From Lytechinus variegatus (lineage: Eukaryota; Echinodermata; Echinoidea; Temnopleuroida; Toxopneustidae): 64,000 nt of DNA. The notes beneath the pieces were generated by a model that saw only the letters and a program-made list of their open reading frames with translations, searched no databases and was not told where the DNA came from. A program made the position numbers and the translations under genes. The DNA lies in NCBI RefSeq assembly GCF_018143015.1, contig NC_054743.1:28864934-28928933 (forward strand). The letters are read 5' to 3'. Below are positions 1 to 64,000 of this stretch, in pieces. Position 1 is the stretch's first letter. Every line of letters starts with the position of its first letter.

Positions 1-960
1 TCATAGTACATGTTTCCGTTCTCATACGGACCCACTTTTTCTAGAAAGTAAACTGTTGAAAGTCAAAGACCTGTATTTACTACAGTTAGGGCACTTCATG
101 TATAGTTATAATAATAATGCACTTCCCCATATTTTTGATGCCATGTTCCCTAAAAATCAATTTTATCATAACTACCCCACGAGACACTCTGACGAACTTC
201 ACATCCCACTTTACAGAACTTTACTGGCCAAAAATACATTCCTATTCAACGGTCCTAAATTCTGGAACTCACTCGCTAATAATGTTAAAGACAGTGTCTC
301 CTTGAATTCATTCAAACGTAAACTCAAACGTATCCTGCTTAATTCCTATAATTCTTCGCAACGGAACTAACACTTCATTATCTTGATTATAATCCTTACA
401 TTTTTCACTTTTATTTGATCTTTTTTCATCTATGTTGTCCAGTCATATCCTTTGTTATTCCACCAGATCAAGCTGGTTCATGGTCAGCCCTTTCCCATTC
501 TTAGTTTTACTCCTTTTTAAAAACTAGTTGTCTTGTACTGTCCTGTCTCTTGTTTTGTCTTGTCTTCTACGTCTTGTCATCCCCTCTCTCTGTTTTTTTT
601 TCCTGTCTTGCGCAACATATCCTTTACAACGAAGACCTCTTTGTGTGAAAAGCTTTGCATTTGTTCAGTTATTATGTTTCCGTCAATATGATTTCTTTTT
701 CTCTTTTTCTTTCCTGTAATACATGCATGTACGCATATAGTAAGTCGACTATAATTTCTTCTTTTCCAAGGGGGATCCACAATTTTACAAGCTTTGCTTT
801 TTAGTGGATCCCCCTCATTTCCATATCCATTTATGCTCTATATTATACTGTTTTTTTTTACGAAGTAAGAATGCCCTTCTGTAAAATTGTATTTGATTTG
901 TATTGTTTTATATTACTTTGTATTATGTTTTGAATGGAAATGAAATAAAAGAATTGAATT
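1..960 (+). mobile_element. LINE (non-LTR retrotransposon) 3' end
   Basis: The reading frame at 56-370 encodes the C-terminal tail of a LINE reverse transcriptase ORF: it contains KVKDLYLLQLGHFMYSY, then FNGPKFWNSL, then a basic FKRKLKRILLNSY, an order typical of the post-thumb region of CR1/L2/Rex-type ORF2 proteins. A non-coding 3' UTR follows to about 960 and ends in a short tandem tail of GAATT units after an AATAAA-like stretch. The element continues left of the window, so its 5' extent is unknown. The clade is not settled from this fragment. Confidence 0.75.
769..815 (+). other. Perfect 12-bp hairpin in the LINE 3' UTR
   Basis: AGGGGGATCCAC at 769-780 is the exact inverse of GTGGATCCCCCT at 804-815, with a 23-nt AT-rich loop between. 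It lies about 150 bp before the tail of the LINE. In stringent LINEs a 3' UTR stem-loop is the structure recognised by the element's own reverse transcriptase; a role here is inferred from position only. Confidence 0.6.
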
Positions 961-1424
961 GAAACTGAATTGAATTCACATGAAAACGTGAATAAAAGTG
1001 GCAAAGTAAAATCAGGTTTTTAATCAAATTAGATTGGATTCATTTCAGTTTAGTTGCTAAAGGGGCAAGGTCCACAATGATAATTTTTAAAAGAATATAT
1101 AGAAATAAAATTGAAGATGGTTAGATTTATTTTATACCAATTTTATGTTCACATGATAGGGTAGTATACATGATGACAATTAGTTTCTCATAAGAGTATT
1201 CCAGTAAGTGAGAATAAAAAACATGTTTTTTCTCGAAATGGTAAAAAGTGGACCTAATCCCTTTTGCAACTAAACTCTTCATTTTTTCATACAAATATTC
1301 GTTATATTTTGAATCTTTATTTGCCTCTTTATGCATTATGTGACACAGCCTGCCAGCTGATCAATGTTTTATCCTTATGAAGGATGTTTTAATAATTAAT
1401 GAATAAATACCAGTAATGAAGTGA
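961..1424. other. Unassigned AT-rich spacer
   Basis: No reading frame, RNA gene or clear repeat was recognised between the LINE tail and the tetranucleotide tract. Confidence 0.5.
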
Positions 1425-1428
1425 TAGG

Positions 1429-1481
<53 letters not shown>

Positions 1482-1545
1482 GGATGGATGGATGGGTGGG
1501 TGGATGGGTGGATGGATGGATGGATGGATGGATGGATGGATAAAT
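1425..1545. repeat. Tetranucleotide microsatellite, (TAGA)n then (TGGA)n
   Basis: A run of TAGA units passes into GGAT/TGGG units without interruption, suggesting a compound microsatellite with two motif phases. The apparent peptide on the minus strand (repeated IHPS) is only the translated repeat. Confidence 0.95.
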
Positions 1546-1680
1546 CAATAAATAGATAGCTAAACGAACAAACAAATAAATAAATCAACAATTAAATATG
1601 ATACTTCCAAAAGAACGACACGATACTAAATTGAAGACAAATATAAAGAATAGAACATAACATTTTAATAAACGGAACTT

Positions 1681-1708
1681 GTTTCGAGGTGTCGCACCTC
1701 ATCCTCAG
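1681..1708 (-). ncRNA. Hammerhead-ribozyme-like motif, left Penelope arm
   Basis: This is the exact inverted counterpart of the motif in the right arm. Identity across the whole motif, while surrounding arm sequence has diverged, suggests the segment has been constrained or is recent in both arms. Confidence 0.4.
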
Positions 1709-2098
1709 CCTGAAAATTATTAACAGAGTCATTGGTATTTATACAGTTAGGATGTGAAGTAAAAAATTCAAGAATGTAGTTACACAGGATTACAAGGTGT
1801 GAATTCAAAGTTAAATAGAATGAATTAAAAAAATTTACAAGTCTATGGAGTCATCAGATAGGGGTGGGTTAAATTAAATGGCTAACATTATTTGGTAATT
1901 GTACACCTGTTGGTTTAGTTGAGGTTGTTTCCATTTGATGAAAAGCCCTTCTTTTATTTTTAGTTGAAAATCTGTTTGATCATATCGAGAATTTTGAAAC
2001 AGTGGGTATTGCATTCTAACAAGCATTGGGGTGACGATTGCAAGTGTCTCCAGACATGGGAGTTCTTGTCCTTCCCCATGTGATCCTGTACTCGTGTC

Positions 2099-2665
2099 TT
2101 ATAATGACGCCGTAATGACGCTTGGTTTGACCAATATAGCGAGCTTTACATCTCGCACATGTAAATTGATATTATGACACGAGCACGAAGCTCCTGGAGA
2201 ATGGAGCCTTTCACAGAAAGTAAAGAACTGAGCTTGAAAGATGAGAAAGAAAGAGTAATATGAAGATCTTGCCCAATATTGTTTAACCATAATGTTGATT
2301 CTCTTTTCAAGTTCCTTTGATGCTTTACCAATATATGGTAACTTGAAAAATCTTGTAGTCTTATTCTTCTGACCATTGTATGGGTTTTGGATGTTTTGAA
2401 GGTATTGGTTCAATGACCTTTCGATCAACCAACCTGGGTACATGTTTCTGTTCAACACCTTCTTCAAATTCTCGATACAAGTATCAAAGAGATGAGAGTG
2501 ACTGCAAATTTTGTAAGCCCTATATATCAGTGTTCTAATCAATCCGGTTTTGTATTTGTAAAAAGTAAAGCTGAGGAAAATTTGTATACAACCCAGTGTA
2601 ATTCTTCTTATGAAAGACTGAAGTAGTATAAACATATCTGTGTTGAAGGTGTTGAACAGAAACAT
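2099..2665 (-). pseudogene. Reverse-transcriptase thumb region of the left Penelope copy
   Basis: Read on the minus strand, the frame carries LSFTFYKYKTGLIRTLIYRA, then a Leu-rich segment, then NMYPGWLIERSLNQYL. This order matches the end of Penelope-type RT domains (KTGL-x-LIxRA, then NGYP-like). It leads toward the GIY-YIG part at about 2030-2180. The left arm extends further into the RT than the right arm. Confidence 0.65.
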
Positions 2666-2835
2666 GTACCCAGGTTGGTTGATCGAAAGGTCATTCTTAG
2701 TTGACCCAATACCTTCAAAACATTAAACCCAAACAGTGGTCAGGAGAAAAAGACTACAAGATTTTTCAAGTTACCATATAGTGGTAAAGCATCAAAGGAA
2801 CTTGAAAAGAGAATCAACATTATGGTTAAACAATA

Positions 2836-3237
2836 TTGCCAAGATCTTTATATTACTCTATCTTTCTCATCTTTCAAGCTCAGTTCTGTACTTTCTGTGA
2901 AAGACTCCATTCCCAGGAGCTCCGTGCTCGTGTCATATATCAATTTACATGTGCGAGATGTAAAGCTCGCTATATTGGTCAAACCAAGCGTCATTACGGC
3001 GTCATTATAAGACACGAGTACAGGAACACATGGGGAAGGACAAGAACTCCCATGTCTGGAGACACTTGCAATCGTCACCCCAGTGTTAGAGTGCAATACC
3101 CACTGTTTCAAAATTCTCGATACTGCTCAAACAGATTTGCAACTAAAAATAAAAGAAGGGCTTTTCATCAAATGGAAACAACCTCAACTAAACCAACAGG
3201 TGTACAATTACCAAAGAATGTTATCCATTTAATTTAA
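2836..3237 (+). pseudogene. GIY-YIG endonuclease segment of the right Penelope copy
   Basis: The frame contains CARCKARYIGQTKRH, a GIY-YIG nuclease core with the YIG part of the motif and a preceding Cys-x-x-Cys pair, followed by Arg/His-rich sequence. It is preceded in another frame by sequence resembling the linker after the RT thumb. The same segment appears inverted at about 2030-2180. No intact polymerase is present. Confidence 0.7.
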
Positions 3238-3398
3238 CCCACCCCTATCTGATGACTCCATAGACTTGTAATTTTTTTTTACTTCATTCCATTTAACATT
3301 GAATTCACACCTTGTAATCCTGTGTAACTACATTCTTGAAATTTTTACTTCACATCCTAACTGTATAAATACAAATGACTCTGTTAATAATTTTCAGG

Positions 3399-3426
3399 CT
3401 GAGGATGAGGTGCGACACCTCGAAAC
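3399..3426 (+). ncRNA. Hammerhead-ribozyme-like motif, right Penelope arm
   Basis: The order is CTGAGGA, then stem GAGGTG-CGA-CACCTC, then GAAAC. This resembles the hammerhead core CUGANGA - stem II - GAAA, with one extra T before stem II. Penelope-like elements are known to carry hammerhead motifs in their pseudo-LTRs. Stems I and III could not be convincingly drawn by eye, so activity is unproven. Confidence 0.4.
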
Positions 3427-3494
3427 AAGTTCCGTTTATTAAAATGTTATGTTCTATTCTTTATATTTGTCAACAATTAAATAAAAAAATATAT

Positions 3495-3592
3495 ATGTAC
3501 ATAATTCGGTACACCCACACGTGAGAATACGATTTACCGGTACCGCGGTAGAGGGAGTGCTTCACTTGTACTTCGGAATAATAAGATGGCGG
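3495..3592 (+). promoter_or_regulatory. Probable SON core promoter and 5' UTR
   Basis: An E-box CACGTG lies at 3518-3523, and AAGATGGCGG at 3583-3592 is a YY1-type element that contains the start codon itself, a layout common in TATA-less housekeeping promoters. The sequence from about 3535 is more GC-rich than the upstream retroelement. The transcription start is not visible from sequence alone. Confidence 0.5.
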
Positions 3593-3665
3593 AGAACTTG
3601 AGAGATGCCCTTCGTGATTTCGCCCTTAAAAAGATGCGGGATCTTGAAGCAGAGAGATCTAAAAC
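3586..3665 (+). CDS. SON: SON coding exon 1
   Basis: Encodes MAENLRDALRDFALKKMRDL and six further residues, then two bases of a split codon before the donor AAAAC|GTAATG. The pattern MA-x-N, hydrophobic heptads and K-x-R-x-hydrophobic matches the start of human SON (MATNIEQIFRSFVVSKFREI). Joining AC to the first base of exon 2 makes ACA and continues in frame through 18 upstream bases into the long exon 2 frame. The ATG at 12850 is therefore internal, not the start. Confidence 0.85.
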
Positions 3666-6600
3666 GTAATGTTTCCCCTCTTTTATCTCATGTAATATTA
3701 TTTTTAGTAATAAAATCTTTAATTTTGATATGAATTCAACTGTTACGAAGTTAAACATTTATTCATGTTCCGAAAACATCTGTCGGTCGGTTGCGCGTCT
3801 GCCGTCGTCGCGGTACTAAGCCGGGTGCAGCAGGTACAGCATGCAGCCCGCTAGGTCCGAGGTGGGGGTCGTGTACTTGGGCTGGCAGTGTATCTTATTG
3901 CCGGACACCTTTATTTCAGTGCTTTAAAAATGACAGCTACAGGAAATACAATCAAGAAAAATTATCACTTGCTATTCCAAATATTCTGAAAATTATGAAT
4001 ATGACGAAATTATTTTATATTTTCCAACCGTTTTCTTTGCACCGCACTTGCCGCATACCCTTCGCGAAAAACAATTATTTTCGTGCGTGACAAATTACAT
4101 CATAATTCCGGACGCGCGCCGGATGGGTAAAAATATTCTTGATTATATTGATGTAAGAAAGAATTGCGTGTGATTTTATCATGATATATCATATCATGAG
4201 TAAATTCTAAGTTTTTGTTTGCTTTCTTATGTCGATTCTGAACAGATCTTTGTAATAAATTTGTGTTTGCTAACCAATTTCATTTTTATCGCGCGTTCGA
4301 TATGGCACTTTCCAGTATTAATGCTCGTTCATATCGTGACCCTCCTCAGTCATCAAGTTCGATCGATGCGCTGTCGATCGTCGACGACTCTCTAGATCTA
4401 TCACGGTAAACCTCGCGCACGGCCGGACTACCGAGTACCTTGAGAACTAGCCGTCAACGATCTGAGCGATGGAGCGGACAAGATTAAAATTCGGCAAATA
4501 ATTAAGCCCGTATTTCCATCAGAAAATAGATCAATTGGGATCAATAATGCAAAACTATGTTATAACATATTTTAAGCGTTTTCTGTCATTTTGGAGAAAA
4601 ATAAGGTAAAAGTTGGATTTTTTCGCCTTGTTTTTGCAATCTTGTTCTTTGAATTGATCTGTGAAATTGATCTGCGGAAGTCTTACGGAACGAAATTGAT
4701 TTCATACGCAGTAATATGCGCGTCCGGAAATATGATAGTGTCCGGTAATACAATACGTGCCTATACTTGGGCTGGCAGGTCCAGGGGCCTGAACATCATG
4801 GCGGAATTCACATGAGACCTCGACTCGACCATGTAATTCTGAATGTTGTTGGTACTGTTGAGAGCATGCTATTCAGTCATGGCATGCCTTAGACAGCTGG
4901 TAGCCGTCTGTTTTGAGGAGTTTTTTAAACATTTTTTTTTTAATTTCTCCTGAGTCCTCGTACACAGACGGCTCACTATCGTGCAGCCACCATTGGCATT
5001 AGGCCCTAGATGATTAGGGGACTTGCAATGCAAATTCCCCCGTCGAGGTTCTTCAATTTTTGTCTTGGATGAATAAAAATTTGAAGATTAACGCAACCAA
5101 AATGCAAATTAATATTCCCTCTTGGCATTAATTGACAAAAAACGGAGAAAAATCAAGTTAAAAGGAACAAAAACTGTCTTACCTCGGCTGTCGCTCAAAT
5201 TCAGTTCCCCGTTTTATCTGATCTTAAGTACATAAACATATGGCCATTGAGTCCCCTGTTATTAGGTCGCGCTCATTCAATGAACAAGGTTATAATATAA
5301 CCTTGTTCTCAGTTATATCTCCATGTGTGGCAAAATAAGGGTGGCAATGTTTGGCTAAATTTCTCTTTTTGTTTGGGGAAAATGCTTGATTTTTTAAACT
5401 GACAGTTTCCATTACACCTATTATTTATACAACTTGGCTCTTATTTAAATTTGATACTTTAAATCATTTTTTTCTTAATTAAAAATAGAGATCAAAAAAT
5501 GAAAATTTTCTTGCCATATTACTTTCCACCAATAGAGTGCATACACAAAAATATGCCCAAAATTCAAGTTTTTGAGCGCTCTGGTGAATACAAAAATTAT
5601 TCCCAAGTTACTAATGAAAAATAAATTGCAACTGTACGGACATTAGTAATTTTGGTCACAAAGGTGATATTTTAATGACTTTTTAAAGTGTGTGCTCTGG
5701 ACAACATTGGCATACCATAGTCCTACCTATAGATTCCTCACAGGCAGGGTGGTAGCAGTGAACAAGTGGTCGCGCTAGAACTTCGGTCACTATATTCATG
5801 GTATTTGGTCAGTGAAGCCAATGGAGTTCAGCTGAACAACCAACATAACAGAGACCGAAGCTTTTGGTCTAGATAAAAAATTGATGATTGATAAGATGGT
5901 AAATTGCCAATTCGTCTACTGCCATCCCGTCCACTCACCACATGGTCTACATTCATTTCGTCTAATGCCATTTCGTCCATCAACATTTCGTCTACCACCC
6001 ATTTCGTCCAATCACCATTTCGTCTAATAGCCATTTAGTCTAATAGCCAGTTAGTCTATAGCCAATTCGTCTACAACCATTTCGTCTACCAACCATTTCG
6101 TCTAAATCCATTTGGTCTAATGCCAAATCGTCCATTAACCAGTTCGTCTACCGTTCATTTGGTCCAATAGCCATGTCGGCTAATTTCAGTTGGTCCAATA
6201 TCCACATCGTCTACTTATCAACTCGTCCAATTGCCATTTCGTCTAATAGTCATTTCGTCCATCAACCATTAGGTCCAATAATCAGTTCGTCTACCAACCA
6301 AATCGTCTACTAACCATTTCGTCCAATTCCCAAATCGTCCAATAGCCATTTAGTCTAATAGCCATTCGGTCCAATAGCCATTTCGTCTAATACAAATAAT
6401 TTGCGTTATCCGAGGAGGGGAGCGAAATGACTTTAATACCTTGAAATTATTGATGATATTAGTTTTAAAAAAACCCTAAAAACTATGATGATAACTACTA
6501 TCGCAAGGGTCGATTCAGTGGGTACAGCAATTCAGGCACCCCCACCCCCCCCCCCTAAAACGCACACACACACATATAAAAGGGGGAACTAAGATGGGGA

Positions 6601-9600
6601 AAATGGAAAAGGGTCCTTTTATTTTAATTTGTCGCTCAATTTTTATTTTAAAAAAAGAAAGGAGAATATTGTATTCCGATATCAAAATACGATAAACAGA
6701 TGAAAGACAATATAGCCTTTTAAAGAAATATTATTGATCAATATACCCCCCACCCCCCAAAAAAGAGCTCTTCCCGATCTGTCCTATCTTCTTTCCCTGT
6801 ACTATCCTCTCCCTTTTTGTTCGTTTCCCGTCGCTAGAAGCCCGCCTGCGCCTAAAATAAATGTAGGCCTAGTAGTATTGACAATAACGATGAGTATAAT
6901 GTTTGTGATATACTCATGCTGTAGCAATTAATGGATATAATAATAAGAATGATAATCATCATAATGATACTAATAAATAATAATAATAATAAAATTCACA
7001 ATAATACTACTAATAATAATAATTATGATGATCATATTACTAATATTAACAAAAATGATAATAATAAGGATAATCATAATAGAAATAATATACATAATTA
7101 AAATAATTACTACTACGTAGGCGCGGATCCAGGAGTTTACAGGAAGGGGGGGTATTGAAATCACTAGAGTAGATTTTTGGTCGCGAGTATATAGGCCTGC
7201 CGGGTATAATTATAACACATCCCTTTTGCGGATCTAGCTTTTGCTAATGGGGGCAGGGGGGCTGTTGCTCGAAAAATGTTCATTCATTTATATATTCCCC
7301 TGTCTGCGGATCGAAGAGGGTTTTTTCCGTGTTTTTTTTTTTTTTTTTTTTGCTTGCGCGAGCTGATCTTTTTTTTTTTTATAAACATTTTATTTCATGT
7401 AGGCCCACTATTATTTTACACATAAAATCGTAAGTCTTGACACTGTTTGAAATCCTGAACATTTCTCTAGATTAATAACTAATGCGAGGATTGCAAGCGC
7501 GCAGCGCGAGCTGAGAATTTTCCATATACTGACATGAAACGGGCGTTTTAAGGACTGCGTTTAGGAATTCTTGAAGATACATATTTTACTTTTGTAAATG
7601 CAACATCACAGTGCGAGCTGAAATTTTCCTATATTCAGACCTCAAAACGGGGCACTTTAATCACTTTTTGTAAATTTGTACATAATACACATCTAAATAA
7701 ACAATGCGAGCGCGGGTCGAAATTTGTGATATTCTGACATGAAAAATGACGTTTTAAGGACTGTTTGTAAGCATTCATAAAGTGGATACATAGGCATTTC
7801 GAGGAGGGCAAAGCGTCCGCCCCTCCTTATTGACGGCCCCAAAAAAGAGAAAAGGGTGGGGGAGAAAAAAAGAGAAAAAGGGAAGGAGGGAAAAGAAAAC
7901 GGGGAGTGAGACGAGAAAAAGCTGAAGGAAGGAATTAGACATTGACAATCCACGTCACTATATATCCAGTTTAGAAATGAATATACAAACATGTGAACGG
8001 CGAGTTAAAAAAAATTGATATTTCAGGACACTTTGAACACTCCCTGTAATACAGGATACATAATTATCTTAAAATGAAAAATTACTGCAATTATTGCCGA
8101 AAATGTTGGTTAATTGACATAAAGAAGTAACAGATTAAGGATTGTTTGAAGGAATTCAAGAAGAGATGGATGTATCATAAATAAAAATGTGAGCGCGCAG
8201 CAAGAGCTGAAGCTGTTTCCCTATTTTCAGATATCAAAAATGGGAGATTTTAATCATTTTTCTTTTGGTATTATGTACAGGATACATATCTCAATAAATT
8301 ATTAATGCGAGCGCGAAGCATGAGATGTTTCCCTTTCCTTTTTTTCCTTTTCTTTCTTTTCTTTCTCCCTCTTCCCTCTTTTTTTTTCCTTCTCTCTTTC
8401 TTCCCCATTTTTTTCTCTTTCTCTTCTTCTTTCCCTCTTTTTTTTCTCTCCCTTTTCTTTTCCTCTCTTTCCTTCCCCTTTTTGGCGCCCCCTTTCGCCA
8501 TCGCCAGTATACCATTCCGTTTTTCCTCGCCCGTATCGTGTATGTATAACCTCGATAAGACACACATTGCTTCCCCTTTGGGTGGAAAACACTTCCATAA
8601 TGCAAAGTAATCAATGACGAACAACACTAGTCAACAGTGATAAAATAAATCAAGAAGTTGAAGAGAATTGGTAATTAATTAGGCCCACAATCGCGAATAG
8701 AGTCGACTCGGGTCGTAGAGGGCGCTAGTGCAGCATAGTAGACCAGTATGCGTATTAGACGAAATGAATATTAGACGAAATGGTGATTAGCCAAAATGGC
8801 AATTGGACATATTGGTTATTAGACCAAATGGCAATTAGACCAAATGATTGTTAGCCGAAATGAGTTTAGACCAAGTGATAGTAGACCAAATGCAGTTAGA
8901 CCAAATGGAACATGGACGAAATGAAAGTAGACCAAGTGGTTATTAGACCATTTGGCTATTAGACCAAATGGGAATAGACGTAATGATAGTGGACAAAGTG
9001 GCTATTGGACCAATTGGCAAAAAAATACCATTAGACCAAATGGCTATTAGACCAAATGATAATAGACGAAATGGCTATTAGACGAAATGGCTATTAGACG
9101 AAATGGTGATTGGACGAAATGGTAATTGGACCATGTGGATAGTGGACCAACTGATGGTAGACGAAATGATATTAGACCATGTGGGTAGTGGACAAAATGG
9201 CAGTGGACGAAATGGCAATAAACCGATAAGATATACCGTACTTCAATTTCAAAGTTCAACTTCTTCACCATGACAGGTACTTCGGCAAATTTTGTGCAGT
9301 CTCCACTTCACTATCGCTACACTACGCTCCACCTACCCGAATTTCGGGACGGTGAACTCGATCGGATATTCCGAGTGACAATGGTGGGATGGAAATGTTA
9401 TTTGATATTGTAAAAATTATAGAAAAAAAATATAACGAGAAAATAAAATAGCTTACGCCTAATTTCTTACTCTTCACCCGATATTCACTCCATGTCCATC
9501 CTCCGGTTATCCTCAAAATTAGTGATTTTGGGCCAGTATCTTTTTCCGCACACGTATTCACGGCCGTTTTCAAAACATCGGATGCGATCGGTTTAACCTG

Positions 9601-12600
9601 CGAAAGATTGCATGCGATGTTTTGAAATTGGCCGTGAATAATATGTGTGAAAAAAAAGATACTGGCCCAAAATCACTAATTTTGAGGATAACCGGAAGAT
9701 GGACATGGAGTGAATAACGGGTGAAGAGTAAGAAATTAGGCCTAAGCTATTTTATTTTCTCGTTATGTTTTTTTCTATAATTTTTACAATATTAAATAAC
9801 ATTTCCATCCCACCATTGTCACTCGGAATATCTGATCGAGTTCACCGTACCGAAGTTCAGGTAGGTTGAGCGTAGTGTAGTGAAGTACATGACATGGAGC
9901 CTAGAACCACCTGCCATAAGAGACACTTGTAAACAAGATAAAATTAACATAAGAGACACTTGTAAACAAGATACAAATTATAACGTAAATGTTTTTTTGT
10001 TTGATTTTTACACCTTCATACGCCTAATGCATATGAAGATTTCCAAAATTGGTTAAAGAAAAGGCAAAAAATTGAACTTAAGATTTCTTACCAGACCGAT
10101 CTCCTGTAGATCTCTCAATCCGTTTGTCAACAAAGCAAATCCAATAGGTCAGACCCTTGAACCTTCGTTATGACGTACCTTCGATTAGCAATGTTACAAA
10201 GTGCCGTTTTAAATTTATACAGTGTAGATATAAATTATTTTAAAATTCAATGCGTGATCATAAATAATTATGAGTAATATTTTTTGTCAAATTTATGACC
10301 GCTGTAATTGAACACTTCATTTTATGAAGTGACAGAAAACTTGCTTTCCTTCGTTTGGAGATCGCTGCAGAAGTACTGAATTTATTGATTGATTTTTTAA
10401 TTTTTTTGTTTGAATTTGAGGAGCTTGCGTTTGCAGCACTTGTACCGGTACCAACGTATAATACGCAATGATTACTGTTGCAATTGGTGATTCTCAAATT
10501 GGCTCCGAGTGATTGCGCAATGCTTTTCAGATAATATCTTGGTACAAAAACTTGATTCTCCTGAATAAAATGTATACTAAATCTGCGATTTTGGAAGTGA
10601 ATTCACTCTAGCTTTAATAGTCGAAATATGTTTTCCTGAACTGAGCCTGTATAGATATAGATCTAGTGTGGGGATATCACTCATGTCAAGGTGAATACAT
10701 GTAAGTAAATGAGTGTTATTAGCCGAGATCGAATGATTGTTACTTAATTAGGTAGGGAGTAAGCCTGAGTCGAATCGATTTTAAAATCGGTGTTCGATCG
10801 ATGTCATCGAACACCGGTGCAGATTTTGCAAAATCGGTGCATCGAAAAAAAAAAAAAAAACGACGGCCGGCCGATTCGTTTGGATCACACAATCAATCAT
10901 CAAAATATCAGTAATGTCCAACTTGACTACTACTTACTTGATTTCTATTGCCCCCTAAATGAAACCGATTGTGTAATTATGATGCCTATTCACCATTAAT
11001 TTGAAGTTTATTTCGATCATACTTCGAGTCTTACTCGTCTGCTCGTGCTGAGATAATTTATGCACGATGAATTCATGAATGGAATTGGCCATCGATCGTG
11101 CATGCGCAGTACTGTTCTTTAATCAAACCAGAAAATGGCCGGAGATTGACGCGATCAACGTAAAATAAATCTTGCTTTCATGAACAATATTAATATCATG
11201 ACCACAGAACATTATTTAATCGTAATATTTAACAATAATTTGCATATGATAATCATTAATATGAATTTAGAGCTTGATGTGAAACGTTTGTATTTCGTTT
11301 CAATGCAATGGCGGACATCTCATGACGATCGACTTGAGTCAAGAGAGTGCACTTGTCTAAAAAATATAATTATCACATCAGGATTGATTCTCGAACATTG
11401 CCTACATTCAAAAACTCTTTTCAAGATCGTAATATAACCATATAATAACATTTTACATGACAAAACAGAGAAAATTGCGTTTGATATTTTTTTCCCATCA
11501 ATTTGAAGCTAGTTTGTGCCAAACTTTGGGCTCTGATTTCATGAATGGAAAATATGTCATACGTCATCGAACACGCATGCGCATTGTGCTTCTTTTCTCG
11601 GAGCTCGGAGAAGACGTCCAGAGATGGAATAACAAAAGAAATAATGCCAGTATTAATTCTTCCATATGAACATAACATACTTTGCTGACATCGTCAATAT
11701 TCTTCGTATGACCATAAAATCTTGTTAAATCGTAATAATTTATATGAATTTAGGGCTCGATTTGAAACATTCGTATTTATTTCGATCGCATGCTCAATAT
11801 CATTGTGTCAACAAAAAAAAAGTGATTGTCATCATCAGGATTAATTCTCGAACATCGTCATAACTCATATTCCACAATCTTTCCTCACAATCGTTATATC
11901 AGCATTGAATAGCAATTCAAATGACCATTCAGAGAAAATTACGTATTTATTCGCATAAATTTATTTGGAACTCATTTTGGAGCCAACTACACAATCTCAG
12001 GCAAGTTATAGCGCTCTCCGTTGGTTGCACTTGTTTGCTGGAGTTGACAAGCACGCCTGTCGTTTCGGGAGAGTGAGTGTACGGGCCTGCGGACGGGGCT
12101 GGTGAATGCGAGTCTGGACTGCTACCGAAAATAATTCGGATCGACTCTGCGTGATTCATGTCTTTATTATTGTTTCACTTTAAACTTATATGTTGTCATC
12201 TGCAAATATCATTGTTGAAGATATTTTGGGAAGAATTCTGCATTGGTCCTCGGCCTTTTTTTTGTGTGTTTTGTGGTCATGGAAAATACAAACGAACTTT
12301 GCTCTAGCATCTGCTTGTGCAACGCTCACCCGGCTAACGCCAGCGCATACTGTCAGTGCGTAGTGCATGCATAGCGCATCGACGCGATGGCCGGAGCAAA
12401 TTTTTTCCCGCTTCAATATTCGATGCATCGATGTTCGATCGAATTAAAGCTGTCGAACACCGGTTTTCAAAATAATCGATATGACTCAGGCTTAGTAGGG
12501 AGACAAAATTACGGTACCTTTCCATGTCAACATTGTCGATGTCGGGATTTATTTTTAAGTGACATGTCGACATGGATTTTTGTTCCTGACAACAGCACTA

Positions 12601-15600
12601 AACGGTACATTTATTGCTTGATTGACCAAATTCCTTCCCCTGCACATATTAAATCTTTGGTTTTGTACCGAGTTTAATATTCTATCCTACACTAGATGGT
12701 ATCTTCACATTAGGGGGGAAAATGGTATAACAAACCTCAGAAAAAGTCTTGAATTCGAGCATGGATAAGGTCAACTGTATAAAGTTATCTTTTATTCATG
12801 AAGCTGACCATCCTCTGCTTATCTTTTCAGAAGCAAGAAAGATGACAGTATGGCTAGTAAATCTCCCAAGTCAAGAAAGATAAAAATCAACAGGGATACT
12901 TCCAAACTGATATTAGGATCATCAAAAAAGACTGAAGATTTGGAAACGGTCAAGTCTGAATCGAAGGAAAGGACCAAGCGTCATCATGGGGAATCCAGTT
13001 CTGGGAACAGTAATAAGATACAGAAACTCATGAAGCTGTATGAGGAAGATGCATCAAATGCAGCGACTCTGAAAGGACAGGGTTCCAATGCCTCACAACT
13101 GGAAGGGTCTGCACCTTTAAAGACAACTCATGTTCTTGCAAACATTGAAGCAGAACCCCCGAATCCTGATGTCAAGATGACCAAGAAGGATTCTAAATCA
13201 ACAATTTTATTGAAAAAAGAACCTTCAAAGGCAGACCCTCATTTTAAGGCTTTACCATTGGGCAAAAAGATGGAATCTGATGATGATGTTGTTGCGGAGA
13301 AGAAGGGCGTTCCAATGTTGGGTGAAAAGAAAACGATCAAGATAAATATCCAAACCAAATTGTTGGCATTACCACAAAAATCAGAGAAAGTAATTGAAAA
13401 GGAGTCAGACTCGGACTCTCGCAGCAGCAGTGATGGTGATGATAGTAGTGACAGTGACGATGAAAAGTGGATTGCCGATGGTTTACCATGGAGAACCATT
13501 CTGGAAGATGGTGAGTTGTCACCTTCATCCGATGAAGCAGAAGAAGAAGGAGAAGAAGAAGGAAGAGGAGGAGAAAAAGACGTCAAGGAGACAAGTGAGA
13601 ATTTGGATAAGACTATAGAAGAAAAGGAAACAGAAGTGTTGGAAAGAAAGGGAAAAGATAAGCGATCCTCCAAACACAAACACAAGAGCAAACACAAGAA
13701 GCACAAGCATAAGAAAAGCAAAAAGAAAAAGAGTAAGCACAAACGCAAGGACAAACAGGAAAAGGAAAGTTCTTGTGTAAAGAATGCTGATCATGGGGCG
13801 AAAGGGGGAGTAGAAGTTGATGTTGAACAAAAGGGAGAAAAGGCAAGCTCTAGCAAGAAAAGGAGCAAAGAAGAAAAGCAGAAGGAATCAATGCAGGACT
13901 CAAAGGAGAAGAAAGGTAGGAGTAGTTCAAGTTCCAGTAGAAGAACAAGTGAAGAAAGGGAAGCAAAGGGAATAAAACAGGATGAAACTTTGAAAGATGT
14001 TCAGAAAAATATAAGTAGTAAATCCTCAGAAAGAAAAGAAAAATCTAGAAGTCATCATGGAAGTAGAAGTAGCTCAAAGGAAAAGCATGCAAAAGATGCG
14101 ATAGAGGTCTTTAAGAAATCAGAACCTGATTTGAGTGTGGAGACAGGCAGAAGAAAGCATGACATTGATAAAAAAGAGAAGGCCGATAGCAAGCATGAAA
14201 GAGGGTCCAAGAGCAATGAAAAAATTACCAACAGAGAAAGTCAGAAAGAGATAGAGAAAATCGAAGTTGATGTCAAATCTGTACATTTATCTAAAGAAAT
14301 AGAAAGAAGCATCAAGGTTACTGAACTAAAGCGAATTGAGCTTGAGGAAAAATGCAGAAATGTCACTGGAAGTAACATAAAAGCCAAAGAAGAAATGTTG
14401 CATGCCAAGACAAATTCTCGAAAGAGTGACTCAAAGGAAGAAACTGGGACTGAACAGGCAGGGCCAAATCCCTCGCATGCAGATGGAAGCATCTCAATAA
14501 CACTTTCTAGCATAAAGGATACTGCCAAAACTCAGAAAGATGGCAAAAGCAACTCTAGCCACAAAATTGATAAGCAAAGACATCATGAGAGTGAATCAAA
14601 GGAGGAGTCAAGACAAAGGGAAGACAGTAAGAATAGACATAAAACAGAGGAGGGTAAAAAGGACTCAAAACATGATGAGAGTTCCAGTAAGGACAGGAGG
14701 AAAGATGATAAGAGACACAAAGAGAAAAAGAAAGACAAAGACAAGGAAGATAAAAAGCGTCACTCCAGGAAGAATCAAGTAGCAACCAAAGTCAAGATTG
14801 ATCATCTTGAACATGACTTTCCATCTGCTGAAGAATATGCTGATGTTTCAGGCAGCATGGACTCAGCTGAAAAGAAGGATGATGTAGAAACTGATACGTC
14901 CACTCCAGTTGAATCTGAACTCTCTGAAATCAAGTCGCGAATTGGAAAGCCTGTTGAAGTGGTCCTGCTAAAAGAGGATGAAGTCGAGGCAGAAAATACA
15001 GACAAAAGCAAAGAAAGGGTGATTGAAGGAAAGGGTCACATGGACAGTCCTAATGAACAGGTAGATGTTACCACTGAAAACAATATAGCAGTTGTGAGTG
15101 ATTCTGAAAAGAAAACACCCTTTGCAGAAAAGTGTGGTGTGGTTCAGGACAGGCTAATTCTTGCCAAAGACGCTGCCAAAAGACCTTCTGAAGAAAAGAA
15201 AGATATTGCAGACTCGCCAACACCTGATAAAAATTTAGATAGTGCTGAAAGTCAGGTGGAAAATATTTCTATTGCAAAAGGAAAGACCAGTGATATTAAT
15301 AAATCAAACAAAGAAGGAAAAACTTCAGAAAATTCAGAGCATGTAGGCTCAGTTGATAATAAAGATGTTGCCTCCAAAATTGGGAAGAAAGAAAAAAGAG
15401 CTGACAGTACATCCTCATCCACAGAAAAAACAGAAAAATCTAACAAAAGTGAATCTGGTGAAAAGGAGACGGCTGCGAAGGATGTCAAGAAAGATACTGA
15501 CAGGACATCAAAGAAGAGGAAGAAAGAAAAAGCTGATGATAAAGAGGAAGGAGCAGTTGACAGTGAAATTGAAGAAGGTGAAATCGTTAAAAAGCACAAG

Positions 15601-18600
15601 AAAAGTAAGAAGAAAGATAAAAAGAAAGATAAAAGTGAGAAAGACAGGAGTGATAGAGACAAAAGTGAACACAGAGAAAGACGTAGGAGTAGGTATTCTG
15701 ATTCACGCTCAGAATCCCGTTCACACTCTCGCTCTCACAAGAAGCACAAAGGCTCACGTTCAAAATCACGCTCTGATGACGGTAGTGATAGTGACATAAG
15801 CATCGGGAAACCCAAAATGGTGGAAAAGAGTTATTTCAGTGAGTCAAGAGGCTGCTGGGTAACACGGATGGTCCCGAAAGAAGACGACAGTTCATCTGAC
15901 CCTGATGATGGAGACGAACCCTACGACATTGGCGACACCTTCATCCGCCATCCTGCACATGACAGAAGGAGCGTGTTTGACAGACTTGGCAGTGGGAGCA
16001 GCAGTCGTAGAGGACACTTCAATGACCGATATGACAGGCATTCACGCTATGGCTACAGTCGCAGAAGGGGGCGTTCCTATTCAAGGTCACGTTCTAGGTC
16101 GCGGTCGAGGTCCCCCAAGTTTAAGATTGACAAGAAGAAACTTTTGGAGATTGCCAAGGCCAATGCTTTACAGAGGATGAGAGCAGGAGAGCTGCCAGCT
16201 AATTTGCCCATCCCTGAATCCATTAAGAAAGCAGCTGACTCATGTAAGTTAATGTGATTCTACAAAAATGCACTTTTATGGTGTATCATTTTTATTTTTA
16301 TTTTTAGAAAGACTTAATAATGTTTTTATTTTTTAATGAATGCATTCTTGTGCTGAATAAATCATGAAATGATAAGGTAAATTAATGTTTTTTGCATACC
16401 TTTAGATATTTGTTCAAATGTTTACCAGCATAATTTTTACTCTTAGATTACAATCCAGTCATTTAGTGAAGAAAGGATGAAGCCATTGATGAAATAATAA
16501 TGTGTAATAAGAGTATAGGAACTTGTCCATTTAAAAAGGCAAATCAAACACCTTTAAAAAAGATAAATTTAAGTTTGTATAATGATTTTAAAATTTTTTG
16601 TATGATCAGTACAGAAATTCTTCAATATAGATTTTTTTTAATTGCAATCTGAAACTGGATTTTATTCAATTCAGTGTCTTAACAAATCGAATTTAAATAA
16701 TTTTGAATTGAATAAATTTTAAAAACTTCTATATATCTCTGAATGTCAAAAATTTATATATGGATTGCAGTTTTATTAGTTTTCAGACTACAGCATTTCG
16801 TATGTTTTACGTTTGAATATTCTGAAAGTGTCTGTGTTACTACATGTACAGCTAAAACTTGCATCATGTTTGTTATTCATCCCTTCTGTAATTTGTTGCT
16901 ATTGCTCCTACAGATGAGGTCAATGAATCCATCCAGAAGTTCACTGAGCGATGCAAGGCCTTGGCTAATCTTCAAGGAGGCAGTTCTGACGATGACTCTC
17001 CGGTGAACAGACCGGTCGGATCAGATGAGGAAGATGGGGATGAGTCTCAGAAACCATTCGTCAGACATCCTTTCAAGGTCAAAGAAGCGGCACCCATTGT
17101 ATTGAACATCAAGGTATTTTTTTTTTCAATTTCATTTTGGCATTTATAACTGCAACCTATACAAATAACCCTCCCTTTCTACATGTATATTAAATATTAA
17201 TGGCACAACAGGATATATTCTTAAAGCTGTTGTAAGTTCATGCAAGTGTGGAACCTACATGTAATGTACTTAAAGGGGAAGTTCACCCTGACAAAAAGTT
17301 ATTGTAAAAATGGCAGAAAAAATAATAAAAATTACTGCTGAAGGTTCGAGAAAAATTCATCATATAATTAAAAGTTATTAGAATTTCAATTATTTGATTT
17401 GTGACGTCATATGCGAGCAACATTCATACATAGTGAATGGTAAAAACTCAATGAAATGTCATTTTCTCAGAAAATTGAAAAATGGTTTTCACTGTACCTT
17501 TTGTATATCAATAGACAAATCAATTCACACTCGATCATGAATAGAAAACAAAATTTAAGTCGTCAGGAACCATACAAAATTTGAAATTCATGCATTTTAT
17601 ATTACATAACACATGGGACAGCTGCTCGTTTATGACTCAACAAATCCAAAACTTTGAACTCTAATAACTTTGTTACTCTTTAACAGATTTCCCTCAAACC
17701 TTCACCAATAGTTTTTACAATTTTTTCTGCTATTTTTGCAGCAAAGTTTTCTTCAGGGTGAACTTCCCCTAAAAGCCAATTGGTGGTTAGGGGCATAATG
17801 CTCATCCCCTCCCACCCCACCCACCTTCTGCGGGTGATATTCACTAAAACAATTCTCCAAAGAAATATAAAATGCAGACGCATTCATTTGTAATAGGCAA
17901 ATAAAATTGCAGCATAGAGAAAGCAGTTCTGTTAAAAAGATTATTTTAAGTAATTTTATGTAAAAACATTCATGCTACAGTCACAACGAAACAAGACTCC
18001 AAACTAACTGATGGTATGCCTCAGGAAATAACAGTTTTGGTCAATTTGTAGTCAGTTTAGCCAGTGTGGCTCGGGCACATTAAGTTGAATTTAATGAAAT
18101 TGACAATGAGGGTAATAATATGTATGATAATAATCATTGAGACGAATACCAATTGTAACAATTTAAAGTGAGTGTACACAGAATCCAATAATGTGAGCTA
18201 AGTGTGTGCTTATGTTGATAAAGAATATGTGCCAAAGGGTTCTAGCAGAAATTGTGCCTTTGCTGAGAAATTAGCAAAATGAGCATGGGATTCCTGTAAA
18301 ATGGCAGGTATTTTTTCAAGCAATAATACTACACTTGTCCCACATGTGCTTATCTGTTTTTCGCGATCGTATAGATTTCATGATTTTACAAAGTTCAGTT
18401 TACTAGTATGTAAAGTATACCAGATCTAGATCCATGATGAGTGACATTAACATTGGTTTTACAGATTGTCTCGTGGAATCGGTGTGCACTGAAACTAATT
18501 TAACTTATCTTTAAATCCTTTGTGGTTCTCTTTAGAATGCTGTGCAGATACCAGTGGGCGGTAAGGACACCCTGAGGGTTCAGTTCCCAGTGTCCAGTGG

Positions 18601-21600
18601 TTCCCAACATCGTAAGAAAGAGGAGGAGATCATCATTGCCAATGCCAATGACCCCTATGGCCAATGGACAGTGAGTAGTCATTGAGTGTGATCCCTACCA
18701 GGGGGCCGTTTCATAAAGCTGTTCGTAAGTTAAGAGCGACTTTAAGAACAACTGGCGAACCTTTCTTGCACACTAAACTAACGCCAATGGTGTACACCTT
18801 TTACCATAAGAAAGGATCACAAGTCATTCTTAAAGTCGCTCTTAACTTATGAACAACTTTATAAAACACCCACCTGGTCTGGGACAAACACCCTTTTGGC
18901 CATTCAGTTTCTCGCAACGGTACACATTCAAATAGATTCAAATTTAAGCAAGATTCCTGGATTATAAGATATCACAGAAAAGTTCACCTATTGATATGAC
19001 CTAGCGGATGACTCGGTCGAGTGTCCCAGTACAGTGCCTATAACTTGCACGTCAATACACTGATGCACGGTCACTGGGGCAGCCCTCAGTGTTGTGTCTT
19101 GAAAGAGTTACAATGTTTAGAATTAGTTATTTAAGTTTTGCATGAATTTCATCAGTTATCTTACTCTTTTCAAATATCAAATATTTGTGTGTACTTTTGA
19201 TATTCCATTGTCTTGAGTCTGTATTCATTTAGTGAACATTTGAATAGTGCAAAAATGTAGTGTTCGATTGCCGATTTTTGATAAAATGATCAAATGCATC
19301 AATCGTTAAGAGTTTTACTCCCAGGCCTAATCCCTACCAGATGCCTCCCTGGTAATGCACTCTTTGGTTCCTTTTTTTCTGCAAAATACAAAACAGAATG
19401 ATTTAGCAGAATGCAAAGAAATTTATGGAAAACCAAAAAAATATTGTGACAAAAAAATTATGTGAAAACATGGAAACAAAAGAAGACCTATTGCTGCTGT
19501 ATTTCCTGTATTTGATACCAAATAGGTGTGATATCAATCTGCATGTCTTGTACAGATTAGATGCATGGATTATATTTTCAACAGCGAATTGATGATTGAG
19601 ATGAAATGATATTTTTGTTTATTTTCAGGCTGTTGAGAAACCAGAGCCCAAGCCAGAACCGAAACCACCGGCAGCACCCACCACAAAGGCCAGTACTACT
19701 ACTGCACCACAGCCACCAACTCCGGCAACTGGGCCAGCAGCCGCACCCGCAACTACACCGGCAACTCAGACTACCCCAGCAACAACAGCCACACCTCCTA
19801 CTTCTGTGGCTTCTGCAGCTGCTGCTGCTCCTGCCGGACCATACATTCCTGGGGTGACCAACATCCAGCCACCAAAGCCGGTTGCAGAGGAGGACAGGGT
19901 CTTTGAAGATGCACCGGGATTCGTAAGTATTTGTCATGCAGCAGGCCTAGTGGATGATGCAAGAATCTAATTTGCACTTGATTCAAAATTTCACTTATTT
20001 TAAATTTCAACTTAGGTAATCAATCGATGCATTTATTTTTTGCTATTGGCAGACGAGAAAATCAGTTGCGTACTTACAGTTTGCCGGACATGTGAATGCT
20101 TTAGGGGCCCAAATTTGTTAGCCATTGATTGCATTTCTTTTTACTCCAAACGTAAAAGTTATAGGTGACAGAAGTCATTTTTTGACAATTTAACATTTTA
20201 ACTTTTGATATATTTCTCACGTGGCAAAGGCGGAAGCATTAATTTCTGCTGCTTGGAGTCAATAATTCACCTTTTATTTGTTGTCATTGTTTGCACAAAA
20301 TACTTTCCTCTAATTTCCTTGTGTTATGAAGTTTATAATTCTTTTGTCATTCCATTTTGTACAGTCTTATGACATTGGTCAGATTGTTTCTGCGAGACTG
20401 AAGGCCGCCAGAGCTCTACAATCCAATCCCAATAATGTGGAGGCGCTCACTGTTCTTCATCACTCACAAAAACAGGTCAGTTGAAAGGAATCTTGTGTCT
20501 CTTTTTTCCAACCTTGACAGAGGTTGACCTTGTTTGATCCAATAACTTGTGAAACAAAGAATTGCAAATAATATATGATTATTAACGTCCAGATATACAT
20601 CTATGCATGTTAACATGTGGTAATTGCATTTTTACAGTACCGGTGTCTTAATAAATGCAGACATGCCAACTGTTTCGGTTTTAGAGTATTTGTTCCTTTT
20701 TTTATTGCTATGAATACGCCAATATCATTTATTTGTATGATTTGTTACTTTTTTATAAATTTTATGAATTTTTAGAGTATTTGTTCCTTTTTTTATTGCT
20801 ATGAATACGCCAATATCATTTATTTGTATGATTTGTTACTTTTTTATAAATTTCCAGTCATGGAGTATGTATTATATACAGCGTGCGGCACTTGAGCTGG
20901 TCCGACAGTCCCAGACTGGTAAAAATCACTGTCGGGCCAGTAACTTGTTGCATGAAAAGAACAAGTAATTTTTTTCCTACGAGCACATGTTTAAAATGGT
21001 GAATGATCAAGCTTTCAAGGAGAGTCAATTCACATGTTTTTCACCGATCTCACTTCAACAGGATGGTGATTGTTGCGTTGAGACAAATTTTTAGAAATAC
21101 TCTTTTTTTGTGAAAAAAAATACTTTTTTTCCTTCGAAGGATTCCTTTTTTTTGTAGAAGGTTAACAGTTCTGTGATTGATGGTGACGATTATCTAAAGA
21201 GAATATAATCAGTATAGTACTCCAAATGGCAAAAAGAAAAGTAAGAGATTGCTAGTTACCCATGGCAAATTGCCATTACGTCACTTACATGTACAATCCT
21301 ACTTTAAGAGATTGAAAGTGGCAAAACAAATCAAAAATACTGTTTTTGCTAGAAGGGGAAAATCTCATCAAATGCAAATTGGAAATGTTTAATATTTCTT
21401 TCAGGTGTACGATTCCTTGTAAGATGAGTGTGCTAAATGCAAATTTCCTTATTTGATTCTTCAAAATTATTCACTGTGTATTAGATTCGGACATGGGCGC
21501 ATAGCAGCAAGAAACCTGGTTTGTTCACAGGTAGCACTGACGCTACTTTCCTCCGTCCAGAACAGCTTAGTAATCCGAATAGAAAAAATCAAGCGTGGAT

Positions 21601-24600
21601 AAAGAAGGTTTGTATTAAAAAAAAAAGAAAACAGGTTTGGACTCTTAATTCTCTAAGTTTTATTAAGTAGAAAGTATTCTGAAGCAAAGGTGTTTTTTTT
21701 GGAAATAGTTATCATTACTTTGTGAGGGATTTTCAGTAGTTTAACATTTCTTTACCACCCCCCCCCCCCCCCCCCATTAGTCACTCTTTATCTGACTGTG
21801 TTTTATTTGTCATCCTTTTCCTGTGTGCTCAGTAATATTTATTTTCTTTTTATGTTATTTCATATTTTTTTTTATTCCTGTTTTTTTGAAATTTCTCATT
21901 TTATGAATAACTTTTAGACCGGACTTTTATTTGGGCCTTTTTTTTTTTAAAGAAAGAAGTGACCAAATTATCTTCACATACACAGAATAAAGCTAATATT
22001 AAGAAGTCTAGATACGTTTTAAATCCTATTCAAACCTGTAAGGTGTTGAACTGATTTGTAGTGAAATGCTGTAGTCTAAATTACATCATACTTAACAACT
22101 ATTTACTATGATATCAATTTGTTAACTGATGCAACAGAGACTTATTACCAAATATCCATGTAAAGCACCTTTTATTTGGAATTTGGTAATATTTCCCTGT
22201 TTCATGAATATCCATCCTTGTTACCTGTAACATGTTTCCAGTGATAGTCGGTGCAAAATAAAAAGACTTACATTTACAGGAAATATGGGATTACATTTCT
22301 TTGTTTCACAAACAAAAAGTTTTAAGAAAATTCATCTGAAAGTGAATATCCATGCATAGTAAACTAAAATACTTTTTTTTTCAAATACATTAAAGCTGTA
22401 GAATCCTGGAGAATAAGTGCATATTAAAAAATAATAAAAATAATGCACATCATTAATAAGGCTACTAAGCTGAAAAACTGGTGTGAAGGTGGCGACTGTA
22501 AGGTTTGTTTGCATATAAAAATAAACCTTATATAACCTTGATTTTCACACCAAAAAATAGTTACTGTATAAATACTGATCTGAAGCCTTACAGACCTCTT
22601 CAGTGTGCACTCCAATGTTATAATGGTCATGCAAGTAGTCAACATGCCATTTGAAGATGTCAAAACACCCCTTTTCCAGAAATGCCATCTTCCACTTCCT
22701 GTCATCTCTCCAATGGGACAACATGGCCTCCTCTGTGGGCCATGGCCTGTCCCATTTTAGAGATGGGGGTGGCAGCATGCATTTCTCTCTGACTAGGCTG
22801 GAAACTTGTTACAGGTTGTAAACCATTACGACGGCTCAGCAATAGCCACGCGGAGAAGAATGTGGAGCTGCAGATGAATCTAGAATGAATAAGAAACGGA
22901 CATCGTGATGTAGAGTTGGTGGGTAAGGAGCGTTTCATTTTAGCACTGTATGAAGGAAATGGGCCCCCACATTTTATGTCGGTATACACATTTTTTTTTA
23001 TGAACAAAATATTGGTCAAGCAGAAAAAATTTCTGTTTTCAGCCAAGTTTGAGAGAATACTCTAGTATCTGGCAATGCAATTGACAACAATTACTGTTTT
23101 GCTGTGTGGTATACTGTATATGGTAAACACTGGAATAGGAATCATCAATTAAAATGTTACTTTATTTTCAGTGTCTTAAACTCTGCAGCAAGAAATGAAT
23201 CAATTGAATCTTGTCTCATGAATAGGATGATATATTTTTTTTCTCATTAGAGCTGTTTTCAAAAACTGATGTATATGGGCCCATTTCTTGTGCTAAATTC
23301 AAACCCTCCTTTCAAGTTTATTGGGGTATTTCTGTGGTGTGTTTTTTTTTCTTCGTGTCATGTATACATATTTCCCTGCGTCGTACAGAAGAAGGTCTCT
23401 GGTGTTGTAAGTATATTCATCTGAGGATACATATGATCAAAAGTAAAAATAGATTTGTCATTCTGTATTAAACTCTATAAAAGCCTGATCAAGTCATAAC
23501 ATTTTCTAAGTTGATTGTTTTGATATTTTGAATAAGATTCTGAATAGTAACAGAAAGTTTGGAAATGTCCTTTGGACTAGTTGATTTTTTTCTTCTTTTT
23601 ATCTGATATTCACTTTTTTCATATTAATTACGGTTATGGATATATTTAGTAGTGCATTTTTAGTGATGACAAATAACAAAGATAAACCCACCTGCATTCA
23701 TCATTAGGTTCTAACACTTTCTTTGTTTTTTTTCTGTTTCTTCCACCATCACTACTTCATTTCCTCCAATTAATTTCTCATTAAAATTAATGATATTATG
23801 GGGAATTTTGACATTGCCCATCCTGCCCATGGGTCATTCCATTTCACCTGGGGTCATCTTGGGTCACTTTTTGGTAACCTTCGGTCATCATCGGTCCCTG
23901 TGGTGCCTGGCTCTTATGTGACCCAACAGGACATGTTCCTGACAGCTGCACCAGTCAACACGGACATCGGACGCTCACTAATGCACAAGATGGGGTGGAA
24001 GCAGGGAGAAGGTCTCGGCAAGAACAAAGAGGGCGCACTCAATCCGCTACTGCTGGAAATCAAGACGGATCGACAAGGTAACTGAAGATTTCCTTGTGAA
24101 TTTTATTTAGTTTGGTCTAAAAACGCCATGTTGATGATTTAGATTGCACAATATATGTGAATAAAGTGCATCCGGAACTACAGTGTACTAGATTACCACA
24201 CTGGCTACATTACAGACTTCGTTCTAGTGAAGACACTTCAATTTTACACATTCCTAGAGTTTTTTCAAAAGGGGGGAAGCTAGCTTTTATTTTTGCGGTT
24301 CCAAATTATGAAATAGTTTGCCAATTCATCTTTGATCATGTACTTCTGTCGAATTATTTAAAAGACATTTGAAAACAAACTTATTTTTGTTGTAGTGTAA
24401 TTGTAATATTGGAGAGTAATTTGTATATGTAAAGCGCATAGAGCAGTTTTAATTCATTGTGTGCTATATAAGCACCAATTTATTATTATTATTAAACAGG
24501 CTCAGTCTCAAACGGGTTAAGCCTTGTTATTAGTTCAAAAGCAAAACCTTGTACATTTCGATTGCCCCAAGGTCTTAACCTTGCTTTAACAGCTATCCGC

Positions 24601-25630
24601 TGATAAATGTGCTACATTGCCTCCAATATTTTACTTGAAAAGTCCATAATCGATAGCTTGGACTACACTAAGCAATTTCATTATTTTCCGGATTCTTTTG
24701 TTATGATTTTGTTTCCTATCATCAACCCTAACTCCAGGTCTGGTAGCTGCGGCAGAGAAGCCTAAGAAGAAAGGTGATGTTTCCAAGGTAATCCGCAAGG
24801 ATCTGTCTGGCAAACACCCCGTGATGGCGCTAAATGAACTCTGTAATAAGAAAAGATGGGGCAAACCAAACTTTGAAGTTGTCAGGGAAGATGGTCCAGC
24901 TCACAGGAAGAACTTTGTTTTCAAGGTAAAATATGAATAATATGCAGTAGTAATGTCCCTCGACGAGACTCGTCAATGTCCCTTGAAGAGACACAGTAGT
25001 GTCCCTCGACATCTGCAAAAGCTTGCAACGCTCCACAGAAGAGTAGATGGGTACCAGGAAGAATGAAAACCTTACAGGAAGTGGACAATATTAGCTTTAT
25101 GAGCTGAGATGGGTAGACCTTGTTAACTTGTAGCTAGATGTGTCTCACTTGTTCAAATTTACTGTTATTATTTATGCTGTTTATACCTTTCTGAAATGTA
25201 AGACTATTAGAATGGGATTATGGTGATGTGAAATCATATTCACTATGTATTCTGTAGATTGTTGTATGCCTGATCTTAAACACAAAAACTGCTGTTAGAT
25301 ATTCACAAAGCCATTTTTGTAATTTGGACTTGAAAAAAATACAATTATGTTTATCAAATCCAAAGCCTATTTATCATTCTCTGCTCACTGGCCCTATATA
25401 ATATTTGACCGTACATCATTAAGTCATACCATTCTGAAATTTATTTGCATTGATTTTGCATACATTGATGGAAAAATGAATTTTTATTTTGTGATTGTCT
25501 CCTTTACTTGTTCCAGGTGCGTATCCGAAACGAAGAGTACATTCCGACTGTGCCTTCGGCGAATAAGAAAGATGCAAAGGCTTTGGCAGCCACGGTCGCT
25601 CTTCAGAAAATGGGTCTACTGATGTCGTGA
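3586..25630 (+). CDS. SON: SON, nuclear-speckle splicing cofactor (ten coding exons)
   Basis: Coding exons: 3586-3665, 12831-16243, 16914-17113, 18536-18670, 19629-19922, 20365-20475, 21485-21607, 23930-24077, 24738-24925, 25517-25630. All junctions are GT-AG and keep phase, giving 1601 residues. SON is an RNA-binding splicing cofactor of nuclear speckles that supports removal of weak introns, notably in cell-cycle genes. Visible here: a short N-terminal segment like that of human SON; a long Lys/Ser/Glu-rich disordered body; RS runs near residues 973-1010 and 1100-1115; the conserved KKKLLEIAKANA block near 1128; a Pro/Thr/Ala-rich linker (exon 5); a G-patch near 1466-1487; and a dsRNA-binding domain near 1529-1600. 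It is shorter than the ~2,400-residue human protein because the vertebrate tandem-repeat arrays are absent. The 3' neighbour is convergent DONSON, as in human. Confidence 0.95.
3888..4763. mobile_element. Terminal-inverted-repeat element in SON intron 1
   Basis: TATCTTATTGCCGGACAC near 3890-3908 is repeated in inverse as GTGTCCGGTAATACAATA near 4738-4755. The pair is flanked on both sides by the same 15-bp direct repeat TACTTGGGCTGGCAG (3874-3888 and 4764-4778). The interior has a GC-rich palindrome near 4112-4124 and no transposase. The 15-bp flanks are longer than usual target duplications, so the element may sit between copies of another repeat. Confidence 0.5.
4889..5876. repeat. Modular dispersed repeat, copy 1 (module order A-B-C-D)
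   Basis: Four modules shared with 44.6-45.9 kb: A (4889-5259), starting with GACAGCTGGTAGCCGTCTG and a stem with ACAGACGGCT; B (about 5273-5713), starting TCATTCAATGAACAAGG and including the palindrome AAGGTTATAATATAACCTT; C (about 5714-5768), starting CCATAGTCCTACCTATAG; and D (about 5769-5876), starting TCGCGCTAGAACTTCGG. No coding potential was seen. The second copy has the modules in order B-A-D-C. Confidence 0.7.
7440..8330. repeat. Degenerate ~100-115-bp tandem repeat with GCGAGCGCG core
   Basis: The block GCGAGCGCGCAGCGCGAGCT plus AATTTTCC, a TTCTGACATGAAA-like segment and TTTTAAGGACTGTTTGTAAG recurs near 7500, 7610, 7705, 8000, 8095, 8190 and 8310 with varying decay. It is the middle domain of the foldback. 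A related degenerate copy occurs near 48.95-49.39 kb. No protein is encoded. Confidence 0.7.
8328..8489 (+). repeat. Polypyrimidine (C/T) tract
   Basis: About 160 nt of almost pure C and T on the plus strand, opposed by a purine strand. A shorter polypurine stretch lies at 7840-7930 in the opposite sense. The long open frames across it are compositional artefacts. Such tracts can form triplex structures. Confidence 0.9.
9302..9887. mobile_element. 585-bp near-perfect palindromic foldback
   Basis: The left arm from 9303 (CACTTCACTATCGCTACACT) is mirrored by the right arm ending at 9886 (GTAGTGTAGTGAAGT), with arms of about 270 bp meeting near 9595. Large matched blocks include the segment with TTCTTACTCTTCACCCG and GATTTTGGGCCAGTATC. 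Half-copies of the same family occur at about 50960-51262 and a head fragment at about 43705-43745. No coding capacity. Confidence 0.85.
10760..12494. mobile_element. Non-autonomous DNA transposon with 8-bp target duplication (hAT-like)
   Basis: The ends TAAGCCTGAGTC...GACTCAGGCTTA are inverted repeats, flanked by the exact 8-bp direct repeat GTAGGGAG at 10752-10759 and 12495-12502. Each terminus also contains a sub-terminal CCGGTGTTCGA / TCGAACACCGG hairpin. An 8-bp duplication fits hAT or P-type transposition; no transposase is present. The interior holds about three degenerate ~0.5-kb tandem repeats (see separate entry). It lies in SON intron 1. Confidence 0.8.
10995..12150. repeat. Internal ~0.45-0.5-kb tandem repeats of the hAT-like element
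   Basis: Recurring landmarks: AATTTGAAG...TCATGAATGGAA (near 10999 and 11500, a decayed one near 11957); ATGCGCA after CGCATGC or GTGCATGC (near 11103 and 11577); TTTAGAGCTTGATGTGAAAC (near 11267) against TTTAGGGCTCGATTTGAAAC (near 11752); CATCAGGATTGATTCTCGAA (near 11378) against its counterpart near 11836. Spacing is about 460-500 bp. Confidence 0.65.
12831..16243 (+). CDS. SON: SON main exon (Lys/Ser-rich body)
   Basis: A 3.4-kb exon between acceptor ATCTTTTCAG (ends 12830) and donor CAT|GTAAGT. It encodes an almost wholly low-complexity, highly charged protein: acidic Ser/Asp blocks near 13410-13470, a Lys/His cluster near 13670-13750 (KHKHKKSKKKKSKHKRK), then Lys/Glu/Ser repeats, RS runs at about 15670-15780 and 16060-16115, and the conserved KKKLLEIAKANALQRM just before the donor. 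Antisense and frame-shifted reading frames over this exon are shadows of its biased composition. Confidence 0.95.
16914..17113 (+). CDS. SON: SON exon 3
   Basis: Encodes EVNESIQKFTERCKALANLQ, an acidic stretch, then PFVRHPFKVKE and PIVLNIK. Human SON has the matching order ATIEELTEKCKQIAQS, an acidic stretch and YHHPFKLSEPKPIFFNLNI. Acceptor CCTACAG, donor CAAG|GTATTT. Confidence 0.93.
17275..17769. mobile_element. Palindromic MITE, SON intron 3
   Basis: GGGGAAGTTCACCCTGA at 17275 is inverted as TCAGGGTGAACTTCCCC ending 17769, flanked by TAAA on both sides. The interior is AT-rich without coding capacity. It fits a short non-autonomous DNA element. Confidence 0.75.
18536..18670 (+). CDS. SON: SON exon 4
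   Basis: A 45-codon exon containing QFPVSSGSQHRKKE and DPYGQWT, matching human EFPVSSGSQHRKKE and VYGEW. Acceptor CTCTTTAG, donor ACA|GTGAGT. A palindromic MITE begins only about 30 bp into the following intron. Confidence 0.95.
18701..18874. mobile_element. Palindromic MITE (GCCGTTTCATAAAGCTG family), copy 1
   Basis: GTTTCATAAAGCTGTTCGTA with GAGCGACTTTAAGAAC is mirrored by TCTTAAAGTCGCTCTTAAC and AACTTTATAAAACACC. The ~174-bp unit folds on itself around a short centre. It begins ~30 bp after the SON exon 4 donor. Three further copies are present in the window. Confidence 0.85.
19629..19922 (+). CDS. SON: SON exon 5, Pro/Thr/Ala-rich linker
   Basis: Ninety-eight codons, phase 0 at both ends. 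It encodes EKPEPKPEPKPP, then long runs of Ala, Thr and Pro with almost no charged residues, ending in AEEDRVFEDAPGF. The low-complexity linker replaces a shorter charged linker in human SON, so it looks lineage-specific. Confidence 0.9.
20365..21607 (+). CDS. SON: SON exons 6 and 7
   Basis: Exon 6 (20365-20475, 37 codons) encodes RALQSNPNNVEALTVLHHSQ, like human RLSENAFDLEAMSMLNRAQE. Exon 7 (21485-21607, 41 codons) encodes KPGLFTGSTDATFLRPEQLS and NQAWIKK, like human PGQFTGSTGVQVLTQEQL and AQAWIKK. The intron between them holds an exact tandem duplication near 20.7 kb and no other exon was found. Confidence 0.95.
20679..20853. repeat. 91-bp tandem duplication in SON intron 6
   Basis: The segment beginning TTTTAGAGTATTTGTTCC at 20679 is repeated from 20770 with no difference seen over about 84 bp. 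The perfect match suggests a recent duplication. Confidence 0.9.
21758..21775 (+). repeat. Poly-C run in SON intron 7
   Basis: Eighteen consecutive C residues, likely length-variable and a place where assembly length may be wrong. Confidence 0.9.
23930..24077 (+). CDS. SON: SON exon 8, G-patch domain
   Basis: Encodes DMFLTAAPVNTDIGRSLMHK followed by MGWKQGEGLGKNKEG, the canonical G-patch glycine pattern (G-x-x-hydrophobic-x-x-x-M-G-W-x-x-G-x-G-L-G-K). G-patch motifs bind RNA and activate DEAH helicases in splicing. The acceptor is ACCCAACAG. The open frame continuing upstream from 23798 is intronic read-through, because exon 7 joins here in phase 0. Confidence 0.95.
24130..24497 (+). mobile_element. 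Decayed CR1/L2-type LINE 3' end in SON intron 8
   Basis: A degraded reading frame contains YRLRSSEDTSILHIPR and a later AVPNYEI segment, matching the LRSS...L-x-x-PR...AP-x-x-WN pattern of CR1/L2 ORF2 C-termini. It is followed by AAAGCGCATAGAGC, GTGCTATATAAGCACC and an (ATT)n tail. The tail resembles that of the SINE at 57.1-57.4 kb. Confidence 0.6.
24738..25630 (+). CDS. SON: SON exons 9 and 10, dsRNA-binding domain
   Basis: Exon 9 (24738-24925) and exon 10 (25517-25630) encode a C-terminal double-stranded RNA-binding fold: HPVMALNELCNKKRW (helix 1), PNFEVVREDGPAHRKNFVFK (strands), and NKKDAKALAATVALQKMGL (helix 2 with the basic KKDAK loop). Human SON ends its domain in NKKHAKATAATVVLQAMGL. 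The stop is TGA at 25628-25630, two residues after the domain, much shorter than the human tail. Confidence 0.95.
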
Positions 25631-26040
25631 TCAAGAATCCAGCACACCATTCATGGAAGACAGAATTAAAAGCACAAAAGTTACCTCAAGTTGACTTTTC
25701 TTTCATATATGAACTAGCTTGCTAAGGCTATCAAGAACTTTCAGAGATGTCAATCTTCAAGCAATTTCCTGATTTCAAGCTCTGATGACTTACCTTTATA
25801 AAGGACAGCACACATGGGGCTTTTAACATGTTAAGGCTTCGCTTCAGGCTGGCATCACTGAACTTTGTTTCACATGAAGAAAATCCCTGTGCTTAATACT
25901 GAATCCCTGTTTCGGCTTCGTCTAGACACCTGAAGAGGCAGTCAGCTAGTACAAAAATGCATTAGGCCATGGTATCTTTCTGCTGGACAAGCAACTTTGA
26001 GAGGGTTTTGAGGTAACCATGGGAGTAAAAGGAGGGAGCA
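25631..26040 (+). other. SON 3' UTR, extent unknown
   Basis: Downstream of the TGA there is no further coding sequence. ATTAAA occurs about 36 bp after the stop and AATAAA at 27400-27405; which is used cannot be told from sequence. Confidence 0.4.
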
Positions 26041-26049
26041 AAATTATGG

Positions 26050-26545
26050 GCCAGATTTTCCATGCGTGACCAAGAAAACCTGTAAAAAGGACCTCTTTTT
26101 TAAAGATAGGGCAGCACGTTACGTACATAATGTAATAAGGGTGTCAAAAACACTGAAATAATGAAAAAAGGGCATATATTACGCTAGGAAAATTACGTGT
26201 TTGCTAGGGTATGAAAAAAAATGCTTAATTTATAAAGGATGTACTTTTTGCCCTAACACTGTGTTTAGGGTTCGATTTGAGCGAGGTATGTGGGGTGAAA
26301 TTAATCCAATTCATGTAAAGATAAAGCCGACGTCCAGCCATGATCACGTCCGTGATAACAATTAAGATATTGTTCTACTCGTTTAGGGGGTCATTTCAGG
26401 GTATGATTGTCAAAGGTATTGTTTTGTTTCAAATACTTGTTAAAGGGTTTCATATGCCAATACTTGTAAAGAGGTACATTTTCAGAACATGGAAAATACT
26501 TGTTTAGGGTGCTTTTCGAAACCCCATGGTCACGCATGGTATCCA
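26050..26545. mobile_element. Element with CCATGCGTGACCA inverted ends
   Basis: CCATGCGTGACCA near 26060 is inverted as TGGTCACGCATGG near 26528. Between them short phrases such as ATACTTGT-AAAGGG recur about every 40-60 bp. No reading frame. It lies in the SON-DONSON gap. Confidence 0.6.
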
Positions 26546-26559
26546 CCTTTCAATGGAAG

Positions 26560-28428
26560 TTGGTTGGTTACCAAGTATTTTGGTTCCGTTATTTTCCCAA
26601 ATTAGTATTCCAAAACATGTAGAGTGCATTGATGGTTGAGATGGCATCAGTTCCCACCAATCTTGCTCTCTATGAAGACGATTAGGGCTGAACTTCCAAG
26701 GGATTTTATATGTAATGCTTCTGGGAAAACATTCAAATTCATTAGATGATCTTTAAAGGTTTTCATGATGGAGAGAATAATGGAAGTTTTTTTGGTAAAC
26801 ACCATGTATGTGTAATGCAGTGTACTTATCATTGAGTGTGTCAATACATGCACTTACATGTAGTTCTCTCTGTCAAACAGGGTGCGGAACAGTTTTGAAA
26901 GTGGGAGGAGGGCTGGCCATGCAGAAGATAATCAGATAATCATTTTTACATTTGTGTTTTTGTGGAAAAAGTGTGTGGGGGTGGGCTACCACAGCCCCTG
27001 TCAAATACATCACAGGATGATTAAGGTAGGTCACCAGAAAGGCATGGGTACTTTCTTCATTTTCTGTGGGCTTGTTTATAGAGTACCATTGGCTGTTGAG
27101 TGTTCGAACAATGGCACCGCTAGCAGTTGCCATTGTAATTACCATTGATGAGAGTCAATGGTCAAATTTAATACATGTTGGTCCAAGGTAAAATCTTTTA
27201 CAGACTGAACCCTATTTAAATTTTAACCACATTTTAGGATTCTATTTTCTCCCCCCAAATTCCAGACCAAACTTGTTTTTCTTTAAGGGGGTCTGGTAAA
27301 TTTGACCCAATCCCCTTTTAATTTCCATAAGTACTTGTACATTTTATGTGTGCAACAAGTATTTGACTGGTTAATGCAATTACCATTTGAACAGCACGAA
27401 ATAAACTTGACTGAGGCTAGAATTAATTTGGTAATTTTTATATCCGTGTTTCATCATAATGATTTTCATTAAGATTAAACGCTTTATGAAGAGTGAAAAT
27501 ATATTTCAGGACAGGAAGAAGAAAAGAGCGTCATGTGTAACTACAGTCAACTCTTTCCTGTATTGGAATTGGAAAAACACTGAAGAAATTTTGGTTTTAT
27601 GAGTTGTTAACATTAAAAAAATTAGAAGACCAATAAGTTTTATAAGAAATTGTGTAAACTTAGTATTGCAAAGGTTGCACATGCATTGTAGGTTTTCTGA
27701 CCTAAGACCATGATTAGTAGGATTCTTGCAGTTTAAAAAAAAAATTTTTTAAAGAATATATTAAAGCAAATATCAAAAAGATTAAACACATTTTATTTTT
27801 TTAACATCTTACTGTACAATGTACATTGAGAATTTTCTAAAGTTGTCATTAAATTATGTTCAAGGTTTGAAATGGTTTGAATAATGCTGTTTATACATTA
27901 AAATAAATTAACCATGCTACTAAAATATGCATTTCACTTTGTCTTTATTGTAGTTTATAAAAATTCATTATAAATTTGCATTATGTCACATACATACACG
28001 AAATATACTATTGATAGTTACATCTGTACAACACGGTAATAAATACATTTCAGAATTCAGGAATTCACCTCTTGCATTACACAAGGTAAAGTTCCCAATT
28101 TTCTGCAATACAAAAACAGAAAAAATTCAGAGGTAAGAAAAATTGAATGGGAAACATGGTCTTAGCATTTGATACTGACATCTACGAACTATATTTATAC
28201 CTTCTGTATATTGCCGATTAGAACAGAATTTTATTTTATAATTTAGAACGACGGACACAGAATTGCTATTTTAGAAAAAGGGGGACTTTTTCCAAGGAAC
28301 AGGACATCTGAAACAAATTTTTTCTCTCTCAAGATTACACTTTTAAGACCCAGACCGGACCCAAAATGAAATTGATAAATCATATAACAATCGAAAGCTA
28401 ATAAATTACTTAATACAGAAATCCAACC
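26560..28428. other. AT-rich intergenic stretch, nothing recognised
   Basis: No exon, RNA gene or convincing repeat was recognised. The short open frames near 26.9-27.1 kb lack any family resemblance. Confidence 0.45.
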
Positions 28429-28432
28429 TTAA

Positions 28433-28998
28433 AGGACAAGTCCACCCCAACAAAAAAAATATAACAGCATAACACTGAAAATTTCATCAAAATCGGATGT
28501 AAAATAAGAAAGTTATGACATTTTAAAGTTTCCCTTACTTACACAGAACAGTTATATGCACATCTCGGTCGGTATGCAAATGGGAACTGATGACATCACT
28601 ATTTCTTTTGTATTCTATTATATAAAATATGAAATATTTTTATTTTCTCGTCATTGTCATGTGAAATGAAGTTTCATTCCTCCCTGAACACGTGGAATTC
28701 CATTATTTTAACATTTTGTACTTCAGGCAAGGAGGTCCTAATCATCGAATTCGTAAAAATTGAAATATTGTAGAATTTAAACAATAAAAAACAAAAGAAA
28801 TAGTGAGTGACATCATCGACTCTCTCATTTGGATGTAACTGGCTCATTCATATAACTATTTTGTTAAAAATAAGTGAAACTTTGAAATGTCATGACTTTC
28901 CTATTTTACATCCGATTTTGATGAAATTTTCAGCATTGTGCTAGTCTGATTTTTCTCTATTGATTCAAATCAACATTTTTCTGAGGTGGACTTGACCT
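28433..28998. mobile_element. MITE with TTAA-flanked inverted ends
   Basis: AGGACAAGTCCACC at 28433 is inverted as GGTGGACTTGACCT ending 28998, with TTAA directly outside both ends (28429-28432, 28999-29002). Inner arms also pair, for example AAATTTCATCAAAATCGGAT against ATCCGATTTTGATGAAATTT. TTAA flanks fit a piggyBac-type target duplication, though a shorter TA duplication cannot be excluded. Confidence 0.75.
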
Positions 28999-29812
28999 TT
29001 AATGCATTTTCACCACTTAACAGCCGAGTATTTTGCTTAAGAACAGCTTTAATTATAGGGCTTCCAAAATAGACTTTCCTGTAAATGCTCTCACCGGCCT
29101 CGATACCACAATGTCATATTGTGTTAGAAGCAGTGTTAATTCCATACAGTGTGTTTTACACAGAAAAAGTGGGCAATTTTCCCCCTTTCAAGATTACGCA
29201 TTTTATTTTCTTCACTTCTATCACATAAAGATATCATTGATGTCTTTTTCTGCAAGCTTGAATTGATAAAAGCTACGGTTTTTGACCAGTTTTCACCATA
29301 TTGTAATTCCTGCCAATTTGGCACAGCTTCCAAATTATATCTGCATTCAGATTATGTGTAACAAGTTTTCCTGACATAGCAATTTAGGCCCAATAAGAGC
29401 TAAGAAAAATCACAAAAAAATCGAGTGACAAGTTGTAGTTGTTTCCATCCATTTGAGCACTGAAAATTGTTATCGTAATTTCTTTTTTTGGCAAAATGAA
29501 AAGAAAAATTATATTCTGAATCTGAAACACAGAAAAATAACCCCCCTTTTCAGTGTCCAAGTTCTACAAGCCTATGGAATCATAACGCCTCTAACACAAT
29601 ATGACGTCATGGTCTTGAGGCCTAAGAAAGGCAATGGAAAGCCTTTTGTCCAAATTCACCGCGAAAACCGCTAATTTTAGATTTGCTTAAGCAAATTACT
29701 CATGTCAAGCGGTGAATATGCATAAAACTTTTTCTATTTCACTCAATTTATGTAGCTTACATATTTCCCACTTGTAAATTGCAATTTTAGAGACTGATTT
29801 TCCATCTAAAAA

Positions 29813-30025
29813 AATGGTCTTTTCCATTTTTAAAAATCTGTAATTCCGTTTCAACTTGATCTAAAAATGGAAATTCAGTTTTGTCACTGAAAATGTACAC
29901 AACAAAAACCTGAATTCCATTGCCAGTCTTTGCAAAGGTGAATTCCATAAATTTTTACATGAAAAGTATAAGAACCAAACTGAATTTCTGTTTTATTTAC
30001 TGGTAAAACAGAAAATCACTGTCAC
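29813..30025. repeat. ~210-bp dispersed repeat, inverted relative to 33236-33455
   Basis: Shares AAATCTGTAATTCCGTTTC, GATCTAAAAATGGAAATTC and CAGAAATTCAG-type blocks with the segment at 33236-33455 in opposite orientation, 3.2 kb away. One copy lies downstream of the DONSON stop and the other in a DONSON intron. Confidence 0.7.
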
Positions 30026-30684
30026 TATAATTTAAGCTCTGGTCTGGGTCTTTAAAGGATATTTAAGGACTTAAAATTTTTAATTCAGTATACCAGGATG
30101 GTAGCCAGTATGGAAAATATTTGAAACAATTGAAAACTAATATGGGAAGACTCCAAGGGTCATTGGTAATGGTCAGTGTTGAAAAGGATTGGGAGGATTG
30201 AAGAGTTGAAAAATGAGAGAAAGATGATGAGTAGGTGAGGCAGAGTATCCTCTCTTGAAAATGAGTGAGAAGTGATGAAATCGTGAAGACCAGAGAAATC
30301 TGCTTGACTTGAGTAAAATTTGAGTTACAACAAGTACACAAAACACGTTTTGCACAATAATGGTCTAATATTACTTTGGCTTATCATCGGTGGGCTAATA
30401 AAACCTTGTATCTCAAAAGCTTTTTAAAAATTAGGACAGTTAAGAAAAAAAGCTTTAATTTCAGAATTAATACAAGAGCAGCAATCTCACATTGTCTGAA
30501 TCCTGTTGAAAACTCTCTAGGCAAAAGAATGTTGCCACTTGTATCATAGCTCTGAAATATATATATTTTTAGATGTCTGTGAAATGTTCCAGTTTGAGAT
30601 ACTAGGATTCAACAGCACACCGACGTTATGCAATTAAAGGACTTTATGAAAAATATAAAGTCGAATATGTAGACTTGACCATAA

Positions 30685-31044
30685 TTATAAGAATAAGCCA
30701 TCTTTGCACAACACCTCCTTGACTGGTAGATTCACAGTACACATGCTTGTCAAATATTCTGCCTGACTTTTAGATAGTCCACAGTTCATTCTCAATGCAT
30801 TCAATTTCTCACTGTCCCATGTGTCTGTCCCTCCCTTCTTCTCATTCGTGGAATGTGAACAGCTCGTGAATGGCGACGTTGCTTCGTGATTGCTGAGGGC
30901 CATCTGGAAAGCGCCATCTTGCGTCCTACGCAGGAGATGGCAGAGGCTGTGGATGTTGTGTGGCATGACGGGGCCCGTGACCTCTAGACTACTGAGCTCT
31001 ACCAGTGATTGGTTGGTCTGTTGCTTCAGAGTGCCTGATTTCAA
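30685..31044 (-). CDS. DONSON: DONSON exon 10 (C-terminus)
   Basis: Encodes SLEVTGPVMPHNIHSLCHLL (human [20 protein letters not shown]), an insertion with a short Lys/Gly stretch, then LNALRMNCGLSKSQAEYL (human KELTNCGLHPNTLEQL) and the end KEVLCKDGLFL. The stop TAA lies at 30687-30685. Confidence 0.95.
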   Translation of the reverse strand: MKSGTLKQQTNQSLVELSSLEVTGPVMPHNIHSLCHLLRRTQDGAFQMALSNHEATSPFTSCSHSTNEKKGGTDTWDSEKLNALRMNCGLSKSQAEYLTSMCTVNLPVKEVLCKDGLFL

Positions 31045-34000
31045 CTGGAATTTAACAAGAGGAAACAAATGTTAACACCACGACAGAGCAAGTGCATTAT
31101 TTGTTTTACAAAATAGGCTTTACAGTACTTGCTCTTTTTCTCTGTTCTATGACAGAGCTGCAAACTTTACTAATTACCTTTTAGGAAGAATTTACTGAAA
31201 AATAAGGGAGATCTCTCAAAAAATCAATGTGTGTATCAGGGATAGGTTAAAAATCTGCTATTTTTTAGGGAGTCTGACAATCGCGGAGACTTGGCAGCCC
31301 TATTATGATAAACACCACAGAAAAACTTTTACCTGGTTGGCTAAGAGCAAGTTTAATTGGATCATCATTCACAAGGTGCTTTGAGAAACACCCCCTGGGG
31401 GAATCCCCCATAAGATATCCACGAATGAGTATTACCTTACAGCTGTGGAGGGTAGCCCCTTTGAAGGGTAGAGGTGAGAGGATGGTTGGGGGTATGTCGG
31501 CTAGCGGACCTACACTGGTGAGCACCGTCCGGCTATTCAGGAGGAAGTTGTACAAGGCTTGGGTGTCCAGTCCTTCCACGAGAACCAGAGATTGTGGCCG
31601 ATTGTCCAGCTTAAGCAGCTGGTCAGATTGGCTGAGGATAGCGTGGTCAAGGAATCACTCTCAAACGGCTTGAGAAACAAATGAATTATAGCAAGTTTTT
31701 AAGTGTAGGTTTTGAAGATTTCCACATGCCAAAATATCATTCATAATAACTTCAAGAGATCACCCCTGTCTGTGTTAATAGTAGGTTCATAACAGGTCTA
31801 TGTTCCTCATAAATGCTTAAACATCAAATGCACATGCAACATGATGGAAACTTGGTGGCTGTTTCATAAAGCTGTTTGTAAGTTACGAGAAACTTTACGA
31901 ACTGTCTACTGTCTATCCTTTCTTGAGGTAAATCATGTGCCCCAAATTTTCAATGGTGTAGATTTAACTCCTAAGAAAGGATCATCAGTCATTCATAAAG
32001 TCGCTTGTAACTCAGGAGCAGCTTTATGAAAACCAACCTGGGCACAATTTCATGGAAGTTGTTAACACAATTAACTTAAGCGAGTCATTCTCTGACAGTT
32101 GTAATGGAAACAGTCTGGGCCAGTGATTCTATTAACCCTTATTAAACTGGGGGGGTCAATTTGACCTCCCCCCTCCTTGAAAAACTTTTTTGACCGTGCC
32201 ACTCACTGTCCTACTACTTTCAAGTCTTGTACATCTTTCGAGACCAAATCTGCGATGCCCTGGTACGCGTTCACAAATTACGCAATATTTTGTAAGTGCA
32301 AAAACAAAGGTTTGAAAAAACAAAGAAATATGTAACAATTAATAAAATACATAGGAAATTAATGTTTTGGGGGCAATTTTTTTTAGATTTTTGTTAGAAA
32401 TGTAGAATTGATAGGTTCACAAAAAATTAGGATTCTTCTAGCTGTATAAGGTGAGTTAAAGGCAAAAACATACACACAAAAACAAATTTAGGGCAAATAT
32501 CAGATGCTTATTTGCATAATTAATCAATATAACGATATAAGCGATCAATTTTTTTTAATTTTACAATACAGTTTTGGAAATGTGCATGCAAACTTCTGCG
32601 GCGATCGCGCAATCAATGGCCGAGATCTGGGGGGGGGCAAATTTACCCCCCCTCTCCCCATATTATGTTGGTCCGAAATAGCCCAGCTAAGTTAGGGTTG
32701 AAGCCAATCAAAGTCTCTAATATATTTAGCACAGACAAATATTAACAGACACCAAATGATGAACATATATACCAAGTCTCATAGCACAAACATTAAAAGG
32801 GATACAATTTGACTCTGGTAGGTTCTAGCGATGGAAAATTAGTCTTATCAAGACCAATGCTCTGCAACCATGACGATGCCTTGGTAGGGCTTTGAAGGAT
32901 GTCTTCCTCTTCCTCCTCCTCTGTTGGCTCTTCTTTTATCTGACCTTCTTCGTTGTTGGGCTCAGACAGCTCATCAGTCTCTCCATCAGGACAGCTGAAA
33001 GATAAATATGAATCAATAATAACTTACAAACTGATGTAGTGAGTAAAAACATTTTTTTTTTTCAAATTTTAGAATCTTCATGAGTAAAAAAATGTAGAGC
33101 TACTATTACTATTGTATTTTCATAAAGTGACGGTTGTGGTTAAAGCTCATCGTTACCAAAAATAAATTGAAAACTATGCAAATGAATAAACATAGAAATA
33201 TCTTATTTCATCCAACCTTTATGGATTAAGAGGGACAGTAATTTTCTGTTTTACCGGTAAATAAAACAGAAATTCTGTTTGGTTCTTATTCTTTTCATGT
33301 AGAACTTCATGGAATTAATCTTTGCAAAAATGGAATTCAGGTTTTTGCTGTGTACATTTCCAGTGACAACACAGAATTTCCATTTTTAGATCAAGTTGAA
33401 ATGGAATTACAGATTTTCAGAAACGGAAAAGACAATTTTTCAAAATGGAAAGAGGTTGATATTGATCCTACAATCTTTAAAAAAAAATATTTTCTATTTT
33501 CTAAATATTGATTTCTTTTAATTTGGTGGATTCACAATATGGTGCGCCAACTATTGGTAGCAGCGAACAGGCCAAATTTCTTACTTCGGGGTCGACATTG
33601 CACGTAGATAGCGCACGGTACTGGAATGAGACTGTGATGCTTCAAAAATGAAAACCGTATGGCAAGAATTAATAATAATAATAATGCTCAATTCTTGTAT
33701 AGCACATCACACATAGCATAGTGTAGGACTGTTATTTTGACAATTGGTTTCCTTTAATAGTTTAGTTATTTACAGTTCAAGCTTTGGTATTTAGTTCAGC
33801 TTTGTTTACATTCCTGATGCTTCTGTTGTCATCCATTTACATTTGACTTTCAACCTGCTTCTCCTGTCATTCCTTTCCTATTCAGATGTGTTCATTCATT
33901 ACATTCCCACATCTGATTCTTTTGTTCAACATTCTTATTATGTAATCATCCCAACATCTTATTCATCTCCATCCTCTATCTCTTATTGGTTATTTTTATG

Positions 34001-37000
34001 AATTGGACTTTTCCACTTTCAGTTGGCTTCTCCATTCTCTTTATTCTCATTGGTTGATTTTGTGTAATTTGAATATATGCTAATTTTGTATGAGTTTTAC
34101 TGAGGCAAGGAAGCCCAGCAAATATAGCAGTGTACAACCAGACTCCTTCGGTTTAAGTTCTCTTTATTTGCGTCTCAGTTTTACTTATTCTCCTTCAGTT
34201 TCATGATTTAGAACTTCATTTATTTTCAACTCCAAACTTATAATTTTCTTCAACCCTACAACTGGTAGCAGCGGTGTTCGAACCTCATGCCTCGCTTATC
34301 TGTTCGCCACAAACTTTCAATCATATTTCGTCAACTTTATCGTCATCATGTTCCTGTTGGAGAAACATTTAGCCCTTCACAATTCTGTTCAGCCGTTACC
34401 TCTTGCCTGATTGATGCTAGCCAGCAGCTCGCCTACAACTTCAACGTCAATGCTGTGGCTTGTCTAGTAGGATGATGCTACTACCAGCCAGTCTTCGCCT
34501 TTAGCTCTATACGTGAGTGGATGAAAGCCTTGCCTGAGTACCAGCTCGGATCTTCGCCTATTGCTCTTCGTGAGTGGATGAACGTTCTGCCTGATTACCA
34601 GCCAACCTTCGCCTTTTTCTCAACGTGAGTAGATGAAAGTTCTGTCTGCGAGTCAGCCTCTCGCCTTAAACTACAACCATTGCCCGACTACATGGAGTGG
34701 ATGATGTCGCTGCCTATTTTTCTTCAGTCTCTTCGGCTCAACAGTCTCCCACCTTTGCCTCATGATGCCTTCTAGCCTCTCGCCTTGCTTCTCTTCGTCG
34801 AGTGGATGATGCTGCCTTTTGGTCTTCATGTTGCTTTGTCCCTCTATCTTCGCTCGATGCATGACACCTTCCAGCCTCTCGCCTGTTCCTCTGTCGCCTA
34901 CGCATCTAGAGTTGATGACGCTCTGCTTTGATCTTCGAAGCCAGTCACCACCTTTTGCTCTTCAGTTGCTCAAGCCCATGAGGGGATGATGCTGTTCCCC
35001 TGGTCTTCATGCACACAGTGAAATCTTTTCGCCTCCTAAGAAGGTCCGATATTCAACAACTTGAACTTGATGTCTCCATTTTACCACCAGACTACATTCT
35101 TTTCTCAAACTCTTAAACTTTAATTGGAACTTTTGGAAAATTTATTTCCCTGATGGTGAGAACACTAAACAATTTTCATTAAATTTTGTCACAGATTTTA
35201 AATTCGTTGAAAAATATAAAAATAATTTCTGATCAAGATATGATTTCTGTGATCATTAAATTCCCTTTACTTTAGATTTATGCAATTTTTTGTTTATTAG
35301 ATAATTTTGTATCAGTTTGATCTATGGAATAATCTTGCCAAATGTATTAATAAGTTCTATTCAATCGGTTTCGTATAAAAACGATAGATATTTACTATGA
35401 TAGCCAAATTCTAAATTCAATTATAACATTTTATCAAATTTTAGATAAATTATGTATCCAAACTGATCTATTTATACTGTAAAAGGCATATGATACACAA
35501 ATTCCAGTATTTTATTTATACTTGAGTGTTTTCTTATACACAAATAAATTCGATTAAAAAAAAAGCAATCAATATTCACTTTTTTATCAAACCCATATAC
35601 ATAATATTATATATGATTCTTAACTGGAATTAATCACATGCCTTAATTTTGATTTAATGTTAGGCTTATATAGAAACATTTTTTTAGCAAGATCATTCAA
35701 ATTCTACAAAAGTATATTTTTGTTAATTGAATCAGATAATTTTCTTTAGGTATTTATTTGTCTTAAATTGGGGTCTTAAATGTACATAAATTGAAATATA
35801 TTTACGATTTGTCAAATATGGATCAAGTGATTACAATTAATGTGCAATATATCAAAATCGTATTTTCTCAGCTCAATATTGAATCTGAATGTAATTTAAT
35901 ATTTTGATATTAGAGATGTTTAAATATTTAAATTTTGTCAATTTCTAAATCTGAAAATAATGTGAACTAAGTGCAATATATGAAATTGTAAAACTAAAGA
36001 TTATGACAAACAAAATTTTTTTGAAATATTTCATTTGTATACCTTAATGCTCAAAATTATTTCAATTTTTAATCACTGTATATTTATTGAAGTTTTATCA
36101 ATGATATTGCACAAAGTCAGACTTAGTTAAATGTTCAATTTAAATCATTTCTCATCATTTTTAGACTATTGAAGTTTCATCATATTGTAATTTTACATAT
36201 TATGCGCAATAATTCTTTTTTTATTTGTATTACTCAGTAATTTTCTTCCAAATTTCAGTTAAAAATCTTAAATTTGATACCCCTATTTTAATGTTTTTTT
36301 TAAAGTAAAGTCAAAGATTGAACTTTATACATATTTCACAGATTTACTTTGTCATATAATTTCAGAAAATATGGCTTTATTCAAATGTTTGATTTTTCAT
36401 AATTTCTGGTAATTATATTTGCTGAACGTCATATGTTTAATTTTTGTAAAGTTCAGTATTTTATCGTGCACTTTTCAATGTTATTCAATATTCCTTTGAG
36501 CTACCATAATTGTTTTTATCTATTTGTCTAGTAGTGCTCTCATAGGTTTTTCATTTTTTTTGTAAGTCCAGGAGATACATTTTTCCTGTCAGCAAGACAT
36601 GCATAATTTTAACTAAAACAGAAATCTTTAATTATTAAAAAGATATATATTCAAGATTATAACATTTTTTTTTCCGAAATCAAGACAAAAAAATTTCAAT
36701 TCTTTTTGTTTTTTTCTTAATTGATATGGTATTTCATTTCATGGCATGCACGTATAAGATATACATTGAAATGATTTGCAAGTTGATTTTCCATTGAAGT
36801 TACACATATGATGCCAAAAAGGAAAAGTTCAAAATTCTAATAAAAAAATATTTTTTTTCTTCAAATTTTTCTATCCTCTCCTAGTCTTCACATTTATTGT
36901 AAATATGGAATTATGTCATGGTTACGTTAGTTATTTTTAAATACTTTTATGTAAATAATGTTAGATGTTCAACTTGTCAAATTCTGGTTTTGCAGTTTAT

Positions 37001-40000
37001 TTTAGTTCTTTACTTTTTAAAAATTGAGGACAATTTTTTGAAAGAAGGATGTTTATGTAGGACTGTTATTTTGACAATTGGTTTCCTTTAATAGTTTAGT
37101 TATTTACAGTTCAAGCTTTGGTATTTAGTTCAGCTTTGTTTACATTCCTGATGCTTCTGTTGTCATCCATTTACATTTGACTTTCAACCTGCTTCTCCTG
37201 TCATTCCTTTCCTATTCAGATGTGTTCATTCATTACATTCCCACATCTGATTCTTTTGTTCAACATTCTTATTATGTAATCATCCCAACATCTTATTCAT
37301 CTCCATCCTCTATCTCTTATTGGTTATTTTTATGAATTGGACTTTTCCACTTTCAGTTGGCTTCTCCATTCTCTTTATTCTCATTGGTTGATTTTGTGTA
37401 ATTTGAATATATGCTAATTTTGTATGAGTTTTACTGAGGCAAGGAAGCCCAGCAAATATAGCAGTGCACTACCAGACTTCATCGAGTTAAGTTCTATTTT
37501 GTTCCCGTGTCTTTCGAGTTAAGTTCCCTCTTCTCCTCTCCGTTTGCTTCTGTTTGATGTGTGATTGAGCTTATGTTACTCCTTCTTCAGTTATTTAATT
37601 TCCCCTTAAACTGTATTTTTTCAACCCCACAATAGCATGTCCCTATGCGCTTGAAGAAGAAATAGTGAAAGGTAAGAATAAAGTAATCAAGATATTTAGA
37701 TTGGATCATTAGTTCAAAGTTGGTATTTCATGCATTGAAAAGATATGTTTTGAGGGATCTCATGAATGTAAATAAATCACTTTGATATCTCATTGAATTA
37801 GGTAAAGCATTCCAGAGGACAGCTGAGGCATGAGTAAAAGCACGCTCACCATATGACTTTGTAAAGACGAGGGAAATAATGCTTTTGAGCTTGATCTAAG
37901 ATTTCGGGATGGCTGGTAATATGATATTAAATCGAGTAAATAGGACGGGGCTATTTCTAAATATTGTTAAAGAATTCACACAACAAACGGTTGGAAATAT
38001 GTAGGTTTATTTCTCTCCCACCTGCTGGGCCCCAGTAAAAAGCATATCCGGTCGAGCTGTATCGGCCAGCACTTAATAATTGCATGCATGCAGGCACTGT
38101 ATGACTAGCAGCGCAACTTTTTCCCATGAGGCATATTGCGAAATTTGGCCTGTCTGCTGCAACTGATGGCGCACCATAACTGCGAATCCATCGAATTATG
38201 TGCTCGTCAATCACTTCATGAAACCAGGAATAAAATGAAATGCCACCAGTTTATTTGCAGTTGATTTCATTCGGTGTCAGTCTGTGAAATTACTGAATAA
38301 AAGATTATTCATGTTATAATTAAATGGACGGGCGTAGTACCTTTCTTCCGCAACATTGCTTTGTCGATCTGCAGTGGATGTAGTTGGCTTTGACTGCGGT
38401 GGAGATGGAACTTCTTGATGTAGAGGCATGGAATAACTGATTCCTAAATATCAAAAGAATTTGTCAAGAAAACGAATATCATGCAGTTTACTCTCAATGC
38501 ACACAGGTTCAACTAATCTTGATTATATAATTCAAATTGTGAATTTGCATGCAAAATCCTGTGTTCATGCTTGATGCAACCCTCAGGCTGTGCACTTCAG
38601 TTGCAGAATTGTTTTTATACAGTTATTTTTTTATGCATATCTGCACTTGAGGACTTGAAATTAAAAGACAGAGTGAAATGTTTATTTTATCAAAGAAAAT
38701 GATATGGCAGAAAGCTACCCGGCCTTAGGTGCACATCATCATATTTCATGGCTACATTTACGATGTCATAATACAAAGCAAATAGTGACCTTGCTGTCCT
38801 CCAGAGTTTCAACAATTTCTGTACTATAATATTCACACAGTTGACACATATAAAAAAAAAACACTGGTTCCTGCAAGGCGAAAGCACTGTGTGATCGATC
38901 ACCTTAATAAGATTCTTACACTATTTGAATGCTTATATAATGTGCACCATTACCACTAACACACTCTCACCTGTGCATTATTTGTAAAATATTGTATAAT
39001 ATATGTTTATAGCAACAACAACAATCTCAGGTATACTGCATATCCCACATATATTTTGAGAACTGGTTCACAAATCACAGTCATGATTACCAACAACCTC
39101 ACACAACTATAATTTCTTTGTATTTCACATTTTCTCATTTGTTGTTTTAGCTTATACGTCACGTATCATTCAGTAGTGAATATTTGAACATGCATCAGAT
39201 AGTCTTAACCACAAAGATCACTTGAACATAAAGACCACTCTTTCTCATATCCCTTTAACAAAAGTCATTGACTTAATACCTTCAGTTTTTAATGCCTCTC
39301 TAAGCCCTCTAGTGGTTGGGGTCATGAGAGCATGCATAGTGGGCGTGGCACCGACACCAGCTGCTCTGAAGAGAACAGTAAAGTGATGCGTACACAGATA
39401 GAAATACGGGCAATGACCTGACCGCAGCAAGTGGAATACAGATCGGAAACTCTCTGACCTAGATTGAGGGACAATCAGGATGATCTGCGTTAATGAAGCA
39501 TTTGCAATAGATTGATAAATATTTTACATCATGTCTTAAGACATCAATTAGCAACTAGTGTCTTCTATCTTGTAGCACAATGGGATGCAATTTATAGAAT
39601 AGTTGAAATGGCAATTAATACACAGGAGATGGAAAAAGAGGAGGAGGATGTACAGGAAGATGGGGGAGAAAGAGGAGGTAGAGAAGGAGGATTTGGAGAA
39701 GTATAAAATGATGAGGATAGGAGCGGAGGAGGTTCTAATTCTCCCTCCTTCATTATTGAGGAAAGAGAAGTTAAAAAAATGAACTTTAAATACACTTCAT
39801 CACCTCTGGTACATGGACATAATACACAGATCAACTCCACCATCTACTTTTTAAATGTCTTATGATGAACAGAAACTTGTAGAATATTTACATGCAAAGG
39901 ATTACCTTAGGCGGGGGAAATTTAATGAATACTGCACTCCTCATCATCATAAGATTTGTAAATTGAATCCTAATTAGCAGATACATATCCATGTACATTA

Positions 40001-43000
40001 ACAACAAAGGCTATCTATATTACTGATTGTGCATCTTTTGATTTACATGTAATATATTGGTGTTCGAGATTTGAATATCCTGTGATTAATTATTTATTTA
40101 ACTTTTTTGGAAGAAAAAAAATCGATCCGTATTGTGCAGTATATTCCAGATACAACTGCACAGAGACTAAATATGTGCACTTTACCAATTTGTCATCAAG
40201 GCAGTAGCTATAGCTGGCTCCTTGGTGGCGACTGATTGCCTGCAATAAATAAAGAGATAAAGGAAAGAAGAATTTCCAAGATTAGTTGTTTTGAAAATCT
40301 ACTTATGTGACTACAATATTTACCACGTTTAAATTCAAATCAGAGTTGGGAAAGAGGTGAATATTCTTCATTTTACTGATAGTTTTCAATTAAATCAAAA
40401 TAACTTCAAGGAATTATGGAGAAAATAGATGGCCATTTCATGGATTTAATGATGTAAAATTTGAAATTTCAGCAATTTTCTTTTTTTTTTAGGAGCGCGA
40501 TCGCACCAGCGCTCCTACCTCGCTCCTAAAAAAAATAAGAACAAAAAATCGCGCTCCTCAAAAATGAAGGTCTGAATGATGACGATGAGGATGATAATGA
40601 TGATAAATAGCTCTTCCATCATTTATCATTATCTGAATACGAGGAGGTGGACAAGGAGAAAACGAAACTTACTTGAACTTTTTTGGTTCTGGTACAATCC
40701 TTGGGAAGAGGTTCAGCCATGGTAGATCAGGATGCATCCAACACATAGTAGCCTGCTGTAGGTCACTCCTCCAACTAGACTCATCAACAGGCTTTTCATT
40801 CTAAATTAATTCCAAGCATACACATGGGTGATCGTAAATGGCAAGTCAACAGAGATGAAATTAACATTTAAGCTTTCTGGCCAAAGACTATTGTGTTGTG
40901 ATGTATGCCTGTAATCCAAGCCACGTGGGGGGAGTTACAAATTGATGCAGATTTTCGAGCCTTGGACAACGGATGTGATGTTTAATAAATGTTGCTCCAA
41001 GATGTAAATAATCATTTCTTCTGCAGAAATTCCATCACTAAAATTTTAGAGTTTGCATGCCAGTTTTGTACATTACCTTCTTCTACTATTTATGATATCG
41101 CTTTGATATATCCTGAACTATTTCATTCCATTAATGTTCTTTGATAAATTCATGATATTGTGGTGTACACATGGTAAACAGCATCCATAATCATAAAATG
41201 AAACTGCCTCGTAAAATAAAAAATGCATTATAATATAAATATACCAATGCTGACTATTATGACAGGACTTCTGTTTTGTACAGTATGACACCTTGTTTAA
41301 TTCAAGGCTGTGTGTGTGCAGGACAATCAACATGTTAGTTCTCACAATAAATTGAAATATGATGTAAGTTGACATTTTTTGTGTAGAATTGTCAATATTT
41401 GATAGTGTGGGGGTTGGCAAGGTCACATTCTTAATCTCTAAAGAAAATGAGTACAGAAAATATTTCTGTCAAACAAATAAAAATATATGAATAACATGCA
41501 ATTCTCACAGAAATTTTGAGTAAGAATATTGCAGGAGAGAGAATGAAGAAAGAGACAAAGAGAGACTCGAGCCCAAATCTTAGCAGAACTTTGCATGCAC
41601 GCATCCCCATCTATATGAATCCAGTCCCCCCCCCCCTCTTTACTCCACGCATGCACTCAGAAAAGTAACCACCAAACTATTGCACTTTTCATCCATCAGT
41701 GAAGTACCAATATGGTGTACGGTAAGCCTCACTTGCACATTTCACAACCCATCCATGCAATGTAGTTCAGTGGGAGCCTCACCTCAGTATCAGGACCATT
41801 GTCACCCTGTACAAATGAGCATAGTCCCCTGGCCTCCTCCTTCATTCGTATTGGTTGGCACCAGCCGAACGAGCTGCGTGACGTAAAGCGAACGCGAGTT
41901 CTGAGACACCAGTCCGGTGATAGGTCAGGTTTACCTCTAGCAAGGGATTCAATAAAGGTTTTATCGGTCGGCTGAAATAAAACGAAAATGGGTGGAACCA
42001 GTCAAGCGAGGAAATGATAACTGTATTTGGTAGTTTGCACTGCCCCTTTGTAAACGAGCAAAGTATTTGAACAGAATCAATCATTTTATTTGAACAAAGA
42101 AATAAGAGGGAAGTTGCATGTGCATTGATCAGTAAAGTTCATACAATGCATATCAAGTATTTAAATTAACATGAATCAACTCTACCCTGTGGTGTAATAC
42201 GACATCTTTATAATAGCTCAATTTAATCTAGTTTATTTGTTTGAATTTTGAGAAACACTGTATTCACCTAAAGTTCCTACTTTTTTATATGCTCTATACT
42301 GCCTACTCAGGTCAGCAAAATACTTGAGTGATGACAATTCAAGTTCACTGGACAATTCATCCCCAGTGATTGAAGGGAAAATGTTTAGAACCTGATTAAT
42401 CTTTTACCAATCTGTACAACATGGTTTGCAGTTAGGCAATCATTTCTAAGGATCCATAGTGTGAATCAAATGGAACATGGTTTACCTCTTTTGAAGAATT
42501 TGGCAGCTTCTTTTCTTCCTCTGCTTGTATAGCTTTTATAGCCTTGGTCAGTCTCTGACATGCCTCTACATCAAATACCTACAAGGTGAAGATAAAGATG
42601 TATGTACAATGTAAGTTAAGGTACATGATATAGTACTGAATGGCAATAGTGCTTTTAAATTTCATTTTTATAACAATGCTGTGTTCAGTCTTAATGCAAA
42701 TAATCAATTTCTCCTAAAGTTCTAAAGATATATATATCATTAGGGTTCAGGGTTGTGACAGAGTTTTTTAATCACAATACTTTTGAGTACGGTATTGGGA
42801 TAATGAGTTGACCGTTCATCAGGGTTTAAATTATTCTAAGGTCATTTTAGAAAATGGCTTTATGATTTACCTCAATACCCCCTTTAATTGACCCCAGAGT
42901 GTCTTTCCTTTTGACTTTTTTTCTTCATTTGTGATGAAATGTATGTAGAATTGTCCTCTATAGAAAAGTTGCCTTACCTAAAAATATAGAAATGCATAGT

Positions 43001-43428
43001 CTGTAATGGATTTTGGCTTCTTCATGTGCAGAAATGGATGTGAGAAATTATTGCCACCCTCCATGGCTCTGCCCCCCTTCCCCAACAAAAAATGAACATA
43101 CCTCATCTTGCTGCGAATCAAGTGCAGTGAAAAGCTTCTGATGATTTCTCCCATGATCCTTTGCATCAAGCTCCTTCTGCCCTCCAATAACTTCACTTTG
43201 AATTCTCCTTCTCATGACATTGCTGCCACCCCCGCTACCGAATGGATTCCGCCTCTTCCCACTCCGGCCCTCCCCTGGTCTGGCCGAATGCGACCCAGCA
43301 TTGACCAGCGACTGGTCGGACATGAAGGATTTCGTAGTCAGATCGCTGGTGCTTCGGCGATTTCGCTTCATCCGCACCTTCATAACGTGGGAGGGTTTGG
43401 TCCATTGCTTGCTTGGTGAAGTTTCCAT
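30685..43428 (-). CDS. DONSON: DONSON, replication factor (ten coding exons)
   Basis: Coding exons in transcript order: 43428-43102, 42578-42486, 41971-41783, 40800-40673, 40239-40186, 39458-39280, 38443-38341, 32994-32806, 31631-31436, 31044-30685. Donors are GT and acceptors AG throughout, phases agree, and the product is 605 residues against 566 in human. DONSON works in the nucleus in CMG helicase assembly, bringing GINS to loaded MCM, and in replication-fork stability. Diagnostic segments: RRNPF near the N-terminus, the TR-x-RFTS block, WMHPDLPWLNLFPRI, CPYFYLCTHHFTVLFRAAG, TPTTRGLREALKTEG, PPTILSPLPFKGAT and EVTGPVMPHNIHSL, each with a direct human counterpart. The start METSPSKQWTKPSHV was chosen because the next residues (MKVRMKRNRRS) align with human VVRLRRKRARS. 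It is convergent with SON, as in human. Confidence 0.95.
31436..31631 (-). CDS. DONSON: DONSON exon 9
   Basis: Encodes DNRPQSLVLVEGLDTQALYN, LLNSRT and GPLADIPPTILSPLPFKGAT, matching human [20 protein letters not shown] and GLPPTLLSPVAFRGAT. The donor is AAG|GTAATA and the first base completes a Phe codon with exon 8. Confidence 0.95.
31854..32038. mobile_element. Palindromic MITE (GCCGTTTCATAAAGCTG family), copy 2
   Basis: GTTTCATAAAGCTGTTTGTA and AAGAAAGGATCATCAGTC flank the centre, ending GAGCAGCTTTATGAAAAC. It is the most diverged of the four copies. It lies in DONSON intron 8. Confidence 0.8.
32132..32699. mobile_element. TIR element with TTAACCCT ends and G/C runs
   Basis: TTAACCCTTATTAAACTGGG at the left is mirrored by CAGCTAAGTTAGGGTT at the right, each followed inward by a G- or C-run (GGGGGGGTCAATTTGACC; GGGGGGGGGCAAATTTACC). 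A relative starts at 59797. DONSON intron 8. Confidence 0.65.
32806..32994 (-). CDS. DONSON: DONSON exon 8
   Basis: An acidic exon: Glu-rich run, then SSWLQSIGLDKTN, comparable to human FSWLEEMGVQDKI after its own acidic run. The donor is AAATT|GTATCC, a weak but phase-correct site; it joins exon 9 to read RVKFQSD. Confidence 0.85.
33236..33455. repeat. ~210-bp dispersed repeat, inverted partner of 29813-30025
   Basis: See the partner for shared blocks. Located in DONSON intron 7, just upstream of the LTR element in plus-strand order. Confidence 0.7.
33517..33578. repeat. Outer inverted repeat around the LTR insertion (left)
   Basis: TATGGTGCGCCAACTATTGG and CAGGCCAAATTTC recur inverted at about 38148-38200. 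The pair encloses 4.6 kb, including the LTR element and the older repeat it entered. Confidence 0.6.
33722..37631 (+). mobile_element. LTR retrotransposon fossil, non-coding (Ty3/gypsy-like by primer site)
   Basis: Two direct repeats, 33722-34260 (539 bp) and 37056-37631 (576 bp), both start TGTAGGACTG and end CCCTACA or CCCACA (TG...CA). The flanks are the 4-bp direct repeat ATAG at 33718-33721 and 37632-37635. A primer-binding site TGGTAGCAGCGG starts at 34263, complementary to the 3' end of initiator-Met tRNA with a mismatch. The 2.8-kb interior has no gag or pol, so it looks non-autonomous. Its first part holds degenerate ~56-bp tandem repeats (GTGAGTGGATGAA phrases near 34513, 34570, 34625) and the rest is very AT-rich. 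The first ~405 bp of the two LTRs look identical, suggesting a fairly recent insertion, while the outer ends differ. It lies antisense in DONSON intron 7. Confidence 0.8.
37636..37960. repeat. Older dispersed repeat split by the LTR insertion
   Basis: The sequence ending ...AGCACATCACACATAGC before the LTR element resumes after it as CATGTCCCTATGCGCTTGAA, so the insertion interrupted one pre-existing repeat. The right part continues to about 37.96 kb. Confidence 0.5.
38341..38443 (-). CDS. DONSON: DONSON exon 7
   Basis: Encodes ISYSMPLHQEVPSPPQSKPT and further polar residues, matching the position of human IEFSLPLIKES. Phase 1 in, phase 2 out. A 5.3-kb intron with the LTR element separates it from exon 8. 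Confidence 0.9.
39280..40800 (-). CDS. DONSON: DONSON exons 4 to 6
   Basis: Exon 4 (40800-40673) encodes LQQATMCWMHPDLPWLNLFP. Exon 5 (40239-40186) is only 54 nt and encodes SVATKEPAIATALMTNW. Exon 6 (39458-39280) encodes SFRSVFHLLRSGHCPYFYLC, THHFTVLFRAAGVG and TPTTRGLREALKTE. Joined, they reproduce the human order LIYWLHPALSWLPLFPRI, LMSDWSVSFTSLYNLLK, CPYFYVCTYQFTVLFRAAG, SPTTRGLREAMRNEG, the most conserved part of the protein. Confidence 0.95.
40486..40562. repeat. Short inverted repeat with GGAGCGCGAT ends
   Basis: TTTTTTAGGAGCGCGAT is mirrored by ATCGCGCTCCTCAAAAA, with two further GCTCCT copies inside. It lies in DONSON intron 4 and looks like a very small MITE remnant. Confidence 0.6.
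41783..41971 (-). CDS. DONSON: DONSON exon 3
   Basis: Sixty-three codons, phase 0 both ends. LSPDWCLRTRVRFTSRSSFG and MKEEARGLCSFVQ correspond to human [20 protein letters not shown] and QEEAQGLVQHC. Confidence 0.93.
42486..42578 (-). CDS. DONSON: DONSON exon 2
   Basis: Thirty-one codons (VFDVEACQRLTKAIKAIQAE then a Lys/Glu stretch), GTAAAC donor and TAG acceptor, phase 0 both ends. No strong human counterpart; accepted on splice sites and phase. Confidence 0.8.
43102..43428 (-). CDS. DONSON: DONSON exon 1
   Basis: Encodes the basic N-terminus (MKVRMKRNRRSTSDL), GKRRNPFGSGG (human ARRNPFARL) and ends LDSQQDE before donor GAG|GTATGT. Open frame continues upstream to an ATG at 43479, but the ATG at 43426-43428 gives the length that fits human. 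Confidence 0.88.
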
Positions 43429-43755
43429 CGAGATGTCAACTGACCTATAGTAGCACCTATCATACCAAGAATGAAACAAACTTCATTCAATGATATATTC
43501 CCCTAAAAATGAAGAGACTTGAACTGTGCTCAATCTTACCGATTTTCAATATAGTTTGAAAGGCGTTTTATAAAGTGTTAATTATAAAAGTGACAATTTA
43601 TGGAAAGCCAACCAATGCCATATTTTCTAACTAGCAAGGCATTGGCTAGTGTCACTCGAAGTCCATGCATTTTTATTATTCGTTAGGGTTAGGCCTACCT
43701 CAAGTGATGTTTGTGCAGGCTCCACTCCACTTCACTATATACCGCTACACTAAAC

Positions 43756-44457
43756 TATTCTGTGATCCATTTTACCTCAGATAAAATGAAATATTTTATC
43801 TCCATTAAAATCAGTGAGATAAAATACCCTTAAAATCTTTCCGAAATGGTATTCTGAGAACAATTTTATCTTCATTTTATCTCTGTAAGACACACCTACT
43901 TTTCAATCAATATCCAAAAAGAAACGCGCTTTTATAACTCTCACATGTCACTCAACCAATTGAAATCCATTCTGCCAGGAGGTGTGGCAAAGGGGCCAGA
44001 TTGCGTCAATTTTTTTACTTCAAATACGCTTGCATTATACGCTTGGGCGTCTTAACAGAGATTTCTTTTTAACAAAAAGAAATTTATTCTCAATAAATAT
44101 ATAACTATTCTTCATTTTCATGTCAACATTTGGGGTTAATTCACCTAAAAATATTGGTGAAATCAACGTCGCAAAGATAAAATAGCCCCTACCCTCTTTT
44201 AAGTTTATTTTATTTTTTTCTTTCAAAGTAACTTGGACGCAAGCATATCATCCGCGTTGCAATACCCAGATACGCGATGGGTATGTCTACGTAGGCACTG
44301 TTCTGCTGCGTATCAACTATGGTTACGCTAGATAAAATTTATAAGCAAGATACAATTGTAATTTTTATCTCAGAGATAAAATGTCATCTCAGAATACCAA
44401 TTTCATTTTGAGATAAAATAAAATATTTTAAAGATAAAATGACCTCAGAATACCGCC
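43756..44457. mobile_element. Long-TIR element with GGTATTCTGAG repeats
   Basis: The left arm contains TCAGATAAAATGAAATATTT and GGTATTCTGAGAAC; the right arm carries the inverse, ending GACCTCAGAATACC. Each arm has the GGTATTCTGAG / TTTTATCTC motif twice. It sits immediately after a head fragment of the 9.3-kb palindrome family (43705-43745), so it probably inserted into it. Confidence 0.65.
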
Positions 44458-44620
44458 CAGGTGTTTTAGCGATACACATGGTGGTACATGGGGATGGGAT
44501 GGAATCCCTGGCTCCATGGAGAGTAAGCAAACGTTAAGAAATTGATTTTCACTCTCTAGGAGCTCCTGGCTGGCTTCACTAGTATTTGCAGTGGCTTGGC
44601 GCGAGCCTGGCCTGCTCCAC

Positions 44621-45899
44621 TCATTCAATGAACAATGTTATACAATAACCTTGTTCTCAGTTATATATCTCCATGTGTGGCAAAATAAAGGGTGGCAATT
44701 TTGGGACAAATGCTTGATTTTCTTACAATGTTAGTTTCCAATACAGCTATTCATCATATAACTTGGCTCTTATGTAAATTTGATTCTTTGAATTATTTTT
44801 TCTTAATTAAAAATAGAGATTGAAAAATGAAAACTTTCTTGCCATATTATTTTCCAGTTCCAGCAAATTATAGAGGGCCTACACGAAAATATGCCCGAAA
44901 TTCAAGTTTTTGAGAGTTCTGGTGAATACAAAAATTATTCCCAAATCAAAATAAATTGCAACTGTCTGTCTAGAGAAATTAGTAATTTTGGTCACAAAAG
45001 TGATATTTTAATGATTTTTTTTAAGAATGTGCCATGTACAGCATTGGCATACATAGTCTAGACAGCTGGCAGCCGTCTGTTTCGAGGAGTTTTTTAACAT
45101 TTTATTTTTTAATTTCTCCCCGTACACAGACGACTCGCTATCGTGCAGCCACCATTAGGGGACTTGCAATGCAAAATCCCCCCGACGGGGCTCTTCAATT
45201 TTTGTCTTTAATGAATAAAAATTTTGAAAGTTAATGCGACCAAAATGCAAATTAATATTCCCTCTTGGGCTTGGGCCTTGGCATTAATCGTTAATTGCCA
45301 AAAAACAGAGAAAAATCAAGTTAAAAGGAACCAAAACAGTGACTTACCTCGGCTGTCGCGCAAATTCACTTCCCCGTTTTATCCGATCTAGATCTACTTA
45401 GTTTAAGTACATAATTTTGCCGTTGAGTCCCCTGTACCAGTAGAGGCGCACGGCCTATATGGGAGACTCTCTCCAATAGGGGAGACAGTCTCCCACATTG
45501 GAGACTTGCTTTGCAAAAGGACAAAAGAAACAACACCAACAAAAGCATGATTTTTTCCACCCAAAATTTTGTCTCACTGAGGTCATAAGCCCATTTGTTT
45601 TGTGTGTGATTGACAACAAAAATCCTTATCAAAACAAAAGTAGACGGTGAATTTTTAAAGTAGACGGTGAAAAGGGGTAATTTGTCATGAGGAATCTGCT
45701 TATCACATTTTTATTTGCCTCTACTGTGTACAGATCGCGCTAGAGTAGAAGTTAGAACTTCTCTGTAGTCTGTATTTGGTGAGTGAAGCCAACGGAGTTC
45801 AGCTGAACAACCAAAATAACAGAGACTGAAGCTTTTTGGTCTAACCATAGTCCTACCTGTAGATTCCCCCACAGGCAGGATGGTGCAGTAAACAAGTGG
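44621..45899. repeat. Modular dispersed repeat, copy 2 (module order B-A-[MITE]-D-C)
   Basis: B at 44621-45052 (TCATTCAATGAACAATG), A at 45059-45433 (GACAGCTGGCAGCCGTCTG), D at about 45735-45842 (TCGCGCTAGAGTAGAAG), C at about 45845-45899 (CCATAGTCCTACCTGTAG). Against copy 1 the neighbours A/B and C/D are exchanged. A MITE has entered between A and D. Confidence 0.7.
45438..45726. mobile_element. MITE with CAGTAGAGGC ends and 5-bp target duplication, short copy
   Basis: Ends CAGTAGAGGCGCACGG and GCCTCTACTG, flanked by the exact 5-bp direct repeat TGTAC. The interior is an inverted, internally shortened version of the copy at 50268-50739, sharing GGAGACTTGCTTTGCAAAAG and AAGTAGACGGTGAA. Confidence 0.85.
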
Positions 45900-46040
45900 C
45901 CTGCTCTGAGCTCTGCTGCCCGTGGCCGTGCACGGTAGAGCTCAGTCAGAGCAGAGTCGCGTCGGAGGGTAGCGACTGGCTGAGCTGAGGCTCAGGCCTC
46001 AGCACACTGGACTGCCATGGAGCTGCACTGCAGCTGGACA
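45899..46040. other. GC-rich patch with short palindromes
   Basis: Rich in GAGCTC, GGCTCAGGCCTCAGC and CTGCACTGCAGC palindromes, in sharp contrast to its AT-rich surroundings. No coding frame was accepted. Confidence 0.5.
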
Positions 46041-46750
46041 CCCAAATTTCCAGAAAAAGGTTCATAAAATATTATCTTTGATCGCTACAAGTTTATAAAA
46101 CACTACTATTATTGAGATAAAAGACACAAAATATAAAAACGGTCCCTGCACACTCTAAGATACTCACGTCATAGACTTATAAAGGAATATTTTGTAGCTC
46201 TTTAGGGCCTACTTTATTTCGTTTTCCAAACTCCCGCAATTGTATCAAGAATATCGGTAGGTGGCGCTCTTCAAAAAACATCAGAGTTAACATGTTCTAG
46301 CGCATAGCTAGCTCAGCTCCCACAAAAGAAAACCTTATTGAATTTGCGTAACTATGGTTCCATCAATCCATGGTTCCATCCAAAAATAAACTAAATATGT
46401 AAAAATTGTAATAAAAAATCATTATATTAAAGAATTCATCTTTAAAAAAGATGAAGGAAGAAAGTATGGCTAATGAAAGATTTACTTTCGCATACAAAAG
46501 TCGGTTTTTAGAAATTGTAGGCCCTTTCATAATAATCTGGCTTTTCACTGTAGATTAATGCCCCCCCCCCACTCCTCCGTATTAACGTAGGAAATATTTC
46601 CACTTATAACTACAAAGACAATAAACACTAAACAACTGTACATAATAAAATTTACATGAAAGTATTTAAACATTTTTGTTTGTCCCGAAATGACTCCCGA
46701 ATCCATTGCTGCATACATAAACGGTACTAGTGGTCAAAATTAAAAACAAG
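46041..46750. other. AT-rich intergenic stretch, nothing recognised
   Basis: No gene or repeat family was recognised apart from a 10-nt C-run near 46561. Confidence 0.45.
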
Positions 46751-46751
46751 A

Positions 46752-46929
46752 AATGTTAAATTAACATTTGAAAGGTTGGAGGAATGACATTATTTTCTAA
46801 ATGTTGCATTTACCACTTTAAATGGTTCTACCCAACACTTAAAATGTTGGATTCAGCTTTATACAAGGATGGATGTAACATTTGGAAAAGGTTGCCACTC
46901 CTGAACCTTTCAAATGTTGATTTAACATT
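46752..46929. mobile_element. ~180-bp palindromic MITE
   Basis: AATGTTAAATTAACATTTGA and AAGGTTGGAG are mirrored by CTCCTGAACCTTTCAAATG and TTGATTTAACATT. The centre carries AAATGGTT...AACACTTAAAATGTT. No coding potential. Confidence 0.75.
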
Positions 46930-47734
46930 CGAATTTTTAGAGTGTAAAATAAACACATGGAAAGTTATCTGAAAACTGAGAAAAGGAACATTAAAACAGT
47001 AAAACCATCTCATATCAACCCGAGGGTGGCACTAATTAAGTTGACTGACGGTCCATGCCATTCAAGTTTATATAGGCCTGTCAAAATATCAAGAGAGACT
47101 TTAGATTGTAAAAAGTATCCTAGCCTATTTTTACATGTACACCAGTCCTTGGAATCGTCAACATTTTCCCCTTGCATTAATCCCCCATGGAGTCAAGTTG
47201 TATATCTGCCATATTGATAAGAAAGATATTGAAAAAAGCATTACTTCTGTCAGTTAAAGTTGTCCTATAACGTTATTCTTTCTACCTTTTGCTTCAATGG
47301 TGTTGTTGTTGTATTTTTTGTTTCATTTCTAATAACTTCCCACGACGCGTAATTTTAAAGGGCAAATCATCTTCCCCTACATGTAGCATCAAGACAGATC
47401 AACATACATTCCTATAGAGTTCGTCTGAAATATCTCTATTTGATATACCTTTGAAAATAAATCATGGATGTAGAGCCGGGGCAGACGAATTGCTCCACGT
47501 AATGTCCTTGTAGTCTGCAGGCACAGACCCTCATTGGATCAACAAGACAGTGTGCCTCCACGCGAAGAATAGCACATACAAAACTTGCTGTTCCAATACA
47601 GCGAGAGAGCCTTCAGTACACAAGGCATGAGTAGGCTGCACATTCAGACCCTTATTTCGAGTGAAGGGTTTGCCCAGCAAACTAATGTCCTTGTGCATGC
47701 ACAGCATCTAAATTCCCTTTATTTTTATTATTTT

Positions 47735-47985
47735 TTCATTGTCATAATTTGTTTATGTAATTATTGTCCCATCTTTCTTATTTAGTTGCCCATGCACTGT
47801 CTGTTGCACCATTGTGTTCAGTGCAGCTCATTTTGAATATTTTTCAATATTCAAAATTTTGAATATTTTTTCATTGTCATAATTTGTTTATGTAATTATT
47901 GTCCCATCTTTCTTATCATATATAGTTGCCCCGACACTGCCTGTTGCGCCATTGTGTTGTCAGCTCATTTTTGAATATGTGAAAA
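47735..47985. repeat. ~132-bp tandem duplication
   Basis: TTTTTCATTGTCATAATTTG through GCCATTGTGTT occurs at about 47735 and again at about 47867. The second copy differs by small indels near its middle and end. Confidence 0.85.
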
Positions 47986-47989
47986 ATAG

Positions 47990-48940
47990 CAACTAGAATG
48001 ATTGTTCTTTCTTGTCCAATTCATCATCATAAGAAGTCTCCTTTCCTTTCTTTTTTTATTTGAAAAAAAAACACTTTTAATATAAAAGTTTCTATATTGA
48101 CGACCTCCCTTATCTAGGAAAATTTGATGGATATGGGAAGGGGAAACAGAAATTGACAATAATTTGTTTCATTGATTTCTTTTTAGACTAGGAAAAAGGG
48201 AAGCATGGGCGTATAGGCGGGGGCTCTCCCCCCCCCCCCAGAAAACAAAGGAAAAAATAACGGCCAAGAATAACAAAAGAAAGGGAAAGGGAATTAAGGG
48301 ACAAGGGTGAATATATTATGTCAAAATCTATCACAAACTTAGATATTTGGTAATAAAAATATCTAAATTATTGCTCGCTCATGGCTCGCAACATCTTTTA
48401 TGCAATAAACCATAATTGAGCCCCCTCAAATTATTTTGGCTCATTACGCCACAGAAGGGAGGGGCATATAGAGGTAGAGGGGAAAAGGTAAGGGCCATCA
48501 GATAACCAATTAGGCCTATCTTGAATTATTAGATATAATGTCTCATGGAATATTAATCATGTTTGCCAAAATATGCAGTTGACCCGTCAATATTTTCAGA
48601 ACATTGGGGCTGTGGACTCCAGGCAATTTCCATGGGCGCACAGATTTACAGTTTGGGAGGGGGAGGGCTCTGTATAGGGGCGGGTCTAGCTTCTTTAATG
48701 GGGGCGGGGATCGAGGGAGGGCGAAAAAAAACAAAAGGTCACCCGTATATTACCCAATCGGTCGCTCAAAGATTATTTTTTTGTTTCTTTGAAGGAGCTA
48801 GTATTCCTATATAGCAGTCACTTAGCTATATTCTTATAAAACAATAATCTCACAAGCCCTATTTATTTTTTTTACAGAAATTTTAAAATGGAACATTCTG
48901 GGCATTGTTTGTGATCCTGAGAAGATGCGTCTGCAACTAT
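47990..48940. other. Intergenic stretch with G-rich decayed repeat pieces
   Basis: Fragments such as GGGGCGGGTCTAGCTTCTTT near 48.68 kb resemble GCGGATCTAGCTTTTGCTAA near 7.23 kb. No gene was recognised. Confidence 0.4.
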
Positions 48941-48949
48941 AATTACTTC

Positions 48950-49390
48950 ATGCGAGCGCAAAGCGTATAAGCAGAAGTTTTAGAGGAGTGCTCCGGTAAA
49001 ACGTGCCTATTCAAAATATGAATCATTAGGTAGGCTCGGCATGAGTGTCACATCCCCACTTTCCTTTTTCTTATATCCATTACATGGAATCATAATATGT
49101 GTCTCCATTATGATGAAATAAGTTGCAGCAATAATGCATTAAATCAGTTATCATTAACTGGTTTTAATCAGTTTTGGGGATTTTTTTTGGAATAAATATA
49201 ATTTCATATAATAATTAATACAAAAGAACAATTAATTGGGGATATGACATTTGCTCATTGAATAAATTCATGAATAAACACACAGAATTGTTTCACTGAA
49301 ATAATGAGAATCACTTGACAACAATGCGAGCTGAAAATGTTGATACTCCGACAGACATTACATAGCACTTTTTAAAATTTAAAATCAAAT
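48950..49390. repeat. Decayed copy of the GCGAGC tandem repeat
   Basis: ATGCGAGCGCAAAGCG near 48950 and CAATGCGAGCTGAAAATG near 49322 match the unit inside the TU-like element. Confidence 0.5.
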
Positions 49391-49779
49391 TTGTAAATCA
49401 AGCAAAATACATGAAAGCAGAAAGGTTGATGTCCGAGCTGAAACATATGTTTTGCATATTGACTTCAAATCTTTATATTTTAAGCTCCATATCGATCATG
49501 CAGTCTATTGAGCAAGATATGCATCTCATCAAACATGCAATATATGACATGAAAGATTTTTTTTGTGCCCACGTCGGGGGGGGGGGCTGCAGGGAGCTGA
49601 TTGCGCCACTGTTCTTGTTTGTTTGGCAACCAGTCAAAAATGACTATTTTTGTCACTGTTTTTTTTCTTTAAAAGGATGAAAAGCGCTCCCTCTCCTCCA
49701 ATTTTCCTGTTCTATTTTTTTTCCTCTTTTCCTTTTCTTTTAAAGAAAATTACGTCATTGTAAATAAAAGGTCACATGT

Positions 49780-49887
49780 GCATGATTGGTCAATGGGCAG
49801 GATTCCTCGCAACTGGCTACTGATGTTGGTGCTGCAATTGAAGTATAGGAGACAGGATAATTGTATGGCGGATTCGTACTAGGACTG
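49780..49887 (+). promoter_or_regulatory. Possible promoter and 5' UTR exon of the NRF-6-like gene
   Basis: ATTGGTCAAT near 49786 is an inverted CCAAT box, followed by unique non-repeat sequence and a donor-like GGACT|GTAAGT at 49887. The first coding exon (51349) starts at an acceptor, so an upstream non-coding exon must exist. This is a candidate only. Confidence 0.25.
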
Positions 49888-49990
49888 TAAGTTTTTAAGG
49901 AATTGCTTTATGTCTGGCCAATGCAGTTTATTACCTTTTGAGGGATAAAAAAAGTTGTACATGTATCAAGTTAACTGTTAAGATGGTTAA

Positions 49991-50122
49991 CACGAATCGG
50001 GGCTCCGCCGCGCCCGCGCTGCGCCGGAGAGAGAGCAGTGTGCACCAGCTCCGTGGCAGCGGAGCTCAACAGGCCAGCCCAGGAGCCAGGGCAGGGCCGG
50101 GTCTACCGCCCTGTACCGGTAC
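49991..50122. other. GC-rich patch before the nested MITEs
   Basis: About 130 bp rich in CpG (GGGCTCCGCCGCGCCCGCGC), ending at CCGGTACC. The open frame has no family resemblance. It may be a promoter patch or a repeat head similar to the one near 3790-3870. Confidence 0.4.
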
Positions 50123-50957
50123 CTGGGGCCTATTGCACGAAAGGGTCTTCCCAACAACTTACAAGGACCGAATTTAAATTCGTGTCGCCCATCTTTTATG
50201 ATGTGCTGTATGCGGGATATTTCTGAAATGCATGATAAACAAATGAAATTTGTTAGCTAGCATTTAACAGTAGAGGCACACGGCAAATATTGGAGACTGT
50301 CTCCAAAATCCAATGCAATGTCAAATGTGGGAGAGTAAGAGTCCTATCAGAGACTTTTGTGAAGAATTTGGGTATCCAATTTCAGAGACAGTCTCCAGTT
50401 TTGGAGACCAATTTCCTTTGTTTACATTTGCGGCAAAAGGATTACCTTGGCGGCAAATAAAAATGTGACAAGCAGATTCCTCATGAAAAATTACCCCTTT
50501 ATTTTTTCACCGTCTACTTTAAAAATTCACCGTCTACTTTTGTTTTGATAAGGATTTTTGTTGTCAATCACTCACAGAACAGATGGGCTTCTGACCTGAG
50601 TGAGACAAAATTTGGGGTGGAAAAAATCATGCTTTTGTTGGTGTTGTTTCTTTTGTCCTTTTGCAAAGCAAGTCTCCAATGTGGGAGATTGTCTCCCCTA
50701 TTGGAGAGAGTCTCCCATATTGGCCGTGCGCCTCTACTGTTTAAATAAACTTGTATACAATTTCTCAGGATATTCACATCAAGTCATCATCATTCATGAA
50801 CAAAGATTTTGTTTAGGCCTACTTAAATTTTTAAAATAAAATGTTTGCAGGTACTGGTAATATTTCATTTAAAATGCTTTTCACATGGTGCATCATAATA
50901 AATGGGCGACAAGAAAGATGGTTCTTGCAAAGACCCTTTCGTTCATTCGGCCCCTGG
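50123..50957. mobile_element. Long-TIR element carrying a nested MITE
   Basis: CTGGGGCCTATTGCACGAAA, then GGGTCTT and TCGTGTCGCCCAT, is mirrored at 50904-50957 (ATGGGCGACAAGAAAG, then AAAGACCCTTTCGTTC). Arms are about 90 bp. The second element at 50268-50739 sits inside. Confidence 0.75.
50268..50739. mobile_element. MITE with CAGTAGAGGC ends and 5-bp target duplication, long copy
   Basis: Ends CAGTAGAGGCACACGGC and GCCGTGCGCCTCTACTG form 17-bp inverted repeats, flanked by TTTAA on both sides. The interior has paired TTGGAGACTGTCTCC-type blocks. The 45.4-kb copy has TGTAC flanks, so the family makes 5-bp duplications. Confidence 0.85.
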
Positions 50958-50959
50958 AC

Positions 50960-51262
50960 CTCAAGTGATCGTGCAGGTTCCACTCCACTTCACTACCGCT
51001 ACGCTCCACCTACCCGAACTATGTTCGGACCTCATTGGTACTAGGAGTGGCCCGGGCCTGAACCTCAAGGTGGTGAACTCGCTCAGATACACCGAGTGGC
51101 AAAAGTGGGAAAAATGTATATTTATTGTATGATTATGTTGAAACGGCATCAAAAAAAGAAGAAAAGCTTAACGTTAGGCCTAATTTCTTACTTTCCACCC
51201 TAATTTCGCTCCATATCCATCCTCCAGTTAGCTTCAAAATTGGTGATTTTAGAGCCAACATG
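50960..51262. mobile_element. Half-copy of the 9.3-kb palindrome family
   Basis: TCCACTCCACTTCACTACCG, CGCTCCACCTACCCGAA, TAATTTCTTACT and CCATCCTCCAGTTAG match one arm of 9302-9887 and stop where that palindrome turns. It lies just upstream of the first NRF-6-like coding exon. Confidence 0.75.
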
Positions 51263-51356
51263 GACTCTGGAGTTCCTCACATATATCAATATAATTGTGA
51301 TCATCAATTCAATTGACAGATAATAGTTTGTATTCTTTTTCATTTCAGATATCAGG

Positions 51357-51615
51357 ATGAACGAATTTAAATTTTCAATGCAGATTCAACGCTGCACCCG
51401 AGAAATGAGCATCAGACTCGCATTGCAAACGCTTTTGGTTGTGTCCTCATTATGCATTCCTACGACCTCTGGGTTAATGACCCCTGGTATGATTCGAAGG
51501 ATGGTTACGGCTGGTCTACCTCCTCTTCAACCTCAAATCCTGGGTGAAGTATCCACAACATGCAAAGCTGATCTTGCTGCAGTTATATTAACAGAGACAG
51601 ATGAACTTCAGCTAG
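51357..51615 (+). CDS. NRF-6-like exon 1 (signal peptide)
   Basis: The exon begins at 51349 after CATTTCAG. Met at 51357 precedes a basic stretch and the hydrophobic LALQTLLVVSSLCIP; a second Met at 51405 would also give a signal peptide. The donor is CTAG|GTCTGT. Confidence 0.8.
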
Positions 51616-54600
51616 GTCTGTAAACTCCTGACAGCACCAAATTTCTCTTTCAAAAAAGATTTAGGATATTAAGGGGGGGAATAATGTTATGGGTAGTATG
51701 TCATGTTCAGGTTTGTGCGGAGCAGGCCACTGAATATTTATAGTCTTTGTGTCTCTGCAAACGATCTTGAAAAATACCCAGAGGCCAGAGCTTCATATAT
51801 GATTAGAGGTTTCCAGAAATGATTAAAAATATATTGTTGCAAAGATTTGCAAATAACAAAACTATATAAAAAAATGCCCCCCCCCCATATACATGTACTA
51901 TATCTCATGCGGTACTGATAAGATGTAATTTTTTTTTTGTATTTCAGTTGTTGATGCCATTGGTAAACCTCAGTCAGGTCTTATGCATGGTAATCTTGCT
52001 TGGCTGGGCCATTTTGATGAATGCAATAGTATTCCTGATTTCAACTACTGCCTATCAACCTTACAGATCCAACTGCCTGCTAATGCTACCAATATACCCA
52101 ATGCATATGGAGTAAGTACATATATATGTAATTCATTTGAAATTTTAATTTAATTTTATATAAACTAACTACATGTAGGCCTACTATATGTATGTTCCAC
52201 ACATTCCCGTTGCAAAATAATGATTAAAATGGACCAACATGTGATTGTTGAGATGTAAAATTACTGTGTTCATGTAGCATCTGCTGTATTTAAAATAAAA
52301 TGATGCTGCGGTTCTCCAGTAGAAAAAAATGAAGAAATATAAAAATGAAAAAAAAATCAAAGAACAATAATTCCATACTTGGTATTGTGCAAGTGACCCT
52401 CACATTTTAATCAGACAAATGTTATTTTTAAATCTCAACTGTTGTGTTGATTCCCTTGAGGTAAATAGGGACCTGGCAGGAATTGACCCTCATGTTTCAG
52501 ATGTTTGTGGTTTTGAATCCCAGCCACTGTGTTATTTCCATTAAGATGCAAGAAATTTATCCATATTGTGCTGCACTCAACCCAGGTGAGGGGACCTGGC
52601 ACTGATTAATTCTTTGTCCAGAATGTACATGCAGAAGGGCCGAACAGCTGCTCTGCTATAAAACAAGCCATGGTAATAATGCTGTGGTATTGGAGAGCAC
52701 CGAGAGACGTGATTGTTAATATTTATGTAAAAATGATCTTAATAACGATAATTATTATTTTATGAAAAAAAATCCATCAACATTTCAAAGGTCATGTGCA
52801 GTCACTAATAACGATAATTATTATTTTATGAAAAAAAATCCATCAACATTTCAAAGTTCATGTGCAGTCACTAGTGTATCCTACAATGTAATATGTAACA
52901 TACATGTAACAGTGTGGAATATCATGGACAGAGGAAACTGAGGAGAATACTCTCAGTATATCATACACTGCACACATAGGGGAAGGCGGGGTAAGTTGTG
53001 ACAGTTTTTGCTTTTTGCATGTTAGAATTGATATGATTAATAATCTTGTCGAAATAAGTACCTTGCCTTGAAATTTAATTCTTCTGAAATATTTTCCACC
53101 TATATATAACTCTCTATCCCCACACTGAAAGTCATCGTGACCTTTGAAAAAAAACGATGTCAAATGGCTCAACTTGCCCCATATATGGGGTAAGTTTGAG
53201 CCACCTTCTGGGGTAAGTTGAGCCACAAAAACTATGTACAAAATGTATGAGGGGAGAACCAGCATGTCAATTTTTTGTTTAAAGTCTTTTCACTTGCTAA
53301 TTCTCTATAAATACTAACATTCTTTAAAAGGAAAAGAGCAGCCATGTAAATTTACTCCTTTCAGCCAGCATTTCAATCGATTTTTATGGTTTGTTTGTTT
53401 TTTAAGATACATTACCATAGGAATTACCATGGCTCAACTTGCCCCATGCTGTTTGGCTCAACTTACCCCAGTCCGAACTTAGTGCGATAATTTTGTATCC
53501 ACACATTTATTATGCATCCATCATATAAGACTATGACAAGAATGAAGATCCATACCTGGACTAATAATGTTGTTATCATGTCTTTATTATATTTAAAGAC
53601 GTGTGTGTTTATAAAGCAGTTATCTATTTCACACTCTTTTTTACTTTTTTGGCTGAAATTCATATTTTTCCCTCTAAAAAACTACTTTTTGTTTCAAAGT
53701 TGAAAACAATATGGTGGGGTTAGGGGTTATGCTATGGGTCATCAATACATGACACCACCACAATGTCTGACTCATTCATTATTGGCCTGGGGCTGGTGGC
53801 TCAACTTGCCCCTATGCTCAACTTACCCCGCCTTCCCCTACATGTACATAATCTCATGGCTACATATGTATCTGTCACATAAAGTGCATTTGACCTTCGC
53901 ATGCTGTTCATATTTTAAGTAAATATCAATACCAGAATGCATAATCATGGTGCCACTTTGAAAATAAAAGTATTCAATCATGAGAAGCATGGGCACTTTA
54001 TGAAGCCTGTTTTTAATTGGCATGTGATCTGAGAAATTCCTAGTGGACTTTGATCTCTGAATGTCCTTACACGCATTAATCACGTGAACACCTTATTGTC
54101 TCCTTTGAAGTGGATCATTAAAAAAGTTGCTCAATAGCTTGATCTTTGTCAACTACAAATGTATTGGGTTCATAAAATGTTGATTTAAAAAATGGCTATT
54201 ATGATATGAACTTTGTCTCCTTAAAGTGATCCATCATGTGGCAAAAAACAATATAACTTTGTGCACGCACACGGCGGTACCGGTATATTACATTATATGT
54301 ACAGAGTATATTGTTGAATGGCCATCATAACTTTGAAAGTTTATGAATGTAGTTCATGTAATGTGAACATAAGGGTAATCAAGTATCACTGATATCTTGC
54401 ACAAGTCTTCGGTCACATGATCAAGGTCAAATGTCAGGGTCATTGAACATAGTAATTTATCATCATATGAATGGTGTTAATTTTTGTGAATAATTACTCT
54501 ATCTTCCTTCTCAAAGTCTGCCAGGGTGCTACTTATGCACTTGCCCGATTGCCCGGGGCAAGTGAAAATTAGAGTCGGGAAAGTTTTTTTAATTAAAGAG

Positions 54601-57600
54601 CAAAACTCTCACAGTAGATTGACCAAAATTAGGGTCGATATGATATATTGACCCTAATTATGGTCATGGCAGGCTATTAATAAAAACCACTTTGCAAAAA
54701 GAAATGCAATAACAAAGTATGTCAGTTCATGTCATGTCAGAGAAAAGGGTCAATAGTTAATAAAACCGCAAAACTTTCTTTTGAAGAGGTAAAACTTTCG
54801 ATGCTTGAGAATTGGTATTTTACCAAAGTGAAATTACAGTATTCTGAATATATTCTTAGTTTTGTAATCTCTATTTGATAGCAAATTACATGTATATCTA
54901 CCCAAACATATTTTGAATTACACAGCTATGTACTGCATCGATGGCACTATGGGGGACTGTCTAATATTATTTTCAAGTAATGAAAAAAAAGGAAATGAAA
55001 GAAGAAAAAAAAGAAAAAGAAGTTGAAGAGGAAGAAATATGGCGAGATGAACAGAGCTCTACACTCCACAGGCACCACATGAGGCCACCATAGAGAAAAT
55101 CATATGTGTTCCTTGAACATCTGACGATGACGATGAAGATGATGATGAGGATGATGATGACGATGACGATGATGATGATGAAGAAGATGATAAGGATGAT
55201 GAGGATGAAGATAATGAGGGTGATGAAGATTATGATGAAGATGATTATATGGTGAGGATGATGAATGGTGAATATGATGATGATGGTGTTGGTTGTAAGG
55301 ATAATTATGATGATGATGACAATATTGCATATGAATTCAAGCATGTATCCAGAATCAGATCATGGGCCCACTTGTCTGGGGACAATAGTGACTCTTATGC
55401 TTGCCCATGGGCAAATACGTTTCTTTGTCATAGTTGATGCTGGATATGCTATCTGAATTTACCTACATGTGTTTTCTTTCTTTCCTACATATAGGCATCA
55501 AATTTAATGTGGGGACTGTGTGTACCTGAATCATGCTCGGATTCAGATATAGTATTCTCTCTTCAAGACTTTATAGGTAAGAAATTCTAATTATGGCACA
55601 CTCATACATGTATTTCTAGAGATCCAATTGCATTACATGAAAAGAAATGAGATAAAATGGAATGTGAAAAATTGAATGAAACAGAAATTACTTAGAGAAA
55701 GCAGTGTATTTTCAATGCATTGCCAATAAGCCAGTTTGGAGTTCCATTCTGCGCATGATCAGAAGAAGGCCATTCAGACTAAAAGTGAGATGGTGGTTTA
55801 ATATCTAATGAGATAAGCACCAACTTTGATGTCTTGATTATTCCTATATTCTTTTGAATTTTGTTTTTCATTAGATCCACACAAAAAACTAGCGACTGGT
55901 ATTTCACAGCTGGCCAAGTACATGTACCTGTATTTAATCCCATTATTTAATTTAATTTTTTCAAATGAAATGTATGATTATGTTTTATGGATATTTTTGT
56001 AATATCACATATTTTAAATAACCTAATTTACACTGGTCAATGCAGAAACAAAGAGCAACAGAGCCTGGCAATTTTCAATAAATCTAATATATTTGTGTTA
56101 ATTCATCCATGCGATTGTGTTGAATATTAAATTGAACTTTACCTTTGATAATTGTAATGCAGACTCATAATTGATTGACACTTTTGACCTAAAATTTGCT
56201 TTACTGAATCTAAACATTGTGCAGATGTATATTTATGTTGAACTTTTCTTCTTTTCCAACCAGAGTTGGTTGAAGCTCCTTTCAACATATCTGCTGTGAA
56301 TGCATCATCTGTCGTCTGTGCGCAAAAGCCGCCTATACCATACAACAATACAGGATTCATAGTTGTTATGTAAGTAAAATGTCCACATCTGCAGTTCTAC
56401 CATAGTACTGTGGTTTTAAATGGCATTCCAGGCTGAAAATGATATTATTGAACTGATAACATAAAATCAGACAAACAAAACACCGAATTTCATCAGAATT
56501 GGACAAAGATAACAAAGTTATTAAAGAGTAATACATTATTTCCAGTTCTTCATAAAAATGCAATATGCCAGCTTATGATGATTTTCTTTGTATTTTATTG
56601 TATATATTTTATTATATTTATTAAAGTTTTATCCTCCAAGAATTAATGAAAAAATAGATTGACTACTGATTTGATGTGTAAGATATTCATTGCTGCAACT
56701 TATTTTTTGCAAGGTAGACATAAGCCATACATGTACACATATGTTTAAAAATAAAAAATAGTTTTGATTTCAATGTGACAAAAGAATAGGGAAGTGGGCC
56801 ATGACATCATCAGCCCACCTATTGCCTATTCAGTATGGTATAACTGCTTTCAAACTCTTTTGCTAAAGTTTAGAATTATTTTTTTTTTTGGAGTGGTTTG
56901 CTCTTTGAATATTAGTTTATTTATTTAGAATAATTATTTTCAGCTCAGAGTACCCCTTTAGCATTCAGGAGAAAGTTTCTATTTCTTTTAAAATCCAGAA
57001 TTATATCAAATTTTCCAAATTTACAAGTATGAAAAAATAAAAAGAATAGAATAAAAAGTCCCATATACATGTATTCTTTGCTTATTAATATGTACATGTG
57101 TGGGGCGTTGTGGCCCAGTGGATAAGTCTTCTGACTTTGAAACAGAGGGTCGTGGGTTCGAATCCCAGCCATGGCGTAATTTCCTTCAGCAAGAAATTTA
57201 TCCACATTGTGCTGCACTCGACCCAGGTGAGGTGAATGGGTACCCGGCAGGATTAATTCCTTGAATGCATGAGCGCTGAGAGGCAGCTCGAGCTAAAGCC
57301 GGGGTAATAATAATAATAACAACGCGCCTCGGAATAGAATATTTCTAGATAGATGGCGCTATATAAATGCCTATTATTATTATTATTATTATTATTACAT
57401 CAGTATCTTTTGTTGACCTCCCCTTCTCAACCCAAAACGATTTGAAGGAAAACAAGCACTAAACTATATAGCAATGTGGTGAAACCCTTCGTCTTTCTCC
57501 CGAGAATTCTGCAAGCAACTTTTCACTACCAATTCTCACACCTCATCATAGACATTAAATGGAGAATGCAAGAAAGCCGTTATGAAAAAGCTCATAGTGT

Positions 57601-60600
57601 CTTTAAAGCAGGAATTCATTTTCGTTTGAACTGTTCTTTTTGTTTGGTAATATGCTGATTGAAATAAAAATCCTGATTTACATGTGTGTAGTGCAAAAAT
57701 GTGCGTATATTTTTCTGCACTGTAATAGCTCCTGAAATCATTGCTTGGAAAACAAAATTAAAAAAGGAAAAAAAAAGTTTGAAAATTTAAGTATTGATGG
57801 GTCTTACTTTTTAGTAAAGCATAATGTTGAATGTTTTACTCAGGGAGAAGTTTAATTTCAAATGGTAAGTTATTCCACAATCTTGGGGCTTCGCAAGCAT
57901 ATTTTTTGTTCATTCTTTACGTCTTTTGTAAAAAAAATCCTGAGACCCTTTGCATTAGATTAACTTTGCCATCCAAGGGTAATAGTGAGCCATTCGGTAA
58001 TACCATTGTAACAACATTCAACAGCCAATCAGCAGAATCAAGGATTTCACTTAAAGAGGCCACAAAGGGAGAATGGGAGAATGCAGGCATTGCTTGGATT
58101 AGATTTGATGCCAAAATCTATGCTTCTAAAATTGATTTATTACCCTACATGTATATGTTTCAAATTTCGTGCTGTTAATAGAAGTCATCAAGTAGCCTAA
58201 CTTATCGGAGAGCTGAGCAGTCAGTAGTACATGTAGACTCCCAGCTAAAGCCTACATGTCATTGGGTGTTCTGAAATCGGCGCCGGTATATATCTAGATT
58301 GGTCTGTGAGAGGGATCAGATGATAGGCTCCCCAATCAGCCGGGTAAACCCGAATGGAACCTTATTTTCACTTTCAGCTTCTACATGTACGAATGATACA
58401 GGATTTTTATTTTGGTTTCACAATTATGAGACCCGGTGGGTGTTTCATAAAGCTGTTCGTAAGTTACGAGCGACTTTATGAACGACTGGTGCTTTCTTCT
58501 TGTGGTAAATGTCATCCACCAAATTTTGATTGGTGATTATTTAGCGCATAAGAAAGGTTCACCAGTCGCTCTTAAAGTAGCTCTTAACTTTAATTCGAAC
58601 AGCTTTATGAAACACCCACCTGTTCAGATTCTAGGTCTGAAAATTATTGAGAACTTTGGCTACCTGAAATATTATTTTCCTGAGTCAAATTTTGACTTTC
58701 CGATATTTTCATTAATTGCATTAGTCGACTGAATTACATGACAAATTATTATGTGTAAAGTAAAAGCCTTCTTAAAATTGTGTTAACGTCTCACGATTCA
58801 GCCCTTTGCAGTTATTGCATTCAACAGGGTTCATTTCTTTGTAAGAAATGTGAAATGCATGATTTGTACTGAATGTGTTCCTCTGTTGTGAGAAATGTTT
58901 CTCAAAGCTGCTTTACAATGTGGAGCAATTAGGTTGAAAGGATATGCACTAAGAAATTGTTTCGCTATCGGCCTTTAATGCCACTGCAGCGAAACTTGAT
59001 GTCGGATCACGAGAATCGCAGTCTGGGAACATGACCACTGAACCACGAGATTACACCTGAAGGTTCTTAGTCCACAGCTGATGCATGATGGGAGAGAAGT
59101 AAATTTCAGCTACATTTAGCTATGCACACTATTCACATATACACCTGGATGTTTCTAAACCATGCACAATATTTTTTGTCTCTATCCGGTGGTGTTTGCT
59201 TTAAAAATCTTGTTTTGATAAACATGGCATTTTACGTGGGATATATATTCATTAACTTTGCTCTATATATTGTATATGATACCTGTTTTTTTTTTTTTGG
59301 TTAGTTAAGGTCTGTTTTGTTTCTGACTGGTTTATTCTTTCCATGTTTATAGTTCATCCCCATTACTCTCCTATAGGTGTTTTCCCCACCAATATATGCT
59401 TAGATGACTTAGTAACAACATATTTTTATTAATTTTATAATCTACCTCTACATGTAAATAACCAATTTTAACACCATTACTCATTGTATTTTTTGATGTT
59501 GACATACATGTAGATTACATAATGTAAATTATGTTGTGTCTAACATTCATGAAACGTGTGATATAACCACTGGTGTACAGCTTCATTAGAGAGACAGGGT
59601 AGTGTTGTATAAAACCTAATCAATAACAAATAATCTCTCGTTACCAACTAAATTGCTGTATTTTAGTAGGTTATATGGTGAATGGTGTTGATTTTTTACC
59701 TGATTGCTAAGAAAGCATGAATGCTTGTACGCAGGCAACCAGAGGACCGATGGCTTAAAGTCCTATCTGAGGGACCTGGTAATGAGGATGAATGCTTTAA
59801 CCCTAAATAGACTGGGCTATTTCGACGCCTAAGAAGACTGGGGGGGGGGGGCTGATTCAGCCCCCCCTTATCTCGGCCGTCGATCGCGCAATCGCGACGA
59901 AAATTGGCACACGCGTTACCCATGACATCTACAAAACTATAACGTCAAATTCTGTAAAAAAAACTCATGAATCATTAAGTATGCTAATTTATGCGTAAAA
60001 TCATTAGTTTGCTCTAATTAATAAAATAATGCCCCTGAAATGCTAATTTTTGTTTCACATACTCTAGATAGGCATCTGATCAAATTTATTTTTAAAAAAT
60101 TTGAACCTTCTGAATATTCTTCCTTATTCTCTTTTGCTGATATACATGTATACATAAACTTTAAAATGAAAATGCAGCAATAAATGAAATTACTGGTGTT
60201 TGGAATTTTAGAATAAGAAAAAAAATATATGTCACAAACATGAATTTTCTTCCTCCATGTTAAGTTTTCCTTGTTTTCCCTTCTCTTGTTTTTGATATTT
60301 TTAGGTCATTTCTTGCGGTTGTTGTTGCCCTTATGCTGCTTGGTGCATTCCTTGACAAGACACTGCGTTCTATTGACTACAAGCCACCACCTGCCAACCT
60401 TCCCCCCACCCCTCAGCAATCCATCAACAGGTACATCAGAGTGGTAGACGCATACCCCTACCAAAGGATGAGAGACGTCGGTAACGATACGCAGCAGGTG
60501 GAGCCAGAGCAGCAAGAGGGGCAGCGAGAGACAGAGGAGGTACCCACTGGTGAGATCTTTTCTGTTCCTGCCTTTCATATCAAAATAGCCCTGGGGGCCG

Positions 60601-62546
60601 TTTCATAAAACTGTTTGTAAGTTACGAGCGACTTTAAGAGCGACTGGTGATCCTTTCTTACGCGCTTGACCATCGCCAATGAAATATGCCATTTTCCACA
60701 AGAAAGGATCACCAGTCATTCTTAACTTACGAACAGCTTTATGAAACACCCACCGGGAAATATGGGGTTATGAAAGGAAGTATTAAAAGAAAACTGCTGG
60801 AGCATCAATGTTTTATGAAAAGAAATCAAATTTGACTGTGAATCGTTGGCCTTTATACAAGGATGATGCTGTTTCGCGAAATGTCAGCAGTAGCCTGATA
60901 TGGAAGACTAGGTAGCAGCCACCTCCTTTACAGTCCGGTCTTGCGTTACATGTTGTTTTATCGACCAGGACAGTACGGCAATATGCCAGACGGTGGCCTG
61001 TACTTATAGAGAAGAAGGATAAGATCAGAGTTTTAGGACGGTGGCTGCTTCGAAAACTTTCAATGTAGAAGAAAGGCAAAGACAAAAGCTTTACCCTCCC
61101 ATTTCATTATAGGTGAGTTGCAACTAGAAATCATATGCCCCTGTCAAGCACGTGGCTGAAAGAATGGAGGATGTTCGATATACATGTATGTTGAAATTTT
61201 TAGAATTTGTAAACAATAGAAATTGCCAAAAGTACTAGGTTTAAGAATTATGTTCATTGTAAAGCTTACTATCTTGCTCTGCACGGAAACTCTATTCATT
61301 CCTACTTGTTGCAACTAAAAACAATGGAATGAATCTTGTTGAATAATGTACATCACATATGACATTGTCTTTATTTCAATAAATGTATAAATTTATCCAT
61401 CTATTTCATCAGCCTGTACCAAATTCTGGCATCAGTTTGTGCTTTCATTCGCTGTCAACCGCAACTTGGCCAAGCTGCTTAGTGCTAGGAAAACAGAGGG
61501 CAGTATATCATGCCTAAATGGAATTCGGGTCATCAGTATGACCTGGGTCATTATGGGTCATGTGATGTCCTTTGTCCAAGGAACTGGTATAGTAGGTAGG
61601 AATATTGATATTTCATTGATATCTCGTGCCTCACATAAATTGTTTACATTTTTTTGTATTTTTGGTTTATTTGTTAAAAAAAAATTAAAATTTTGATTAT
61701 GGGGGGGGTGATTCATTTACTGCCAAGTTCTCAGCTATTACTGCCTGAATTCAACTTTAATAACCTTTTTAACATGTGGCCTATTGCATTCATTACAAGA
61801 GTATGCTTCATGAAAATCCCATATATGTCTCTGGTTTTGTTAAATTTTCAATTATTGAATGAAAATTACTTCCATCAGGATTTATGAATGTGAATAGTAA
61901 AACAAAAACAAAAAATTTAATTATGCATAGCAATTTGGCGCAAAAGATTCAAATTTCTTATTTTTCTTACAATTTATGTATATAAAATGAAATTTAAACT
62001 TGTGTTTCTAATTCTTTCAATCCAAAATTTATCAGTGTGATTATCAATTCTTGACATTAGAAACATGGGGACATTGTTTTGGAAAACAGTCTTTACAAAG
62101 TTACATTGTACACCCACAAAGGAATTTTCCATGATGTGCTATTTGTTATAAATCTGAAACAGTGATGCAATTCTTTAACAGTACTTACGTGTAGGTCTCT
62201 TTTTAAAGGAATCAGTTGGAGAAAAAAAAAGGCAGAGTCCCCCAACTTTGGATGTAGCAAGGCTGAAATGTGCAGTACTCGAAGATGTAGAGTCATGTAA
62301 AATGTGACTGTTAAATATTTTGACGATGTTACTATATATATTTGGATGCAAGACATGAATTCTTGCATCCAAATATCTCATGAAGAGATGATGATATCTT
62401 TACCCAGCATTTCTCATTGAATTCTTTTTGTGATTTGTTCCCTGATTTACAGCTAACCCTCTTTTTGCCTTTGGATTCCTCAGCCATTTTGGCTTTCAAG
62501 CCATCTCCAATGCATTCTTCTCTGTTGACTCATTCTTCTTCCTCAG
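51357..62546 (+). CDS. NRF-6-like membrane acyltransferase, 5' part (seven coding exons)
   Basis: Exons: 51357-51615, 51948-52111, 55495-55576, 56264-56369, 60305-60549, 61413-61595, 62453-62546; all GT-AG with agreeing phases, at least 377 residues, continuing past the window. The family (C. elegans NRF-6 and NDG-4, many arthropod and echinoderm paralogues) are multi-pass proteins with an N-terminal NRF domain and an acyltransferase-3 domain, implicated in lipid or xenobiotic uptake. Visible: a signal-peptide-like LALQTLLVVSSLCIPTTSG; NRF-domain segments AIGKPQSGLMHGNLAWLG, GHFDEC and WGLCVPESCSD with conserved Cys; a membrane helix FIVVMSFLAVVVALMLLGAF; then CLNGIRVISMTWVIMGHV, the acyltransferase-3 entry motif with its His, and NAFFSVDSFFFLR. 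The substrate is unknown. Confidence 0.9.
51948..52111 (+). CDS. NRF-6-like exon 2 (NRF domain)
   Basis: VDAIGKPQSGLMHGNLAWLG then HFDECNSIPDFNYC, the hallmark of the NRF domain (DA-x-GKP-x-SG ... G-x-FDEC). A possible N-glycosylation site follows (NATN). Confidence 0.92.
52436..52716 (+). mobile_element. Decayed tRNA-headed SINE, old copy
   Basis: TTTTGAATCCCAGCCACTG is a remnant of box B, followed by AAATTTATCCATATTGTGCT and CAACCCAGGTGAGG, all shared with the SINE at 57102-57398. The divergence is high, so it is old. NRF-6-like intron 2. Confidence 0.65.
52740..52871. repeat. 66-bp tandem duplication
   Basis: The segment starting TAATAACGATAATTATTATT and ending CATGTGCAGTCAC occurs at 52740-52805 and 52806-52871 with one difference, a recent duplication. 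Confidence 0.92.
52979..53838. mobile_element. TIR transposon with repeated GGGGTAAGTTGAGCC motifs, complete copy
   Basis: GGGGAAGGCGGGGTAAGTTG at the left is inverted as CAACTTACCCCGCCTTCCCC at the right, with TA outside both ends (Tc1/mariner-type duplication). Inside, the 15-bp motif or its inverse recurs near both ends (for example near 53185, 53214, 53434, 53455, 53800), spaced unevenly. No transposase frame is present. NRF-6-like intron 2. Confidence 0.8.
55125..55320. repeat. GAT/GAC trinucleotide repeat
   Basis: Degenerate GATGAT/GACGATGAAGAT repeats for about 200 bp; the poly-His and poly-Ile frames are translations of it. Confidence 0.9.
55495..56369 (+). CDS. NRF-6-like exons 3 and 4
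   Basis: Exon 3 (55495-55576) encodes WGLCVPESCSDSDIVFSLQD, the second Cys-rich NRF motif. Exon 4 (56264-56369) encodes FNISAVNASSVVCAQKPP with two N-glycosylation sequons and the start of the first membrane helix. Confidence 0.9.
56417..56961. mobile_element. ~545-bp MITE with decayed inverted ends
   Basis: AAATGGCATTCCAGGCTGAA at the left corresponds to inverted TTCAGCTCAGAGTACCCCTT at the right. Inner phrases AATTTCATCAGAATTGGAC and GACATCATCAGCCCACC are typical of this class. NRF-6-like intron 4. Confidence 0.55.
57102..57398 (+). mobile_element. tRNA-derived SINE with (ATT)n tail
   Basis: Box A (TGGCCCAGTGG, 57111-57121) and box B (GGTTCGAATCC, 57155-57165) form a polymerase III promoter. 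The head resembles tRNA-Gln (loop CTTTGAA). A body with ATTGTGCTGCACTCGACCC follows, then GCGCTATATAAATGCC and (ATT)n. The acceptor stem cannot close, so it is not a functional tRNA gene. Confidence 0.85.
58436..58620. mobile_element. Palindromic MITE (GCCGTTTCATAAAGCTG family), copy 3
   Basis: GGTGGGTGTTTCATAAAGCT and AGCTTTATGAAACACCCACC close the element perfectly over 20 bp. NRF-6-like intron 4. Confidence 0.88.
59797..59960. mobile_element. TTAACCCT-end element, partial
   Basis: TTAACCCTAAATAGACTGGG, a G-run and GGGGCTGATTCAGCCCC hairpin, then TCGATCGCGCAATCGCGACG match the 32.1-32.7-kb family. The right end was not identified. Confidence 0.5.
60305..60549 (+). CDS. NRF-6-like exon 5 (membrane helix, cytosolic linker)
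   Basis: SFLAVVVALMLLGAFLDKTL is a membrane helix leading to a Pro-rich and Gln/Glu-rich linker (VEPEQQEGQRETEEV). A MITE follows about 45 bp after the donor. Confidence 0.9.
60595..60755. mobile_element. Palindromic MITE (GCCGTTTCATAAAGCTG family), copy 4
   Basis: GGGGGCCGTTTCATAAAACTG and its mirror ACGAACAGCTTTATGAAAC bound a ~160-bp hairpin, shorter in the right arm than copy 3. It begins about 45 bp after the exon 5 donor. Confidence 0.85.
61413..62546 (+). CDS. NRF-6-like exons 6 and 7 (start of acyltransferase-3 domain)
   Basis: Exon 6 (61413-61595) encodes FWHQFVLSFAVNRNLAKLLS, then SISCLNGIRVISMTWVIMGH. Exon 7 (62453-62546) encodes FGFQAISNAFFSVDSFFFLR. The NG-x-R-x-x-S-x-x-W-x-x-x-GH and SVDSFFFL motifs are shared by NRF-6 relatives. 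The remaining exons lie beyond the window. Confidence 0.9.
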
Positions 62547-62609
62547 GTAAAGTAGCATTTTCCTTTTCACCCTAATTGATAATGGAATAGCCTTCTCAAT
62601 TCCTGGGAT

Positions 62610-63165
62610 TGAAGAGGTGCACTGTACTCGCCGCCACCTCTTTTGAGAGAACTCCACTGGTTGCCTGTGCATCAAAGAATTTCATTCATTCTGTTAATAG
62701 TATGTAAATCATTAATCGTTCAAGCCCCACATTACATCACAGAATTACTTAAACTTAAACCCAATTACAAAGTCGAAGCCTGCATAGTTCCAAAGATAGA
62801 TTATTGTTCCAGATCCCCTTTCACAAAACAAAAGGTACACTTGGTGATCGTACATTTGCACTTGCTGCCCCCAAACTATGGAATAGCCTCCCAATTGACT
62901 TAAGAAGCTCTCCATCATTGAGTCTCTTCAAATCAAAATTAAAAACATATCTCTTTTTAGTTGAGAAAACTTGCTGTGTAGATTTAAGTAAAATGAGATC
63001 AGCGGAGTATATTCATATAAAAGCTATGCTTTACAAATTAATGTTTATAATTCTATTCATTGCAAAGATCATCAACCTTTTTTGTGTCCTGTATGACATA
63101 CTATATTTCATTTCAGCTGAAAAGGATGTAAAATATTGGTTCTTGCTCCCCTTCTGATACTACAT
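62610..63165 (+). mobile_element. CR1/L2-type LINE ORF2 C-terminal fragment
   Basis: Fragments in two frames: RELHWLPVHQRISF, LIVCKSLIVQAPHYITELL, then TKGTLGDRTFALAAPKLWNS and SLSLFKSKLKTYLF. This is the signature LHWLP-x-x-x-R ... AP-x-Y ... AAPKLWNSLP ... FKS-x-LKTYLF of CR1/L2 ORF2 ends. At least one frame change breaks it. NRF-6-like intron 7. Confidence 0.8.
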
Positions 63166-63350
63166 GAGGAGCACCTTCAATCAATCAAGATATTTTATTA
63201 TTTTCATGTCAAAAAGATGTAAAATGTTGTCAAAAATGTCCTGTACAACACAGCATGGAATAACCCCATTGAATATAGATTTAACAAATATTAGATAGGT
63301 TTATTTGGTAAAACTCATACATCATGGCGGCCAAGCCGATGATCTTGGTA

Positions 63351-64000
63351 GGGGAAGGCGGAGTAAGTTGAGCATAGGGGCAAGTTGAGCCACCATCCCC
63401 AGGCTAATAATGAATGAGTCAGACATTGTGGTATTGTCATGTATTGATGACCCATTGCATAACCCTTAACCCCACCACTTTGTTTTCAACTTTGAACAAA
63501 AAGTACTTTTTTAGAGGGAAAAATACAAATTTCAGCCAAAAAAGTAAAAAAAAGGGTGCTTTTTACCCACACACGTCTTTAAATATATTATAGAAATGAC
63601 AACAATATTGTTAGTACAGGTATGGATTCTCATTCTTGTCATACTTTTTTACATGATGAATGCATAAGAAATGTGTGGATGTGAAAATATCGCAATAAGT
63701 TTGGGCTGGGGTAATTTAAGCCAAATCAACATCGGGCAAGTTGAGCCAAATCAACATCGGGCAAGTTGAGCCATGGTAATTCTTATGGTGATGTATAATA
63801 AAAAAAAAAAATAAAAATGTAAAAAGCCATTGATATGCAGGCAGAAATTAGCAAATTCACAGTTCTTTTACTTTTCGAAGATGTTAGTATTTATAGAGAA
63901 TTAGCAAGTGAAAAGACTTTAAATGAAAAATTGACATCCTGGTTCTTCCCGCATACATTTTGTACATAGTTTTTGTGGCTCAACTTACCCCAGACGGTGG
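63351..64000. mobile_element. TIR transposon with GGGGCAAGTTGAGCC motifs, partial copy
   Basis: Starts GGGGAAGGCGGAGTAAGTTG after TA (63349-63350) and runs inverted relative to the 52979-53838 copy, with the same interior and motif phrases. The window ends before its right terminus. Confidence 0.8.

Follow-up and report, generated by a model that had tools for sequence, protein, structure and literature searches.

SON and DONSON are convergent neighbours in the sea urchin Lytechinus variegatus, on a contig carrying several gene families of human 21q22

The question raised by this locus is whether function or mere luck keeps old gene pairs together. SON serves RNA splicing and DONSON the start of DNA replication, and on human chromosome 21 the two genes lie tail to tail. 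Here they make a clean case, with the pair kept and its neighbours dispersed along one contig. The window, that is the whole stretch of 64,000 nucleotides that was analysed, is C4:28,864,934-28,928,933 (C4 being contig NC_054743.1) in the Lytechinus variegatus assembly of 869,567,369 bases and 33 contigs; positions are those of the window unless given with C4. According to the original prediction, the two genes are convergent neighbours with a gap of about 5 kb matching the human arrangement, and a pairing kept across deuterostomes suggests a shared constraint.

A SON-type gene was found on the + strand at 3586-25630, with an RS-rich exon, a G-patch and a dsRBM (Table 1). Its ATG lies exactly at 3586, the left-end coordinate first proposed. 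All introns as modelled are GT-AG with agreeing phases, the exon end at 21607 having been placed by eye. The model joins the first coding exon directly to the large exon across a 9.2-kb intron, so an exon may have been missed there. In the 479-aa C-terminal part, Pfam identified a G-patch at residues 343-383 (1.3e-14) followed by a dsrm domain at 407-474 (9.5e-15), and gave no match at 0.05 for the first 341 aa; a K/R/S-rich open frame of 1,149 codons precedes this part. The first exon and the FPVSSGSQHRKKE block, which we take to be a SON block, presumably resemble human SON. The RS domain, G-patch and dsRBM are all present, and these make up the SON domain list in a passage of PMC4394511. 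In the PDB, 21 sequences matched at E <= 0.001, none of them named SON. When 1,450 bases of the large exon were compared with the assembly, two of the 46 matches were full-length (100 and 99%) and the other 44 covered short stretches of the lysine-rich part, about 41-104 bases each.

DONSON occupies 43428-30685 on the - strand, with its ATG exactly at 43428, GT-AG introns and agreeing phases. The model encodes 605 aa after removal of one doubtful exon. This candidate, at 42391-42281, is probably not coding: in the second copy of the locus (see below) 13 of its positions are mismatched and 17 gapped, and without it the PDB score goes up from 292.1 to 294.7 bits. Homology runs along the body of the protein, as the model matched Xenopus DONSON (PDB 8q6o, chain R) with E = 1.2e-86 over query residues 7-560 and chain residues 10-541, and the C. 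elegans homologue (8ouw, chain F) with E = 1.9e-20; these were the only two distinct PDB sequences matching at E <= 0.001. Pfam assigned no family at 0.001 to the first version of 642 aa. A 170-aa DONSON query gave four exon matches in the assembly, at two places, both on C4 and each adjoining a convergent SON copy.

Table 1. Features of the SON-DONSON region, in window positions, and places of 21q22 families on the contigs; remarks on exons give the differences seen in the second copy.
Feature	Position	Strand	Remarks
SON coding exon 1 (MAENLRDALRDF...)	3586..3665	+	ATG, GTAATG donor, phase 2 out; 2 mismatches/80 nt
SON large exon, K/R/S-rich + RS region	12831..16243	+	1,149-codon open frame; TTTTCAG acceptor, GTAAGT donor; 40 mismatches, 18 gapped positions
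SON exon	16914..17113	+	GT-AG; 0 mismatches
SON exon with FPVSSGSQHRKKE	18536..18670	+	GT-AG; 2 mismatches
SON exon, P/A/T-rich	19629..19922	+	GT-AG; 3 mismatches
SON exon	20365..20475	+	GT-AG; 1 mismatch
SON exon, ends ...QAWIKK	21485..21607	+	acceptor, GTTTGT donor; 4 mismatches
SON exon with G-patch	23930..24077	+	Pfam G-patch 1.3e-14; 0 mismatches
SON exon, first part of dsRBM	24738..24925	+	Pfam dsrm 9.5e-15; 0 mismatches
SON last coding exon, dsRBM end	25517..25630	+	stop 25628-25630; 0 mismatches
Interval between SON and DONSON stop codons	25631..30684	.	5,054 bp; 5,046 bp in second copy
Facing AATAAA signals, candidate 3' ends of convergent transcripts	27902..27949	.	not above chance; + signal is AACAAA in second copy
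MITE-like interspersed element	28429..29002	.	574 bp; ends inverted, TTAA on either side; other copies close by on C4
Interspersed repeat	29799..30026	.	87% identical to 33231-33451 in DONSON intron
DONSON exon 10	30685..31044	-	stop 30687-30685; 4 mismatches
DONSON exon 9	31436..31631	-	identical
DONSON exon 8	32806..32994	-	identical
DONSON exon 7	38341..38443	-	6 mismatches
DONSON exon 6 (CPYFYLCTHHFTVLFRAAG)	39280..39458	-	identical
DONSON exon 5 (short)	40186..40239	-	3 mismatches
DONSON exon 4	40673..40800	-	identical
DONSON exon 3	41783..41971	-	12 mismatches
DONSON exon 2	42486..42578	-	identical
DONSON exon 1	43102..43428	-	ATG 43428; identical
NRF-6-like gene (pieces only)	51327..61693	+	Pfam NRF at 2.6e-07 for the X-joined pieces
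GARS_A (GART)	C4 18.09 and 21.07 Mb		8 matches, nowhere else
Runt (RUNX)	C4 32.59, 32.71, 38.39 and 38.50 Mb		
UPF0220 (TMEM50)	C4 21.31 Mb		single place
OSCP (ATP5PO)	C4 15.90 and 18.53 Mb		
DJC28_CD (DNAJC28)	C4 33.49 and 37.61 Mb		
GCFC	C4 17.21 and 20.15 Mb, C19 9.65 Mb		ambiguous: PAXBP1 vs TFIP11

SON and DONSON are thus adjacent and lie tail to tail. Both gene models, their orientation and their end coordinates bear out what had been predicted for the pair. The likeness to the human arrangement holds for the convergent order and fails for the size of the gap, since the 5 kb are measured from stop codon to stop codon and not between transcript ends, and mouse Son and Donson transcripts are said to have been found by Wynn and colleagues in 2000 to end about 65 bp apart. 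Besides the repeats in Table 1, the interval carries inverted arms at about 29026-29701. No evident gene was seen by eye among its 55 frames of 40 or more codons, although a small or noncoding gene remains possible; the 10 of these 55 frames scanned against Pfam gave no match at 0.01. Rfam returned no match at the gathering score, and scans for relatives in viral contigs and genome contigs were unproductive. Six AATAAA signals were counted on each strand of the interval, where shuffles averaged 7.1 and 6.8. There was one facing pair within 60 bp, compared with 0.49 expected, and this number was reached in 36% of 500 shuffles.

The locus occurs a second time on C4, inverted, at C4:42,365,993-42,406,987, corresponding to window 973-47123. 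Beyond the window start, the similarity extends upstream for about 32 kb, up to the end of the compared stretch; on the NRF side the copies are not collinear within the 14 kb examined. The second DONSON has an unbroken 605-aa frame and 10 exons with the lengths of those in the window and splice sites kept; of the codons that differ between the copies, 12 are synonymous and 13 change the amino acid; the second SON was compared exon by exon. Mean noncoding divergence between the copies was 4.0% (101 windows of 250 bp) and very uneven (chi2/df 6.9), with six windows showing no difference where 0.02 were expected. Such unevenness is better explained by alleles, or by gene conversion, than by one old duplication. 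Matches to Runt and DNAJC28 are mirrored about C4 35.55 Mb; the doubled GART, GCFC and OSCP matches have direct orientation and lie 2.6-3.0 Mb from each other, and TMEM50 and PCNA were each found at a single place. The second copy is probably an uncollapsed haplotype that was assembled as a mirror image. The C4 stretches compared contain no N, so possibly the inverted duplication on C4 is a real rearrangement. The genes of the window may be counted twice in an annotation. In SON intron 1 (5898-9225), minisatellites of the TTAGACCAAATGGC type at 5945-6392 and 8753-9216, on opposite strands, flank a block. In the second copy this block sits elsewhere (C4:42,352,853-42,355,459), which suggests that it was displaced in one piece.

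Comparison of the two copies also allowed divergence in the interval to be set against that of the introns. In the aligned parts only, with window 18734-20770 omitted from the chained alignment, divergence was 2.9% in the interval (20 windows) and 5.0% in introns (56 windows), a difference that was not significant (Mann-Whitney p = 0.12); significant extra conservation of the interval was dropped as a candidate on this result. The interval was alignable throughout, with 60 gapped positions of 5,054. SON intron 1 had 6,442 unaligned bases and the longest intron of DONSON 4,596, and the other introns could be aligned in full. Overlapping 3' ends were likewise rejected as an established fact, the facing signals being at chance level and the + signal being altered in the second copy. 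The shared constraint that had been proposed for the pair found no positive support here, as the facing signals are at chance, the divergence of the interval is not significantly lower, and interspersed repeats lie inside it.

The contig was then considered as a linkage group. C4 measures 66.4 Mb, or 7.6% of the assembly. Families with human members at 21q22 were used for a profile search of the assembly. Six of the seven had a place on C4, one of them (GCFC) ambiguous; the seventh, Ribosomal_S6 (MRPS6), gave no match in the assembly. Neither of two controls fell on C4, PCNA being on C18 and TBP on C7; two weaker TBP matches fall on C17. Under independent placement, five clear families on C4 would be expected about three times in a million. 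The families are scattered across 15.9-38.5 Mb, and this spread over many megabases indicates that the order within the linkage group was reshuffled. GART was not head to head with SON but at least 7.8 Mb from it (SON begins at C4 28.87 Mb), one GART copy and TMEM50 are about 0.25 Mb apart, and about 3.7 Mb separate the DONSON start from the closest Runt match. On the + strand, a Dopey gene (Dopey_N, TPR_DOP1) begins at about C4:28,974,208, at a distance of some 66 kb from where DONSON starts; human DOP1B is, we assume, located at 21q22. In a passage of PMC8385949, SON, GART, DONSON, TMEM50B, CRYZL1, ITSN1, PAXBP1 and ATP5PO form one chromosome 21 signal and RUNX1 belongs to another.

Several observations were made around the pair. 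The NRF-6-like gene is head to head with DONSON, about 8 kb away, and seems to pass the right end of the window and to run on to about C4:28,939,046, as suggested by a further acyltransferase-like frame that was recognised by eye at C4:28,938,693. Pieces of a rhodopsin-family receptor (Pfam 7tm_1) lie at C4:28,835,383-28,842,957, about 25 kb upstream of SON, and represent the nearest non-repeat gene recognised by eye on that side among frames of 100 or more codons. The reading of such frames included C4:28,846,000-28,864,934 and C4:28,925,000-28,975,000 in full; genes with short exons may be missed in this way. Just upstream of SON, window 1-367 holds the last part of a reverse transcriptase frame from a non-LTR retroelement (C4:28,862,609-28,865,300, by eye). 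At 1877-3240, an inverted pair of similar frames (YQFTCARCKARYIGQTKRHYG...) looks like a mobile-element fragment; the frames presumably have a GIY-YIG look, and Pfam gave no match for them. Similar inverted frames about 5 kb apart, at 45369-45710 (-) and 50461-50745 (+), are probably mobile-element copies or ends. A tRNA-Gln (ttg) was called at 57104-57176, inside what we take to be a tRNA-derived SINE.

The arrangement is best explained, with a probability of roughly 0.72, by an ancestral adjacency common with vertebrates, inside an old 21q22-like linkage group, that was retained passively. The tail-to-tail order would have been inherited from an ancestor common to vertebrates; while the order of the linkage group was reshuffled, SON and DONSON would have stayed adjacent and convergent, and the pair may have survived rearrangement passively, with neither an overlap of 3' ends nor any other element specific to the pair. 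Both the ancestral adjacency and the passive survival are what we infer from the gene order, passive retention being a default rather than a demonstrated explanation. Its presence in an echinoderm would date the SON-DONSON neighbourhood to a time before the vertebrates. In human, TMEM50B and DNAJC28, DNAJC28 and GART, GART and SON, and SON and DONSON are neighbours. One of these four relations is kept here, which fits an ordinary slow decay of gene order; that it is only SON-DONSON could also hint at a holding force. The pair might then be under selection across deuterostomes, for instance for a coupled termination of growth-linked genes, the three other relations having dissolved, and we regard this as unlikely. 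The wider claim of a pairing across deuterostomes stands for two cases, this genome and, as linkage, the lamprey (a passage of PMC4236176). An independent meeting of SON and DONSON in this lineage is hardly credible, as C4 also carries most of the tested 21q22 families and the lamprey links Son and Donson. No evidence in its favour was found, the linkage group is common to human, and by our own estimate, for shuffling inside C4 only and with about 1,900 genes assumed, the chance is about 1 in 4,000 per given convergent pair.

If there is a holding force, it could act on the 3' ends, where converging or overlapping transcripts would couple SON and DONSON via antisense RNA or termination. Both copies are convergent with near-equal spacing (5,054 and 5,046 bp), there is one facing AATAAA pair, the interval is fully alignable and nominally less divergent than introns, and the mouse transcripts reportedly end about 65 bp apart. 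However, the copies may be alleles, so that the equal spacing says little; the facing signals do not exceed chance and one of them is AACAAA in the second copy, and the interval, with interspersed repeats inside, is not significantly less divergent. Selection of this kind is therefore considered quite improbable. SON and DONSON are both growth-related, which counts for a shared housekeeping chromatin domain with co-expression in proliferating cells, where separation would be mildly harmful. Co-expression is also higher in gene-dense conserved blocks according to a passage of PMC8851819, but the neighbourhood here is not dense as far as genes were recognised by eye in frames of 100 or more codons. 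On the DONSON side the NRF-6-like gene follows at about 8 kb, on the SON side the receptor pieces lie at about 25 kb, and retroelement frames stand between. A domain of this kind is considered unlikely. The block could also be locked by a developmental regulator such as RUNX, with enhancers in or beyond SON and DONSON as bystanders. Runt genes are indeed on C4, and a passage of PMC4236176 links lamprey RunxB to Son and Donson; with the nearest Runt match about 3.7 Mb away, such a lock is very unlikely. Passive retention of an ancestral pair thus stays the preferred reading, and the finding by itself shows no new mechanism.

Among the papers on DONSON that were consulted, only PMC4236176, in the passage concerned, bears on linkage outside jawed vertebrates; passages of PMC10626419, PMC7615117, PMC4124147, PMC6292497 and PMC9905133 contain nothing on the arrangement of the pair outside mammals, and 'donson' is absent from the main text of PMC3698058. 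Peptide strings searched in the literature returned no papers.

The closest likeness is to the mammalian GART/SON/DONSON locus, reportedly described by Wynn and colleagues in 2000, where SON and DONSON are adjacent and convergent as here. In the mammalian locus GART is head to head with SON, whereas here it lies on the same contig at least 7.8 Mb off, and 5 kb, partly made of repeats, separate the stop codons. As this genome lacks the head-to-head pair of GART and SON, the SON-DONSON neighbourhood can be separated from it. Conserved ancestral microsyntenic pairs are said to have been described by Irimia and colleagues in 2012. Unrelated neighbours kept for very long, as here, are found in such pairs and in genomic regulatory blocks (passages of PMC5722932 and PMC8851819); the blocks have a regulatory constraint and a developmental partner gene, whereas neither is demonstrated for SON-DONSON. 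The lamprey RunxB locus, which contains Son and Donson, shares with C4 the linkage of the two genes and a Runx gene in the linkage group; the passage in PMC4236176 gives linkage without orientation or spacing, and on C4 the pair and the closest Runt match are about 3.7 Mb apart. Set beside these systems, the adjacency of SON and DONSON in this sea urchin is real, probably inherited and a case of a known kind.
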